Of a DNA stretch of 64,000 nt, positions 1-64,000 are shown piece after piece. Position numbers and translations under genes: made by a program. Every line of letters begins with the position of its first letter. The stretch's first letter is position 1. Below the pieces are notes generated by a model. The model was not told the origin of the DNA. It saw only the letters and a program-made list of their open reading frames with translations, and did not search any database. Where the stretch lies: positions 2,978,001 to 3,042,000 of the forward strand of contig CP084613.1 of assembly GCA_025917655.1 (NCBI GenBank). The letters are read 5' to 3'. The DNA is from Chlorella sorokiniana. Taxonomy: Eukaryota > Chlorophyta > Trebouxiophyceae > Chlorellales > Chlorellaceae.

Positions 1-340
1 CCGCCGCCTGGGCTACTCGTACATTGAGCTCACGGGTGGGTGGGGTGCGTGCGTGCGCATCGTGTTGCCCGAGTTACACTGGGAAGAAGGGCGAGGCTGT
101 TCGTGGCATGACTGACCACGTGTCTGGCTGGCCGCATGATCTGTCCATGCGCCGCCAACACCGCAGCCCCTTGCCTTGCCGCGCCCCCGCCCCGCCCCCG
201 CAGAGACGGTGCCCATCCGCCCCTTCAAGCACCACGAGTACGAGCGCTTCATCGTGCAAGCCTACCCGTACTACGCCTCGGTGGGCTCCATGATGGCGGG
301 CTTCACCGCCCTCGCCCTCCTCTTCCTGTACACCCGCTGA
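1..340 (+). CDS. OST48: Oligosaccharyltransferase 48 kDa subunit (OST48/WBP1/DDOST), C-terminal end only
   Basis: This is the 3' end of the subunit of the ER oligosaccharyltransferase complex that supports transfer of the lipid-linked glycan to Asn residues. Two exons are visible: 1-35 and 204-340, separated by an intron with GTGGGT donor and CAG acceptor. The split codon acg-g|ag-acg joins cleanly to read YSYIELTETVPIRPF. The last exon carries the family signature HHEYERFI followed by AYPYYASVGSMM, then one hydrophobic segment and a very short tail ending LYTR, matching the C-terminal membrane anchor of DDOST/WBP1 proteins. Most of the protein lies before the window. Known of the family: type I ER membrane protein. 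There is no recognisable ER-retention KK motif at the very end; only Arg is seen. Confidence 0.9.
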
Positions 341-430
341 AGGCGGCATCGGTGCTGGCCTGCTGTCGCGAGGCGTAGCTGTGGCCGACGTGCACTTCCT
401 TTTGCCCTCAGGCCATGCTCTTTGCTGGCT

Positions 431-1308
431 TCAAGAAAGTGCAAGGCAGTGGTGGCCAGCCGTTCGTCCCAAACATAACATGCTGAGGAGCGGCGGGCGT
501 TGGATGCAGCATTCGATCCCGCTGCCGTCAACGCATTTGATGCTCCGCACTGCCATGTTGCCCACCAGCAGCGCCCACACTTTGCAAGGCATCCTCCTGG
601 TCAAACCCGCGCTGGCTGCCCCCCCCTCCTTCTCAAAGGACAGCACGTTTTCCAGCTGCGATTTGTGCGTGGGGGTTGCATTGCGAGAGTGAGTGCGCCA
701 GATGAACTGCAGCAGCATCCACCCTGTCTCTCTGGGTGCCGCAACCCCGGCAAGCTCACCTGTGGCATGAGATCCTCGCTGGGCACGCTGCGCAGCTGAT
801 GTACCTGCAGGTGTTGAGGTGATGCGGCATGCGGCAGGCATGCACCCACCATGTTGGCGACCTTGCAGAACCGCTGCCAGCTGCGGACCTGTGACCGCAC
901 GGCTCCCCTCACCTCTGCCGCTTCCTTCCTCAGAGTTGCCTTGGCACTAGCCTGCACTGCCGGGTCAGCACTCACACGAGCCAGACGCTGGCTGCGGGTC
1001 AAAGGAGCACAGAGGCGGGGCAGTGGGATCGCCCGCTGGACATCGGTTGAAACTTCGGCGCACTTGGGAGCGAGTTGCCCAGTTTCCCTGCAACCAGCGC
1101 ACCTGACCCGCGACTGCAGACCGGCCACCGCCTGAGCGTCCACCTCGTCACGACTCAGGTAGGACTGCATGGACGTGCGGCCCAGGGCGGGCGCGCCGCT
1201 GGCGCTGGGCGGCAGAGGCGGGCGGGCGGCTGAGGGCGGCATCTGAGGGCGGGATGTCGTGCCGGATGGACCGCCAACTGGGCTGAAGGGGGGGACATGG
1301 CAGCACAA
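431..1308 (-). CDS. Hypothetical multi-exon gene, unrecognised
   Basis: I do not recognise this. The minus strand has an open frame of about 235 codons that reads less like a high-GC shadow than its neighbours (mixed charged and hydrophobic residues, e.g. RSWQRFCKVANMVGACLP). A good donor (CAG|GTGAGC) sits near 757 and an acceptor (CTGCTGCAG) near 701, after which reading continues FIWRTHSRN in another frame to a stop near 431. No start codon with a convincing context is visible, and no domain is apparent. It lies tail-to-tail with OST48. It may be an intron-containing small gene or simply 3' flanking sequence with chance frames. Confidence 0.25.
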
Positions 1309-1806
1309 GCTGTGCGTATCAGGCTAGAGTAGCTTGTAACACTTTGGATCTGATCTTGTGCACGTGCCTGCTTCCTCCCTGTGTGCAGCCCCCGCACCAC
1401 AAGTGCGCTCAATGCAAACCTGCTGCCCTGCTGGCGCGCTTCCGCCTCCACCCGCTGGCCGCCTTGCTGCCGCTTGTCAGGCGTGCTCCCGGGGAACAAG
1501 GACTTCATATAGCTGCGCCTCTCCACCACTTGGAGGGTTGCTGGTCTTGCTGAAAACTTTGGCTCCTGGCTCCAGATTGGGCTTTGGGCTTAAAACAAGG
1601 AGGGTGCGTGCGGGTGAATGTCTTCCCGCTGTCTGGACTGGCAACGACGGATTAAGGTTGACTAATGAGTGAAATTGGCCCTGTGCTGATATGAAAGCTT
1701 GGCGGCGGAGCGCCGGCGCCGTGCAGAACGCGCGCCAGCATGGCAGTCGATACCCCATCCCTTTCCCCAATCTCTCCCCCTATGAGCCATCACGGCATTC
1801 CTGCAG
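1309..1806. other. No supported gene; probable 5' region of the lipase gene
   Basis: About 500 bp with only overlapping chance frames. A tCCTGCAG acceptor ends at 1806, just before the first exon I can support for the lipase gene, so an upstream exon with the true start codon should lie here. The ATG at 1691 is one candidate, but it does not reach the downstream frame without a donor that I can identify. Confidence 0.4.
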
Positions 1807-4800
1807 TTCACACGACATGTGGGATGGACTAGACAGGCTCTCAAGGGCGCTGGGGGAGCCGTCTTCTCCATCGTGCTGGCCCTGCGCTGGTTTCATGCTC
1901 AATTCATAAAACCGGCAGGTTCTTTTGTGACTGACAGCCTCCTTCGATCGCTGGAAGAGAGTATAAAGGTGACCGGCGTTGTGTCGAAAACCTTCGCCTT
2001 ATCTGTGTTTTGGGGCTGTGTTTCGTTTGTGGCACGCGAGACAGGAACCGCCGACCATGACGCGGCCAGCCAGCTGTGCCGCGAGCAAGCGCTGTCGCCT
2101 GCTGCCGTGGGGCGTTGTCAGTCTGCCCTGTATTCTGTGCCTCGCAGGCTGTGGTTCGTGAATGGTTTGCGGTCATAAGCCAAAACATCAACACCACCTC
2201 AGCCTTTGTGTTGGCGCTGTTTACTCGCCGCAGCTACCGCCGCACAGCAGCACGTCGCGCCGCCGCCAAGCAGGCCGCCTGGCACCGGTGGTGGCAGTCG
2301 GCCCAGGGCACCTTCAACGCCCTGATAGAGCAGGAGTTTGGGGCTGGGGCGACAAACGGCAGCCAAGGCGACACAGGCAATGGAGAGCTGCGCAAGGATC
2401 AGCAGCGGCGGGGGCAGCAGGGGCGGCACGACGACGACGGCGAGGATGGCGGCAGGCCGGGCTCGCTTCGCGTGGCACCCTCGCCCCGCGTCCCGCCTGC
2501 ACAGCCCCCCTGCAGAAAAGCAGTCGATGGCGGTTATGGGGCGGCGCGGCGCCGGCAGGGGCGGCGGCAGCGCGCTGGAGGAGGCATGCGCCCCCTTTGG
2601 CCCCGACCTGCTGCGCCGCGGCAGCGCCCTCTTTGAGCTGCCCAGCGGGTATGCTGTGGCCGACATGGTGGCGCGGCGGGGCCTGCTGGAGGATCTGCGC
2701 GTGGGGGCTGAGGCGGGCATAGACCGTGCATTCGGCGCGGTGCGCAGGACGCTGCGTCGCATGCTGGGGCTGGACGGCGGCGAGGAGGGGCGGGGGAGGG
2801 CTGCGCGCCGCCGCGGCCCAGCCTCCGCCGACAGCCCCGGGAGCTGCTGGCACGCAGCATGCGGCGGCGCACGCCCCCTCCGCCCTGCCCCCGCTGCCCG
2901 AGGACGGCGGCGCCCAGCAGGCTGCAGCAGCAGACGTGGCGGAGGCACGGACGCCGCGCCGTGCCGCGCGCCGCCCCCGCTGCGCAGCCTGCTGCGCAGC
3001 GGGCGCCACTGGGGCGAGGACCTCAGCGTGTGGACCGCCAGCGACGTCATCCTGCGGGAGGGTTACCCGCTGGAGCAGCACAGCGTGACCACAGCGGGTG
3101 GGTGCCCGCTGCTGCCTGCCCGCCCAGCTGCCAGGCGTGGCCAGACGCCCCCTTGCTGCCCCGCACTCTTGTACCCAAGGCGGCGTTGCCCCGCGCCTCT
3201 GCTTTCTTGTTCTCGCTTCCATGCCCACCCATCACCGTCTACCCGCCCCCGCCCCGCCCTGCAGACGGCTACGTGCTGCAGGTGCACCGCATGCCGCGCC
3301 ACGGCGCCCGCGACGTGGCGCTGTTCCAGCACGGCGTCCTGGACACCAGCCTGGGCTGGGTGGCCAACGGGGTGCAGGGCAGCGCCGCCTTTGCCGCCTG
3401 GGACGCCGGCTTTGACGTGTGGCTGGGCAACTCGAGGTCCAACGCCCCCGCCTGCACAGAGGTGGGCGCAGCAGGCGGCGCTGCCTGGCTCTGGGAGGCC
3501 AGCTTGGGGGGCTGCTAGGCAAGCCAGCCGGCCAAGCAGCGGTGCATGCTCAGCAAGGCCACCCGCCGGTGTCACTGTGCTCCAGCCCCTGCGCCCCTGT
3601 GTCCCCCCCCCACACACACACCAGACCCTGAGCGGCAGGGATCCCGCTACTGGTGCTACTCCATGAACGAGCTGGGCCAGGACGACATAGCGGCGGGTGG
3701 GTGCAGGGCGCGGTGGCAGCGCCAGCGCGCCCGGCGGCGGGTCTTCTCTTCCCGGGCCGAGCGAGCGTGCCTCTGCGGCTGTGCTGTGCCCGGTTCTGTG
3801 TCACGAGGTGGGGTTTGTCACTGCCCCTCCTTGTGCCGCCACCTTGTGACATGCTGCAGCCGTGGAGCACATCCATCGCACCAAGATGGCTGAGCTGGCG
3901 GGGCCTGGGCGCCACGCAGCCGCCGCCGCCGTGGAGCAGCAGCAGCAGGGGGCATGCGGCGGGCGGCCACCGACTCGCAGCTGGGCACGCTGCGCTGGGT
4001 GGACGTGCGCAGCGGGGGCGGCCAGGAAGGAGGCGGGGAGGAGCAAACAGTGCAGCAGCAGCAGCAGCAGCAGGATGCAGCAGAGGAGGAGGACGGGTTG
4101 GCGCGTGGCGACAGCGTCGGCCGCCGCTGGTGGCGCCGCTGACGTGGCGCGGCGGCAGCGCCCCCTTGGCTCAAGAGCCAGCCGCAGGGCAGGAGCAACA
4201 CGGCGCACCGCCGCTGCGCCGCACTCAGTCGGCGGCCGAGCCGTTGGGGCACGAGTCTGGGCAGCACAGCGCGGTGCCCATCAACCTGTCGCAGCGGCGT
4301 GAGCAGCCGGAGGGTGCCGGGGGCGGCAGGGGGCGGCGGCGGCTCAGCCGGATGTGCTGCCGTACCGGCTGCAGGCGGTGGGTCACTCCCTGGGGGCCGC
4401 CTCCCTCCTCATCCACGCCGTCACCTGCCGCATGGCGGGCCGCCCGCACCGCCTGCGCCGCCTGGTGCTGATGAGCCCCGCCGGCTTCCACCCTGTGGTG
4501 CCCATGGTGAGCCCTTGAGCCCCCCCGCTGCACCTGCCCAGCAGCGGTCTCGCACGCCCCGCCCCGCCCGCAGCCCTGCAGGAGGCCTGCCCCGGACCCG
4601 GACCCAACGGTGCATGAGCTGCGCCCCCCCCTTCCTCCTCCCCACCAACCGCAGGGCCTGCGCTTCTGCGTCTGGCTCTTCCCCGCCCTCGCCTGGCTGG
4701 TGGACCGCACCCCCGGCCTGCGCGGGCGCGGCCTGGGCCTGCGACTGCCCTCCCCGCTGCTGCGCTACATCTCCTTCAAGCTGGCCATGGTGGGAGGGGC

Positions 4801-5856
4801 GGCCGCACCGCGCGCCGGCCGGGCTGCCCCTGCAGCCAGCCTGCGTGGCGCTGCCCACCACCCTGCCAAGCTTCCCTGGCTGACCGTGAGCGCGCGCCTC
4901 CCTCCCCCTTGCCACCCGGCCAGGACCTGCGCCACATGCCCGCCCTGCAAGACCTGGTCAAGGGGCTGATGCGCACCGCGCTCAGCGGGGATGCCAGCCA
5001 GTGGGATGCAGCGCTGCAGGTGGGCCAGCCAGCAGCCGGGGCTGCGCCCGCTAAGTGGACCTGGCTCAAGCGCGGCATGCTGGCTGCCTGCGCCACTCTG
5101 GCAGCACACTGCACACGCCGCAGCTGCGCTGGCAGACTCCCAACCCCCCTGCCTCCACCCCGCAGATGCCCCACTACTCCACCTACAGCATGCCCGCCCT
5201 CAGCCTGCACTGCGGCGCACACGTGAGCCCCTGAGCCTCGACCCCTGCTGCTGCTGCTGCTGACTCAGCTCGCTGCAGCCCGCCCCCCGTGCCGGCTACC
5301 GCAGCAGGCGGGCTCCAGCTCTGCATGCCCGCTGCATGCATGGCCCTGCCCTGCTCACTTCCTCCCAGCCCAGCCCTGGTCCCCCCCCCCGCACAGTTTG
5401 CCCAGTGGAGCCGAGACTTCTCCTTCCGCCTCTTCGACTACGGCAGCGCGGCGGCAAACCGCCGCCACTACGGCGCAGACCGGCCGCCCAGCCTGGCAGG
5501 TGCGCTGCGCCGCTGCTGTGCCGCCCCCTCGCGCAGCCTGCTCTGAAGGCGCCCCATCGCCGCAACCCCCTCTCTCACAACACGTGCACCCACATCCGGG
5601 CCCCCACCCACCCACCCATGCACACGCCTCCCCTCACCAGAGCACTACCGCCTGCTGGATGTGCCTGTGGAGCTGCTGGCGGGGGCGGCCGACGGCGTGA
5701 TCCCCCCCAGTGCGTGGTGCGGCACGTGCACCACCTGCGGGCGGCGGGGTGCCCTTCTCCTTCCGCGTGCTGCCCCTGGGCCACATGGACATGACCCTGG
5801 CGGTGAAGGACGAAATACGGGCCTTTGTGCTGTCCAAGCTCACGCGCGCGCTGTGA
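1807..5856 (+). CDS. Acid-lipase-type alpha/beta hydrolase (partial AB-hydrolase lipase domain)
   Basis: Predicted neutral-lipid or steryl-ester hydrolase of the lysosomal acid lipase/triacylglycerol lipase superfamily, in the long plant-type form with an extra N-terminal region. Exon 1807-1968 (ending EESIK, donor GTGACC) joins in phase to 2148 (AVVREWFAVISQN). The lipase-associated domain follows: EGYPLEQHSVTTADGYVLQ, then MPRHGARDVALFQHG, GWVANGVQGSAAF and DVWLGNSRSN. The nucleophile elbow GHSLGAAS has its Ser codon at 4387-4389. The acid is in LLAGAADGVIPP and the His in LPLGHMDMTLAV near the C-terminus. The stop is at 5854-5856. At least ten exons are needed. Two one-base frame breaks occur in the last exon, at the C run 5702-5708 and the G run 5746-5749. 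An additional unresolved frame change lies in the low-complexity N-terminal part. The start codon is not found. Confidence 0.8.
4051..4071 (+). repeat. (CAG)n microsatellite
   Basis: Seven CAG triplets in a low-complexity, Gln/Glu-rich insertion of the lipase gene, between the first lipase blocks and the nucleophile elbow. Confidence 0.85.
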
Positions 5857-6367
5857 GGCGGCGGCGGCTGCAGACAGCACACGCGGCGAGGTGGCCAGAG
5901 GCGTGCACCCTGCACCCTGCACCATGGCTGCTGTCCTACCCTGAGCATGCGTGCGTCCGTGACCCCATTGTCAACAAGCACCGTTAATGCCCAGGCTCGG
6001 TTCTGGGGTTTGGGGTGTGGCGATATCCTGGGGAATCGATTCTGTGTGGCGCCGTGCGTTCAAGCAACTAGCAGGCAGCCTACTCCCTGGACCTCTGCCG
6101 CGGCACTCCAGCTTGATTCCCATCATGAACGTTTGGGAAGCTTCAAACCTAAAGTAGTCATCCCGACCTGTGCATGACCCCAAGTGACAGCACCGCTCAG
6201 ACCGCTGCAGCGTGCACAGCGCAGGAGAACTGCTAGGAAATCATGGATATTCGACCGACTGCCATTGATACGCTTCTATTCCTGCATCAATCGCTTGAAC
6301 TTCGCCTTAGGGACGCGTGGCTGGCTTAAACCCACGACCTTTCTGTCTCGCAAGGTGTCGGACAACC
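5857..6367. other. Intergenic, 3' of lipase and 5' of secreted PAN-like gene
   Basis: 511 bp without a supported gene. Base composition is noticeably more AT-rich from about 6100, as expected of a promoter in this genome. Both flanking genes run in the same direction. Confidence 0.5.
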
Positions 6368-8254
6368 ATGCTTCCCACTCGCGTCCTGCTCGCGTGCGCT
6401 GTGCTGGCTTGTTTTGCCCCGGCACAGGCCCGCATCCTGCATCAGGTGTGCTGGGGAACCTCCACGCGTTGGGGTTTGGCGGCCATGCTGGAGGACCTTG
6501 CATGCGCGACCTGCTGCTTTGGGACTGCATGAAAGGGCCGCAGCAAGCGTTGATCGGATGGCAAACAGAACCGGAGATGGGGCTAGATACCTCAGTCCTG
6601 AATGGACTGAAAAGGGCAGTCCAGATTTTGGACCCCTGCCTGCCCTTGTTTCTGTGTGTCCATAGTACACACACCAAGTGCCGCCATCCACCTCATCCCA
6701 CGCCTCTGCAGAGCGGCAGCACCTCTGACTTCACGAACGAGAACAACACGCTGCTGCTGGCCACCACCACCGTGGGCAACGGCGACGCCACCGCCGCCAG
6801 CGCGGCCGCGTGCATCACCCTGTGCCTCGACGACCCAGACTGCACCTACTGGTCCTGGTGCCCCGCCAACGAGACCGCCGGCTGCACCGTGCCGGGCATC
6901 AACGGCGGCGCCAGCTCTGTGGCGGACGCCAGCGCCTGCCTGCTCACCTACGACGCCGCCGCCGACCAGCTGGCCGTGTTTGTGGCCTCGGGCGCGGGCA
7001 TCGCGTTTGCGGGTGGCAGGTGTGCTCGGGGAGGGCCTGACCTGCCCCCTGCATGCTGCCGCTCTGCTGGCTGGCTGCGGGCTGTCCGCCTGCTGGCCAG
7101 GCTCGAACAGGTCGGCAAGCGCCTCAAATCCCCGCCTCTCCCCTCACCTGGCCCTCATCAAGGGCCCGGCTGCCCCCTCCTTCCCCCAACCCTGCAGGTA
7201 CAACCCCAGCAACGCTGCTGCAGCAACCAGCGCGCCCGGCAGCCCCCGACCCCGCCAACCCCGTCACCTTCATCGACCCTGCCGGCACCCCCAAGGAGTG
7301 CAACGGCTGGTTCACCGGCGACCAGTGGGCGGGCGACGAGATCGAGTGCCACGTGAGCAGGGGCAGGGGCTCTGGAGCGGCGGCGCCAAAACGGGGTGGA
7401 GCTGGCTGCCCGGCTGCAACCCGCCCAAGCACCCGCTGCCGGCATAAGTTCACCCCGGCTTCCACCCGGCTTCCTTTGCAGGTCTGCAACGGCGACTACC
7501 AGCTCAAGTGCGACCTGGACACCGACCTGATCGGCGACGACAGGTGATGACAGGGCCGGCAGCGCTGCGCTCCTCAACGCCTGGCCTTCGAGTCTCCCGA
7601 CGCTGCCGGGTTGGGTCAGCAGCTCTGCGCCACACCCTGCACACCCCTGCCTGCTTCTGGGCCCTGCTGCAGCGTCAAGTGCGAGTTTGACAGCGCTGGC
7701 CTGGGGGCCTTCATCAACAACGCCATCGAGGTGGGGCTGGGGGTGGGGCGCGTGGGCGGGTGGGGGTGGGGGTGCAGGGAGATGCAGGTGGCGAACGCTC
7801 TGCAGCCGTGTTGCTGCCCGGGTGTCCATGCGCTGCCCTTTTCATCATTGTTCTGGCCTCTCCCTGCAGTTTGACTGCGTCGTGGACTTTACGAAGACGC
7901 CTCAGGTGGGCTTTTAGCGGGACGCCCGCGTGCTGGGTTGTCCAGCCTGGCCTGTTGTGCCGTGCAACGCAGGCCATGCCTTGATTGCTTGGCTAACTCT
8001 CAGCATCTGCGCCCTCCTCTCCCCCCCAGAACCAGTGCGACTGGGTGGACATTGCCTCCAAGCTGCCCACCTGCGCCGTGGAGCCCGTGCGTCGCATCCT
8101 GGCGGTGAGCCCGCCCAGCCCGCCGCCAGGCTGGCACACCCACTGTGCCTTTCCCCACTGCGACAGGAGGCAGGCTGCCTCACTTTCCTGCTGCGCCTGT
8201 CTGCCGCCATCCTGCCAACCCCCCGCCCAACAGACGTGGAGGCCCGACGAGTGA
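6368..8254 (+). CDS. Secreted Cys-rich protein with PAN/Apple-like domain
   Basis: Secreted or cell-surface protein of unknown role. The ATG at 6368 opens a clear signal peptide, MLPTRVLLACAVLACFAPAQA. Exon 1 ends ILHQ, and the next exon starts after CTCTGCAG at about 6711. The second exon resembles a PAN/Apple module: SAAACITLCLDDPDCTYWSW followed by CPANETAGC, the spaced-Cys pattern of such ligand-binding domains. Further short exons each add Cys pairs: KECNGWFTGDQW, VCNGDYQLKCDLDTD, SVKCEFDSAGLGAF, FDCVVDFTKTP and NQCDWVDIASKLPTC. The chain ends TWRPDE at the TGA 8252-8254. Seven or eight exons are needed; the junction near 7200 requires a frame adjustment I could not settle. The C-terminal part is not a family I recognise. 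The PAN assignment rests only on Cys spacing and the W/C context. Confidence 0.65.
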
Positions 8255-8694
8255 GGCGCTGCTGCCCGCGCACGGCGGCACCCGTGTGTGGCAGCCGCTA
8301 GGGCTGGGTGACTGCCTACCTTGGACTACGTGATGCCCTTTTCCTATTGTTGATTCAGCAAGCTCTGCTTTTCATGCAGTTGCACTCGCATACAGGTTGC
8401 AACAAACGCACGCGATTTTTGCCGACCCTCTGCGGGTCCATCTGAACATTCACTCAGAATACTCCCTTCTCTTGGCAATGCCAGCCAGCATCGGCATACT
8501 GCAACAACCTGTAAAGACCACAACTGGGCATCTCTACGATTCAACACAGGATCAGGCGAGCGCAGTGACTGGGAGGGTGGGCCAGCGGCACACCGAAAGG
8601 AAAACAGGGCGGAAAAGCAGTCTTCAGTAAGAAAAACTGGTTGCACGGCACCGTGGGGCCGGTCATGCTTGAGGCCTACCCCGCCTGCGCCCGA
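8255..8694. other. Convergent 3' intergenic region
   Basis: Sequence between the stop of the secreted PAN-like gene (+) and the stop of the RecD2-type helicase (-). It is relatively AT-rich and has no supported reading frame. A TGTAA lies at 8510-8514 on the plus strand, about 256 bp after the upstream stop, and may serve as its polyadenylation signal. Confidence 0.4.
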
Positions 8695-10126
8695 TGCTGC
8701 TGCTGCTGCTGCTGCTGCTGGCCAGGCGGGGCCGCCCCCAGCTCGCAGCGCAGCGCGTGCAGCCCCTCCAGCACGCTGCCGCCGCCGCCGGCCTCAAACT
8801 GCGGCCGCTGCTCCAGGAAGCTCCAGCAGGTCTGCAGGCGCCCCACGTCCGCCTCCAGCAGCTGGGGGCGGCGCGCGCCAGGTGGCACAGCACCGCGCCG
8901 CCCCAGCCGCTCGCCCAGCCAGGCCGCCGCCGCCGCCGCTCGGTCCCAGTCGGCCAGGGCCCCGGGGGCGTGCAGGCGCAGGTGCCGCACCACGCCCGCC
9001 GCCTCCGCCTCCGACAAGCCCTCCCGCTGCTGCAGCTGGCGCCGCACCGCCGCCAGGCGCTCGGGCGGCCGCGCCGCTGCCGAGGGCGCCGTGGCCGGCG
9101 TGTGGCCAGCCGCTCTGGGCGGCCGGCTCCTGAACGGGGGGCTGCCGCCGCGGCCGCCTGCTGCGACGAGTGCGCTGCCGCCTGCTGCTGCCACTGCGCC
9201 GCCTGCGCCAGCATCTGCTCCTCGTTGCTGAACGCCTGCGGCTGCAGCTCTGGCAGGGCGCCCTGCCGCCGCCCCTCCTCCAGCCGCGCATGCAGCCAGG
9301 TGAGGCGCGCGTGGTCGTCGCGCCGCCGCACCGCCCGCACCAGCGGGTCGGCGGCGCTGCCGCTGCCCGCGCACACCACCACCAGCTGGCGCTTGGCGCG
9401 CGTCAGGCCTGCGGCGGGCGGGGCAGGCCGGCGGGTGTGGGTGCAAAGGGCAAGGCAGCTGCGGGGCGGGCGGAGCGGGCGCCCACCACACCCACGGCCC
9501 CCGCTCACAGGCAGCGCCAACGGCCGGCGGCTGCCGCCCCAGCGCCCCCTGTCCCCCCCACCCACCGGTGTAGAGCAGGCGCCGCGTGAGCATGCGCCCG
9601 TGCTGCGGCGCCAGCGCCAGCACCACGTGCGCCGCCTCCCCGCCCTGCGCCTTGTGCACCGTCACCGCGTAGCCCAGCTCCAGCTGCGACACCTCCACCC
9701 CCGCGTAGCGCCGCCGCCTCCACCCCGCCCCCAGGTGCGGGAAGTGCACCACCAGGGAGCGGTCGGCGGCGCTGCAGGCCACCACCTGGGGGAGAGCAGG
9801 GGGCACGCGCGTGCGGGTGTGTGCGCGGCTGTTCAGGGCCGGCTGGCTCAGCGGACGGGGTCGCAGGGCGCGGGGCAGCCCGCGGAGAGAGTGTCGCACG
9901 CGCCCTGGCTCCCTCACACACACATGCCCACACACCGCCCTCGGTCGCCCCCGACCTCCCCCCCGCACACACACACCCCGCCCTTGGTCGCCCACCCACC
10001 CACACGGCCCCCCTGCCTCACCCTGCCCTGGTCCCCGTTGAACACCTCCTTGTCGTAGTCGTTGGCCAGCTGGATGACGGCGTCACCCACGCGGAAGGCG
10101 CGCTGCTCCCCGCCGCCCACCCCCTC

Positions 10127-10168
<42 letters not shown>

Positions 10169-12282
10169 GAGCGTGGCAGCTCCGCCTTGCCGCGCGCCGG
10201 CGGGTTGAGCAGCGCCTGCAGCATCGGGTTGAGGGCGCCGGTGCCGGCGGGGCCCTTGCGCATGGGGGTGATCACCTGCGCGAGGGGGTGGGAGGGGGCA
10301 GGCGGTTGCTGTGCAGGCCCCGCGTACCAAGCGGTGGCCCTCCTGCGCGGCTCACCACAGGCGCAGCCACCATTCCCTCCTTCGACGCGGAGCTGTGCAG
10401 CTGCCCCTCCCCTACCCCCACCTGCAGATCCACCTCGCCTCCCCCAGCTGGGCGTGCGCTTGGCGCAGCGCCACCACCGACTGCCGCACCGCCGCCACCA
10501 TGTCCCCGGCTGCCGCCGCTGCGGGTACCAGCAGCGCGTCGCTGGGCGGCGCCTGCAGGACGGCGGGGTCGGGCGCCACGTGCTGCAGCAGGGGCACGTC
10601 TCCGCGCCGCACTGCGGGGGGAGAGGGGGTGTGCGGGTGGGGGCATGGGACAGGTGGTGGGAACCACAGTTCAACAGGTGTCAGCTGGCCCCCTGCACCA
10701 CGTCCCACCACGCCTGTACACAAGCGCACCCCCCGTGCGCCCACCCGCCAGCGCGGAGGTGATGATGGCGGACTGGGCGGCCTGGCGGAAGATCTCGCGC
10801 AGGTCCACCACCGGCACCAGCCGCGACGCAATCAGGCTCTGCAGCACCGAACCGGGGCCTGCGGGCGAGGGAAGGGGGGACGGGGGGGGGAAGCGGCAGC
10901 GCCACGTGGGGAAGGGCGGCGACGGCGGGGCGGGCACATCGATGGTGCAGCCCCACTCCAGGGCCAGCGAGCCGCCGGGCTGCCGCAGCCCCCCACCCAC
11001 CCGCTCACCCACGGGCGGCAGCTGGTCCACGTCTCCCACCAGCACCAGCTGGCAGCGCGGGCGCAGCGCGTCAAACAGCGCCGCCGCCAGCGGCAGGCTC
11101 AGCATCGACGCCTCGTCCACCAGCACGGCGTCGGCTTCCAGCGGCTTGCCCCTGCAGCGGCCAGCGGCGGCCAGCGGCGGCGCCAGCGTGAGCGCCGTGC
11201 AGATGGCCTGGTGCGCCGAGGGCCGCCCCAATGGGAGGGACACAGGCAGGCAGGCGGAGAGGCATCAGGCCAACAGAGCCCCCCGCACTTGTGGTAGAGG
11301 AAGCGCCCCTGTGCGCCCAGCCCCGCCTCCTCGGCCGCCGCGTCGACGTCTGCGGGGCCGCCCTCCGCCCCGCGGCTGGTAGCCCAGCAGGCGGTGGATG
11401 GTGCACGGCTCGATGCCCTGCATGGTGCCCATGCGCTGCGCAGCGCGGCCTGCATGCGGGGCAGCATGGTGTGTGTTGGGGGCGGGGTTGCCGCGGCGCT
11501 GGGTGCCGGCGTGCTGGCGCTGAAGCTCAGCCGCAGGCCTGCCAGGGAGCAGCCCAGGGGAAGCGCGGTGCCCGGTGCCGCAGCCAGGGGCGGGCGCTGG
11601 TCGTCGCGCCGCCGTGCCCCCCCCGCCCCCACCCACCCACCCGTGGGCGCCGCGATGCGCACCACCTTGTTCTGCGCGGCCCACAGCTTGACGAGGGTCT
11701 GCACCACGGTGGTCTTGCCGCAGCCGGGCCCCCCGTCACAACCATGAGCGGCGCGTCGCTGGCCACCTCCATCGCCCGCACCTGACCCTCGCTCAGCTGC
11801 AGGTCTGCGGGGGAGGGGGAGGGGGGCGGGGGGGGCAAAGCCAGCAGGCGCGCAAGGGGCTTGGTGGGTGTGTGGCTTGGCGAGGGGGACGGGGCAGCAG
11901 GAGGGGTTGGGAAGCTGGCTGGCGGCGCGCCTGCGGTGCTGCCCCCCGCTCACCGCTGGTGCTCTGGTTGGCCTGCACCCACTTGCGCACGCGGCCCAGC
12001 TGGCGACTGCTGGGCTGGCGGTAGGCGGCGGCCCGCTGCAGAGAGCGCTTGGCCACCACGCACTCGGCGGCGTGCAGGTGGGGGAGTAGCAGCGCGTGGA
12101 GGGGCCCCACGCAAAACCGGGGCACGGCGGCTCCGCCTGCAGCGCCGCCATGGTGAGCCCGAGGCTGCTGCAGCACCCGCGGGGCCGCTGCTGCCGGGCG
12201 CCCCGCCGCCGCGGGCCTCCTCCCAGGCCGCCTTGATCTTCTCGGCGGTCTTGGGGCCGATGCGGCGGCACAGGCTGCACGG

Positions 12283-12318
<36 letters not shown>

Positions 12319-14755
12319 CGTCAGGGCGCCACCCGCCTCTCTCCTTCCGGATGGCCTGCGCCGGCAGTCGCACGCCCCCAGCATGCTACGCGGCGCCGTG
12401 CTGCGCCCGCCCACCTCAGCTTCTGCACCGCCTCCTCCAGCGCCGCGTCCAGCACCGCAGGCAGGCCAAGCGCGTACCGCTCCACCATGGAATCCACCAG
12501 GCCGGGGCCACGCCTGCGGGGGCCGGGTAGGGGGAGCATGGTGAGCGCGCCAGCGGCCCCAGCAGCGTCGAAGCGGCTCAATCACCCAGCTGGCCCTTGT
12601 GAAGGACCCGCCCGCCCAGCCCCCCGCCCACCGCTCAGCCTGCCCTCAACATACGCCCGCAGCTCCTGAAGGCTGTCAAAGGCCGGGGGAGGGGGCAGGC
12701 GCCGCGGCCGCGGCTGGGGCATTGCCGCGCTCGCCAGGCTCCGCGCCCGCCGCTCCAGCCCCCTCCTCTGCGGCGCCGTCCTCGGCCTGCTGCGCCCCGG
12801 CTCCGCCACCAGGCTGCCCGCTGCGTGCATGTGCTGCGCCACCAGGTGCAGCGAGTCGGGGTGCTGCCAGGGCGGCCGTGCTGCAGCGCGCCGTCGTCCA
12901 GCAGCTGCTGCGCGCGGCGCGGGCCAGCCGGCTCCACGGCAGGTAGGTGTGGCCCTCGCCCGCCGCCGCCGAGGCCAGGCAGTGCTGCATGGCCAGCGCC
13001 GCGCGGCTGACCAGGTCGGCGGGGGCGCCCACGCGGCTGGCCAGCAGGTCCACCTTGCTGCGTGCGGGGAGGGGAGGGGCGGCGGGGGCGTGAGAGGCGG
13101 GTGAGACAGGGGCGGCAGCGGTGTCAGTCGGTTGGTGGCGGCGGGGGACGGGGCTGTGCAGCAGGGGCGGCAGGCAGGGGGCCTGCGGGTGGCGGCCCCA
13201 CCTGAAGGGCAGCCCGCAGCCCGCCAGGGCGGCGTAGGGTCGCGGCGCAGGCGGTGCACGGTGTGGGGCCCGTGCCGCTGGGCGTGCGTTGCGCCAGGGG
13301 CAGCGGGATGCCGTGCTCCTTCAGGAAGACCACGCCCTCGCGGGTGCCTGCGGGTGCGTGGGTGGGTGGGGGGGGGGGTGGGGGGTTACACAGTCGTGTG
13401 TGATGTGTGTGCATGTGTGTGTGTAAGGGGAGGGGGCGGCCAGGCGTTGAGGTACGTTGAAGTGGTTGGGTGGGGTGCAAGTGCGCAAGGCAGCACCTCC
13501 ACACCCCCGCTGCTCCCCCGGGCCCCTCCCCCGGCCAGCAGCCCGCACCCTTGCTGGCATCCCACGCCCGCTTGATCTTCTCGGCCTTGCTGCGCCCGAT
13601 GCTGTCGCACTCCTGCAGGTACTGCACCGCCCTGGGGCTGCTCAGCTTGGACTCGATGTCGGCGCCCCAGCGGGCCACCAGGCGCTGAGGGGAGCGGGGG
13701 GCCGCGGGGGCAGGGGGTGCGTGAGTGGAGGGGCGTGGGGGCGCTGGGCAGGCCGGGCAAGGGTGCAGAGCTCGCACGCAGGGCCAGCTGGACGTGAGGG
13801 GCTGGGCAGGTTGGGGCAGGCGGGTGTGGGGGCGGCCCACCTTGGCGGTGGCGGGGCCCACCCCCGGGATGGCGCCGCCCCCAGGTACGCCTCCATCTCG
13901 CCGCTGGTGGCGGGGCTCAGCTCAGACATGTCGCTGGCCCGCAGCTGCTTCCCGTACTGCGTGTGCTCCACCCACACGCCGCGCAGCGCCAGCGACTGCC
14001 CCACCACCACCGGGGCAGCGTGCCCACAACGGTGATCACGCGGCGCCGCCGCCCGCCCGCCCCGCCTCGCCGCCCGCCGCCGACCCCTCCGCCAGCTGCA
14101 GCCTGAACACCGTGTACGCGGTGTCATCTGCGCGGAAGGTCACCTTCTGCACTGTGCCCTGCACACTCACCTCGCCGGGGCGGCGGCCGGCGCTGGCGGC
14201 GGCGCCGCCGCTGCTGGAGCCGCGCCGTGGCCATCGACGACGCTGCGCCTGCTCTGCTCCGCGATGCTGCTGCCAAAGGATCCATAAGGGAATCCCTGGC
14301 GGGTAATGCTGGGGTAGGTGGGGGCGCGGCCGGCTCCGCGAGCTGCTCGGGAGGAGGGCAGGCTGGGCGGGGGCCCGGGCGACCGCCGTCTGCAGGGAGG
14401 CGTGCAGACTGTCTGGCCCCCACTGACCGCCTCCGCCAGCCTGTGCTTGAGCCTGCCTCTCTGCCCAGCGCTGCAGAGCAGTGGGCCTTGAGCCGGACGC
14501 TGTCCGCAGAAAGCGCCTGGACAAGTGCCAGGCGCTGCGCAGGTGCCACCTGCCGCCGCCGGCACCGCCAACGCTGGCGTCCTGCTGCAGGCGAGCAGCC
14601 GCGGCTGCCGAATGTCCTGTCACTGCTTGTCTCGTCATACAGGTGCCAGATGTAACTTTCAGCGCCCCAGTCTCCCACTGGGCGCTAGGGCCGCCGGCCA
14701 GCGCCTTTATTAGTAGGTCTCGCAAGCGCTCCTGCAGCAGCCGATATGTCAACAT
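8676..14755 (-). CDS. RecD2/YrrC-type ATP-dependent DNA helicase (SF1B)
   Basis: A 5'-3' superfamily 1B DNA helicase of the bacterial RecD2 (YrrC/TraA) type. In order on the minus strand: an OB-like N-terminus (VQGTVQKVTFRADDTAYTVF; ALRGVWVEHTQYGKQLRA; ATSGEMEAYLG) at about 14190-13880; helix-hairpin-helix segments (DSIGRSKAEKIKRAW near 13600; RRIGPKTAEKIKAAW near 12250); the P-loop (VVTGGPGCGKTTVVQTLVKL) at 11690-11760; Walker B (ADAVLVDEASMLSLP) and GDVDQLPPVG at about 11130-11010; LREIFRQAAQSAI; VITPMRKG; NGDQG near 10030; and the UvrD-C2 motif YAVTVHKAQGGEA followed by LTRAKRQLVVV at about 9675-9376. A Gln tract ends the protein. One-base frame breaks occur at 9136-9141, 11729-11734 (inside the P-loop), 13878-13882 and 14012-14015. 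The first ~170 codons are low-complexity, and the start codon is uncertain. About twelve exons. The gene is divergent from PSF2. Confidence 0.85.
8695..8720 (+). repeat. (CTG)n microsatellite encoding a minus-strand Gln tract
   Basis: About 8.5 CTG units. On the minus strand these are CAG codons giving eight consecutive Gln near the C-terminus of the RecD2-type helicase. Confidence 0.9.
10128..10165 (+). repeat. (CCG)n microsatellite
   Basis: About twelve CCG units in the helicase gene, close to the exon coding for the FRVGDAVIQLANDYDKE block. Read on the minus strand as GGC/GGN it would be a poly-Gly stretch, so it is either a coding insertion or the end of a very short intron. Confidence 0.85.
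12281..12319 (+). repeat. (GGCA)n tetranucleotide microsatellite in a helicase intron
   Basis: Nearly ten GGCA units. The tract lies directly before the acceptor of the exon that begins SLCRRIGPKTAEK on the minus strand, so the repeat forms most of a pyrimidine-rich (TGCC)n tract of that intron. Confidence 0.9.
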
Positions 14756-15137
14756 GCGGCTGCCAACAGCATGCCTTCAACAGCATCGCTACCCCCGCAT
14801 GTTGCACAGATGGAGGGTTCAATGGCAGGATGGGTGCTTGTGCACTGCGCAAATAACATCGAACTGGGTCCAAATAGCATGTATCGAGAAACAGATCGGA
14901 GCCTGCTCTGTTTCTGCGTACCGTAACAAGAAAGGTAGATTTTTTGCGTTGGATGGCGAGGTTGTTGCGACTTCACCGTTTGTCTTTCTGTTGCATCGTC
15001 TCATTGAGGTGTTCTGCGTGACGAGCGCACGGCGTATGTGCAGCAGACACTGCAGGCTGGCGACGTTCCCTTTGAAACCGCCTCTTCTTAGGACGCCTTC
15101 AAAAAGCGCTGTTTAACCAAGAATCACCTGCAGGACC
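14756..15137. other. Divergent intergenic region between helicase and PSF2
   Basis: About 380 bp, more AT-rich than the flanks, with no supported gene. It should carry both promoters. The left edge is uncertain because the helicase start is not fixed. Confidence 0.45.
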
Positions 15138-16263
15138 ATGGCTTACTGCAAGCAGGAGCAATGGCCGTGCACACCAGAGGAGGTGGGGCGGCCGCTTGGC
15201 AGCGCGCGGCGCAAGGCCCACCTTTGCCCTCAGCGCCTGCACGCTTACACTGCGTGCGATGCTTCCGCAGATGTACTTCAATGCTAAAGATGAGCTCATC
15301 ACCATAGTGCCAACCTTCTCGTTGCCTACAGAGAACGCCACGTGCTTGTGCATCAGCGTAAGCGCGTGGTTGGAGCATCTGCGGCTGCAGCGTGGCTTGC
15401 GCGCTGACTGCACTGACGTGGCACTGTTGCAGGGCGAGTGGGGCCCGTTCCAGCCCAATCGCGAGTGCCAGGTGCCGCTGTGGCTGGCACACACGCTATG
15501 GAAGCGCAAGCGGTGTTCCATCCGGGCGCCCGCGTGGATGGGTTTAGAGCACCTGCAGGCCGTGCTCAACAATGAGCGCACGGAGCCCGGTGCCTTCCAG
15601 CCCCTGCCCTTCCACTACATCGAGGTGGCCCACTTCCTGTTCACCTCGGGCACAGACGGCAACCTGCCGCAGGAGGTGTTTGGAGATGAGCTGGCTCGGG
15701 TGCGTGAAGGGCGGCCGAGAGGACGCCGCCGCCACAGCTGCGTGCATCTTCGCCCCCTGATACCGCGCCCAGCTCGCTCCTGGCTGATTGAGGCCGGCTT
15801 GCCCCCCCCAACAAAACCAAACACACAGGTCAAGGACCAGGTTGAGCTGGTGCAGAAAACGCGGTGGAACAAGATCATGGCGGGCCTGGCCACGCTGCAG
15901 GGAGCCATCACCGTCAAGCTGAACAACCTGGCGGCCATGGAGATCAATGCGGGTGGGCGGGCGGGCGGGCGCGGCGCGTGAGGGACGCCCTGCTGCTGGC
16001 CAGTGTGCGCTCTTCCGTGTGCCGACGACGCGTGGTCCACGCCCTCTGCGAGCGACACCTGGCAGGAGAGCGCTGCATCCTGCCACCCGTCCATTGCAGT
16101 GCGTCCCTTCTTCCTGGGCTCGCTGGACATGTTTCTGCGGTACCAGCGCATGGAAGAGGCCGCCATTGGCGGTAGCAGCCAACAGGGCGGCTCCCTTGCG
16201 CCCAGCACGCAGCAGCAGCAGCAGCCGGCGCGGCAGCTGCGGCAGGCCCACATCGCGCGATAA
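15138..16263 (+). CDS. PSF2: GINS complex subunit PSF2
   Basis: Subunit of the GINS tetramer, part of the CMG replicative helicase. Five exons join in phase: 15138-15182, 15271-15357, 15433-15699, 15829-15952 and 16100-16263, giving about 230 residues, close to the usual family length. The start MAYCKQEQWPCTPEE joins to MYFNAKDELITIVPTF, the usual N-terminal block of PSF2. It continues GEWGPFQPNRECQVPLWLA, RAPAWMGLEHLQAVLNNER, FQPLPFHYIEVAHFLF, LNNLAAMEIN and VRPFFLGSLDMF, all diagnostic. The 75-bp intron 15358-15432 is a multiple of three and leaves the frame open, so a naive model would read through it. No frame break is seen. The C-terminal tail is Gln-rich. A TGTAA at 16497-16501 would lie inside the converging TMEM144-type gene. 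Confidence 0.93.
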
Positions 16264-16399
16264 CGCTACTGGATGCAGGGATGCTGCGGGCCCCAGCGCT
16301 CGTCATGCGTGTGTTGTCTCAGCCTCCCAGTGAAGCGATTCGTTATACACATGTTTGACAGTGCCGGCACGCAGTTTTCACACACCAAGCAGGCAGGGA

Positions 16400-18008
16400 T
16401 CAGCTCTGCTTGGATGTTGCCAGCAGCGCTGCACCAAACACCAGCACCGCACCAGATGCGAAATATGTGGCCAGCGGCCGCACCCTTGGATTTCTTTGTA
16501 AAGCAATATGCCCCAGATACCTGCCACGAAGAGGCCACACTGCATGATCGGCATTGCGACGGCGAGCCCAATGGCGGGGTTGGTCACTGCCGCGATGCAG
16601 GCTGTATTGCCTGCGCTCCACACCGCGCCGGCGCACATGCCCGGAAACGCTGCTCGGCTGCTGGTGGCCTGCGGGGGTAGCAGCAGAGCAAAGGGGGTTT
16701 GGGCTCATGTGTGCACAACATCAGCATGCGTGCGAGTATTGGCGCCAGCACCGCCGCGAGCGGCTGCAAGACAGGGTGCTTGGTGCATGCAGCGGCGGGC
16801 AAGGCAGGACCATGGGTGGCTGTGTGGGCGTGCAGCGCCGCGCCTGGGTGAAGGTGATGTGGCGCGTGCAGGTGAGGGCCAGCGTGGACAGCGGCGCCGC
16901 CAGCAGCACCCCCAGCGCAAAGGACGGCACAAACTGGATGCCTCGCGCCGTGGGCGGCGCCCAAAGCATGGGTGCCAGGATGAGGCCTGTGAGGGTTGCG
17001 CAGCGGTTCATGCGGCTGGCTGAGAGGCCGCGGGTGACCCAGGCGCGCAGGCACCGCACGCAGGCGGCCCGCCGGTGCATGCAGCCTCACCTCCAAACAC
17101 TCCCGCCAGCACTGCCGCTGCCAGGCCAAGCAGCATGCGCACGCCGGGGGAGAGGCGCTGCTGCCAGGTGAGCGCGTCCAGCGCCCAGCGCACAGCCACC
17201 TCGTCGCCCTGCAGCAAGTCCTCCCTCATGCCCTCGCCCGCTGCAAGCAGGACCCAGAGCGACGTGTGTTGGCGGATGCGGTTGCAGCCGCACTGCCCGC
17301 GGCGGCCACCACGACAGCCGCTCCCTTGCAGGGTGCCACCACGCCAGGCACCTCCCCACCGCAGCCCGCAGCATCACCCTGCTGGGGGTCGGCATCGTCG
17401 CCACTCTCGGCGCCTCCCGCCCAGGCGGCCAGCGCAATGCCAGCCACGCCAGCCAGGATGAGGGCCAGGGCGAGCAGCGCCTTGCCCACGCTGGCCAGCT
17501 CCTCCCCTGCCACCAGCACACCCCAGCTGAAGGAGCACAGCACGGCCACGCCGCACCACACGCCCGTGGCGGCCGACATGCCAATCAGGCCGATGGCGGT
17601 GACGGAAAAGCTGGAGCTCACAACAAAAACCGCTCCGCTCACCAAGCCCCACCAGGTGAACACCTGCAGGCTCAGGGAAGCTCACGACAGGTTGGGGACA
17701 TGCAATTATCAGGCGTAAGCCAGCGCTGCTCCTGGTCGAGATCGACTCACCCTGGGCGGAAATGCCAGCAGGATGGCGCTGGAAAGGACCACGCCCTCCG
17801 CTAGCCAGTAGGTCATGACCAGCGGCGGCACAATGCGCGCTTTAGGCAGCTTTGTGAACACCCCAAAGGATCCATTAAATACAGCGCTGCAGACACTTGC
17901 AAGACAGGGCAGGGAAAAAAAAGAGGTGCGGCGGCGCCGCGCCACCGGTGCCCATGGAACCCAATCAATACCAATGCTGCGGATCGCTTCAAGGCCCAAA
18001 TTGGGCAT
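16400..18008 (-). CDS. TMEM144-type multi-pass transporter (EamA/DMT-like)
   Basis: Polytopic membrane protein of the TMEM144 family, putative carbohydrate or metabolite transporters. The minus-strand exons read, in order: VFNGSFGVFTKLPKARI then YWLAEGVVLSSAILLAF; VFTWWGLVSGAVFVVSSSFS, IGLIGMSAATGVWCGVAVL and ALILAGVAGIALAAW (to 17378); a hydrophilic loop exon from 17240 (REDLLQGDEVAVRW); LILAPMLWAPPTARG; and the last exon GAVWSAGNTACIAAVTNPAI, FVAGIWGILLYKEIQ. The hydrophobic segments number about nine or ten. The loop junction 17378/17240 is in phase (Q-A-G-E-G-M). The final exon needs one extra base in the run 16483-16485 to pass from KEIQG to PLATYFASGAVLVF, ending at 16400. The start at 18008 (MPNLGLEAIRS) is tentative. 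Confidence 0.75.
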
Positions 18009-18286
18009 GTAGTCATCAAAATTATGAATGAATCCACCTGAGAGCCGCAAGCACAATGCCGATGTGAAATTCGTCCATATTGGCTGCGCTTATTGGAGGC
18101 TGCGCTGCCCCTCGACACGGTAACGGCGAACCTGTGATTTAATCAAGAGGCATGCGAGCTCATGGAAGAGGTAGAAGGAAGAAGAAGTTTCGTGGACCAG
18201 CCAGGTGGGCGGTCCAGGCCGAGTTACCAGCATACCCGCAATTTCCGAATTCCCTTTTGATTGATCAGTGCTACAATCAGCGTTCG

Positions 18287-19419
18287 ATGGCAACGCAGCT
18301 TTCTCGAATGCTCACCATGTCGAGCGCCACTGTCTGCCATTGTGCCGCACGATTGCCCAACAGGCCCACGACGGCCATACATTCACGCCGCCTGGTGGCC
18401 GTGCCAGCCCATGGGTTTCGCAGGCTGGCGGCCGAGCGGCGCCAGGCCGCTGGTCACCGCCTTTTGCCGCTGGGGAGGCCTTTCGGAGAGCGTGCAGCGT
18501 CCCCGGCGTGCGTTGCCTGGCCAGCAAGAGCGACAGCTCGGACAAAAGCTGGGGCGAGATCGCATCCGAGGCGGCGCAGCTGGGTGCTGACCTGGTCAAG
18601 AAGGTTGGGTCCACTGTGAGCAAGGCCGTGGGTGCCATTGTGCCGACCAAGGAGGAGGAGGAGCGGGTGCAGCGCAGGGACAGGGAGCAGCGGAGACGGG
18701 AGGATATATACCGGCCGGGTGAGCTGAGGTCAACTGTTGGACACCCCCTGAAGCTCTCGCCAAGATGCTTCAGCTGGCTGAAGTGGTTTTGGGTCGCGCA
18801 TTTGCCCCGGCCTGCAGAGGACGCGTTTGGCGGCGGCCTGGTCGGCGGCCTGATGGGCCGTGCCGTGGGCTCCATGCTCCGCAGCGCGATGGGCGCCCTC
18901 GGGGAGCAGCTGCGCGAGGCGCAGGAGCAGGTGGCTGATGTGCAGGACCGCGCTGCTAGCGCCATCCAGGCCAGCAGCAGGCTGCGGCAGCGCATGGGCG
19001 GCGAGGTGCGGGTGGGGCCCGCCATGTCCCAGAGCAGCAGCACCAGCATCATCAACGGCCAGATGAGCCGCAACGTGACCCTCATCATGCCGGTGGTTGG
19101 CCCGGGCGGCAAGACGGCACAGGCACGAGCGCGCTGTGCCCCTGCCCGCACCCTGCACGAAACCTGCTGCATGCAACTGTCTGCCCTCCTGTGCTGCGCG
19201 CTTAACCATGGCCCGCAGGCAGGCTTCTCACCCTCACCTGCGGCGCCTGCTCCCCATGCCGCGCAGGCCCAGGTGCAGTATGTGGAGGGCGGCAGCGCAC
19301 AGCAGCAGCTGGGCATCGTGGTGCAACTGCCCAGCGGCGAGGTGGTGGAGCTGGACGGCGGCAGCGGCCCTGCAGGACAGGTCATCGACGTGGACTGGCG
19401 CTCGGTGGACGACAAATGA
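18287..19419 (+). CDS. Conserved unknown protein with presequence-like N-terminus
   Basis: Function unknown. The ATG at 18287 opens a basic, Ser/Ala-rich, acid-free N-terminus (MATQLSRMLTMSSATVCHC) typical of plastid or mitochondrial presequences. To connect it to the mature part, one base is needed in the G run 18472-18475 (PLG-EAFRRACSVPG). The mature part reads SKSDSSDKSWGEIASEAAQL and KKVGSTVSKAVGAIVP, then a charged KEEEERVQRRDREQRRRED helix. After an intron comes a Gly-rich membrane-like segment (FGGGLVGGLMGRAVGSMLRS), then QLREAQEQVADVQDRAASAI, MSRNVTLIMPVVGPGGKTAQ and a final exon LGIVVQLPSGEVVELDGG. The stop is at 19417-19419. It looks like a small organelle-targeted membrane-associated protein, but I cannot name a family. 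It is divergent from the TMEM144-type gene. Confidence 0.6.
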
Positions 19420-19710
19420 CGCGTGGGAATTGCACAGCGAGCGGCACCCGCTGGCTCGCAGATGCCCTGAGCCCTTGTTGGACCAACTTGGCTTGCCAAA
19501 GTCCCTTTTGTACTCCATTCAACACTGCTCCAGTTGAATCCAATCATGCCCCACTAGTGTGCCTTACTCTGCACGAGCCTTTTTCCATCAGACTGCTGCC
19601 CTTCCTTTGCTTTGCTAACGCCGGCAGTTTTTTCTCTGTGTGCATTGCATTTTGTTGTGAGACGTGAGCTGCAAGCTGTGGGTGCACTGCCTGCCTGCCT
19701 CAGTCCGTGG

Positions 19711-21524
19711 TCATGCGCAGTCTCCCGCCTCCAGGCATGCTGCCAGCAGCTCAGGCAGGTCAGCTCCACCATCCACCGTCTCCAGCGCCTCGATCTCCGC
19801 CTTGCTGCCGCTGGCCACCATCTGGCGCAGCTCCGCGGCCCACTCTGGTGCTGCCTCATGCAGGGTTGCAGCCAGGTTGGTGGCCATGGATCTGTCACGA
19901 CTCGTCAGCTCCTGCCAGGGCAACCAGTGGGATGCAGGCACGATCAATAGTAGCTGTGGCCCTGGGTCGCTGTGCCGCCGCCATTCCTGCCCTCACCTGG
20001 AAGGCGCCGGCATCTGCACGCTGCAGCTGGGCTGAGCGTGCTCCCAGCCAAACCAGCTTCGGCAAGGCATAGTGCGGCGATTCCAGCCCCATCCTGTGGC
20101 TTCCAAACCGGTAGATGCACAGGATGTTGACCCCTGCCTGCTCATGAAGCAGTGTGGGCATAGGTGGTGTGATGGCTGATGTAGCTAGGCTACACAGTGG
20201 CAGGTCAGAGATGCTTGCTCACCGGGTTCCAGTCGACCAGACCCACCAGCGGCATCCCAGGGAAGGCGGCGCTGAGGCAGCTGAGGAAGGCCCTGCAGCG
20301 CAGGCAGCCGGCGACCTGTCAGCTCCAGCCAAGGACATGCACATGCAAGGGCCAGCTGCAGGGGGCTTGCCTGGTGGCCAGGTCGGGCACGCCCTTGGCT
20401 GTCACCAGCACGCAGGGCACCTCATCGAAGAACCGCTGCTGTGCCAACCGCTGCAGTGATGCACAGTCGAGTGAAGTGGAGGGCATGGGCGGCAAGGTAA
20501 TGTTGCTTCAGGGTCAAGGGGGCAGGGCAGGTAGTTGGCACCTGGAACACTGCGTCCTTCTCCACTACCAGCATCAGCTGCGCGTCACTCTGGAAGGCCA
20601 GATCCCGCAGCACGTGAGTAATGTCCCCAGGGATGGGCACGCCGCAGCTGCCAAGCGCGGCACAGTCCACCGTGATGCCTGCACACAGGGCCCCGGTCGT
20701 CAAGCACCCATGTTTGTATCGGAGAGGCTGGAAGTCGAGAAGGCATCCCTGCCTCCGCCCACCTGCTCGCTGGTCGTGCACCAAGAGGCGCCCAGCCACC
20801 AAGCCCTTGCTGCTTGCAGTGATGCCCAGAGCTGAGCGTGGCACCTGCAGCATGCCCACTGCATCCTGGATGGCCTCGCCCACGTCCCGCGGCGAGCGGA
20901 ATACCTGGGAGGCGGCATCATGGAGCGCTGCCAGTGAACAGCGTGCGGGGCAACCATGCACACATGAAAGCCAATAAACACAAGTATGCGCTGTTGAACA
21001 TCAGCTCAGCCACCAGTGCAGCGCACCTCCAGTGTCTTGAGCTTGTACCACATCTCTCGCTGTGTAACGGTGAGCCCTGCCAACAAGTTGTCATGCACAG
21101 CTTCCAGCAGCACAAACAAGCGCGCTACTGACTCTGCACTTTCGGGATGCCGCCCTACCAAGGAGCGCAGCTGGGTATAATGCTGCATTTGAAGCCGGTA
21201 CAGACCAGGAGCCTCATCGTCGCCATCGCTGTGGCCAGCAGCTGTAGCAAGGGCGTGGTTGCTGGCGCCCCGCTGTGCCACCTCAATCTCAGGCAGCTGC
21301 CCCTCGCACAGCTGGCTGACAAACCAGAGCGTGACAGACTGAATGCGGCGCAGCACCTCCTCGGCAGATGCATCCATGTCGAGCGCCGCCTTGCTGCCGC
21401 CCTGTCCATCAGCTGCCAGCGGCTCGTTGCCATTCTCGCCTGCATCGACCTCCAAATCATGATCTTGCTGGAACTCATCTGATGGCCCGTGTGCAAACAT
21501 GGCGCTGAGAAGAAGGTCAGCCAT
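19711..21524 (-). CDS. Topoisomerase VI subunit A / SPO11 family protein
   Basis: DNA-cleaving subunit of the type IIB topoisomerase/meiotic break family. The start ATG is at 21524 (MADLLLSAMFAHG). The winged-helix 5Y-CAP domain has TVTQREMWYKLKTLE, whose Tyr aligns with the catalytic Tyr of SPO11 RDIYY/RDIFY motifs. It is followed by VFRSPRDVGEAIQDAVGM and ALGITASSKGLVAGRLL. The Toprim domain has the Glu motif LMLVVEKDAVFQ, then VTAKGVPDLATRQF, LVGLVDWNPVGINILCIYRF, GSHRMGLESPHYALPKLVWL and, last, AEIEALETVDGGADLPELL. The stop is at 19711. The motif VDWNP replaces the usual DxD by DxN. The texture (TQRE-WYKL, DWNP, a GIxASSxGLVAGRL-type block) is closer to plant TOP6A/SPO11-3 than to SPO11-1, by eye only. 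No frame break was noticed. It is divergent from the G-patch-like gene. Confidence 0.88.
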
Positions 21525-21750
21525 GGTGCCCACGGCCTGCTGGCTTTGAGTTCACTGTACCTCTTGGGCAAACTAAGATAATATGGGCACGACAAGGGGC
21601 CTAAATTTTGATCAGGGGCTGCTGCTGGAAAGGACGCATTCTGTCATTCCAGGAGGTGTTGAATGGGGCTGTCGACATATTTCCAGAACCTTTTTCATCC
21701 TCGCCATTAACTTGCCCACCATCCTGGCAATCAGTCTTGGTTGCATTTGC

Positions 21751-22451
21751 ATGAAGCGCAAGGCCTTCGTGCCCCCAGGCGCCTACAGACAGCTGAAGTT
21801 GCAGGACATGCTGGGCAGCAGGTCCCTCAGGCACCAAAGGCAGGCAGTGGGACCATCAGTGTGTTTGACTGCTTATACATGCGACGCATGAGCAGTGCAA
21901 GGGGCGCAGGAACCAAGGATGGAACGCTGGTGCTGCAAGGCTCGCGAGCGCTTGTGTTTGATTTGGACCTGCACGAGGCAGCGCAAGCCGTCCTTCCTCG
22001 CAACACCGCAGTCAACCTACACAAAGCGCACGCGGCTGCGGTGACAGCGCTTGCCGCAGGCCAGCCAATGGGACAGCTGTGGACAGACCAGCAATGTGAG
22101 ATGGCAGAGACGCTGCAAATCGGCAGAGTGGCCGTGATCATTGCAGACGATCGCTCATCGGCAATTCCAGAAGCAGAGTGGACCCTTCGACAGCGTGTGG
22201 CAACAGAGATCAAGGCTGGAAAGCCAGCCAACACCGGCCAGGTCATTCCACCAGACAACATAGGTTGGTTGCAGTGGCACAAAGCCTGACACAGCTGCAC
22301 CAGCTCATATCAACAGCGTTGCCTTTCTGAAAATGCAGGTGCCAGGATGCTGGCTCGTATGGGCTGGCAGCCTGATCAAGCTGTCAGCACCCAGCTGGTG
22401 CTGCCAGAGCTTCGTTGGAATAGGGCGGGCGGGGCAGCAATCCTGCTGTGA
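21751..22451 (+). CDS. Small protein with C-terminal G-patch-like motif
   Basis: Two exons. The ATG at 21751 gives MKRKAFVPPGAYRQLKLQD. One base must be added in the CCC at 21824-21826 to continue as SPQAPKAGSGTISVFDCLYM. The body is a moderately hydrophobic alpha/beta-looking region (LVLQGSRALVFDLDLHEAAQ; RVAVIIADDRSSAIPEAEW). The exon ends PPDNI with a phase-1 donor at about 22263, and the next exon begins after AATGCAG at about 22338, giving NIGARMLARMGWQPDQAVS. This resembles the start of a G-patch (G-x-x-ML-xx-MGW), although the following Gly residues are absent. The stop is at 22449-22451. G-patch proteins activate DEAH helicases in RNA metabolism; here that is only a suggestion. It is less GC-rich than its neighbours. 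Confidence 0.45.
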
Positions 22452-22645
22452 CGCGGCATGTAGCTCAGGCGACACGCTTTCGGCGGGCCACCCAGGCAGC
22501 AGGCGAGCGTGCAGCAGGGCAGACTGTGAAAACCTCCGCTAAGTCCACATGAAGGAGGGCTTGGCGCATCAGCGGCGCCTCAGAAGGTGCATTGCAACTG
22601 CACGCGGCCTGACAAAAGGCACAGGGAGGCAATGAAGCAGACAGA

Positions 22646-25566
22646 TCAAGGGCCAGGCGCTGCTGAGGACTCCCCTTCGTTGTCCTCCTCTGCGTCGCTC
22701 GGGTCGCTGCTCAGCCTGCCTTCCAGCCGGCCGGGCTTGAGCGAGCGGCGGGAGCTGCTGGGCTTCCACACCACCAGCCTGCGTCGTGAGCCTTCGCCCA
22801 CGCTTTCATGCATCAGGCCCCAAGACTCTGCCATGAGATGCACCTGCAAGGCCCCAGTGAAAGGCACGATTAGTCCAGAAATGAGGTATCATTTGTGAAT
22901 GGCAGACCATGCACGTGAACGATTCTGGGCTGCCCACCTTCCAGCGTTCGTGCGCGCTCAGGCTTGAGGGGGAGCACGAGCTGGCGCTGGGAAGGGTCGG
23001 AGGCAAAGGCCTGCGGGGCAGCCAGAGCACTGCAGATGTTGCTGCCGGACAAGATGGAGGGAATTCAGAGCAAGCGGTGTGCGCATGCGCGCCTTGAACA
23101 GACGGCGAATCAGGAGGCGCATGTCCCGGTTCCAGCCAGGGGGCAGCCGCTCCTGCTGCTGGTGCCTGGATCCACATTATCATTGCCACCGCTGCTGGTT
23201 GGTGAAGAGCTCCTGAGTCCCCTGCGTGGCTCGGCCACCCCGCGATGCCGCCTGGCCACCGCTGCCTCACCCACCGTGTCCAACGGCTTTGCCAGGCGGC
23301 GATCGGTATACCTTTGCCTGCGCTCGCCTGATCTCTCCTGCTCCTGCTGGTGCTCTTCACCAGAGCGAACAGGCAGCCGGGTGCTGCTGCCACTGCTGCT
23401 CCCATGCCCCAGCCTGTTTAGTCCATCTGCCAGCGCTGCAGTGGTGTTGCCGCGGCCGCTGCCGAGTCCTGATGGGGTGGATGGCTCGCTGCCGGATCTT
23501 GAGCGGCAGCCAGGGCTGACGGGTGAGCAGAGGGACCGAGGAGAAAGTGATGGCTCCACCTCGAGGTATCGAAAGACAGGCTGCGCACGGTTGTCTGCAT
23601 CGGGCTGCACAGCGGCCGGCATGTCCTGCATGAACGCGGAGCTCTGTCAGATGGAAGCCACGAGGGGCGTGTGATCACCGTGTTGGCTGCCAGAGCAGCC
23701 AGCCAGCAGCACGCACCATATGACCGACATCTGGGGCACGCTGAAGCTGCCCCACCGCCTGCACTGCGCCTCTGCTGCTGGTGCGTCCGCCGTGCGCTGG
23801 CGCGGTGCAAGCAGGAGAGCGCCATCCGGTGACCACCAGCATCCAGTCGGCGCCACATGCAGCCGCGTGCACCGTGCGTCCCAGCAGGGCCTTGACCTGC
23901 CTCCCCACCGCCCGCTTGGCTGTGTCCCCATGGCCCAGGGAGCCAAACTTGCCTGCACAGCGTCGAAGCAGGCCATTGACAATGAGCACATGAGGGAGGG
24001 ACGCTGAAGGCCGCACGCCGCATGAGGCCAACCCACCAGCGCCAAAGGTGAACAGCCTGCCTTGGGCGTCGGTCATCGCAGCAAAGCGGCCACCGCACGA
24101 GGCAGCCAGGCTGGAGGCTCGCTGTGCCCACGGCAGCCGTGATGGGGTGGCCGACGCCTTGCTGCAGCCGCCGTGGCCAAGCTCACCTGAGAGCATCGCC
24201 CTGGCGTGCATTGCTCACTCAGAGAGCAGGGAAGGCCAGGAGGCAAGCAAGAAAGCAAAACTTGCGGGTAGATCGAGCGGGGGAAGTGGGCACGGGGCTT
24301 CACGCTCCTCAGCGCAGCGCACCTTGGCCCCCTGTCCCCACGAATACACATCGCCCTGCTGCGTTGCCGCATACGTTGTGCCGCGGCCGCATGCCACGAC
24401 AACCACGCCCTGCCCGGCTGCCGCCTCCCCAAAGCCGCCACCCCCTGCTGGTTAGTGCGCTGCAGGCCGTGCCAGCTGGCCGCCGGGCCCACATCTGTGA
24501 GGAGGTAGCAGCTGCCGCCCACTCGACCCACGCCGCACTGGCCGTGGGCGTTGCAGCCGCAGACCAGCAGCTCTCCGCACGATGTCACAGCGGCGGTGTT
24601 GTACCCGCCAGCGTCAGCTGCCACAACCGCTTCTCCGCCGGGCAGCGGCACAGCAGTGAACTCGTGCGAGAACAGCTGCACCACCGGCAGGCCTGCCGCG
24701 CCTGCTGCGTTGCTGCCGGCGGCGTACAGCTGGCCGGCGCGGGTGAGCAGCACCGAGTGCTCCTCGCCGCAGGCAGCTGCGCAGGGACGCCCCATGCCCG
24801 CAGCTGCCACAAAATCAACTGCTTCACGCGGGGTCGCCACCCAGGCAGCTGGCGAGGAGCTGCTACAACCCAGGCCCAGCTGGCCTGCACAGTTGCCGCC
24901 CCACACCCACACGGTGTGCCTATCTGTGGTGACCAGCACATGGCCGCCAGGCCTGCCGGCACCTGCAAAGCCAGGGAATGCTCAGCAGCTTGCGCTGTGA
25001 GGCCAACCCCACGCAGGAGCGGCTTCAAAGGAGGCAGGCTCTCACCTCGCCAGCAGCCCCCTGCGGCTGCTGCCACCGCGGCTCCGCAGGGCGGGCGCCA
25101 CAGCCCAGCCCAGCCCAGCGCGCCCCGCTGCTGCCACTGCTCTGATGCGGCACCAGGCCCTGGCGCTGCAGCTGCCAGGCAGCGGGTGTCCAGCACGCAT
25201 CCGTTCCAGGTCAGCAGCACTGCAAAGTCGGCCCCAGCAGCCACCGAGCGGACGCTGAGCCGGGGTGACACTGTGTGGAGTGGCTCACTGTGAAGTGGTT
25301 CAACGACGCCTGCATCCATACTGCTGCCAGCATGGCTACAAATCATGTGCGCTGCAAGGCCGCATGGCAGCTCCAGCAGTTCCGGCGATGTGAACCGTGC
25401 CATGCTAGCCTGGCTCCCTGCTGAGATGCCCCGCAGGAAGTTGTGGCCTGCCAAAAACAGCTGGCAGGTCCGTGCAGCAATCAATATGCTCCGTGCGTCT
25501 TGCACCTCTTCAGCGGCATGATAAACAAATCTGTGCATGAACCAATCAACGACAAGCCGTGGGCTC
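22646..25566 (-). CDS. RCC1-repeat protein
   Basis: Beta-propeller protein of the RCC1 superfamily (which includes Ran GEF, UVR8-like and many other members); the partner is unknown. The likely start at 25566 gives MSPRLVVDWFMHRFVYHA, then a helical N-terminal region. RCC1 blades are recognisable as VAAGADFAVLLTWNGCVLD, HTVWVWGGNCAGQLGLG, CGEEHSVLLTRAGQLYAAGS, GYNTAAVTSCGELLVCGCNA followed by HGQCGVG, VACGRGTTYAATQQGDVYSW, AAMTDAQGRLFTFGAGG, KFGSLGHGDTAK, and AACGADWMLVVTG. The C-terminal ~250 residues are Ser/Arg-rich and look disordered (PSTPSGLGSGRGNTT; RLEGRLSSDPSDAEEDNEGE), ending at 22646. At least eight exons. UVR8-type Trp residues were not seen, so I do not call it UVR8. It is divergent from the FAM241-type gene. 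Confidence 0.75.
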
Positions 25567-25929
25567 ATTATTCCAGTGAATGCACCCTCTGCCTTCCAGA
25601 CGTCAACCTCCAAGCCGCCCACTCACCCATACTCCCTGCAGAGCGCTGTTTGCCGGTGCAGGCCACTAGGGTGCTTGAGCACCAAGTTCCAGAACTTGCA
25701 AACGGAATGACAGCGAGCCAGGTCTGTCGAGGCCAGGTGACAGAAGAGGAGAGAGACCACGTCTCGCTCCGAGCTCCAATTAGCGTCCGCCATGAATGGC
25801 TTTCATCACTGTCGATGCAAAAGGATCAACAAGGGACAACAGGGATCCGGAAAACCCTAGACGACGTGGTTAGCATGACTAGTTTGGGAGACCACACGTG
25901 TTGTTCTTGATTTACTTTAGAATATCAAC

Positions 25930-26761
25930 ATGGTGCGCATTGTAGATGGCGAGGTCGTGCGCGGTGAGGAACTTGTCGGGATGTCAGAGTTGCAGTCGTT
26001 TAGCTTGCAGACGGAATGATTGTTATGCAGATGACGACCCCCGCCTGACGGGTGCACGCTCGCAAGGGCGTTCTGCCCCTGCTGGTGGAGGAAGGGCCGC
26101 CACCGCCAGCACGGCCACGGGAAGACCCACTCACCCTGCACGGCCTCAAGGCTTTGACTTCTCTGCGCCACCTCTACAGTGAGACATTAGCATTCCATCT
26201 GCACTGCGTCTTGCAAAAATGCTGTGTTCCGAACAGCCCATGGGGCAACTAAGGCTACGAAGTTGAGCCCTGCTTGCTTTGATGTGCCACAGGCTGGAGC
26301 CAGATAACAGCGGCGCCAACATTGCCAATCTGCCCAGCCTGGTTGTGTTTGGAGCGCTTGTCCGCCCGCAGCATGCTCTCATGCTGGCAGCAGCAGTTGT
26401 CATGTTTGGTTGGCGGGGGCTGCTAGTTGGTGGCATCTTGTGTAAGCGCCGCCTGCCTTGCACCTGCTTGGGGGGCATCTGTCTGTTCGCAGTCCCCCAC
26501 TCCTGCACTGCTGTTTCTGATCTGGACCCCCCTCCCCGTGCCCCAGTCTATGTATACATGGCCAATCAGCGGCAGGACGCAGCTCAGGTCCAGGCTGACC
26601 AAGGGCAGCGCATGGCCGCTGTCCAGGGCTACTTCAACCAGATGCTGGGTCAGGCGCCGCTGGGACGTGGCGGCTCCAGGGCGGGGCGCGCCTCCACCAC
26701 CAGCTCGGCAAGCGCCATCAGACCCCTGGGCGGCAAGGGGCCGGCCACACAAGCTGTCTGA
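25930..26761 (+). CDS. FAM241-family single-pass membrane protein
   Basis: Small membrane protein of the FAM241 (C10orf35/C4orf32) type; the molecular role is unknown even in animals. Four exons join exactly in phase: 25930-25963, 26031-26178, 26293-26441 and 26547-26761. The N-terminus MVRIVDGEVVR|DDDPRLTG is the diagnostic family block (animal FAM241B begins MVRIL-NGEIVQDDDPR). A flexible region follows, then one transmembrane segment (ALMLAAAVVMFGWRGLLVGG) near residues 90-110 with the conserved G-x-R/W-GLL feature, and a cytosolic tail VYMANQRQDAAQVQADQ. The stop is at 26759-26761. No frame break. It is divergent from the RCC1-repeat gene with 363 bp between start codons. The call rests on the N-terminal motif plus the position of the transmembrane helix. 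Confidence 0.8.
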
Positions 26762-27715
26762 CAGCTGATTACGCTTCGAAGTTGCAATTTATAGGCACGG
26801 AAATGGCCAGGGTACGGCCCGCTGTAACCCACGTCAGGGCGGTACACTGACAGCCCTTCTGCTCGGCCGAGGGGCGGCTTCAACCTCCTTTGTTCGCTCC
26901 TGTGTCTCTCTCAGTGGCTCAAAGAAGCCTGCAGATGATCAGACTCCTTCAGCCGAGTCCTTTTGGAACACGGCTTCTGATCTAGGCACAAGCATGAAAA
27001 CTGGTTCAACTGCATTCAGGTGAGCATTGCCTAACTTCTTGGAGCGCCGACAAGTCGGACAGCCTCAGTCCATCCTCCTGTGCATTGCCTGAGTTTGTTT
27101 CTGTGCGCCCCTCTTGTAGCGTTTCATTCTCTGGAGAGCCTGCCAAGCTTCTACGCACTCCTGGCGGCTGCAGGCCTGAAGGTGTTGCGGAAATTGAGTG
27201 GTCTAATGGCCTAATGCTGGTCTGCTGGCCTAATGGCAGATAGGCTCTTCCACTCAGCAGTGGTCCCGCCCCTCCTCAACTCCCGCAGTACCCTGCCAGC
27301 GCGTCCCTTGCCGGCGCGGTGTTCCTCCTGGGTAGACTGGCCTAGTTCAGGGGATAGGCAAGCGGGGACCCAAAGAAACGGAGGGTGGACAGCTTCAGTT
27401 ACTTTGGGACCCACCCTGGCGTTGCTCGGCATGGTGCTGCGCTGGTCATCCGAGCTGCTGGCACAGGCTCTGTGAGATTCATGACAGTAGTTCGGCTGCA
27501 TGGCATCGATGATGTGCCTTCGCCTTTATGTAAGACCAGCACTTGAGTGTGTATTGACTGAAACGCTGTGAGAGGAGTAGACCTGCATGATCTGGCCTAC
27601 ATCCCCGCACCAAGTTTGAACTGGTCGTCGACACGTCAGCGGGCCAAAATGACTTGTTGGGTGTGTCCGACATTGCCTGCTGCCGTGCACCATGGTGCTG
27701 AAATGCTTGTAAAGT
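26762..27715. other. Intergenic, no supported gene
   Basis: About 950 bp between two plus-strand genes. Local AT-rich patches (26760-27200) look like 3'UTR and promoter sequence. Several acceptor-like CAG sites are present, but no exon has matching coding character on either strand. An unspliced upstream exon of the following gene or a non-coding transcript cannot be excluded. Confidence 0.4.
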
Positions 27716-30700
27716 ATGAAACAAACTCTCGAGGACAGTATGGAGGAACAGCTGCAGGATGTGTGCAGCCGCATCAATCAGCTGCAGGTGCAGCGTGGCC
27801 TTCCCCTCTTCTCTGCACTGTGCATTTGTATGATGATAATGTGACGCTTGCGAAATGCTTCTGATCACCCAACCTCTCAGCAGTCTCGTTGTTTGCTTGT
27901 TTGGGTGTCTCTTGCAGGCCGCTAGCGTTCCATCGGCGCTGCATGGCCTTCTGCAGCAGGCCCAGAGTCTGCTGAAGCCACCAAGTCGCAACGCACGAGG
28001 CACCGGTGCAGGTCCAACAGGCTCCGCCGCCAGCCGTCGCTCCCTAGTGGTGGGCATCCTGGCCTTGTTGGAACATGCAGCATTGCTGGCTACGCGGCAT
28101 CGGGACGTCAAGTTGCTGAAGGTGACAGGTTAACGGCGGCGTAGGACAATTACGCAGCATGCCCCCAGAAGCGGAGTGGCTGGCCAGCGTCCTGATTGTC
28201 CTGGCATTCACCGCTGCCGCCGGCACATGCTTGCCTGCAGGATGCCCGGACGCTGCTGCTGTCCGCCTTCCAGCAGCACAGCTGGCTGTGGGAGCTGCTA
28301 CTGCGCAAGCACTTGGCGGACCTGCTGCAGCACCCAGCCGCGGCGCAGGTGTTTGCCGAGGCGGTGGCGCGCCTGCCGCCCGCCACCCAGGCGCGAGCGT
28401 ACTCGGTGTGGCGCCAGCAGCTGCTGCGCTGCCACCAGGCCGGCAGCCCGCTGCGCGTGCCGCGCGGTCTGCAGCAGGTGTTGCTGGACCAGCTGTTGCT
28501 CTGCTTCCATGCCAGCAAGGTCAGCCTGCCGGCGCTGGGGGCAGCGATGCCTGCGGAGAGGACGCGGCGGGGCCGGAGGGGCAGCCCACAGACGTGCGGG
28601 TCATGCTGCGGCAGCAGCTGCCAGCCCTGTTGCACCTGCTGCTGGCGGTGACGTGCAGCGAGGGCGCTGCGGGCGGCAGCCAGCCGGTGGAGGCGCGGCT
28701 CAGCCAGCAGCAAGCTGGGCTGAGCGGCGAGCGCGCGTCTGGCAACGCGGGGCCGCACCCTGCATCAGCAGCAAGCAGTCGGCGGCCAGCGGGCAGCGGC
28801 CACCCCGCAGCAGCGGCTGGAAGCCCTTGCGCAGCAGGAGCAGCAGGAGGAAAGCACCCCAGGAGCGCCCTGCCCACAGGCGCGCGGTGAGCCCAGCAGC
28901 AGCGACGCCGCCTGCGCCGTGCGCGACGCGGTGCTGCGCCATGCCGTGCTGCTGGTCAGCCGGCTCAGCGACCCCGAGGCCCTGCACGCCATGCTGGCGC
29001 TGCGGCGCCAGGGGGGCCCCCAGTGCGGCAGTGCCGGCGGCGGCAGCGACAGCGAGGCGGAGGAGGCAGGGCGGCCGCAGGCGGGTGGGCTCAGCCGCCG
29101 CGACGCGAGCAGGGTGCAGGCGGCGCGGGCCCTCATCGAGGTGTGCCTGGATGGCATGCTGGCCCTGCCGCCGCTGTCGCACGCGGTCCACCGCCAGCTG
29201 CACAGCAAGGGCAGCAGCACGGGCGGTGTGGATGCACCCCGCTGCGGCGCCGCCAGCACGAGCGGCGCTGCTGCAGCGGGCGCGGTTGGCGAGGCGGCTG
29301 GAGGGGACGTGGGGGCGGCAGGCGGCGAGCAGGCGGCGGCAGCGGCTTTGGAAGCGGAGGACGAGTTGCGGCACACTGCAGGGCTGCTGCTGGGCATGCA
29401 CCGGGAGCTGAGCCGGCTGCTGGCGGAGGAGGGGGCTGCCGGAGGGGAGGGCGGCGGTCGGACGCAGCAGGCGCAGCGCATGTCGCTGCCCGCCTGCCGC
29501 CGCCTGCTGCACACGCTGGCCGCAGTGCAGCGGGCCGAGGCGCCAGCGGCAGACCCCGCCCCGTCCCTCCCGCCAGCAGCCTGCCAGCTGAGGGCAACGG
29601 CGGCAGCGGCGATGGACCCGCCCGCCGGCGATCGCTTGCGCAGGAAGCGGCGCTGGCCGCGCGGGTGCCGCCCTCCCAGCCCGCTCTGTTGCTGGTGCCG
29701 CCTCAGCTGGCAGCTCAGGGGCTGGAGCTGGTGCGGCAGGCGGTGGCTGCCAGCACCTCGGGGGCTGGCTCGGTGGGCCTAGGGGATGCCAGCTGGCACG
29801 CTAACGTGGCGCAGGTCGTGGCCGCCATCTACCTGGCCTGTTACCGAGCCATGTGGGGCGCCCGCGTGCTGCAGTCGGCAGAGGCCTACCAGCAGCTGCT
29901 GTGCGCTGCGCGGCTGCGCATGCTGCTGCGCGCTGGGGCTGGCAGCGCTGCTGGCGCTGGCGAGGCTGGGGTGGACGAGGAGGCGGCGGCCGAGGCGGCG
30001 CTGCTGGCACGCAACACGCTGGGCAGCCGGCGGCGGCGGGCGCACAGCGCAGCGCACGAGCCGGCAGGGCTGGTGGGGGCGCCGCTGGGACGGCAGGCGG
30101 CGGCGCAGCGGCAGGGCACGCGGCGAAGCGTGCCAAGCGAGCCGCAGACGGCGGCAGCGCCCAGGAGGTGGCGCAGCTGCTGCAGCTGTTCCAACCCCGC
30201 GCCTGCGGAGGAGGAGCAGCAGCAAGCGAGGCGGAAGCGCATCGTGCCGATACCTGTGGCGCGGGAGGCGGAGCCGCCGGCGGCAGCGCGGGCACCACAT
30301 GTGCGCCAGCTCAGCACACAACAGCCCCTGCCCAGCCCAGCAGCAGCGGCGGCAGCCGGCAGCCTGCAGCTGGCCAGCAGCGAGGCTGCCGACGCGCAGG
30401 CGCAGGCATTGGCCAGCAGCAGCGCGGTGACGCCGGCAGCAGCGGCGGAGTGGAGTGCGGGGCCGAGCCGGGTGTCCGGCAGGAGCGGGACCACCAGCGT
30501 TTTGTGCTGAGCAGGGCCTCCGCGCTGACGGGTGCGCCCAGCTGGCACCAGCTGGCTGCCTGCACAGCGCTCCGCAGCGCTGCTCTTGCCGCCGCCGCGC
30601 GCCCCCGCCGCTCGCAGCACCTGCCCCTGGCCATCCCTGCCCGCTGAGCGTCCCGTCGCTGCTGCCCATCCGCCTGCGCAGAGGAGGAGCAGGAGGAGGT

Positions 30701-33694
30701 CTGGGCTGCTTACATCGCAGACAAGGAGTTTCTGGCGGAGATGCTGGGGGTGGGCGGCGCCCCTGGGGGTTGGCTATTAGGGAAGCCGGCGGGGCCTTGC
30801 GCTGCTGCTTTTACTAATGCTGCGCAGCTTGGGGGTGGACGCCGCGGGTCGGTTGTGGCGCCGTATCTCGCCTTCCTGCCCTCATGCTTGCTGTCCCATC
30901 TGCCCTCAGCGAGGGCCCCTTTCCCACGCATCACACCGCCTCCTCACCCACTTACCGGCAAAACCCTGCCCACCCCCCTTCTGCCACCCCTCCAACCCCC
31001 TCCAGGACGCCGGCTACCAGGCCTGGTACGACGAGGCGGCGCACCCGCTGCGCAGGCAGCAGGCGCGGGCGGGCGGCCTGGAGGCAGCGTGGGCAGCGGT
31101 GCTGGGGGCCCCTCCGCCGGCAGCCTAGTGCAGCGCCAGCTGCCCCGCACCCTGCTGCAGGCCACCAGTGCGATGCCCTGGGATGCCGCCGCCGCAGCCT
31201 GCCTGCAACTGCTGCGCCTGCTGCTGCGCGGCGCCGGCTTGGCGGCCGGCGGCGCACCTGCGGAGCAACTGGCGGCGCGCCAGGCGCTGCTGCGCCACGC
31301 GTTTGACGCCCAGCTGCGCCGCGATGGCGCCAAGGCCGCCACCAACGCCCTGCTGGGCTTGTCAGGTCGGCGACGGCTGGGGCTGCTGCGGCTGCCCAGA
31401 AGCGTGGGGCGCCGATCGCAGCAGCACAGACGCTTTTGCCGGCTGCCCCCCTCAGGGATGCCTCGCCGCCATCAGCGTACCCCCCCCCACCCCCCCCCAC
31501 ACCACACTCGCATCCCTGCAGGCCAGGCCCAGGTGCTGACAGCCATGAGGACGGCGGCGGCGGCCCCCGCGGGCGGCGCGATGGTGGCGCTGGCGGCGCA
31601 CCTGCTGGGCCTGGTGCGGGGGAGCGCTCGCTGGCGGAGCTGCCCCTGTTTGGCGGCACGCTGCTGGACGGCAGGCAGGGTGAGCGGCGCACACCCGCCA
31701 AAATTCCCCCGCTGCACGTGCCGCGCCGAGCCGCGCAGTGGTGGCGTGCTGTATACTTGATGACGTCCGCCCTCCTGCGCTGCCCCCGCAGAGCGTCAGG
31801 CGCTGGGGCGGCAGTGGGTGCCGGGGGCGCCCGCCTGACGGCGCCGCCGCTGCTGGATGCGTACTGCCGCCTGTTGGCGCTGCTGCTGCCCGACGCGCAG
31901 GCTGAGCTGGCGGCAGACCCCTGTACGGCTCGGGTGCGCCTGGGGGGGGGGGGAGGGGCGGGAGGGGCGTGCAGCAGCTGCAGCCCAGCAGCTTCATGAG
32001 CTGGCAGCCAGCTCGGCAGGCCTGGCCAGCCTTCACCCTGCCGACTGCTCAGCGCCCCCCTCCCCCCGCCCCCAGCTGCAGGCAAGCCTCTCCCGGAGAG
32101 CCAGCAGCGGGTGCTGCCCATCAGCCTGGCGGCTGCCCTGGCCACGCGCATGCTGCTGCTGCCGCCCCCACGCAGCACATGCTGGCCCCGGGCTGCCCCC
32201 GCCTGCTGCGCCTGGCGGTGGAGGGCGGCGGCGGCACGCACGCGGCGGCGCAGCTGGCGGCGCTGCTGTGGATGCTGGCGCGCGGCGGCGGCGCCGCCGC
32301 CCCCGCCGGCCTGGTGCGCCTGCCGCCCCGCCGCCCCGCCTGGCTGGAGGGGGAGGCGCTGCTGGTGGAAGGGATGCGCGGCGACGCCGGCTGCGGCAAC
32401 GTGCTGCTGCTGGGCCCGCCCCGCCAGGTGGCAGCGGCCGCCGCCGCGGAGCTGCTGCGCCAGCTGCGCCGCCACGTGGGCCCGCTGGGTGCGGCGGGCG
32501 GCGAAGAGGCGGCCGAGGGCCTGGCCCCGGTGGCTGACGCCTGCCACGCCGCCATCCAGCTGCTGCTGGAGGAGCGGCAGCGGCGTGCCATGCGCGGCAG
32601 CGGCGCCGCCGACTCCGGCAGCGACGACGACGAGGAGGGGGAGGCGGCGCCCCTGCCCCTGCTGCTCGGCCAGCCAGCCGCCGTGGAGGAGCTGGGCGGC
32701 CTGGCGGCGGAGCTGTGCCAGGCTGGCACTGCGGCGGGAGCCGCCGTGGCAGCCGCGCTGAGCGCTGCGCTGGGTGCTGCCGCGGAGGACGCCCCAGGCG
32801 GCGAGGGCGGCGACCCAGCGCCCGCTGCCGCGGCTGCCGCCCTGTTGGCGGTGAGCAACCAGTTTCTGGAGGCTGCCGACCGCCTGCTGGGGTGCGGCTG
32901 CCTGGCGGCGGGCGCAGCGCAGCGGCTGGACGGCGCCTGCCAGCAGCTGGAGGGGGCACTGCGCCAGGTGCAGCGCCTGTGCCTGCGCCTGCCGCGCAGC
33001 CACCCGCTGCTGGCTGCGGTGGGGGCAGCCATGGAGGCAGCGCCTGCGCTGTGGCAGCCAGACAGCGAGGAGGCCGGCGGCGGCAGCGACGACGACGCCA
33101 GCAGCGACGACGGGGGGCAGCGGGCAGCGCGCAGCGCCGCCAACCGCGCCAAAGGCAGCCGGCGTCGGCAGCCCGCTGGCGGCAGCCGGGCGGCGGCGGA
33201 GGGTCGGCAGCCGCCGCGCGGTCGGCGGCGCCTGGCCGACGTGCGCAACCCGGCTCTGCGTGCCATGCTGGCGGAGGAGGGGTGCGGTGCTGAGCTGGAG
33301 GCGGAGGATTTGTCTGACCTGGAGGACTTCATTGTGTGCAACCCGGGTGAGGGGCGGGGTGCAGGGCGGCTGCAGGGCGCAGGCCGGCAGCCCCGCTGCG
33401 CGGTGCGGCGGACAGCATGCAGCAAGGCCACCCCCCACGCGTCACCGCAGCGGGGCCCCCACACTCGCTCCCTGCACCCGCCCAGGCCGCGACTACGAAG
33501 CCTTCTTCCGCCAACACTTCTGGCAGGCGCGCGGCAGCGACGGCGAGGAAGGAGATGAGGAGGCCGGGCAGGGTGGCGGGGGCGCGGCAACGGCCGCCCC
33601 GCGTCACCCGGGGCAGCAGGCTGCCCGGCTGCGGCAGGGCGCGCCTGGCAGGAAGGGAAGCAGCGGCCAGTCCGGCAGCCGAGGCGGGCAGTGA
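27716..33694 (+). CDS. Large unrecognised Ala/Leu-rich helical protein with acidic C-terminal motif
   Basis: I do not recognise the family. The start MKQTLEDSMEEQLQDVCSRI (27716-27787) joins in phase to 27918 (AASVPSALHGLLQQAQSLLK), then to 28241 (DARTLLLSAFQQHSWLWELL). The bulk is long Ala/Leu-rich amphipathic helices, HEAT/ARM-like in texture (RDAVLRHAVLLVSRLSDPEA; ANVAQVVAAIYLACYRAMWG; LLDAYCRLLALLLPDAQAEL), with Ser/Gly/Asp-rich linkers. The most conserved-looking part is the end: RRLADVRNPALRAMLAEE, AEDLSDLEDFIVCNPG, then, after an intron, RDYEAFFRQHFW and a basic tail (stop 33692-33694). The acidic/aromatic DLSDLEDFIV looks like a histone-chaperone or protein-interaction motif, but that is inference. 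One-base frame breaks occur at about 29554-29562 and at 30075-30079. There are many more exons than I can place exactly. Confidence 0.6.
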
Positions 33695-34018
33695 AGCCTG
33701 TGTGCACCAGGATGCAGTGCGGCGCTGCCTGTTGCAAGATGAGCAGGAGGGTTACAGCTGCACGTCGAGTGGTGCTGCAAAGAGCGGCTGAGGGGGCGGC
33801 GCATGTCTACAGGCAGATAGATGTGAGTGGGGTTTGCGGCCTCGCGGCCCTGCCGCAGCGGGCGGATGGCATGCAGGCAGGCGCGCGTCAGCTGCCGTCA
33901 GGCTTCAGGTGGCGGGTGGGTGAGGCTGGGTGCGCCTCACAGTCGAGAGTGTGTGTGGCGAGTATGTGTGTGGGGGCGGGACGCCGCTGGGTGTGGCTCG
34001 CCAGCCGCGCGCCTCGCA

Positions 34019-37000
34019 TCACGTCGCAGCCTCACAGGTTGGCCCGCTCAAACTGGGGCGCGGAGCCTCGGCCCGAGTCGGGGCGCCGCCCAGCATGGCG
34101 GGCACCGCCAGCCGCGGCGGCGGCGGCTGCGAGTAGCGGCGGCTGCCGCCGGTGGCCATCCCTGCGCTGGAGCGCCGCTCGTGCCGCGCTGCGACGGCCT
34201 CCACCTGCTGCTGCCGCCCCTTCCGCCGCTTCATGTACCAGAATGCAAAGGCGGCGGCCACCAGCAGGGCCGCCACAACGCTGACGATCGGCACCACAAT
34301 CTTCACCACGTCGCTCGAGCTGCCGCCGGAGTCGGCCGGAGCCGGCGGAGGAGGCGGCGGCGGCGCAGGGACGCCAAACGTCACTGCACATCATGAGCCG
34401 GGGGGTTGCATGTTGTTACAGGGGGCATTGCCTGCCGGCTCAAGCGCATCGAGCAGCCCCAGCATGCCTGAGAGGCACGTCATCAGCCTGCAGCCTCCCC
34501 ACTACTTGACTGACACGCTCTGGCCCCCGCCAGCCAGCACCCATGCACCCCGCACCCACCCGAGTCCTGGACCAGCGTGAGCCCTATGCCCTGCAGCTGC
34601 GAGGCCAGGGAGCCGTCCTGCACCGCCGCCTCCACCCTCGGCTGCACGCTGGCCACGCTGCCCTCGGTGGCGTGAACCTGGCTGCGCAGCGTGATGGGCG
34701 AGGCGCCGGCCTGGGCCAGGAGCGGCGGCGGCGTGCGGCGGCGCTGGTGGCGTTGACCAGCACCCACTCGGCGGGCTGCAACGTGATGTCGCTCATGATC
34801 TGCAAGGCGGGGGTGGTGTGTGTGTGTGTGTGTGTGTGGGGGGTCAGGTATCGGCACTGTGCAGTTCACGTGCTGAAGCTGTGGGCTCCACGCTGTGGCA
34901 CGGCGAGGTGAGGCAGGACGCCCGCCCCACCACCCAAGTGACACACCAGCTTAAAGGGCCGCTCCTTTTCCCGCTCAAACTGCGGCACCGTGGCCCCTGC
35001 ATGCGGTGTATGGGCGGGCGGTCAGGGCGCCCGTGCAGCAAGCGGCGGCAGCCTCCCCGCGCGCAGGGTCGAGGCGCTGCTGGCGGGGCTGCCACCCACC
35101 CGTGACCCGCATCACGACTTCCTGGAAGAAGGGCGGCAGGGGGTGGGCGGCAGGGGCGGCGCTGCACAGGGGGAGGGGGCCAGTGCAGAGGGTCAGCCTT
35201 GGGTGCAGGGGCAGCGTGCCACAGCAGCCACAGCACGCAGAGGCAGGGGGCAGGCGGGGTGCTGGCAGAGGCAGAGGCGTGGCTCTCACATGGCGACGGC
35301 GGCGGGGGACTGATCGGGCAGCGGCGGCGGGGGGACTCCGCGGGTGGCGGCGGCGAGTACTCCACCTCTGGCGGCGGCGCGTAGTAGTTGGGGGAGGGGG
35401 CGAGTAGTAGCTGGGGGAGAGGGGGTGGGGGTGGGGCTGTACACCACCGGTGGCGGCGGGGAATCAGGCAGGGGCGGTGGCGGGGAGTCGGGAGCGGCGG
35501 CGGGGAGAGTCGGGCAAGGGTGGTGGCGGGGATTCGGGCGAGGGTGGAGGCGGGGATTCGGGCGAGGGTGGCGGGGAGAGCCAGGCGAGGGCGGCGGCGG
35601 CGAGTCGGGAGCAGTGGCGGGGGAGGGTGGCGGCGGCGGCGACTCCTGCTCTTCAGGGGGCGGGGCGCCTCCTCCTGAGCAGGCGGGGGGCGTGGTGAGG
35701 GCAGCGGAGGTGAAGGGGAGGGTGGGTTGGGGGAGGACGGCGGCGGCGACTCCTGCTTGATGGGGACGGCGGCGGCGGCGGCTTCTTTGGTGGCGGGGCG
35801 GGGCTCGGGCCTGCATGATGGCGGGGGCATCAAGCCGGGTGAGCAAGCAAGTGGGGCCGTCGGGTGGGTGGGGTACACAGTGGCTGGGGATTGTGGATAA
35901 AGATTGCCTGGGGAGGTGCCGGGCTGCAATGGTGGACAACAAAAAGGCAAGGAACCCCCCCCCCCATCCCTTTTCAGAACCCCTGCACTGCCATGCAACC
36001 ATGCCGAACTGACTGGCCACCAGGAGCGTGGAGGGGGAGGTGGCCGGGGAGGGGGTGATGCAGGGTGGGAGCCAGCTGGCGAGGAGCTGGGAGGCCCTGT
36101 GCACAGCAGGGGCTAACAGCACACGGGCGAGAGATGGTGTGCTGTGCAGCCTTGCTCAGCTGGCAGGTGTGACCAAAGTGCGTGGTGGCTGGCTGGTCAG
36201 CACTGCTGGCAAATGCAGAGGCAGCCAAGAGCGGGGCATGCGCCACCCATTGGCTGGCTGGCCAGGCAGGCGCCGCATCCGCACGCGCTGTGCAGGTGGA
36301 CGTGGGGTGCGTGGCGGAGATGCGGCCCGAGCCGTGACGTGAGCTGCCCAGGGGAGGCTGTCGGGGTGACTACCCGAAGGGTCAGCTGCAGACACGCAGT
36401 CAGAGGGGAAAGGCCACTTACGGTGGTGGAGGGCTCTCGATCGGCGAGGAAGGTGGGCTGGGTTCAAGTGAGGGAGGCGGACGCTCAACCGGAGGAGGCG
36501 GGCTGGGTTCAGGTGAGGGAGGCGGGCGCTCAACCGGAGGAGGCGGGCTGGGTTCAGGTGAGGGAGGTGGGCTGGGTTCAGGTGAGGGAGGCGGACGCTC
36601 AACCGGAGGAGGTGGGCTGGGCTCAGGTGAGGGAGGTGGGCTGGGTTCAGGTGAGGGAGGCGGGCGCTCAACCGGAGGAGGTGGGCTGGGCTCAGGTGAG
36701 GGAGGTGGGCTGGGTTCAGGTGAGGGAGGTGGACGCTCGACCGGAGGAGGCGGGCTGGGTTCAGGTGAGGGAGGCGGGCGCTCAACTGGAGGAGGTGGGC
36801 TGGGCTCAGGTGAGGGAGGTGGGCTGGGTTCAGGTGAGGGAGGCGGGCGCTCAACTGGAGGAGGTGGGCTGGGCTCAGGTGAGGGAGGCGGACGCTCAAC
36901 CGGAGGAGGCGGGCTGGGTTCAGGTGAGGGAGGTGGGCTGGGTTCAGGTGAGGGAGGCGGGCTGGGTTCAGGTGAGGGAGGTGGGCTGGGTTCAGGTGAG

Positions 37001-38556
37001 GGAGGCGGGCTGGGTTCAGGTGAGGGAGGTGGGCTGGGTTCAGGTGAGGGAGGCGGGCGCTCAACCGGAGGAGGTGGGCTGGGCTCAGGTGAGGGAGGTG
37101 GGCTGGGTTCAGGTGAGGGAGGCGGGCGCTCAACCGGAGGAGGCGGGTTGGGTTCAGGCGGGGGCGGGGGCTTTCATCGGGGGCGGTGGTGGGTTGGGGT
37201 CAGGCGGGGCGGGCTCTCTGGTTCAGGTCTGCATGTGGCACCGGCGCAGTGAACATCCGCACGCATGTCAAGTGGCCGCGCTGTCAGGCTTTGCAGTCGA
37301 GTGGCAGTCGAAGAGCCCTGTCCTAATGCCTGCTCGATCTACTGTTCATCCTGATCTACCGTGCCTAATCCCTATTCATTGCTCGCAAGACTGCAGCAGG
37401 CCATTTCAGCCAGACTGCAAAAAACCTGTGCTAGTGCCCTGACAATCTACCCTACCTAAGAGCCCTCCCTCAAAAGCTGCACACTTGCTAAATCTGCATC
37501 GTGCCGGCAGGGCATGAATGCCACGCCTGCTTCTGTGTGATATCAACTGCCTATGTTCAGCAAGCAGGCTGACGACACTCACGGGGCGGCGACTCAGGCT
37601 CAGGTGGCGGAGGGTTTTCTGGTGGAGGCGGTGACGCATCTTGCGGGGGCGGCGGTCTGCAACAGGCCAGGGCAGCTGGAGTCAGGGGCCCTTGAGAGAG
37701 TCCCTAAGGTGTGCAGCGGTTGAGACCACCCACGCAGAATATCACAACAGGCCCGCCAAGCTGTGCATGGCAGCGAAGGTGGGCGGCAATCCTCACGATG
37801 GCGGCTCCGGTGGCGGGCTTGGAGGCTGCAAGCACCAGCCGCTGGGGTTCAGTCTGATGGGTCAGTGCAAGGCAGGCACGAGCACGCAAATGCTGTGTAG
37901 TCACGATGCTGCGGAGATTACAGTAGCATCGGCTGCAGCATACACCCACCGACGGCGGCGCTGGCGGCTCCGGTGGCGGGCTTGGAGGCTGCAGGCACCG
38001 CCCATTCAGTGTCAGTCCGATGGGTCAGTGCAAGGCAGGCATGAGCACGGCAATTGCTGTGAAGGCATGATGCTAGAGAGGCGGGAGCAGCATCCGCTGC
38101 AGCATACACCCACCGATGGCGGCGATGGCGGCTCTGGGGGCGGGCTTGGAGGCTGCAGGGCGCCGCCCATTGCCGAATGTCAGTGCAAGCCAGGCAGTGG
38201 AATGACAACAGCACGTCAGCTGAGGATGCACAGTTCCGAGAAGGCAGCCGGCTGCAGCAGCCCACCCACCGCTGGCGGCGATGGCGGTGGTGCAGGCGGG
38301 CAGAGCTCCCCTACACACGGGGCCGGCTGAGGGCCTGGCGCCTCGGCACCATCAGAAGGGGGCGGCGGCCTGCGCATGCCACAGGGCGTTTCGGCCTCAT
38401 TGGGAATCCCTGGCAAGGATGTACGCAAGCATGTGAAGCAGAAAGGATTGATACAGCGCGCAGCTGCTAGGCGCACTCTTGAGCTGCAACTCCCAGTCCA
38501 GACGTGGCCACTGCCACGACCGTCGCCAACAGCACGAAGGCGCGTGTCGCCCTCAT
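34019..38556 (-). CDS. Membrane-anchored proline-rich (extensin-like) cell-wall-type protein
   Basis: Predicted type I membrane hydroxyproline-rich glycoprotein. The minus-strand ATG at 38556 opens a textbook signal peptide (MRATRAFVLLATVVAVATSG then LGVAAQ); the first junction is not resolved. Next come short Pro-rich exons: RRPPPPSDGAEAPGPQPAP, then duplicated cassettes PPSPPPEPPSPPS (38165-37790), then PPPPENPPPPEPESPP near 37600. A long repeat of PPPSPEPS and PPPVERPPPSPEPS units follows (37160-36430), then PDSPPPPLPDSPPPPVVYSP and NYYAPPPEVEYSPPPPAESP (about 35600-35310). After this come small exons (FEREKERPFKL; ITLQPAEWVLVNATS; SVASVQPRVEAAVQDGSLAS; LQGIGLTLVQDSG). The last exon has a transmembrane helix (VVKIVVPIVSVVAALLVAAA) and a basic tail ending at 34019. 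That this is one gene, not two, is inferred from continuity of style. Confidence 0.6.
34816..34838 (+). repeat. (GT)n microsatellite
   Basis: About eleven GT units inside an intron of the proline-rich membrane protein gene. On its coding strand this is an (AC)n tract upstream of the exon beginning ITLQPAEW. Confidence 0.85.
36430..37160 (-). repeat. Coding minisatellite of 24-bp and 45-bp units
   Basis: Tandem array whose units are 24 bp or 45 bp, both multiples of three. On the minus strand 24 bp codes for an 8-residue SPPPSPEP module, and 45 bp for a 15-residue module that adds PPPVERPP. Units differ mostly by GGC/GGT and GAA/GAG-type silent changes, which indicates recent expansion with selection on frame. 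The unit order is irregular: runs of three to six 24-bp units alternate with single 45-bp units. The plus strand also stays open for 432 codons across this array, but only because of the repeat composition. Confidence 0.9.
37785..38300 (-). repeat. Tandem duplication of an intron-plus-exon cassette
   Basis: Three to four copies of a ~150-160 bp unit. Each holds the same mini-exon (minus strand: acceptor TGCAG, then CCTCCAAGCCCGCC-, coding PPSPPPEPP, then donor GTGGGT or GTGAGG) and a similar intron. Copies are at about 37796-37835, 37947-37994 and 38109-38156. A fourth exon at about 38262-38300 ends in the same way (PPPSPPA|GTGGGT). Intron starts GTGGGTGTATGCTGCAGC are shared. This is the proline-rich wall-type gene growing by whole-exon duplication. 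Confidence 0.8.
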
Positions 38557-39240
38557 GCCTCTATAGCCATGCAGCGCGGGGTTTCGGAGGGCCCTTTAGT
38601 AGGTGAATCGAGGTCAGGCGCCAGAGGTGCGAGCAATCTTTGTTCTCATGTGCTGTCGGCAGTTGTCAAGCTGAGTTCTTCAGCTGTAAAGTGGGAAGCT
38701 TCGCTGTGACAAATTACATTGTCGACAGCTCAACGATGCATACAGCAACGTCCCTATCTCAGGAGTGGGCAACCGCGTAGCTGCGCCACTGCGCAACGGC
38801 ACTGATACCCGGCTCACCTTCACGAAAGGGACAGTAAGGCTCCGTCTTACACATTGAACAGCTGCAGAGACCTCGAGTGGCTAAAAGGCACGTTGTTGTT
38901 GAGCTGGCATGCCGCTGCAGCGCGCTGGCAGGTGGCTGCCGTGCACGGGATGCATGATTGGTGCTTGTGCCAGAGCTGGCCTTCACGCATGATTGCTTCT
39001 GGGGCCCCCAACACTGAAACCCTGGTTGTAGAAAATGTGTGTGCAAGCTTGACCGACGCTCAACGTGCGTAACTAGCGCCGGCGCTGCCCACCACACTGC
39101 CAGATGCTTGCGTCGCCTGGCTGGCGGACTACACCTGTGCTGGACGACACCTGTGCTGGACATTCGCGAGCAGGGCGGAAGCCATCCAAAGCTCACATGC
39201 CAGCAGAGGGGTGTAAACAGCAACACAAGTGCAGGTGAGC
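38557..39240. other. Intergenic between proline-rich gene and SSRP1
   Basis: About 680 bp between two minus-strand genes: downstream of the SSRP1 stop and upstream of the proline-rich gene's signal peptide start. An AT-richer stretch at about 38600-38760 could be the promoter of the proline-rich gene. No supported reading frame. Confidence 0.45.
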
Positions 39241-42200
39241 TCAGTCATCCTCCTCCACCGCCGCCTCTTTGTCTCCTGCACCAGCATCCTTGGTTGCGGC
39301 GCCCTGCGCCTTGTATGCTGCCTGCTCGCGTTCATACCGAGCCTGCGGCAGCAACGGGGCGGAAAACTTTGGCACAGCAAGAGGGGTTGTCACGCTGCGG
39401 TTTCCCAGGATGCTGCCCCCCCCCCCCACACACACCACCACCCAAGCCTTCATCCCCCGGGTCCCCTTGCCCCCCCCCACCTTGTCCTGCCGCGCCCGCT
39501 CCTCGAACGGCGCCTTGTCCTCCGCGCTCATCGCCTTCCACTCAGCCCCCAGCGCCTTGGCCACGTCACCCACACCAAACTCGGGGTTGGCCTGCTTGAT
39601 GCGCTGCAGGGGCAGGGGAGCGAAAGGGGATGCACAGCAACATGCTGGTCAGCGAGGTGCGGCCAGGGCGCCGGGGCAGTACATCTGCGCCTGGGGCGGC
39701 ACGGGGCAGAGCCGCGTCGTCACTGCGATGCTGGCCTGGCGTGCGCCCCGCCCCCTCCCCCCGCCACTCACCCCGCGGTGATCCTGCGAGAAGTAGAAGA
39801 AGGCGGTGGTGGCACGCTTGGGTGCGGCGGGGTCCTTCTTCTCGCGTTTCTTCCTCGGCTTCTTGCCCTCGCCCGCTGCGCAAGGAGACAGCCGAAGGAG
39901 GGCGATGTGCGAGTAGCAAGCAGGGCATGGGCACAGGCGGGCCGCCAGTCAGGAGGGCGGTCCACAACGGCCACCCCGTCGTGCGAGCACCAAGCAGCAC
40001 CCGCCCACCCTCTGCTGCCGCCTTCTTAGGCTTGCCCTCCGACGTCTTGGCCTTCTTGGTGACCTTGACATCCTGGTGGGGAAGCAGGGTGGTGGGTGGG
40101 TGTGTTAGGGGGCCAGGGTCAGTGCCACGAAGGCCAGCAGCAACCTGAGTTTGACTTTCGCTCCCTCCAGTTTGACCTCCATCCCCCTGGCATGCCCCCC
40201 CCACACACACACACACCACCCCACCCCCACATCACACAGACACACCTCCTCATCCACCAGCTGTGCCCCGCCCTCCTCCTCATCGTCGCTGGAAGACTCG
40301 CCCTCGCTGGACGACCCGCTGGCCTGGAAGTCCCCGTCCTCGGCGTCGTCGTCGCTGTCCCGCCCGCGCTGATGCCAGCCAGGCCTGCGCTTGTGGCAGG
40401 GGAGGGCGGGGACTGGGGCGGGCGACGGTGGCGGCGCATGCCGCACATGGCGGGCGCACGACATGTGCGCGCAGCATGCGGGCCCTGCGCCCTCTGGCGG
40501 GGCGCTGTGCTGGGCATGCTGTGCTGAGCATGCTGTGCTGGGCATGCAGCACCCAGGGAGGCCCTTCAACATGTGCCCCCCACGCGCACCTGCATCCACG
40601 TCGTCCAGGTCAGCGTAGCTGGTGATGGCGGCGGCGGCGCCCGGCCCGCGCTGCGCCTCCTTGAAGTTCTCTATGCGCAGCTGCTTGGCCTGGATGAACT
40701 CAAACAGGTTGGTCCACTCCGACCTGGGGGGCAAAGCCGTGGAGCACAGGTGGGCCGGCTGGGCGCTCAAGGCACCACCCGCATCGAGCAGCCGCCACGA
40801 TCAGCGGCCATCCTGACAAACACACACGCACGGCGCGGCGGCGGCTGCCGGCTCACCGCGGGATGCCGCGGAAGAGGTGGTCCTGGCCGGTGCGCATGCG
40901 CACCGCCAGGTCAAAGGTCTTGGCGCTGGTGGCGCCCGCGCTCTGCCGCATGAACTCGATGGAGTCTATGTCGTCAAACAGGAGCAGCATGGCGGGCTTC
41001 TGCACGTAGAAGAAGGCTCGCTCCAGCGGGTAGAGGAAGCCGTCGTCGGCCTGGGGGTGGGCGGGGGCGGGTGCAGGGGGCAGGGTTGGTGCGGCTGCTG
41101 GTCGAGCGGCTGGTTGTGCAACAGGCAGGGCGTAGCAGGCCGGCTGGCCACTCGTGCACAACGCGGCAAGTAAGACCGCGGGTCAAGTGCAGCGGCACGT
41201 CGGACGTGCAGCCATGCCGCAGCAGCGGCAGCAAGCCACACCGACGCCGCTGCCACGCGGCCCCCACCCTCCGCGCACCTTGTACGAGCAGCGCACTGCA
41301 AAGCCGGTGCCCTCCGCATCCCGGAAGGTGCCCGGCTTGGTGAGCTTGGTGCCGGAGAGGCCGCGCAGCACCTTTGCAAACACCTCGTGGGCGGGGCCCC
41401 TGAAGCTGCGAGCCAGGCGCCCCCACACTTTTCGTTCTTGGCCGCCAGCGCGTCGTCGCTGATGTCCAGCTCCACCTCCGCCTCCTCGTCGCTGGGGAAC
41501 TGCTCCCGGGCGGCAGCGGCCCCAGCGCGCTCACAGGCAGCAGCAGCGCCCACAGGCAGGCGGGCAGCTTGCAGCCTGGAGGCAGTGCCGGTGGTGGGCA
41601 GGCAGGCGGCAGGCTGCAGTCTGCTCAGCGGGGCCCGCAGGGCCAGCTGCTCGCACCCCCTCCCTCGGCCCACCTGGCACAGGATGTGCTGGTAGAAGGT
41701 GTTGCCCTTGCGGATGGGCGGGTCCAGCGAGATGACCACCAGCGTCTGCGGCACGTTGGTCTTGGGCAGCAGGAAGACGCGCATGATGGAGTCGTAGCGG
41801 ATGCGGAAGTCCTGGGCCTGTGCGGGAGGCGCAGCGGGCGCAGCGCAGCAGCGCGCGACTTGGCTGAGCGGGTCGCTGGGGGGTTGGACACGGCGGGTTT
41901 GTGCGTGCAGCACAGCGCAGCAAGCGTCGTCTGCCGGCTTCCACGTGGCCCCTGGCTGCGTCCCTGTTCCAAGCAGCGTCGCCGCGCGTGCCGGCTCACC
42001 TGCCCCACCAACTTGAGGGAGGCCATGTACATCTCGATGTCGAAGCGCCCGCGCGGCACCAGCACGCCAACCTGGTCAAAGGTGGCCACCGCGTCGCCGG
42101 TGGCGGCGCCTGCAGCCGGGAGCAGCAAGCGGGGAGGCGCCACGGTTGTGCCCCGCGGCGACGGCAAGCCTGGCTGATTGCCAGGTGTGCAGCGCTGGCG

Positions 42201-43594
42201 GGGCAGCACGCAACGGCTGTAGCCCCCACTCACACGCCGGCCACCCCCACCATCACCCACCCAGCCACACTCGTGCACCCCGCGCCTGCACCCACCCTGG
42301 TCGGTGTACTGGGAGACGAGGTCGAAGAAGATCTTGGAGGGGGTCGACGGGGGCGCCGCCTCCCCCTCCTCCCCCGCAGCCGGGGCGGGCGCGTGGGCCT
42401 CAAAGTCCTGGTTCTCGCGCGGCACAAAGAAGCTCATCTCCACCAGCGTGTCGTCGCGGTCGCCTGGGGATCGCGGGGACGGGGGCAGCGCGCGGTGATG
42501 CCGGGACGTCCGGTGCGGGGTGCCAGCCCGGCAGCAGGAAGCCCGGCGGCAGCAGCCACACAGGCGGTACTGGGTGGCCCTGCCGGGGCCTGCACAAGCC
42601 GTAGCAAGCAGATGCACAGGCATGTACCCTCCCCCCCCTCAGAAGAATCCTGTCCCGACACCCCCTCCTCACTCAGCACGGTGTCATCCAGCGGGAACTC
42701 CAGCATCACCTCATCCCGCCCCTGCTGCGCCTGCGCCACATCCGGCAGCGGCAGCCGGAAGGCGGCGCGCCCGCCCACGCGGAACGCCAGCGACCCGCCA
42801 TCCACCTCCAGGTGGCCCCAGTTGTGGCCGCTGCGGGGAGCGCGGCAGCAGGGGCGGAGCAGCAAGGCGCTGCTGAGCGGAGCAGCCAAGTAGGCTGGTA
42901 CACGCACAAATTTTGGGCCCCTTCCTCCCTCTTCCTTTTCGAAGACCCGCGAATGCATGCTGCCCCCCCCCCCCACACACACACTGACACCCACCACACC
43001 GCACCTGATGGACAGCGGCTCGTCCTTGATCTGCAGCCCGCTGGCCCCCGCAGACCCTCCACATCCTTCTCGCGGAAGCCCATGAAGGAGAGGGGCGGCC
43101 CCTCGGAGCGCGACACGCTCAGCAGGCCGCCCTTGCTACAGCGCGACCACGACAGGCCGCTGATGTCTGAGGGCGGGTACAGGAGGGGGGGCCAACATGG
43201 ATCACCACCAGGCATGCCAATCCACGGCGCTGTTGGTTTAAGTGCAATGCTGTGCCGGTGGGCAGAAAATCAGGCGTGGTAGTGTCACTCTGGGCTCAGA
43301 CAGGCGAGCCCTCATGCACGCTAACACCGACGCAGCCTGCTTCAAGCAGCATACCTGCCGCTGGCACCTCCACCGTACGCCCCCGCCTGACCGCTTCCAT
43401 ACAAGGCCGGATGGTGATACTTTCAGGCTGCCCGCAGCCTGCAAAGCGAGAAGCATCAGACAAGCCGACCAGACAGCAATGCAGACAACAAGTTTACCAG
43501 CGTGAACAACCGCAGCGCTCCAGACGGCGGCCGTGCATGCCAGCGAGGCACTCACCACTCCTCCACGGCTTCCCAACAGAATATTGCCGAACAT
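39241..43594 (-). CDS. SSRP1: FACT complex subunit SSRP1 (POB3-like with HMG box)
   Basis: Histone chaperone subunit of FACT (with SPT16). Start ATG 43594: [13 protein letters not shown], then exon [20 protein letters not shown]. After a one-base break at 43380-43384 it reads RTVEVPAA, then in phase [27 protein letters not shown] and [17 protein letters not shown]. Middle domain: [131 protein letters not shown]. An acidic segment ([20 protein letters not shown]) precedes a single HMG box ([40 protein letters not shown]), with the stop at 39241. A second break, in the T run 41429-41432, lies before [16 protein letters not shown]. This is the plant-type layout with a C-terminal HMG box. About fifteen exons. 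Confidence 0.95.
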
Positions 43595-43611
43595 CTGCTC
43601 CCCCGGCCGCC

Positions 43612-46600
43612 ATGGCGACCAAGGCTCTAGGTATGGTGCGATCGAAAGGTGATTGAACGGTGGCTGGCCGTGAAACACCCAATATGGCCCCGAATAATGA
43701 CAATTACGTGGCAAGGCCAATGATGGGACTGCTCAATCCCGCAAAAGCGGGCTCTCACGACGTTCGGTAGGGAAAAGGTACAAGTCGGTACAGTTGAAGG
43801 GAAGACGTGCCCTTTTGCGGCGCACGACAACCCGTAATATGCACGACACTTGATGAGCTTGCCCGGACCCTGTTGAATAGCCATCAGGCTCATACACCGC
43901 TCTCCACAATGACAGGCAAGTGGAAGCCTGCATGCGGTGTTGCGAAGCTGGCCCTTGGCTGTCCTCGATGGATCCAGCGGCCTGTTGTGTAGGGGCAGTG
44001 ACGGCAGGTTTCCAACGGGTGCTCCTCAGCCACGCCGCCCACTTGACCGTAACGGCTTGACAACTGCCGCCCACTCTCTGCTGATGCAGAGGACGTGCCG
44101 GTCTTGAGGCCAGGGCTGCTGTCAGGAGAGTCTCGTGCGAAGCTCAAGGCGCGGTACACCAGCGGCGAGCCGTACCCGCATTGCGTCATCAGGGATGTGT
44201 GCAACCCCGACCTGCTGCGCAAGGTGGGCTGGCCCCGGCAGGACCCCGTTGCACTACGCGTGCTGCTGGCATTAGCACATGTCGATCTCAGTGCATGCTG
44301 ATCTTGCGCATGCCGATCCCGGTGCTCCCAGGTTCGCGATGAGATCATTGGCAGCGTGGAGGCCACCTACAAGGAGACGGACCTGTTCAAGATGTTCCAG
44401 ACAGGGGACCTGGCCAACATGGATGCCCTGCCGCCCGAGCAGGCCGCCAAGCTGGCCTCGGTCCGGCGCCTGCGCGACGCGCTCTACTCACCAGAGTTCC
44501 GCGCCTTCATCAGCGAGGTCACGGGTGCGCGTGGGGCGGGGCGGCGGGGAGGGAGGCGGTTGGCAGAGGTGGGTGGCTGCTTGTGTGTGGGGCAGAGGGC
44601 CTGGGAGCCGCGCGCATACTGGCGGGAAAGGAACAAAGCAGCGGTGAATGTTCTTTGGGGTTGTCGTTCAGGCCTTGGGGAATGTGCGAGCCTCGGACCC
44701 GCTCCACTTCATGCCAGCCCCGGGGCCACTCCCCTCCACCCCAGGCTGCGGCGAGCTGAGCGACGAAACGGACTGCGCCTGCAACGTGCACGCGGCGGGG
44801 GCCACCTGCTGTGCCACGACGACGTCATCGGAAACCGGCGCGTGTCCTACATCATCTACCTGACCGGTGAGGAGAGGGTGTGGATGCGGGATGGGGGGCA
44901 AACGGGGGCGGAGCAGGTGCCTAGGTGGCCATCGCGATCCCCGCCACGGGCCCGGGCGCTGCTTTGCCCTGCTCCACGTCATCCTGTCCAGCCCCGGCCT
45001 GGAGCGCCGCCCGCTGCAGATCCAGACAGCCCCTGGGCTGCCGAGGACGGCGGTGCGCTGGAGCTGTACCCGCAGGGCAAGGGTGAGCCGCGGGTGTGAG
45101 CTGCGGTCCAGGCATGCCTGCGAGGAGGGCCCTGCAAGCACACACGGCCTCTTATACCAGCCCAGCATGGGTGGCTGCAGATACGCCGCATGAGCCGGGC
45201 GTGGTGCCCACCGCCACCTTGCTGCCTGTGTGGAACACGCTGGCCTTCTTCAGGGTGGTGCCTGGCCGCAGCTTCCACTCAATACAGGTGAGGCCTGCAG
45301 CGGGGCGGGCGACGTCGCCCCCTGGGCATGGCGCATCCAGCATCGCGCGCATCTGCCTTCTGCCGATGCGGCCTGCCTGCAACCTGGCGTGCCTGGCGCA
45401 GGAGGTGTTCACCAGTGAGAAGCCGCGCATGAGCATCCAGGGCTGGTTCCACAGCAACCAGGCGCCAGACGGCGCCGAGCTGGCAACGCGCAACCAGCTG
45501 CAGCTGCGAGCGGGGAGGACACTGCACAGGACTTCCAGCCGTTCCAGGGTGGGACGCTGTGCGCTGAGCCCCTGCCGCTCCCCTGCAGCGCTGCCTCCCT
45601 GCTGCAAGCCCTACACGCCACTATGCTGCACCCTTGCCGCGCGTCATTTTGGCCCCACCCCACCGCACCACCCCCTACATCCAGACCAAACACACACGCC
45701 TCCACCGCCTGCTTCCTGCAGGCGGCAGCCCTGCTGGCGAGCTGTCGGAGGAGGACAGCGCCCTGCTGGGCCGCTACGTCAGCCCCAGCTACCTGCAGGA
45801 GGGCAACTGGGGCCGCGTGCAGGCCAAGTTTGCGGAGGATGGGTCGGTGCAGCTGCACAACTTCCTGCGGCCCGAGTGGGCGCGCCAGGTGGCCAGCGCG
45901 GTGGCCGCGGCCGACGAAGCAGACAGGCTGGGGCGGGGCCAGGTGCCAGCCTATGATGCCGGCATGCACAGCGGCTGGCAGGCGGTGGGTCCCTGTCACA
46001 AGCAGCGCTTCCTGCGATACAGCCCAGGCAGCAGCGACGGCAGCAGCGACGGCGACGGCGGCAGGTCCGCTGCGGCACTGGGGGCGCTGATGGCGCAGAT
46101 ACAGCGAGAGCTGTTTGCCTCCGCCGCATTCGCCAAGCTGCTGAGCAAGGTGAGCGGTGCATGCTGGTGTTGCAAGCATGCTGGTGGCTGTCATGTGCCT
46201 TGGTGCCTTGGCGCCTTGGTGAACCCTCCATTAGCAGCTCTGAGTGCGTCTCATTTGCATGCGTTTCTGTGCTGTGCATCACCCGGCCCCTGACGCCTGC
46301 AATTAGTCCTCCTCCATCCCGCGTGCAGCTGACAACCATTGGGCTGCTGGGGCAGCGGGCACAGCTGCGCCGCTTCCGGCCCGGCCTAGACTACACCGTG
46401 GCACATTACGGCGTGCTGACGCGAGACCCTCAGCTAGACGCAGGTGGGGCGCTGGTGTGGTTGGAGGTTTGTTGCAGTGCTGTCCTGGGGGATGGCCTGC
46501 TGTTGGTAGAAGAGTGGGGAGGCTGCTGCAGCGCAGCATCCACTTGGCCGTGCTGGTTGGCAAATGGGGCCAGGGGTGCTGGTCCTCGTTTATGGGTTGT

Positions 46601-47189
46601 TCTCTCGTGTTCGGATGCTGTGCTGCCCTGCTGACGTGCCAGTGCCGCCTGCCTCCCGCAGTGCTGTGTTTTGTGGGGGAGTCTGGGGAGGGCGACGCTG
46701 ACGCCTGGGCCAGCGGCGAGGTGGGGGCTACGAGGCCTACCTGCTGGCTGATGACGACGGCGAGGCGGCGGAGGTGTACAAGGCGGTGGGTGGCGCTGCC
46801 GCCGCGACGGGGCCGCAGCTGGGTGTGGGCTGTGCGCTGCCGCTGTTGCGAGGAGCAGCAAGGCACAGGACTTGCACGCTGCCAGGCTTCTGCTCTGGCA
46901 GAGCCTGCAGCCATGCACTCGGCCAGGCGTGCTGCCCGACGAGCAATGTGTGCGCTCGACCGCCCCGCACCCGCCCCTCACCCAGGCGGGGGACGATGAG
47001 ACGGGCGTGCTGAACGTGTCCCCAGCCGCCAACACGCTCAGCCTGGTGCTGCGGGACGAGGGCCTCATGCGCTTCGTCAAGTATGTCAGCTGCCAGGCGC
47101 CCAGCAGCCGCTGCGACATCTCCGCCATCTACCAGCCCGAGCCGGATAGCGACGATGAGGAGGCGGCAGCGGAAGGCCAGCACGGCTAG
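43612..47189 (+). CDS. OGFOD1: Prolyl hydroxylase of the OGFOD1/Tpa1 family (2OG-Fe(II) dioxygenase)
   Basis: In yeast and animals this family hydroxylates a proline of ribosomal protein uS12 and affects translation and termination. Exon 1 (43612-43648, MATKALGMVRSK in a gccgccATGGcg context) joins in phase over a 441-bp intron to 44090 (EDVPVLRPGLLSGESRAKLK). The catalytic domain has GGHLLCHDDVIGNRRVSYII (the metal-binding HxD), GGALELYPQGK, LLPVWNTLAFFRVVPG and SFHSIQEVFTSEKPRMSI followed by QGWFHS (second His and the 2OG-binding Arg). The second, degenerate dioxygenase half follows (YVSPSYLQEGNWGRVQAKF; LRRFRPGLDYTVAHYGVL; NVSPAANTLSLVLRDEGLMR). A one-base break in the G run 46723-46727 is required to read GEVGGYEAYLLADDDGEA. 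The tail is acidic; stop 47187-47189. It is head-to-head with SSRP1, 17 bp between start codons. Confidence 0.93.
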
Positions 47190-47493
47190 ACTACTGCAGG
47201 CACGCGTAATTGTACGGCTGTGCAAGCTGGATTGCCCCATGACCTGCGTGCAATGTATGTGTGCATTACCCCGAGCGAGGAAGGAACCCTGCTTTCAAGT
47301 GGCGGCATGCTGTGCACGTCCTGAGGAAGTTTGAGCTTGGGAAGGAGCGGCAAGTCAATCTTGCGTACTCATCGTTGCCACATGTGCTATAATGCGTTTA
47401 AATTGTTGTTAAAGTGGGAGTTCAAGAGCTTGGCATTGTTTCAGCTGAACAACTTCAGCCCACGCGGAGCCCAGAACGTTTGCATTTCGTAAA
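47190..47493. other. Intergenic, tandem plus-strand genes
   Basis: 304 bp, AT-richer than the flanks, between the OGFOD1 stop and the signal-peptide start of the glycosyltransferase-like gene. It is presumably the OGFOD1 3'UTR followed by a short promoter. Confidence 0.5.
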
Positions 47494-49898
47494 ATGAATT
47501 GTAGGGCTACGTTAGGGCTAGCACTGCTGTTGGTTGCCTTCTTCTGCGCACCCAACTTCGCTGCAGCCAAAAAGAGCAAGGCAGGGCCCTGGGCGGACAA
47601 GTATAACAAACTGATCGGCAGACGCACCAGAACGACATCGCCTGATTTTTGCGTCGTGGTCCGCACCTACTGGGGCCATGGCGGCAGCGGCGACGGCGGC
47701 CTCCGCCGCCTGCTGCGCTCCCTACAAAGGCAGACTGTCCAATCGTGAGTGCCGCTGTCCTGCTTGTTTTGGGGGTTGCATTTAACCATGAGAGGAGCAT
47801 TCTGTCCAGCATCGCGGGCCAGCTCAGTCCAGTGTTCTGGCGCGTGCTGCTTGCATCGCAGCTGGGAGGCCGTGCTGCTGGTGCTGGACAGCCGGCCCTT
47901 TGAAGACCTGCACCACATTGTGGAAGACTTTGAGGACGACCGCATCTGGGTGTTTGCAGAATGGGTGCGTACAGCATGTGCCAGCGTTTGTGTGAATGGG
48001 CAGGGTGTGGGATGGAGCGGATAGCATCTAAGCTGCCCCCCTCACCACCACACACACCGAAAAACCGCCTGTCCCCGCCGCCGTGACTGTGCGTAGATCG
48101 ACAAGCAGTTCACGCCCAAGCTGGGCGTGGAGTGGGCACCTGGCTACCACGGCACGCTCTACAACTTGACTGACGACGCGATCCAGGTGCGCGCGGGCCG
48201 GTGGGTTTGAGGAGGGGGCCGGCGGGGGCTAGGGCTGTGCCAGCGTCTCTGCGGCAGGGTGTTGTCTCCTGTGCTGCTGCCTGGCCCCCGGATCTGCGGG
48301 CTCTCTCATCAGCCAGACGGCGTGCCTGATGCGTGCAGGTGTGCCCGCCCACCACCAAGTGGCTGGTGGTCACCAACGGCGACAACGAGTACGCCGAGCA
48401 CTTCATGCAGATGGTGGGCCTGCGTGCTGCCCGTGCTTGGGGGAACACTCCTCCTCCCGGTGGCCGTCCTGCTCCTTGCTGGATCACGTTGGTCGTTCCA
48501 TCCCATTCCGCTGCTGCACAGGTGCGCGAGGAGGGCACCGGGCACGACCTCGTCGCCGTCGACTTCTACAGCCGCTTCCAGCGCCCCACCGCGCCCTCCT
48601 GCGGCGCTTCGCGGCCGCGCCGGGCCTGCCGGCCTGCAAGCGCAACCGCCTGCGCTGGTGCCACACCGACCTGGGGGCCAACGCCATCGCCTACCCGCGC
48701 TTCGTGCAGGAGAACCGCCGCTTCGGCGTGCTGGGGGTGAGAACAGCCGGGCGGCTCCTTGGGAGGTGCCTGCCTGGTTTGTGGCGCGGCCTGCACGCCT
48801 GTACGCCGTGCCGCTGCGGCCGCCCTTGCTCCTAATTCACCCCTCGTCGCTGCAACCGTGCGCCATCATGCAGTCAGTGTCGGGCGGGCTGGGTGCGGAG
48901 CACTTTGACGGCATCATGATGCAGATGCTGATGGCGGCCGGCTGGCGCGTGAAGCACCTGCAGGGTGTGTGCCCCTTCAACCACGCGCCGTCCCTGCAGG
49001 TGGGGCCGCCCAGCGCCGGCGGCAGCCCACCACCTCGCATGCCTTCACAGCTTGCGGCAATCCAGCTGCTGCCCCGGCCCCTGGAAGGCCCCCTCCCCTG
49101 CACCTCCACACATCCAACTCGCACCCAGCACCCTCCTCCAAGTCATGCAGTCGTGCGGCTGGAGCGGCGGCGTGTGGGATGACCGCGACATTGTGTCCTG
49201 GGCCACAGCGGGCGGGCGCTGCCTGACCCCAGCCCAGGCTGCGGCGGTGTTGGCGGAGGACCCAGAGGTGGAGGAGGTGGCCGTGGCGGCATCCAGCGAC
49301 GGCAACGTCACGGGTGAGCGCATGCTTGTCGGCGGGCCGGGCATGCTTTATCTGATCCAAGGCATGGGTCTGGGTCATGTGCACGGCACTGCTGATGCCT
49401 GCAAAAGCCAGCGGTGCGCAGGGTGCTCAGCATGCTGGCCATTTCCCTCGCCCGTCTGTCCATCGTCCCATCGCCCTCTGGCCTGCCGCCCTGCCCCCGC
49501 CTGCAGCGTTTGAGGGCGTGCGCCCCGAGCAGCTGTCTGTGCGCTGCCTGCGCAAGAAGGCGTACATGAGCGACTGGGTGCTGGGCGCCGCCATGGACTG
49601 GTTCAATGCGCTGTGCGTGGACGATGCAGACCTGCCCGCCTTCCGGGAGTGGCAGCAGCTGGTGGACCCGGCCGCGGCTGCCGCCATGGCGGCCGGAGAG
49701 GGCGCAGCAGGCGGCGACTGGGCTGCAAGGGCCGCAGCGGCCGCTGCAGAGGAGGCGGGAGGCGTGCGGCGGTGGCAGAGCAGGAGCCCGAGGACTTTGG
49801 GCGCTGCAGGCCGACTTTACCGGGAGGACGACGACCGGGGGCAGCAGCGGGAGGCACAGCAGGGAGGAGCAGACGAGGCAGGTGCCGCAGCACGCTAA
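47494..49898 (+). CDS. Secreted GT-A-like glycosyltransferase candidate
   Basis: The ATG at 47494 gives a signal peptide or anchor (MNCRATLGLALLLVAFFCAP then NFAAA). A region with the shape of a GT2-type nucleotide-sugar-binding half follows: DFCVVVRTYWGHGG, LRRLLRSLQRQTVQSWEAVL, LVLDSRPFEDLHHIVEDFED, ATKWLVVTNGDNEYAEHFMQ (the NGDNEY could be the DxD-like metal site; the first two residues before KW are PT in the window). Next come VAVDFYSRFQRP, NRLRWCHTDLGANAIAYPRF, LGAEHFDGIMMQMLMAAGWR, SGGVWDDRDIVSWATAGGRC and VRCLRKKAYMSDWVLGAAMD. A one-base break in the C run 48584-48587 lies between RFQRP and LLRRFAAAPG. The C-terminus is Ala/Glu-rich; the stop is at 49896-49898. About eight exons. Substrate unknown; ER/Golgi or extracellular location is inferred from the leader. 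Confidence 0.6.
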
Positions 49899-49925
49899 GC
49901 ATAGCTCATGGGCCAAGTTGAGACA

Positions 49926-49930
49926 TGTAA
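49926..49930 (+). other. Probable polyadenylation signal TGTAA
   Basis: TGTAA 28 bp after the stop of the secreted glycosyltransferase-like gene, the chlorophyte-type signal. Confidence 0.45.
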
Positions 49931-49998
49931 CGGCGGTCCATGCGGATTTGGTGGCTGCGGGCTGCCCCTCCAAGGCAGGCGCGTGCCGGCTGACTGGC

Positions 49999-51798
49999 TC
50001 AGCCCCTGGCAAGTCCCAGGCGGCGGTTGCTCTTGTCGCGGCCAGTGAAGGTCTGCCGCTGTTGCGCCGTGCGTTGCTGCTCCCCCAGCCAGCGCAGCCA
50101 CTCCTCAGCAGTCCTGCCACCGCCTACAGAGCAGAGAGGCAGGCACAGGCGGACTCAGCAGCCTGGGGAGGATCCAGCGGGGTGGGGTGGCCTGCACGTC
50201 GGCCAGCACCGCCTGCAGCGCTCACGTTTGAGCCAAGGCGTGGCAGCCACCGCGGGCATGGTCCACCACTCGCTCAGCGCCTGGCGCACGCGCCCCGCCA
50301 GCGCCCGGCCCTCCTCCATGGCTGCCACCGCCTGACGCAGCTCCGCCGCTGCCTGGGAGCCGCCCTCTTGCTGCAGCCGCTGCACCTGCTGCTGCAGCGC
50401 TGCTGCGGTCTGCTGCAGCTCCTGCTGCTGGCTTGAGCTGGCGGCCACGAGCTCGGCCCAGCGCTTCGCGCTGGGCAGCAACTGCTCCAGCTCTGCGGCG
50501 GCCGACGCCACCGTGGCTGCGACGTGGTCGCTGGTCTTCAAAACGCAATGAGGGTCCAGCTTGAGTGCGGCAGCTGCTGGTGGCTGAAGGGCGCGCTGTC
50601 CGCTGCTGGTGCTGGTATCCCCGCGGTGGCCCTTCTGCAAGCCCGCCTCGCAAAAGGCTGCCAGCTCGGCACGCTGCGCCTGCGGCAGCTGCTGGCTGAG
50701 CTGCGCAAGGGGCTGCCTTTTGCCAGTATGCACGCCTGCACGTGCTCCTCGGCGTGTGCTTCGCCCTGCCGCCACTGCCGTATGATCTGGCCATCTGCCA
50801 CGCACATGCCATGGATGGCAACATCCAGCGCTGACGCCTGCTGCTGCGCCGCCGCAAGCGCATCTCGCTGCTCCCGCACTTGTTGCGCTTGGTTGGCGGC
50901 TCCTGCTGCCGCCTCTTCAGCCTGCCTCCTGGCTCGGTCCAGGGAGGCCACCTCGGCGCGCAGGCCAGCCTGCCTTGCAGCCATCCGGGTGCGGCACGCT
51001 GCAGCTGGGTCGCTGCTGCCACCCTCCAGGGCTTGCCTGGCAGATGCCACTTCGGCATGCAGGCTGTCCAGCCGCTGCTGCCTTTCTGCAGCTTCCTGCC
51101 ACCGGTGCTTCTGCTCCAGCTGCATCCTGCCAAGGGCAGCAGCCAGAGGGTCGGCGCCAGTCCCCGAGGCAGATGCCGGGGGCATCTGCACTGCCGGCCA
51201 GTTGTTGACCTCATCCAAGTCGGCTTGGACGCTGGCTGCATGGAAAGAGGACGGCAATCAGTCTCCCAGGCATGAATCAACATCCGCTTCCGACCGTGCC
51301 GCTGTGCAATGCTCAAGGAGCATGCCCTCGCTCACCGACGAGCGCCTGCTCAGCCCTGCGTGCGCCTGCTGCAGACAGCGCATCGGCTGGGGATGTGAGG
51401 CGGCTCCTGAGCCCCAGCAGTCTGTCAGCTACAAGCGTGGGCGCGGCGCTTGGGGCGGCGGCCGCAGCAAGCGCCACATCCGCCACCTCTGCTGCTGTCT
51501 GCTGAAGGGCAGCTTCCCAGCGACTTGGTAACGCTGCGCTGCCACCCTGCTGCGCAGCCGCACCCACAGCGGCCATATAGTGCTGCAGCGTATGTTCATA
51601 CTGTTGCAAAAGGGTGGCCAGTCGCTGCAGGCGGCGCTTGTAGGCAGTCACCAAAACAATCGATGCCCCAAGTTCGGCAGCAGCCCGACGTTGCGCTGCC
51701 ACCTCCTCATGGCTGTGCGCGGCAGCAGCCTGTTCTCGTTCGACAGCTGCCTGCAACTCTGCAAGCTGCGTCTCAGGCGCAGCCTCCCCTTCTTCCAT
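49999..51798 (-). CDS. Augmin complex subunit AUG5/HAUS5-like coiled-coil protein
   Basis: Long coiled-coil protein, best read as augmin subunit 5, which recruits gamma-tubulin to spindle microtubules. Start candidate ATG 51798 (MEEGEAAPETQLAELQAAVE). Coiled coils follow: EVAAQRRAAAELGASIVLVT, AYKRRLQRLATLLQQYEHTL, GRMQLEQKHRWQEAAERQQR, LDSLHAEVASARQALEGG, EVASLDRARRQAEEAAAG. Then come QPLAQLSQQLPQAQRAELAA and VQRLQQEGGSQAAAELRQAV. The end is the most diagnostic part: VRQALSEWWTMPAVAATPWL, then in phase across an intron KRGGRTAEEWLRWLGEQQRT, as in plant AUG5 (WW-x-x-PA...PW...EWL). The stop is at 49999-50001. The N-terminal calponin-homology-like region of AUG5 is not seen, so the gene may begin further upstream or be divergent. 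A frame change within an internal exon sits near 50721. Confidence 0.55.
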
Positions 51799-52043
51799 GG
51801 GTGCTTGCGTGCAGGTTTTGAAACTGAGCACAAGTCGGCAGCCGTGGGCAGCCGAGAGCTGTCGACGCTGAGCACTCCCAAAGATAACTGATCCTTGGGC
51901 TCCAGGCTAACACAATATTCGGCTTTGCGGGCCAGATTACGCACATGCGCTCCTGAGCTGTACTTCTCATCTCGGCTTTCGCTCCACCTTCATAACGTCA
52001 ATTTCAGCGATTCCCATCCTCATCAGTCCGGATAGCCTTGGCA

Positions 52044-53182
52044 ATGGCTTGCGAGGCGCTCTGTCTCTTTGGCAAGGCCTCAGGGCCCGACGGTAGAGCC
52101 TTTTGCTACAAAATTCTCGCAAATAAATCGCCTGCTAGAGATTACCAGCTGTAAGAGAGCGGGTGCTGCGCAGCCGGCAGCCTCCTGCCGCTGGCGGCGC
52201 CTGCGGTCTCACCGCTGGCCCTCCCCTCGCCGCTGTGGCCCTGCAGTGTGCTTGAGGTCACAAATGGGCTATCATCCTACATAGCCAAGTTCACGCTGAG
52301 TGACTTGCTGACGGCAGCGGTGAGGGCAGAGGTTTGGCTGCTGGGACCTGGCTGTGGCAACCGTTGCTGCAACCCTTCAGAGCGCCAATTGAGGAACCTT
52401 GCAGGAAAAATTCAATGTGATGCCTGAGGCAGAGGATATGATTGGCTGGTTGCAAGAACAATTTGACGACAAGGCAGTGGAGGCACATCTAGATGGCGTG
52501 GGGCGCTGCAGCTGTCAGCCGTGCAGACAGTGGGCGACCTCAGCATCACCATCAGGTGCCGGGCCCTGCTGCTGCATCTGCTGGGTGGGGTCCTTGGCAT
52601 TCCGTGCACCCGCTGCCACGCGCTGGTCACTAGGGCACCGTCCTGCGTTTCTAACTCCTGCGCAGCTTGCCGCCAGATGGCCCGGTAGCGCCGCTGCCCG
52701 ATGCCCGCAGCACAGGGTGGGTCATTCAGGACGTGCTGTTCAGCACGGAAGAGGCTCTGCATGAGGCCAAGAACAAATTGGATGCATGCGAGCAGCGCTG
52801 CCCGGCGGCGCAGCAGTTGGAGGATGCCCTCGCCTTCCTGGCTGCCCAGAGGCAGGGCCAGGGTGGCAGCTCCGCCAACCACGCCTCCCCGCCGCGTGTT
52901 TCGCTGCTCAAGCGCAAGCAGCCCGAGCCAGAGGTGGAGCTTGCAGCGGGGTCTGCCGTCAAGGCGGCCCGCGGGGATGCCGGCGGGGCAGCGCCAATGG
53001 CAGCAGCAGGGCCCGTGGAGCCCACCAGCACGCAGCCAACTGGCGGCGTGAGCACGCATTCGCGGCGGACCGAAATCAGCGTCAGCCTGCAACCCAAGCG
53101 AATTACAGGCAGGAAACCAATGCCTGGCAGAGGCCGAGGCAGCAAAGCAGGAGGGCTCAAGGTTGGAAAGGCCCGCAACTGA
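52044..53182 (+). CDS. Candidate PAXX/XRCC4-superfamily protein
   Basis: About 282 residues in four exons: 52044-52150, 52247-52319, 52405-52555 and 52666-53182, phases 2/0/2. The exon-3 phase only works if one base is added in the G run 52500-52503, where the frame also needs it. The architecture is a ~115-residue head followed by a coiled coil (VLFSTEEALHEAKNKLDACE, AAQQLEDALAFLAAQRQ) and a basic disordered tail (RKPMPGRGRGSKAGGLK). The head reads GRAFCYKILANKSPARDYQL, VLEVTNGLSSYIAKFTLSDL, LTAAEKFNVMPEAEDM and ALQLSAVQTVGDLSITI. It parallels human PAXX (FVCY..., YVTD, CFTPDSLAAL, AAEDI). If correct, it acts with Ku in non-homologous end joining. No obvious Ku-binding peptide is seen at the C-terminus. 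It is divergent from the AUG5-like gene. Confidence 0.5.
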
Positions 53183-53304
53183 TGGTTGTACCTCTGATGT
53201 GCTCCTCCGCCATGCTGGGCATGCTGTCGAGAATCCCACCCAGCAGCTGCGTGTTTCGAGGTCGAGGCAGATCCTTTGGTACTTTTGAACAGCAGTATTA
53301 AACA

Positions 53305-54238
53305 ATGGACACGGTGTTGAGCTACGGTGATAGCAAGCTGCTCGAGAGAGATGTCCAGCTGCTGGCGGGCCCCTGCTGGCTCAACGACCAGGCACGGACG
53401 CAGAGCGAGCTCGTTCGAGAGCGAACAAGCTCGTTGCTGCACTGCCGTTTCCCGGCAGATGGCCGTTTGCCCAGCTGCGGCGCCGCAGAGGCGAGCGCAG
53501 CCACCAAGCCGGCTTCCCCCACCCTCCACATGCAGTTGATCGGCTTCTACTTTGAGTTTCTGGCCAGGGAGGCCCACGCGCAACCCGGTTTGCTGCTCAT
53601 CCCCGGCAACAGCACCTACCTGCTGGCCAACCTGGGGCCCGAGGCGGGGCCCGCAGCGGTGCTGGAGCCGCTGGGGTTTGGCCACGCACAGCTGGTCCTC
53701 TTCGCCGTCAACGACAACCCCGACGTGACGGAGGCCTTTGGTGGCAGCCACTGGTCGCTGCTGGCGTACTGCGCCGCTGACGACACCTTCCGTCACTACG
53801 ACTCGCTGAGCGGCACCAACCGCCACGCGGCGCAGCGCGTGTTCAACGCCGCCAAGCGCCCGGCAGCAAGCTGTGGGAGCAGGCCACGCCGCAGCAGCAG
53901 AACGGCTACGACTGCGGCATGTACGTGCTGGCGCTTGCGCGCCTGCTGTGCCAGCGGCATGCCCAGGACGGCGGCGGCATGAGCTGGACGGTCACCCTGG
54001 ATGCGCTGGCGCCGGGCGACGTCGCGGCGCTGCGCCACGACTTGCTGCACCTCATCCAGGCAAAGGCGTCAGCGGCGGAACAGGAAGCCGCGGCGGCGGC
54101 AGCAGCAGAGGCGCAGGCGGCGGCACCGCCGCCGCCGCCTGAGGCAGCCGCGGCGTCTCCAGGGCTGGAGCCCGCCGAGCCGGCGCCAGGGCCTCGGAAG
54201 CCGCGAGCGCGGAGAGCCTGCAGCGACGTGTCTGACTG
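53305..54238 (+). CDS. NEDD8-specific cysteine protease NEDP1/SENP8 (DEN1), C48 family
   Basis: Predicted deneddylase. The start MDTVLSYGDSKLLERDVQLL, AGPCWLNDQ (53305-53391) matches the SENP8 N-terminus (MDPVVLSYMDSLLRQSDVSLL...WLNDH). The exon from 53536 reads LIGFYFEFLAREAH, AVLEPLGFGHAQLVLFAVND and then the catalytic His in FGGSHWSLLAYCA, Asp in FRHYDSLSGTNRH, and Gln/Cys in TPQQQNGYDCGMYVLALARL. A one-base break in CCC 53859-53861 precedes GSKLWEQATPQQQ. The segment 53392-53535 is in frame but breaks the WLND-x-x-IGF motif. It is best read as a 144-bp GC-AG intron. The C-terminal ~60 residues are an Ala/Pro/Glu-rich extension absent from animal SENP8. The stop is at 54236-54238. Confidence 0.88.
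53404..53431. other. Inverted repeat inside the putative GC-AG intron
   Basis: GAGCTCGTTCG and CGAACAAGCTC, separated by AGAG, can form an 11-bp stem with one mismatch. It lies a few bases after the proposed GC donor at 53392. Confidence 0.6.
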
Positions 54239-54370
54239 AGCATGCGCAGCCTGGGCGCTCCGCGCTGCTGTTTTCGCAGCTGGCGCCCCGTGCTCCTGCT
54301 CGGCATTTGTTGCACGTCGTGCCCTTGCAAGCAAGTCGCACAGCGCAGCACGCGCGACCCGCCCGCCCCT

Positions 54371-55959
54371 TCAGGCGCGCCAGCCCTCAAACTCGGCGAT
54401 GGAACAGATGAAGGAGGAGGCGTTGCGGTGGCCGCCGCCGCCGTACGCCTCGCTGATGGGGGTGGTGTCCTCTTGGGGGCCCACCGACCGCAGGCTGCAC
54501 TTGAGCTTGGTGGGGTCCCCCATGGCCTCCTGCGCAGGGGTGGTGGGTGGGGTGTGCGTTCGTGTGTGTGGGGGGGGTTGTTGGGGGAGCCCTCGCGTGG
54601 GCCAGCACACCAGCCAGCCTGCCAGCCCCGCCGCGGCGGCTGCCAGCACACCTCCACGTAGGCCACCACCGCCATGGCGCGCAGCCCCCGCGCCGCGCTC
54701 TCCTCCGCCAGCGCGTTGCCCAGCTGGCTGCGCAGCTTGGACAGCTGCTCGCCCACCCGCACCGCCAGGCAGCGCCCCCAGCCGCGCGCCGCCCCCGCCG
54801 CGCCGCCCAGGCAGACGGGGAAGGCCCCCGCCACCGCCTCCTCCACCCAGCGCTGCTGCTCCGCAAGCACGGGCGCCCCCGCTGGATCAGCGCCTGCGGC
54901 ATCTGCGCCAGCAGCTGGTCCCACACCCCGGGTTCTTGCTCGCATCGTACTCGAGCTGCAGGCTGGCCAGCCCTGCAGGCGAGCGGCAGCGGGGGGGGCG
55001 TCACAGGCCGGTGGCGGCAGCGCAGCGCAGGCCGTGCACAGCACATGGCGCCATGCGGGCGGGCAGCCCACCCGCGGTGAAGGCCTTGCTGTGGGGCAGG
55101 CGCCAGCGCCACAGGTCCGCGTCCTCGACGTAGCGGAAGAGCTGCTGCTGCTCGCAGCTCAGCCCTGCCGGCTGGAAGTAGTCGTAGCTGGGCACAGGAG
55201 GGGGCAGGAACGATGGTGGGAGGACAGCCAGGCCCCGCACGCCGCGGCGTGCAACCAACGGCTTTGTTGCTGCGGCCCCCTCCTCCCCTCCACACACACA
55301 CACCTGATCGTGGCCCCGCTGCGCTCCATGTCAAAGTGCACCTCCAGGCCGTCGACGCCTGCCGGCGCGGGGTCGCTGAGCTCCGCCGCCGCCGTCTTGT
55401 GGTGGTCCAGCACAACCACGCGTGCGGCGGCGCCGGCCAGCCGCCGGGCAAAGCCGGGGCCGCCGCTGAAGTCCACCAGGTAGGCTGTCTCGTCTCCCTG
55501 CGCCGCCTCAGCAGCATGGCGCGGGTGCAGCCTCACATCCTGACGCAGGCAGCGCTGCCCCGATGAGACCCGTCGCACAAGCAAGCGTCGCACAGGAGTC
55601 GGCGGCACGTGATGGCGGGCGGTGTGCACCGCCGCAGCAGGCTGCCGGGCCCACCCGCAGCGCCAGCGACTCCACCGTGACGGGCGCCCACACCGTGTTG
55701 GGGATGAACTCCACCGAGATGCCGCGCGCCTTGTGGGCCAGATGCACTGCCAGCGCTGCGAATATGCCGTCAGGACACTACAGAACGAGGAACAGATGGG
55801 CGCAGGGCAGCGTGGGCGGTGGCGGCGTGCAGGCAGAGGCGGGCAGGGAGGCGATTCGTGAACAAGCCGATGGCTTGGAGAGAATCTCCGGATCGTTCTG
55901 TTCACAATTGCAGACATACCGGATAGTGGTACAAGCATAGAACACGAGATGCTGCCATC
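54371..55959 (-). CDS. DHH-family phosphoesterase (DHH plus DHHA1)
   Basis: Predicted Mn-dependent phosphoesterase of the DHH superfamily (nanoRNase, oligonucleotide or polyphosphate hydrolases). Start ATG 55959: MAASRVLCLYHYP, donor GTATGT, joined in phase to CPDGIFAALAVHLAHKARGI, which carries the DxDG-type motif I in the shortened form CPDG. It continues VEFIPNTVWAPVTVESLALR, ETAYLVDFSGGPGFARRLAG, ARVVVLDHHKTAAAEL (DHH motif), FDMERSGATI, SYDYFQPAGLSCEQQQLFRY, VEDADLWRWRLPHSKAFTAG, RSQLGNALAEESAARG, and the DHHA1 Gly-rich motif SEAYGGGGHRNASSF. The stop is at 54371. One-base breaks occur in the C runs 54876-54880 and 54926-54929. Neither cytosolic nor organellar location can be judged. It is divergent from the P450 reductase gene (239 bp between start codons). 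Confidence 0.83.
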
Positions 55960-56198
55960 TTGGTTGCGCCACTTGCAACAGCTAGCCTTGGAAGTGATCT
56001 GAACATGCAGTGGGCAGAAATCGGCAAAAGAATGGGTAAAAGCGCCGATCAGCATGCATCTCCTGCAATGCCTCGCGTGGCTGGCGCAGGGAGTTCAAAG
56101 GTACAATTTGGCCAATCCGTCGAGGCGCTCTGCATTGCAATAAATATCACTAGCACCCATGAATTGACTGCTGAGCTTTAGGGTTCGGTTGGGACACT

Positions 56199-59100
56199 AT
56201 GGAGGTGGTCGCAATGTCCTTCGAGCTGCAGAACCTGCTGCCCATCGTGTCAGCGGCCATTATTGGGCTGGCAGTTGTGCTGTTGCTACTGAGAGGGAAA
56301 CCGCGCAGCAAGGTCCTCGCAGCTGGGCCAGCCGCCGCGTCTCCCCGCATGTGAAGGCCAACGGCGTCAAGGTGCACCTTATGTGTATGAGTCATCAATT
56401 CTAATCGCGTCTGTCCAGCCGCCGCCGCCCCACGGAGCCATGTTCCTAACTGCTGCCGCCGCTGCAGCTACGCCTGGTATGAGCCCAACGCGCGTGAGCA
56501 ACCTTTTGTGCTCTTTTCCGTGGTTCTATGCAGGACGAGGCATCAGACACAAGAGATCGGTGCACCATCCTGTTTGGAACGCAGACGGGAACCGCGGAGC
56601 GGTTTGTCGCTGCGCGCGCAGCTGGACAGCAGGTACGGCGGCGGCACGGCATTTGAGGTGCTGGACATTGAGCAGTACGATGGCCCCGCCCAGCTGCCCA
56701 AGGAGAAGCTGGTGTTCCTGCTCATGGCCACCTACGGCGACGGCGACCCCACCGATTCGGCCACCGACTTCTGGAGCTGGCTGGCGGCAGCTGCTGACGC
56801 TGGCGACGACCTCCTGCAGGTGCCCTGCTGCACGGCGGCAGAGTGTGCTTGCCACGTTGAAACTTGGTCAGACCCCAGGCATCGTCCGCCTGCATTGTCC
56901 CAGGCTGTTTGATTGTAGCAGGCGGGCAGGCGGCCGCTTGCCGCGCCGTGCTTCACGTGCTGCTGCCGGGTATGCAGGGCGTATCGTTTGGAGTGTTTGG
57001 GCTGGGCAACCGTCAGTACGAACACTTCTGCGCCGTGGGGCGCAAGGTGTCCAAGGCCATGCGGGCGCTGGGCGCTGCCGAGGTGGTGCCGCGCGGCGAG
57101 GGCGACGACGACCGCGACATCGACGAGGACTTTGACCGCTGGTGTGCGGCGCTGTTCAAGGCGCTGGATGCGTCGGGGCTGGTGGCGCAGGGGCAGGTGG
57201 GTTGGGGGTTTGGGGGCAAGTGGGGAGGCAGGAGGGGTGGGGAGCGGCGAAAAAGCCTATGGGGACTGGCGAAGGAGCATGCGCAGCAGGGACAGTGAGC
57301 AGCAACTGCCTGCTGGCCTCCCACCCACGCTCGCGTGCAGGCCAACGGCGGCGGCGGCCAGCCCGCCGACTTTCTGGCCGCGTACGAGGTGGAGCAGGTG
57401 TCGGCGGCAGAGGTGCCGCGCTCGGAGGTGGACGCGCGCCCCGCTGGGGGCACCGGCCTCAACGCCCACAGCCCCTTCCTGGCCGCCGTCACCGCGGTGC
57501 GCGAGCTGCACGCTGGCGGCGGCCGCTCCTGCGTGCACGTGGAGGTGGACATTGCGGGCTGTGCTGCGACGTACGAGGCGGGGGACCACGTGGCGGTGCT
57601 GGCGGAGAACTCGCCGGCGGTGGTGGAGGCGGCAGCCGCCGCGCTGGGCCTGCCGCTCGACACCTGCTTCCGCCTGCGCCTGCCCCCGCCAACCGGCAAC
57701 GCCTGCCGGAGCCGCCGTCGGCGGGCCCGCTGACGCTGCGGGCCGCGCTGGCACGCCACGCCGACCTGCTGTCCGCGCCCAACAAGGCTGCGCTGCTGGC
57801 GCTGGCGGCCTGCGCCAAGGATGCCGGGAGGCGGCGCGCCTGCAGCGCCTGGCATCCATCGAGGGTGGGTGCCCCCTGCCCACCCGCCCACCCGCCTCCT
57901 GTTGCGCTGCCAAGAAACTGCTGCACAGCGGGCACATGGACAGACACAGGCACTGACACATGAACTTCGCCTGCCTGTCCCCCCTGACACACACACACAC
58001 ACACAGGCACCGAGGAGTACCACAGTTACGTCGTGGCCGCCAAGCGCTCGCTGCTGGAGGTCATGCAGGACTTCCCCTCCGCCAAGCCCTCCCTGGGTGA
58101 GCTCGCATGCAAGGCTTGGAGCAGCACGGTGCCTGCACTGCTGCATGCCTGTGGCCCGCCGCCAGGCTGGCGCCAGGCTGGCGCCAGGCCGGACCGCCCC
58201 TCCAGCCGCGTGCTGCCCCACGCTGATGCACCCCCGCCGCCGCCTTGTGTCGACCCGCAGGAGTGTTCTTTGGCAGCGTGGCGCCGCACCTGCAGCCCCG
58301 CTACTACTCCATCTCCTCCTCACCCGCCCAGCACCCGCGCGCCGTGCACATCACGTGCGCGGTGGTGAGGGAGCGCATGCCCAGCGGGCGCCTGCACGAG
58401 GGCGTGGCCTCCTGCTGGCTGGCACGCGCGCGGCCGGGGACCGCGTGCCGCTCTTCCTTCGCCGCTCCTCCTTCAAGCTGCCGCCCAGCCCCGCGGTGCC
58501 GGTTGTGATGGTGGGGCCGGGCACGGGCCTGGCCCCCTTCCGCGGCTTCCTGCAGCATCGCGCCGCCCTGCTGCAGTCAGGTGGGCGCCACCTGGCGGTC
58601 GTGCGGTCAGCGCGGCCGGCGTTGCCGCATGGGCAAACAGAGCAATCCGCCCTGCTTTGGGTGCACGCCGACTCCCGCACACCAACCGTGGCGTCGGCCC
58701 CGCGCTGCCCCCTCCCGCAGGCCAGCGTCTGGGCGCCGCGCACCTGTTCTTTGGATGCCGCAACCGTCGTCACGACTTCATCTACGAGGCGGAGCTGGAG
58801 GCGGCGGTGGCGGGCGGCGCGGTCACGCAGGTGCACGCCGACAGCTGGTGCCGCGCCGCACCTGCTACAGCTGCCGTGCGTTGGAGATGCTGTGGTGGTG
58901 TTTGGGATCTGCCTCCCAGTTTCCGCCCGGCCTGGCTCTGGCTCCAGCACTTGTCCCCCTGCCTGCCCCCCTCCCGGCCACCCGCAGCTGCACGTGGCGT
59001 TTTCGCGGGACAAGCCCCAGAAGGAGTACGTGCAGCACTTGATGGAAGCACACGCGGCCGAGGTGTGGGCCATCCTCAGCGACTCGGGTGAGCAGCGGCA

Positions 59101-59527
59101 GCAGGCACGGGAGAGGCGTGGGACGGGTGGCTTGCAGCCGTGCTGTGCACGCTGTGCTATCTGGCCAGCGCGCCCGGCCGGGCCCCACCTCTCACCCACT
59201 CCCTTGCCCTGCGTCTTGCCCACGCCGCGCAGCGGGCGGCTACCTATATGTGTGCGGCGACGCGAAGCACATGGCCAAGGATGTGCACCAGACGCTGCAC
59301 ACCATTGCAGCCAAGGTGAGGGCAGGGCCTGGCGCCAGGCTGCTGGGCTGCGCACGGGAAGCAGCCGCAGCTGTGGGCTGGTGCATGCGGCGCGGCCGCC
59401 AAAGAGCTGACAGGGACGCTGCCCCGGGTGTGGTCCATCGCAGGCCACCGGTTGCTCCGCTGCCCAGGCCGAGGCCATGATCAGGCACCTTGCCGACAGC
59501 GGGCGGTACCTGAAGGATGTGTGGTGA
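56199..59527 (+). CDS. CPR: NADPH-cytochrome P450 reductase
   Basis: Diflavin reductase that passes electrons from NADPH through FAD and FMN to ER cytochromes P450. The ATG at 56199 gives an N-terminal membrane anchor ([35 protein letters not shown]). FMN domain: [54 protein letters not shown] and [16 protein letters not shown] domain: [46 protein letters not shown] and [14 protein letters not shown] domain: [80 protein letters not shown] and the terminal aromatic residue in YLKDVW, as in the family. The stop is at 59525-59527. One-base breaks occur at 57683-57687, 57826-57828 and 58436-58439. A different break near 56605 lies just after GTAERF. Confidence 0.95.
57987..58005 (+). repeat. (AC)n microsatellite at an intron end
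   Basis: About nine AC units ending at the CAG acceptor of the P450 reductase exon that starts [10 protein letters not shown]. Confidence 0.85.
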
Positions 59528-59641
59528 CCCCGCCCTGCCGCCCTGCTGGCTGTATCCGCTTTTGCTCCACACTTTCATTGGTCCAGCGCGCCTGGAATTC
59601 ATACGGCTTTAATGTTGTCGCCATCCAATGCCTGGAGCGTG

Positions 59642-59646
59642 TGTAA
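59642..59646 (+). other. Probable polyadenylation signal TGTAA of the P450 reductase gene
   Basis: TGTAA 115 bp after the stop codon, in an AT-richer 3' region. Confidence 0.55.
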
Positions 59647-59896
59647 CATGATCTCTTGCATGTGCTCTTGCCAGAAACACGTCACGCAGCACGACCGGGT
59701 GCCTGCTGCGCCATGTCGTGATTGGCCGTGACGGAGGCTCGACATTGTCAATTTCCTCGTGTGGCATATTTCCACCATTAGGGAAGTATATAAGGTGGGA
59801 GCGCCCCCGGACTCTGTCGCTGCTGTCTGTACCCGCCCCCGCCTCCGTGCCCGGGATGACAGCGGTGATGCATTGTTAGGAGACGACGAGGAGCGA

Positions 59897-61118
59897 ATGG
59901 AACCTAACCTACAGGCGACAAGACGGTGGCGGCAGGCCAAGGACAAGGGGTTGGGCGCCTGCATAACGCTGGTGAGGCGCAGATAGGGGTTTTGAGATGA
60001 GCAAGCAACCTTTGTGTGCGCCGATGCACAACGGCGGCAGCCGACTTCAGAGAAGTAACGTGGGCGGCGGCGTTGCCGTCGCTGTCGCTGTCGTCGCCCT
60101 GCCGTCCCTGCGCACCACCCCTGACGCACAGGTCCCCTCGTGCTGCAGATCTTGTATGCCACCTTCGCATTCAGGCTCTCAAGCCTGCTGAGTCCTGCCC
60201 CACCGCCGGCGGTTTTTGCATCAATTGTTTTATACTGCACCGGCTGCTTGGCAATGGTTGCCTGGCGACAGAGCGGCTGGCGCTTTGACGCATACATGCG
60301 AAACCGAGAAGCCATGGCAGTCCTGCTGCGCGTCTGCGCCACCGGCCTTGGCGCGTGGGCAGTCTTGACTGGGCAACTGCTGAAGGCCTTGCCCGCCACA
60401 GCAGCCAGCAGCGCTGCCGCGCACCTCATCCTCTTCGTCTTCTCCTCTGGCGGCCCCTCCCTGGTTCACCACGCACTTGCCTTCCGCACGCGTTTCTGGT
60501 GAGTGGCTCCACTCTGGCTTGCTTTACATCCAAGGGCCTGGTGCGTTCACGCGCCGACTGCGTGCTCGCCGCCGGCCTGCTCCCCATCACCACCGCCACC
60601 CCACAAACCCTGCTGATTGCAGGCTGAGCGCCCTGGTTCAGGCCTTCCTCGTGTGGACGATCGCTCGCCAGCACCCGGCCTACTGCGCAGCGCCAGCACT
60701 GACAGCGCCCGCGGCACGACGCTACACGAACCGCCTGTACACTGTGCTGGCCCTGCAGGCCTACACCCTGCCCCTGCCGCTGTCTGCCCTGGTGGAGGCG
60801 GACGACGATGCGCAGTGCACCACGCTGCTGACCTGGCTGCTGGTGGCCATCGGGCTGGTCGCGCCGCTGCTCTGGGAGGCGGTGGGCGAGGCGCGGTCGC
60901 TGCTGCAGGTGCAGCGGCGCCGCAGCGCAGCGGGGCTGCCACCGGACCGCGGCCTCGACGCCTGGCTCCTCTCCTGCGCAGACATGATTGCGGAGGAGGG
61001 CAGCGGCCTGGCGCAGATGGCGTCTGCCTGGGTGCTTGCGGCCTTGTGCTGGGACCTGGCCGCGTTAATGTCTGCGCCACAAGGGCAGCGCGCGCCGTGG
61101 TTGCACCCGGGCTCTTGA
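59897..61118 (+). CDS. Polytopic membrane protein, green-algal type, unknown function
   Basis: Three exons join in phase: 59897-59971 (MEPNLQATRRWRQAKDKGLG), 60149-60498 and from about 60623 to the stop 61116-61118. About five to seven hydrophobic segments: TLILYATFAFRLSSLL, VFASIVLYCTGCLAMVAW, LLRVCATGLGAWAVLTGQLL, SAAAHLILFVFSSGG, LSALVQAFLVWTIARQH, NRLYTVLALQAYTLPLPLSA, LLTWLLVAIGLVAPLLWEAV, and ASAWVLAALCWDLAALM. The loop before the last segment is Arg-rich (LQVQRRRSAAGLPPDRGLDA). I recognise no family; the look is that of lineage-specific algal membrane proteins. TGTAA lies at 61295-61299 downstream. No frame break. Confidence 0.6.
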
Positions 61119-61710
61119 TTCGGCATGGCAGCCTGTCAGTCGGTGCTTGTGCACGTTAGGAATCCTCCCTCCTGGTCACCGACATGTACATATGCGTCTG
61201 GCCTGTTTTGTCTGCCTCTGGTAGCTATTGACTAACTTTCAAGCAATTTTCTTGTGCAGTTGTCGTTGCCCGTTAGATTTGCTATCATTGAACATGTAAT
61301 CATGTCCCAACAGAGCCTCCCAGCCGCGGGGCGGCTGCGGCCGTACTTTGTGTACTGTCAGTCCAGGCGGTGTCAAGGGAAGCGCTCCGCGGCTTGGATC
61401 GTGCACAGTAATGCTGTGGATCAAGTGCATCGAGCGTTAGCAGGCTGCGTCGACACGTCTTCCCGAAGCCCACGAGTGCACCTTTGCAGCAACAGCACAA
61501 GAGGTTTAGGCAAGTAGCCACTTCCAAATCTATTCTGCTCCATCGCGCAGCGCTTCATCCAACGGCTTTTTGCCGCCAACGTCCCCTGTTGCCACGCCCG
61601 CCAGTTGCAGCCGCAGCCCTTCATATGTGCGGCCCACCTCCTTTGTGTGTACTCAGCAGTGTGTTGCTGCATGCTTGCTGTATGCAGGACATAGGAATTG
61701 GCCAGAGGAG
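61119..61710. other. Intergenic or 5' region of the following gene
   Basis: AT-richer sequence holding the TGTAA (61295-61299) of the preceding membrane-protein gene and an acceptor TATGCAG at 61681-61687 that starts the next recognisable exon. An upstream exon of that gene may lie here but is not identifiable. Confidence 0.45.
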
Positions 61711-62346
61711 ATGACCTGGACGCAAGAGGTTCAACTCAATCGTACAGCGGTCCTACGCGCGAATGGGACCAAGCCCACCAAGCGCAGTCTGCTGCCGCCC
61801 GGCTCCCCGCAACCAGCCAACAGCGGCCTGGGCCCCATCGCATTGGTAAGCGCCCTACTTGGGGGTCTGATCTACTGGAGCAAGGAGGGGCACAAGCTGC
61901 GGGGCGGCGCCTGCCCTCCTGGATGGAGAAGTGGCGGGGCATCCTGCTGGCTGGCTCGCCGCGGCGCCGGGCGCTGCAGATGCGTCACGGGCAAGCCACA
62001 AACAGCGCCAAACGGATGACTGGCGGCGGCAAGGCCCCCGTGCGCTGGCAGCTGCTGCAGCAGAGCAGCGCCTGCATCAGCAGCAACAACAACAGCAGCA
62101 GGTGCGACGGCGGTGCTCAGGCCTGGCACGTGTGCAGGCGTTTCCAGGCTGGTGCATGCTGCTTTGCATTGGCAGCCCGTGTGTCGGCCCTGTTCCGGTG
62201 GGGGGGGGCACGGAAGCTGCTGACACTTGCTTGTGCTGGGCCCTGTTCCACTGGGCTTGCAGGCATCACAGGCCCCGACGCCCACCACTGGCAATTCTAT
62301 GAACAAGAAGAAGAAGAAAAAGCAGTCTAACAAGAAGAGGCGGTAG
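61711..62346 (+). CDS. Unknown protein with basic Lys-rich C-terminus
   Basis: Exon beginning at 61688; the first in-frame ATG is 61711 (MTWTQEVQLNRTAVLRANGT, KPTKRSLLPPGSPQPANSGL). It then reads GPIALVSALLGGLIYWSKEG, unless the GTAAGC at 61845 is used as a donor. One-base breaks in the G run 61901-61904 and the C run 62035-62039 link HKLRGRRLPSWMEKWRGILL, KRMTGGGKAPRALAAAAAE and a Gln tract. After an intron the last exon (from about 62265) ends in a lysine-rich run NSMNKKKKKKQSNKKRR, stop 62344-62346. The tail could be a nuclear or nucleolar signal or an RNA-binding patch. No family recognised. TGTAA lies 100 bp downstream. Confidence 0.45.
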
Positions 62347-62872
62347 TGATTTTGAGGGGAGAGCAGTAACCTTCGCACTTCAGACATGCTGCTGGACCTG
62401 ACGCCTAGGGGCCTTTTAGCCGCGGACCGTGGAAACTAGAACAGCTGTAACATTACGCACCTGAAAGTATGGACACCCTTCTATCTTAGCTCACGCGCGG
62501 AAGCATAGCACACAGCATGAGGTGATGCAAGACGCAAACGCAACGCAAGGGATGCCCACTTGTCCACCTGCCAAAGCCGACATCGACGCGACGCGAAGCG
62601 GGGAAAATTAGCCCCCTCGGCACTCTCACCTGCAGCCCCCTCTCGGCTGTAGGCGCTGGGCAGCACTGCCATGCCTGTTCCAAATACATTCTCGTAGACT
62701 ACGCGTTTGCCGGATAGCCAACACGTAAGCGATAGACTTGGGGTTTTGCTGAGGGAGGGGCGTCCGGCACGGCTACATGCGCCCCCCAATTTTGTGCACT
62801 TGATCCGCAGCGATTAGGTTGACCTTAAGAGGATCTCTTGGCTGCAGGTGGGGTCAGTCGACTTGCTTGGGC
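62347..62872. other. Intergenic with TGTAA at 62446-62450; no gene seen
   Basis: About 530 bp. The chlorophyte-type TGTAA lies 100 bp after the preceding stop. The rest is relatively AT-rich and probably contains the promoter of the KH-domain gene. A minus-strand open frame (62481-62789) has no coding character that I can support. Confidence 0.45.
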
Positions 62873-64000
62873 ATGCCTGCTAAGGAAGGAGGGCGTGGCG
62901 GTAGCAAGGCTCCCAGTTTTCATAGCAAACTGCGACGCCTCGGTTAGTGGAGGCACTTCAGGCTGAGCTGCACCGCTGGGAAGCTTGCTGGCAGTTACTG
63001 CACCGGTCGCTTCCAGCACCGGTCGCTGCCACCACAGAGCGACAGCGATCGTTGCTCATTCCCCTCCTTGACAGGCTTGCTAGAGAGCCGGCAGTCTGGC
63101 AAGTCCAAACAGCTCACTTTTGTGCTATATTTCCCACGTCCGCCATACCGCGGCGCCCAGTATCGCGCGGCTCGGGGCAAGGTGCGCTGCTTCGCTGTGG
63201 ATGGCAGAGCTGGTTGGCTTACTGCAAGGTGCTCTTCATAAGCCCCACTAATCGATCCATCATCGTTCAAGCTACAGGACGGCCTTTACAATTTCGTTGG
63301 GCTGGTGTTGGGCCATGGTGGCGGCACGGTGCAGCGCATACAAAAGTCGTCGGGCGCCAAGATTGAGGTAGGGTGGCGGCCAGCCACGGAGCGGCGCTCA
63401 CCACACATTCAGTCGCCCCCACCCACGCCTGGCCGCGGCTTGTGCACCTGCAGGTCCGTGATTCAGCTGGGAACCTGAACGGCGCACACCCCTCGTCGCA
63501 CGGCGACCCCACCCTGCACGCCTGGGTGTCTGCCGCCAACCGGCAGCGCCTGGACAAGGCTGTGGCGCTGCTGCTGGAGGTGCTGCAGCCCACCAACAGC
63601 AAGCTGCGCAAGTTCGGGGTGGATCCGGGGGCTCAGTGGTGCTGGAGCCCGAGGTGCCCGGGTGAGCGCGCGGCGGGGCTGGAGGCCCTGGGGCGACACG
63701 AGTTGCACTGACGCGGCTTGCATGGGCTCCTGCAGAGTGTGTCCGCTTTCCTCACAGGAGTATCATGCACCACTTCACACCCTTGCAGCGTTGGGCCTGC
63801 GTCGGCAGGGGCAAGTCAAGAAGCAGCCGAGGAGTCGTCCAATGCAACGCCGGCCAGCCCCCCGTCCGCACCCTCCGCCAACGCAAACGCGTGGGACAGC
63901 AAGCGGCTGCTGCTGAAGCCGCTGCCCGACGGGCGCCAGATGTCGCCCACCTCCACGCTGGAGCGCCACCAGGCAGCTGCCGCCATCGCGGAGAGCTGCG
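62873..64000 (+). CDS. KH-domain RNA-binding protein, 5' part (continues past the window)
   Basis: Putative RNA-binding protein of the SF1/BBP-like KH superfamily. The clear part is a KH domain: LQDGLYNFVGLVLGHGGGTV, QRIQKSSGAKIE (the GxxG loop here is GHGG) ending at a GTAGGG donor near 63367. It joins to V|RDSAGNLNGAHPSSHGD, LHAWVSAANRQRLDKAVALL and LEVLQPTNSKLRKFGVDPG. A one-base break in the G run 63627-63631 gives GGSVVLEPEVPG at the exon end. The last exon (GPASAGASQEAAEESSNATP; SANANAWDSKRLLLKPLPDG) runs off the window. The ATG at 62873 (MPAKEGGRGGSKAPSFHSKL) with donor GTTAGT is a plausible start. An intermediate exon around 62960-63080 (AELHRWEACWQLL) is possible. The start is tentative; the KH domain is firm. 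Confidence 0.7.

Follow-up and report, generated by a model that had tools for sequence, protein, structure and literature searches.

Do the many reading-frame breaks in a 64-kb window of the Chlorella sorokiniana genome belong to the alga or to its printed sequence? The window, which is the whole stretch of DNA that we analyzed, is part of contig C3 of a 38.8-Mb assembly of 15 contigs. An earlier note had listed 25 sites in it at which conserved exons appeared to lose the frame at mononucleotide runs, and had attributed them to homopolymer undercalling. Leaving that list unused, we aligned three genes, SSRP1, NADPH-P450 reductase, and RecD2, with protein homologs (86 SSRP1 proteins, the best 120 of 2,200 P450 reductases, and the best 120 of 7,123 RecD-like helicases). 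Position scores were taken from hand-chosen sets of 35 SSRP1, 21 P450 reductase, and 24 RecD homologs. The spliced, frameshift-aware aligner read the printed DNA, penalized codons lacking one base and codons with one extra base equally, and allowed GT/GC-AG introns as a rival to each frameshift. The 5,380 coding bases aligned yielded 13 breaks, of which 12 were of class −1, i.e., one base short. Three breaks fell in SSRP1, four in P450 reductase, three in the main part of RecD2, and three in the N-terminal part of RecD2. The N-terminal calls come from a low-scoring alignment (score, 66), and the tally is 9 to 1 without them.

The SSRP1 gene of the window encodes a protein 77% identical to one of Micractinium sp. 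CCAP 211/92. Its three exon breaks, all on the reverse strand and all of class −1, each have a G5 run in the interval over which the position of the break is uncertain. The intervals are 43374 to 43387 (listed earlier at 43380), 43031 to 43053 (missed by the earlier list), and 41414 to 41424. The last of these had been listed as a T4 run at 41429 to 41432, the one A/T site claimed; the aligner places the break better in the coding-strand G5 run, and it is probably a G run that is affected.

The P450 reductase, on the forward strand, is 74% identical to a protein of Micractinium tetrahymenae and 73% identical to one of Chlorella sorokiniana among the matches listed. Three of its breaks are of class −1 and correspond to listed sites: 57686 to 57705, where the interval touches a C5 run (listed at 57683); 57823 to 57830, with a longest run of three (57826); and 58428 to 58447, with a longest run of four (58436). 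The fourth, at 56606 to 56612, is the only class +1 call and was missed by the list. Two residues that are present in 8 of 8 homologs displayed are missing beside it; therefore, bases are short there too.

A nuclear RecD2-type helicase gene with many introns occupies positions 9209 to 14164 on the reverse strand. Its closest full-length relatives, among the matches listed, are algal-type and metagenomic proteins, followed by cyanobacterial ones. All six calls in this gene are of class −1. In the main part, one break lies at a G6 run at 11723 to 11739 (listed at 11729), and two others, at a C5 run at 12075 to 12088 and a G5 run at 10097 to 10122, were absent from the list; the call at 12075 to 12088 is weak and was made with one of two references. 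The low-scoring N-terminal alignment gave a break with a G5 run at 13871 to 13884 (listed at 13878) and two weak calls within 13231 to 13288, where the longest run is three.

We asked how these breaks relate to run length. Eight of the 13 break intervals contained a run of at least five, compared with 1.17 expected for random intervals of equal lengths started in the same coding sequence, and none of 3,000 resamplings reached eight. Runs of at least four were found in 9 of the 13 intervals, against 2.9 expected. When each break was assigned to the longest run of its interval, breaks fell on 3 of 152 coding runs of length three, 1 of 46 of length four, 7 of 21 of length five, and 1 of 2 of length six; this assignment favors long runs, and the resampling is the fair test of run dependence. 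Both the association with runs and the sign bias exceed chance in the three genes. As a control, we ran the same aligner on six GC-rich bacterial RecD genes with two references each, and no frameshift was called in the 12 alignments. These controls were drawn from single-piece matches and are intact by choice, and hence they gauge false calls only.

The alignments of SSRP1, P450 reductase, and the main part of RecD2 were repeated with four different penalty settings. Six breaks were kept in every one of them: the entire P450 reductase set, SSRP1 near 41418, and RecD2 near 11736. The SSRP1 break near 43047 was kept in three settings, those near 43378 (SSRP1) and 10119 (RecD2) in two, and the RecD2 break near 12085 in one. 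The same alignments bear on whether the earlier note mistook unrecognized introns, or faulty gene models, for frameshifts. Such a reading gains from the RecD2 break near 10119, which a 62-base intron replaced in two of the four settings, and from the six listed sites (9136, 18472, 21824, 29554, 30075, and 62035) that were judged by eye only, outside the stretches tested. However, introns competed with frameshifts throughout, the break intervals span only 5 to 26 bases, and forbidding frameshifts lowered the scores of the three genes from 1095 to 1002, from 1576 to 1316, and from 807 to 740 (costs of 93, 260, and 67 units). Introns, which the note itself had named as able to overturn its claim, are thereby refuted for most breaks in the three genes, and we consider it extremely improbable that misread introns or gene models account for the breaks.

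Tool-based tests took in 19 of the 25 listed sites, and the frames around all 25 were inspected, 23 of them together and the two SSRP1 sites separately. Mononucleotide runs occupy 24 of the listed coordinates; the remaining one, 29554 to 29562 (CCCCGCCCC), is not one run. A frame break was supported by a tool at 11 of the 25, 7 by the spliced aligner (43380 and near 41429 in SSRP1; 11729 and 13878 in RecD2; 57683, 57826, and 58436 in P450 reductase) and 4 by profiles spanning the join of two frames. Among the latter, the RecD2 OB fold (reverse strand, 14012 to 14015) scored 61.2 bits with OB_YrrC when the frames were joined, compared with 29.3 in one frame. Across the join at 53859 to 53861 in a NEDP1/SENP8-like gene (forward strand), Peptidase_C48 scored 46.1 bits, compared with 16.6 and 25.8 for the pieces apart, and SENP8 structures aligned across it too. 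Profile support was weak at the other two sites. In the TMEM144-like gene (reverse strand, 16483 to 16485), the profile reached its end with joined frames at 22.6 bits, below the Pfam cutoff, and a longer one-frame piece scored 28.3. In the OGFOD1-like gene (forward strand, 46723 to 46727), Ofd1_CTDD scored 21.0 bits across the join, also below the Pfam cutoff. The breaks are thus truly present in the printed letters, and the observation made in the earlier note is confirmed in part.

At eight further sites (5702, 5746, 54876, 54926, 48584, 52500, 61901, and 63627), the frames looked right by eye, but no trusted match crossed the join. Pfam searches of the one-frame pieces left 13 of 20 without a match at 0.1; joined peptides improved Pfam support for 4 of 10, and five further peptides of these 10 gave nothing trusted in Pfam. 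The DHH join matched only DUF6349 (E value of 0.0024, under its cutoff). The lipase joins matched gastric lipase with an E value of 0.02, the match ending at about the first join, and gave noise (E value of 0.7) when the earlier exon was left out. Gene names that lack homology evidence of their own here are those of the earlier note. The window also contains a tandem array at 36443 to 37228 (self-matches of 80 to 88% identity at a shift of ~69 bases) and another pair of repeats of ~210 bases at 37796 to 38171 (85% identity; shift, ~163 bases); no tRNA gene and no Rfam match were found in the 64 kb.

Any single one of these breaks would inactivate its gene, as expected if the genes of the region were truly decayed in the organism. 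However, no second SSRP1 was found in the assembly, where matches outside the window had only 33 to 44% identity to the last 110 residues. The matched exons remain 60 to 90% (SSRP1) and 67 to 80% (P450 reductase) identical to those of a relative, and the breaks favor runs of at least five. For P450 reductase, no match outside the window exceeded 51% identity, i.e., there was no close second copy. Neither relaxed constraint nor an intact copy elsewhere was found for these two genes. The plastid genes rbcL, atpB, and tufA are broken as well, and we regard pseudogenization as very improbable. The earlier note's dismissal of mass pseudogenization is supported by the well-conserved exons and the single SSRP1.

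The plastid genes lie on contig C15 (117,793 bases), which carries rbcL, atpB, tufA, and other plastid genes. Together with the protein identities given above, this contig marks the organism as a photosynthetic green alga close to Micractinium and Chlorella. In rbcL, rps2, atpB, and tufA (twice), adjoining profile positions were matched in another frame with no room for an intron. The chlI gene also changes frame with no room for an intron, its lid domain lying in a different frame from the ATPase part; the chlI pieces match neighboring domain families rather than one profile. Four of these six breaks are of class −1, and two (rbcL and rps2) are of class +1 or −2. Three of the six intervals, which are bounded by stop codons, contain a run of five. 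A scan of the contig listed 23 pairs of frames on the same strand (17 of class −1 and 6 of class +1), which is not an error count; some pairs look like junctions of neighboring genes, and we used only the six pairs in profile-recognized genes. In one scanned pair (L009, C15:3469-3481), a chlL-like frame ends within 13 bases and no run is longer than two. This is perhaps an intron edge instead of an error; the pair may mark a chlL intron.

On nuclear contigs, we hand-sorted profile matches for HSP70 (57 matches), Cpn60 (55), and kinesin (78). Five neighboring pairs, one for HSP70, none for Cpn60, and four for kinesin, were in different frames and −5 to 17 bases apart; the next smallest gap found between neighboring matches was 69. 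A sixth different-frame pair came from a RuBisCO-like match on contig C8. The breaks are therefore found across the assembly, the organelle included. By coordinate arithmetic, two of these six nuclear pairs belong to class −1 and four to the other class. Hence, the claim that the sequence is always one base short describes the three genes of the window, with their single exception, and fails for two of six plastid breaks and four of six nuclear pairs outside the window. The C8 match itself (C8:364001-364271) is a RuBisCO-large-like fragment in two frames on a nuclear contig, and is either plastid DNA that has moved to the nucleus or a gene of the RuBisCO-like kind.

Insertional RNA editing in the mitochondria of Physarum allows proteins to be encoded by DNA that lacks a base at some positions. 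The breaks described here resemble that system in the same respect. The printed run lengths could then be true, with the alga inserting bases at short runs of its nuclear and plastid messages, or frames could be restored by programmed frameshifting. DNA alone is compatible with such restoration by the cell, and the two frames together do give the full-length protein. However, it would be needed in both genomes, nuclear and plastid, at a frequency near one event per 400 coding bases, and the reported proteins of related algae align across the breaks. Unlike in Physarum, nuclear and plastid genes are affected alike and runs of at least five are favored, and the case is known here from DNA. We know of no such editing or frameshifting system in green algae. 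Restoration of frame by the cell is scarcely credible as an explanation, and we give no greater credence to base insertion by the alga at truly short runs.

We conclude that the frame breaks are, very probably, consensus errors of the genome assembly. Undercalled homopolymers, the cause proposed in the earlier note, are supported as the explanation that agrees with most of the test results, because 12 of the 13 breaks in the window are of class −1, breaks concentrate in runs of at least five, the control gave no false calls, essential plastid genes show the same fault, the search for another SSRP1 copy found none, and deletion profiles published for nanopore data are similar in shape. The breaks of other classes outside the window count against it, as do the 5 of 13 window intervals without a run of five and the loss of some calls under other penalty settings.

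In a bacterial nanopore assembly, most indels were false deletions, which were commonest following four to five identical bases (PMC12007338). According to a second report, reading accuracy is lowest in G and C runs, above all in GC-rich species (PMC8486125). As in these assemblies, we see mostly deletions, homopolymers of about four to six, and many conserved genes broken. Unlike in PMC12007338, where A/T runs were affected more than G/C runs, the runs here are of G/C in GC-rich nuclear DNA, and this difference also counts against undercalling. The assembly may have been made with older nanopore chemistry. We take it as very probable that a long-read assembly with too little polishing by accurate reads has lost bases, most commonly one G or C, from runs that are printed as five and were probably six originally. 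On this reading the genes themselves are intact in the alga, and accurate reads would be expected to show longer runs.

We also considered a drop in run counts (G/C runs from five to six; plastid A/T runs from seven to eight) as a signature of collapsed runs. The window and eight 5-kb nuclear samples show a sharp drop from five to six. The drop from five to six was also seen in GC-rich bacterial DNA (two long stretches and four short ones); therefore, we rejected the signature as not diagnostic and did not use it.

The frame breaks are best regarded as an ordinary assembly artifact, without biological novelty, but one that matters in practice to anyone using this genome. At the density measured in three genes, roughly one break for every 400 coding bases, many genes are predicted to appear split, truncated, or missing. 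Gene counts, gene lengths, domain losses, and pseudogene counts taken from this assembly, plastid genes included, are untrustworthy unless accurate reads are brought to bear.
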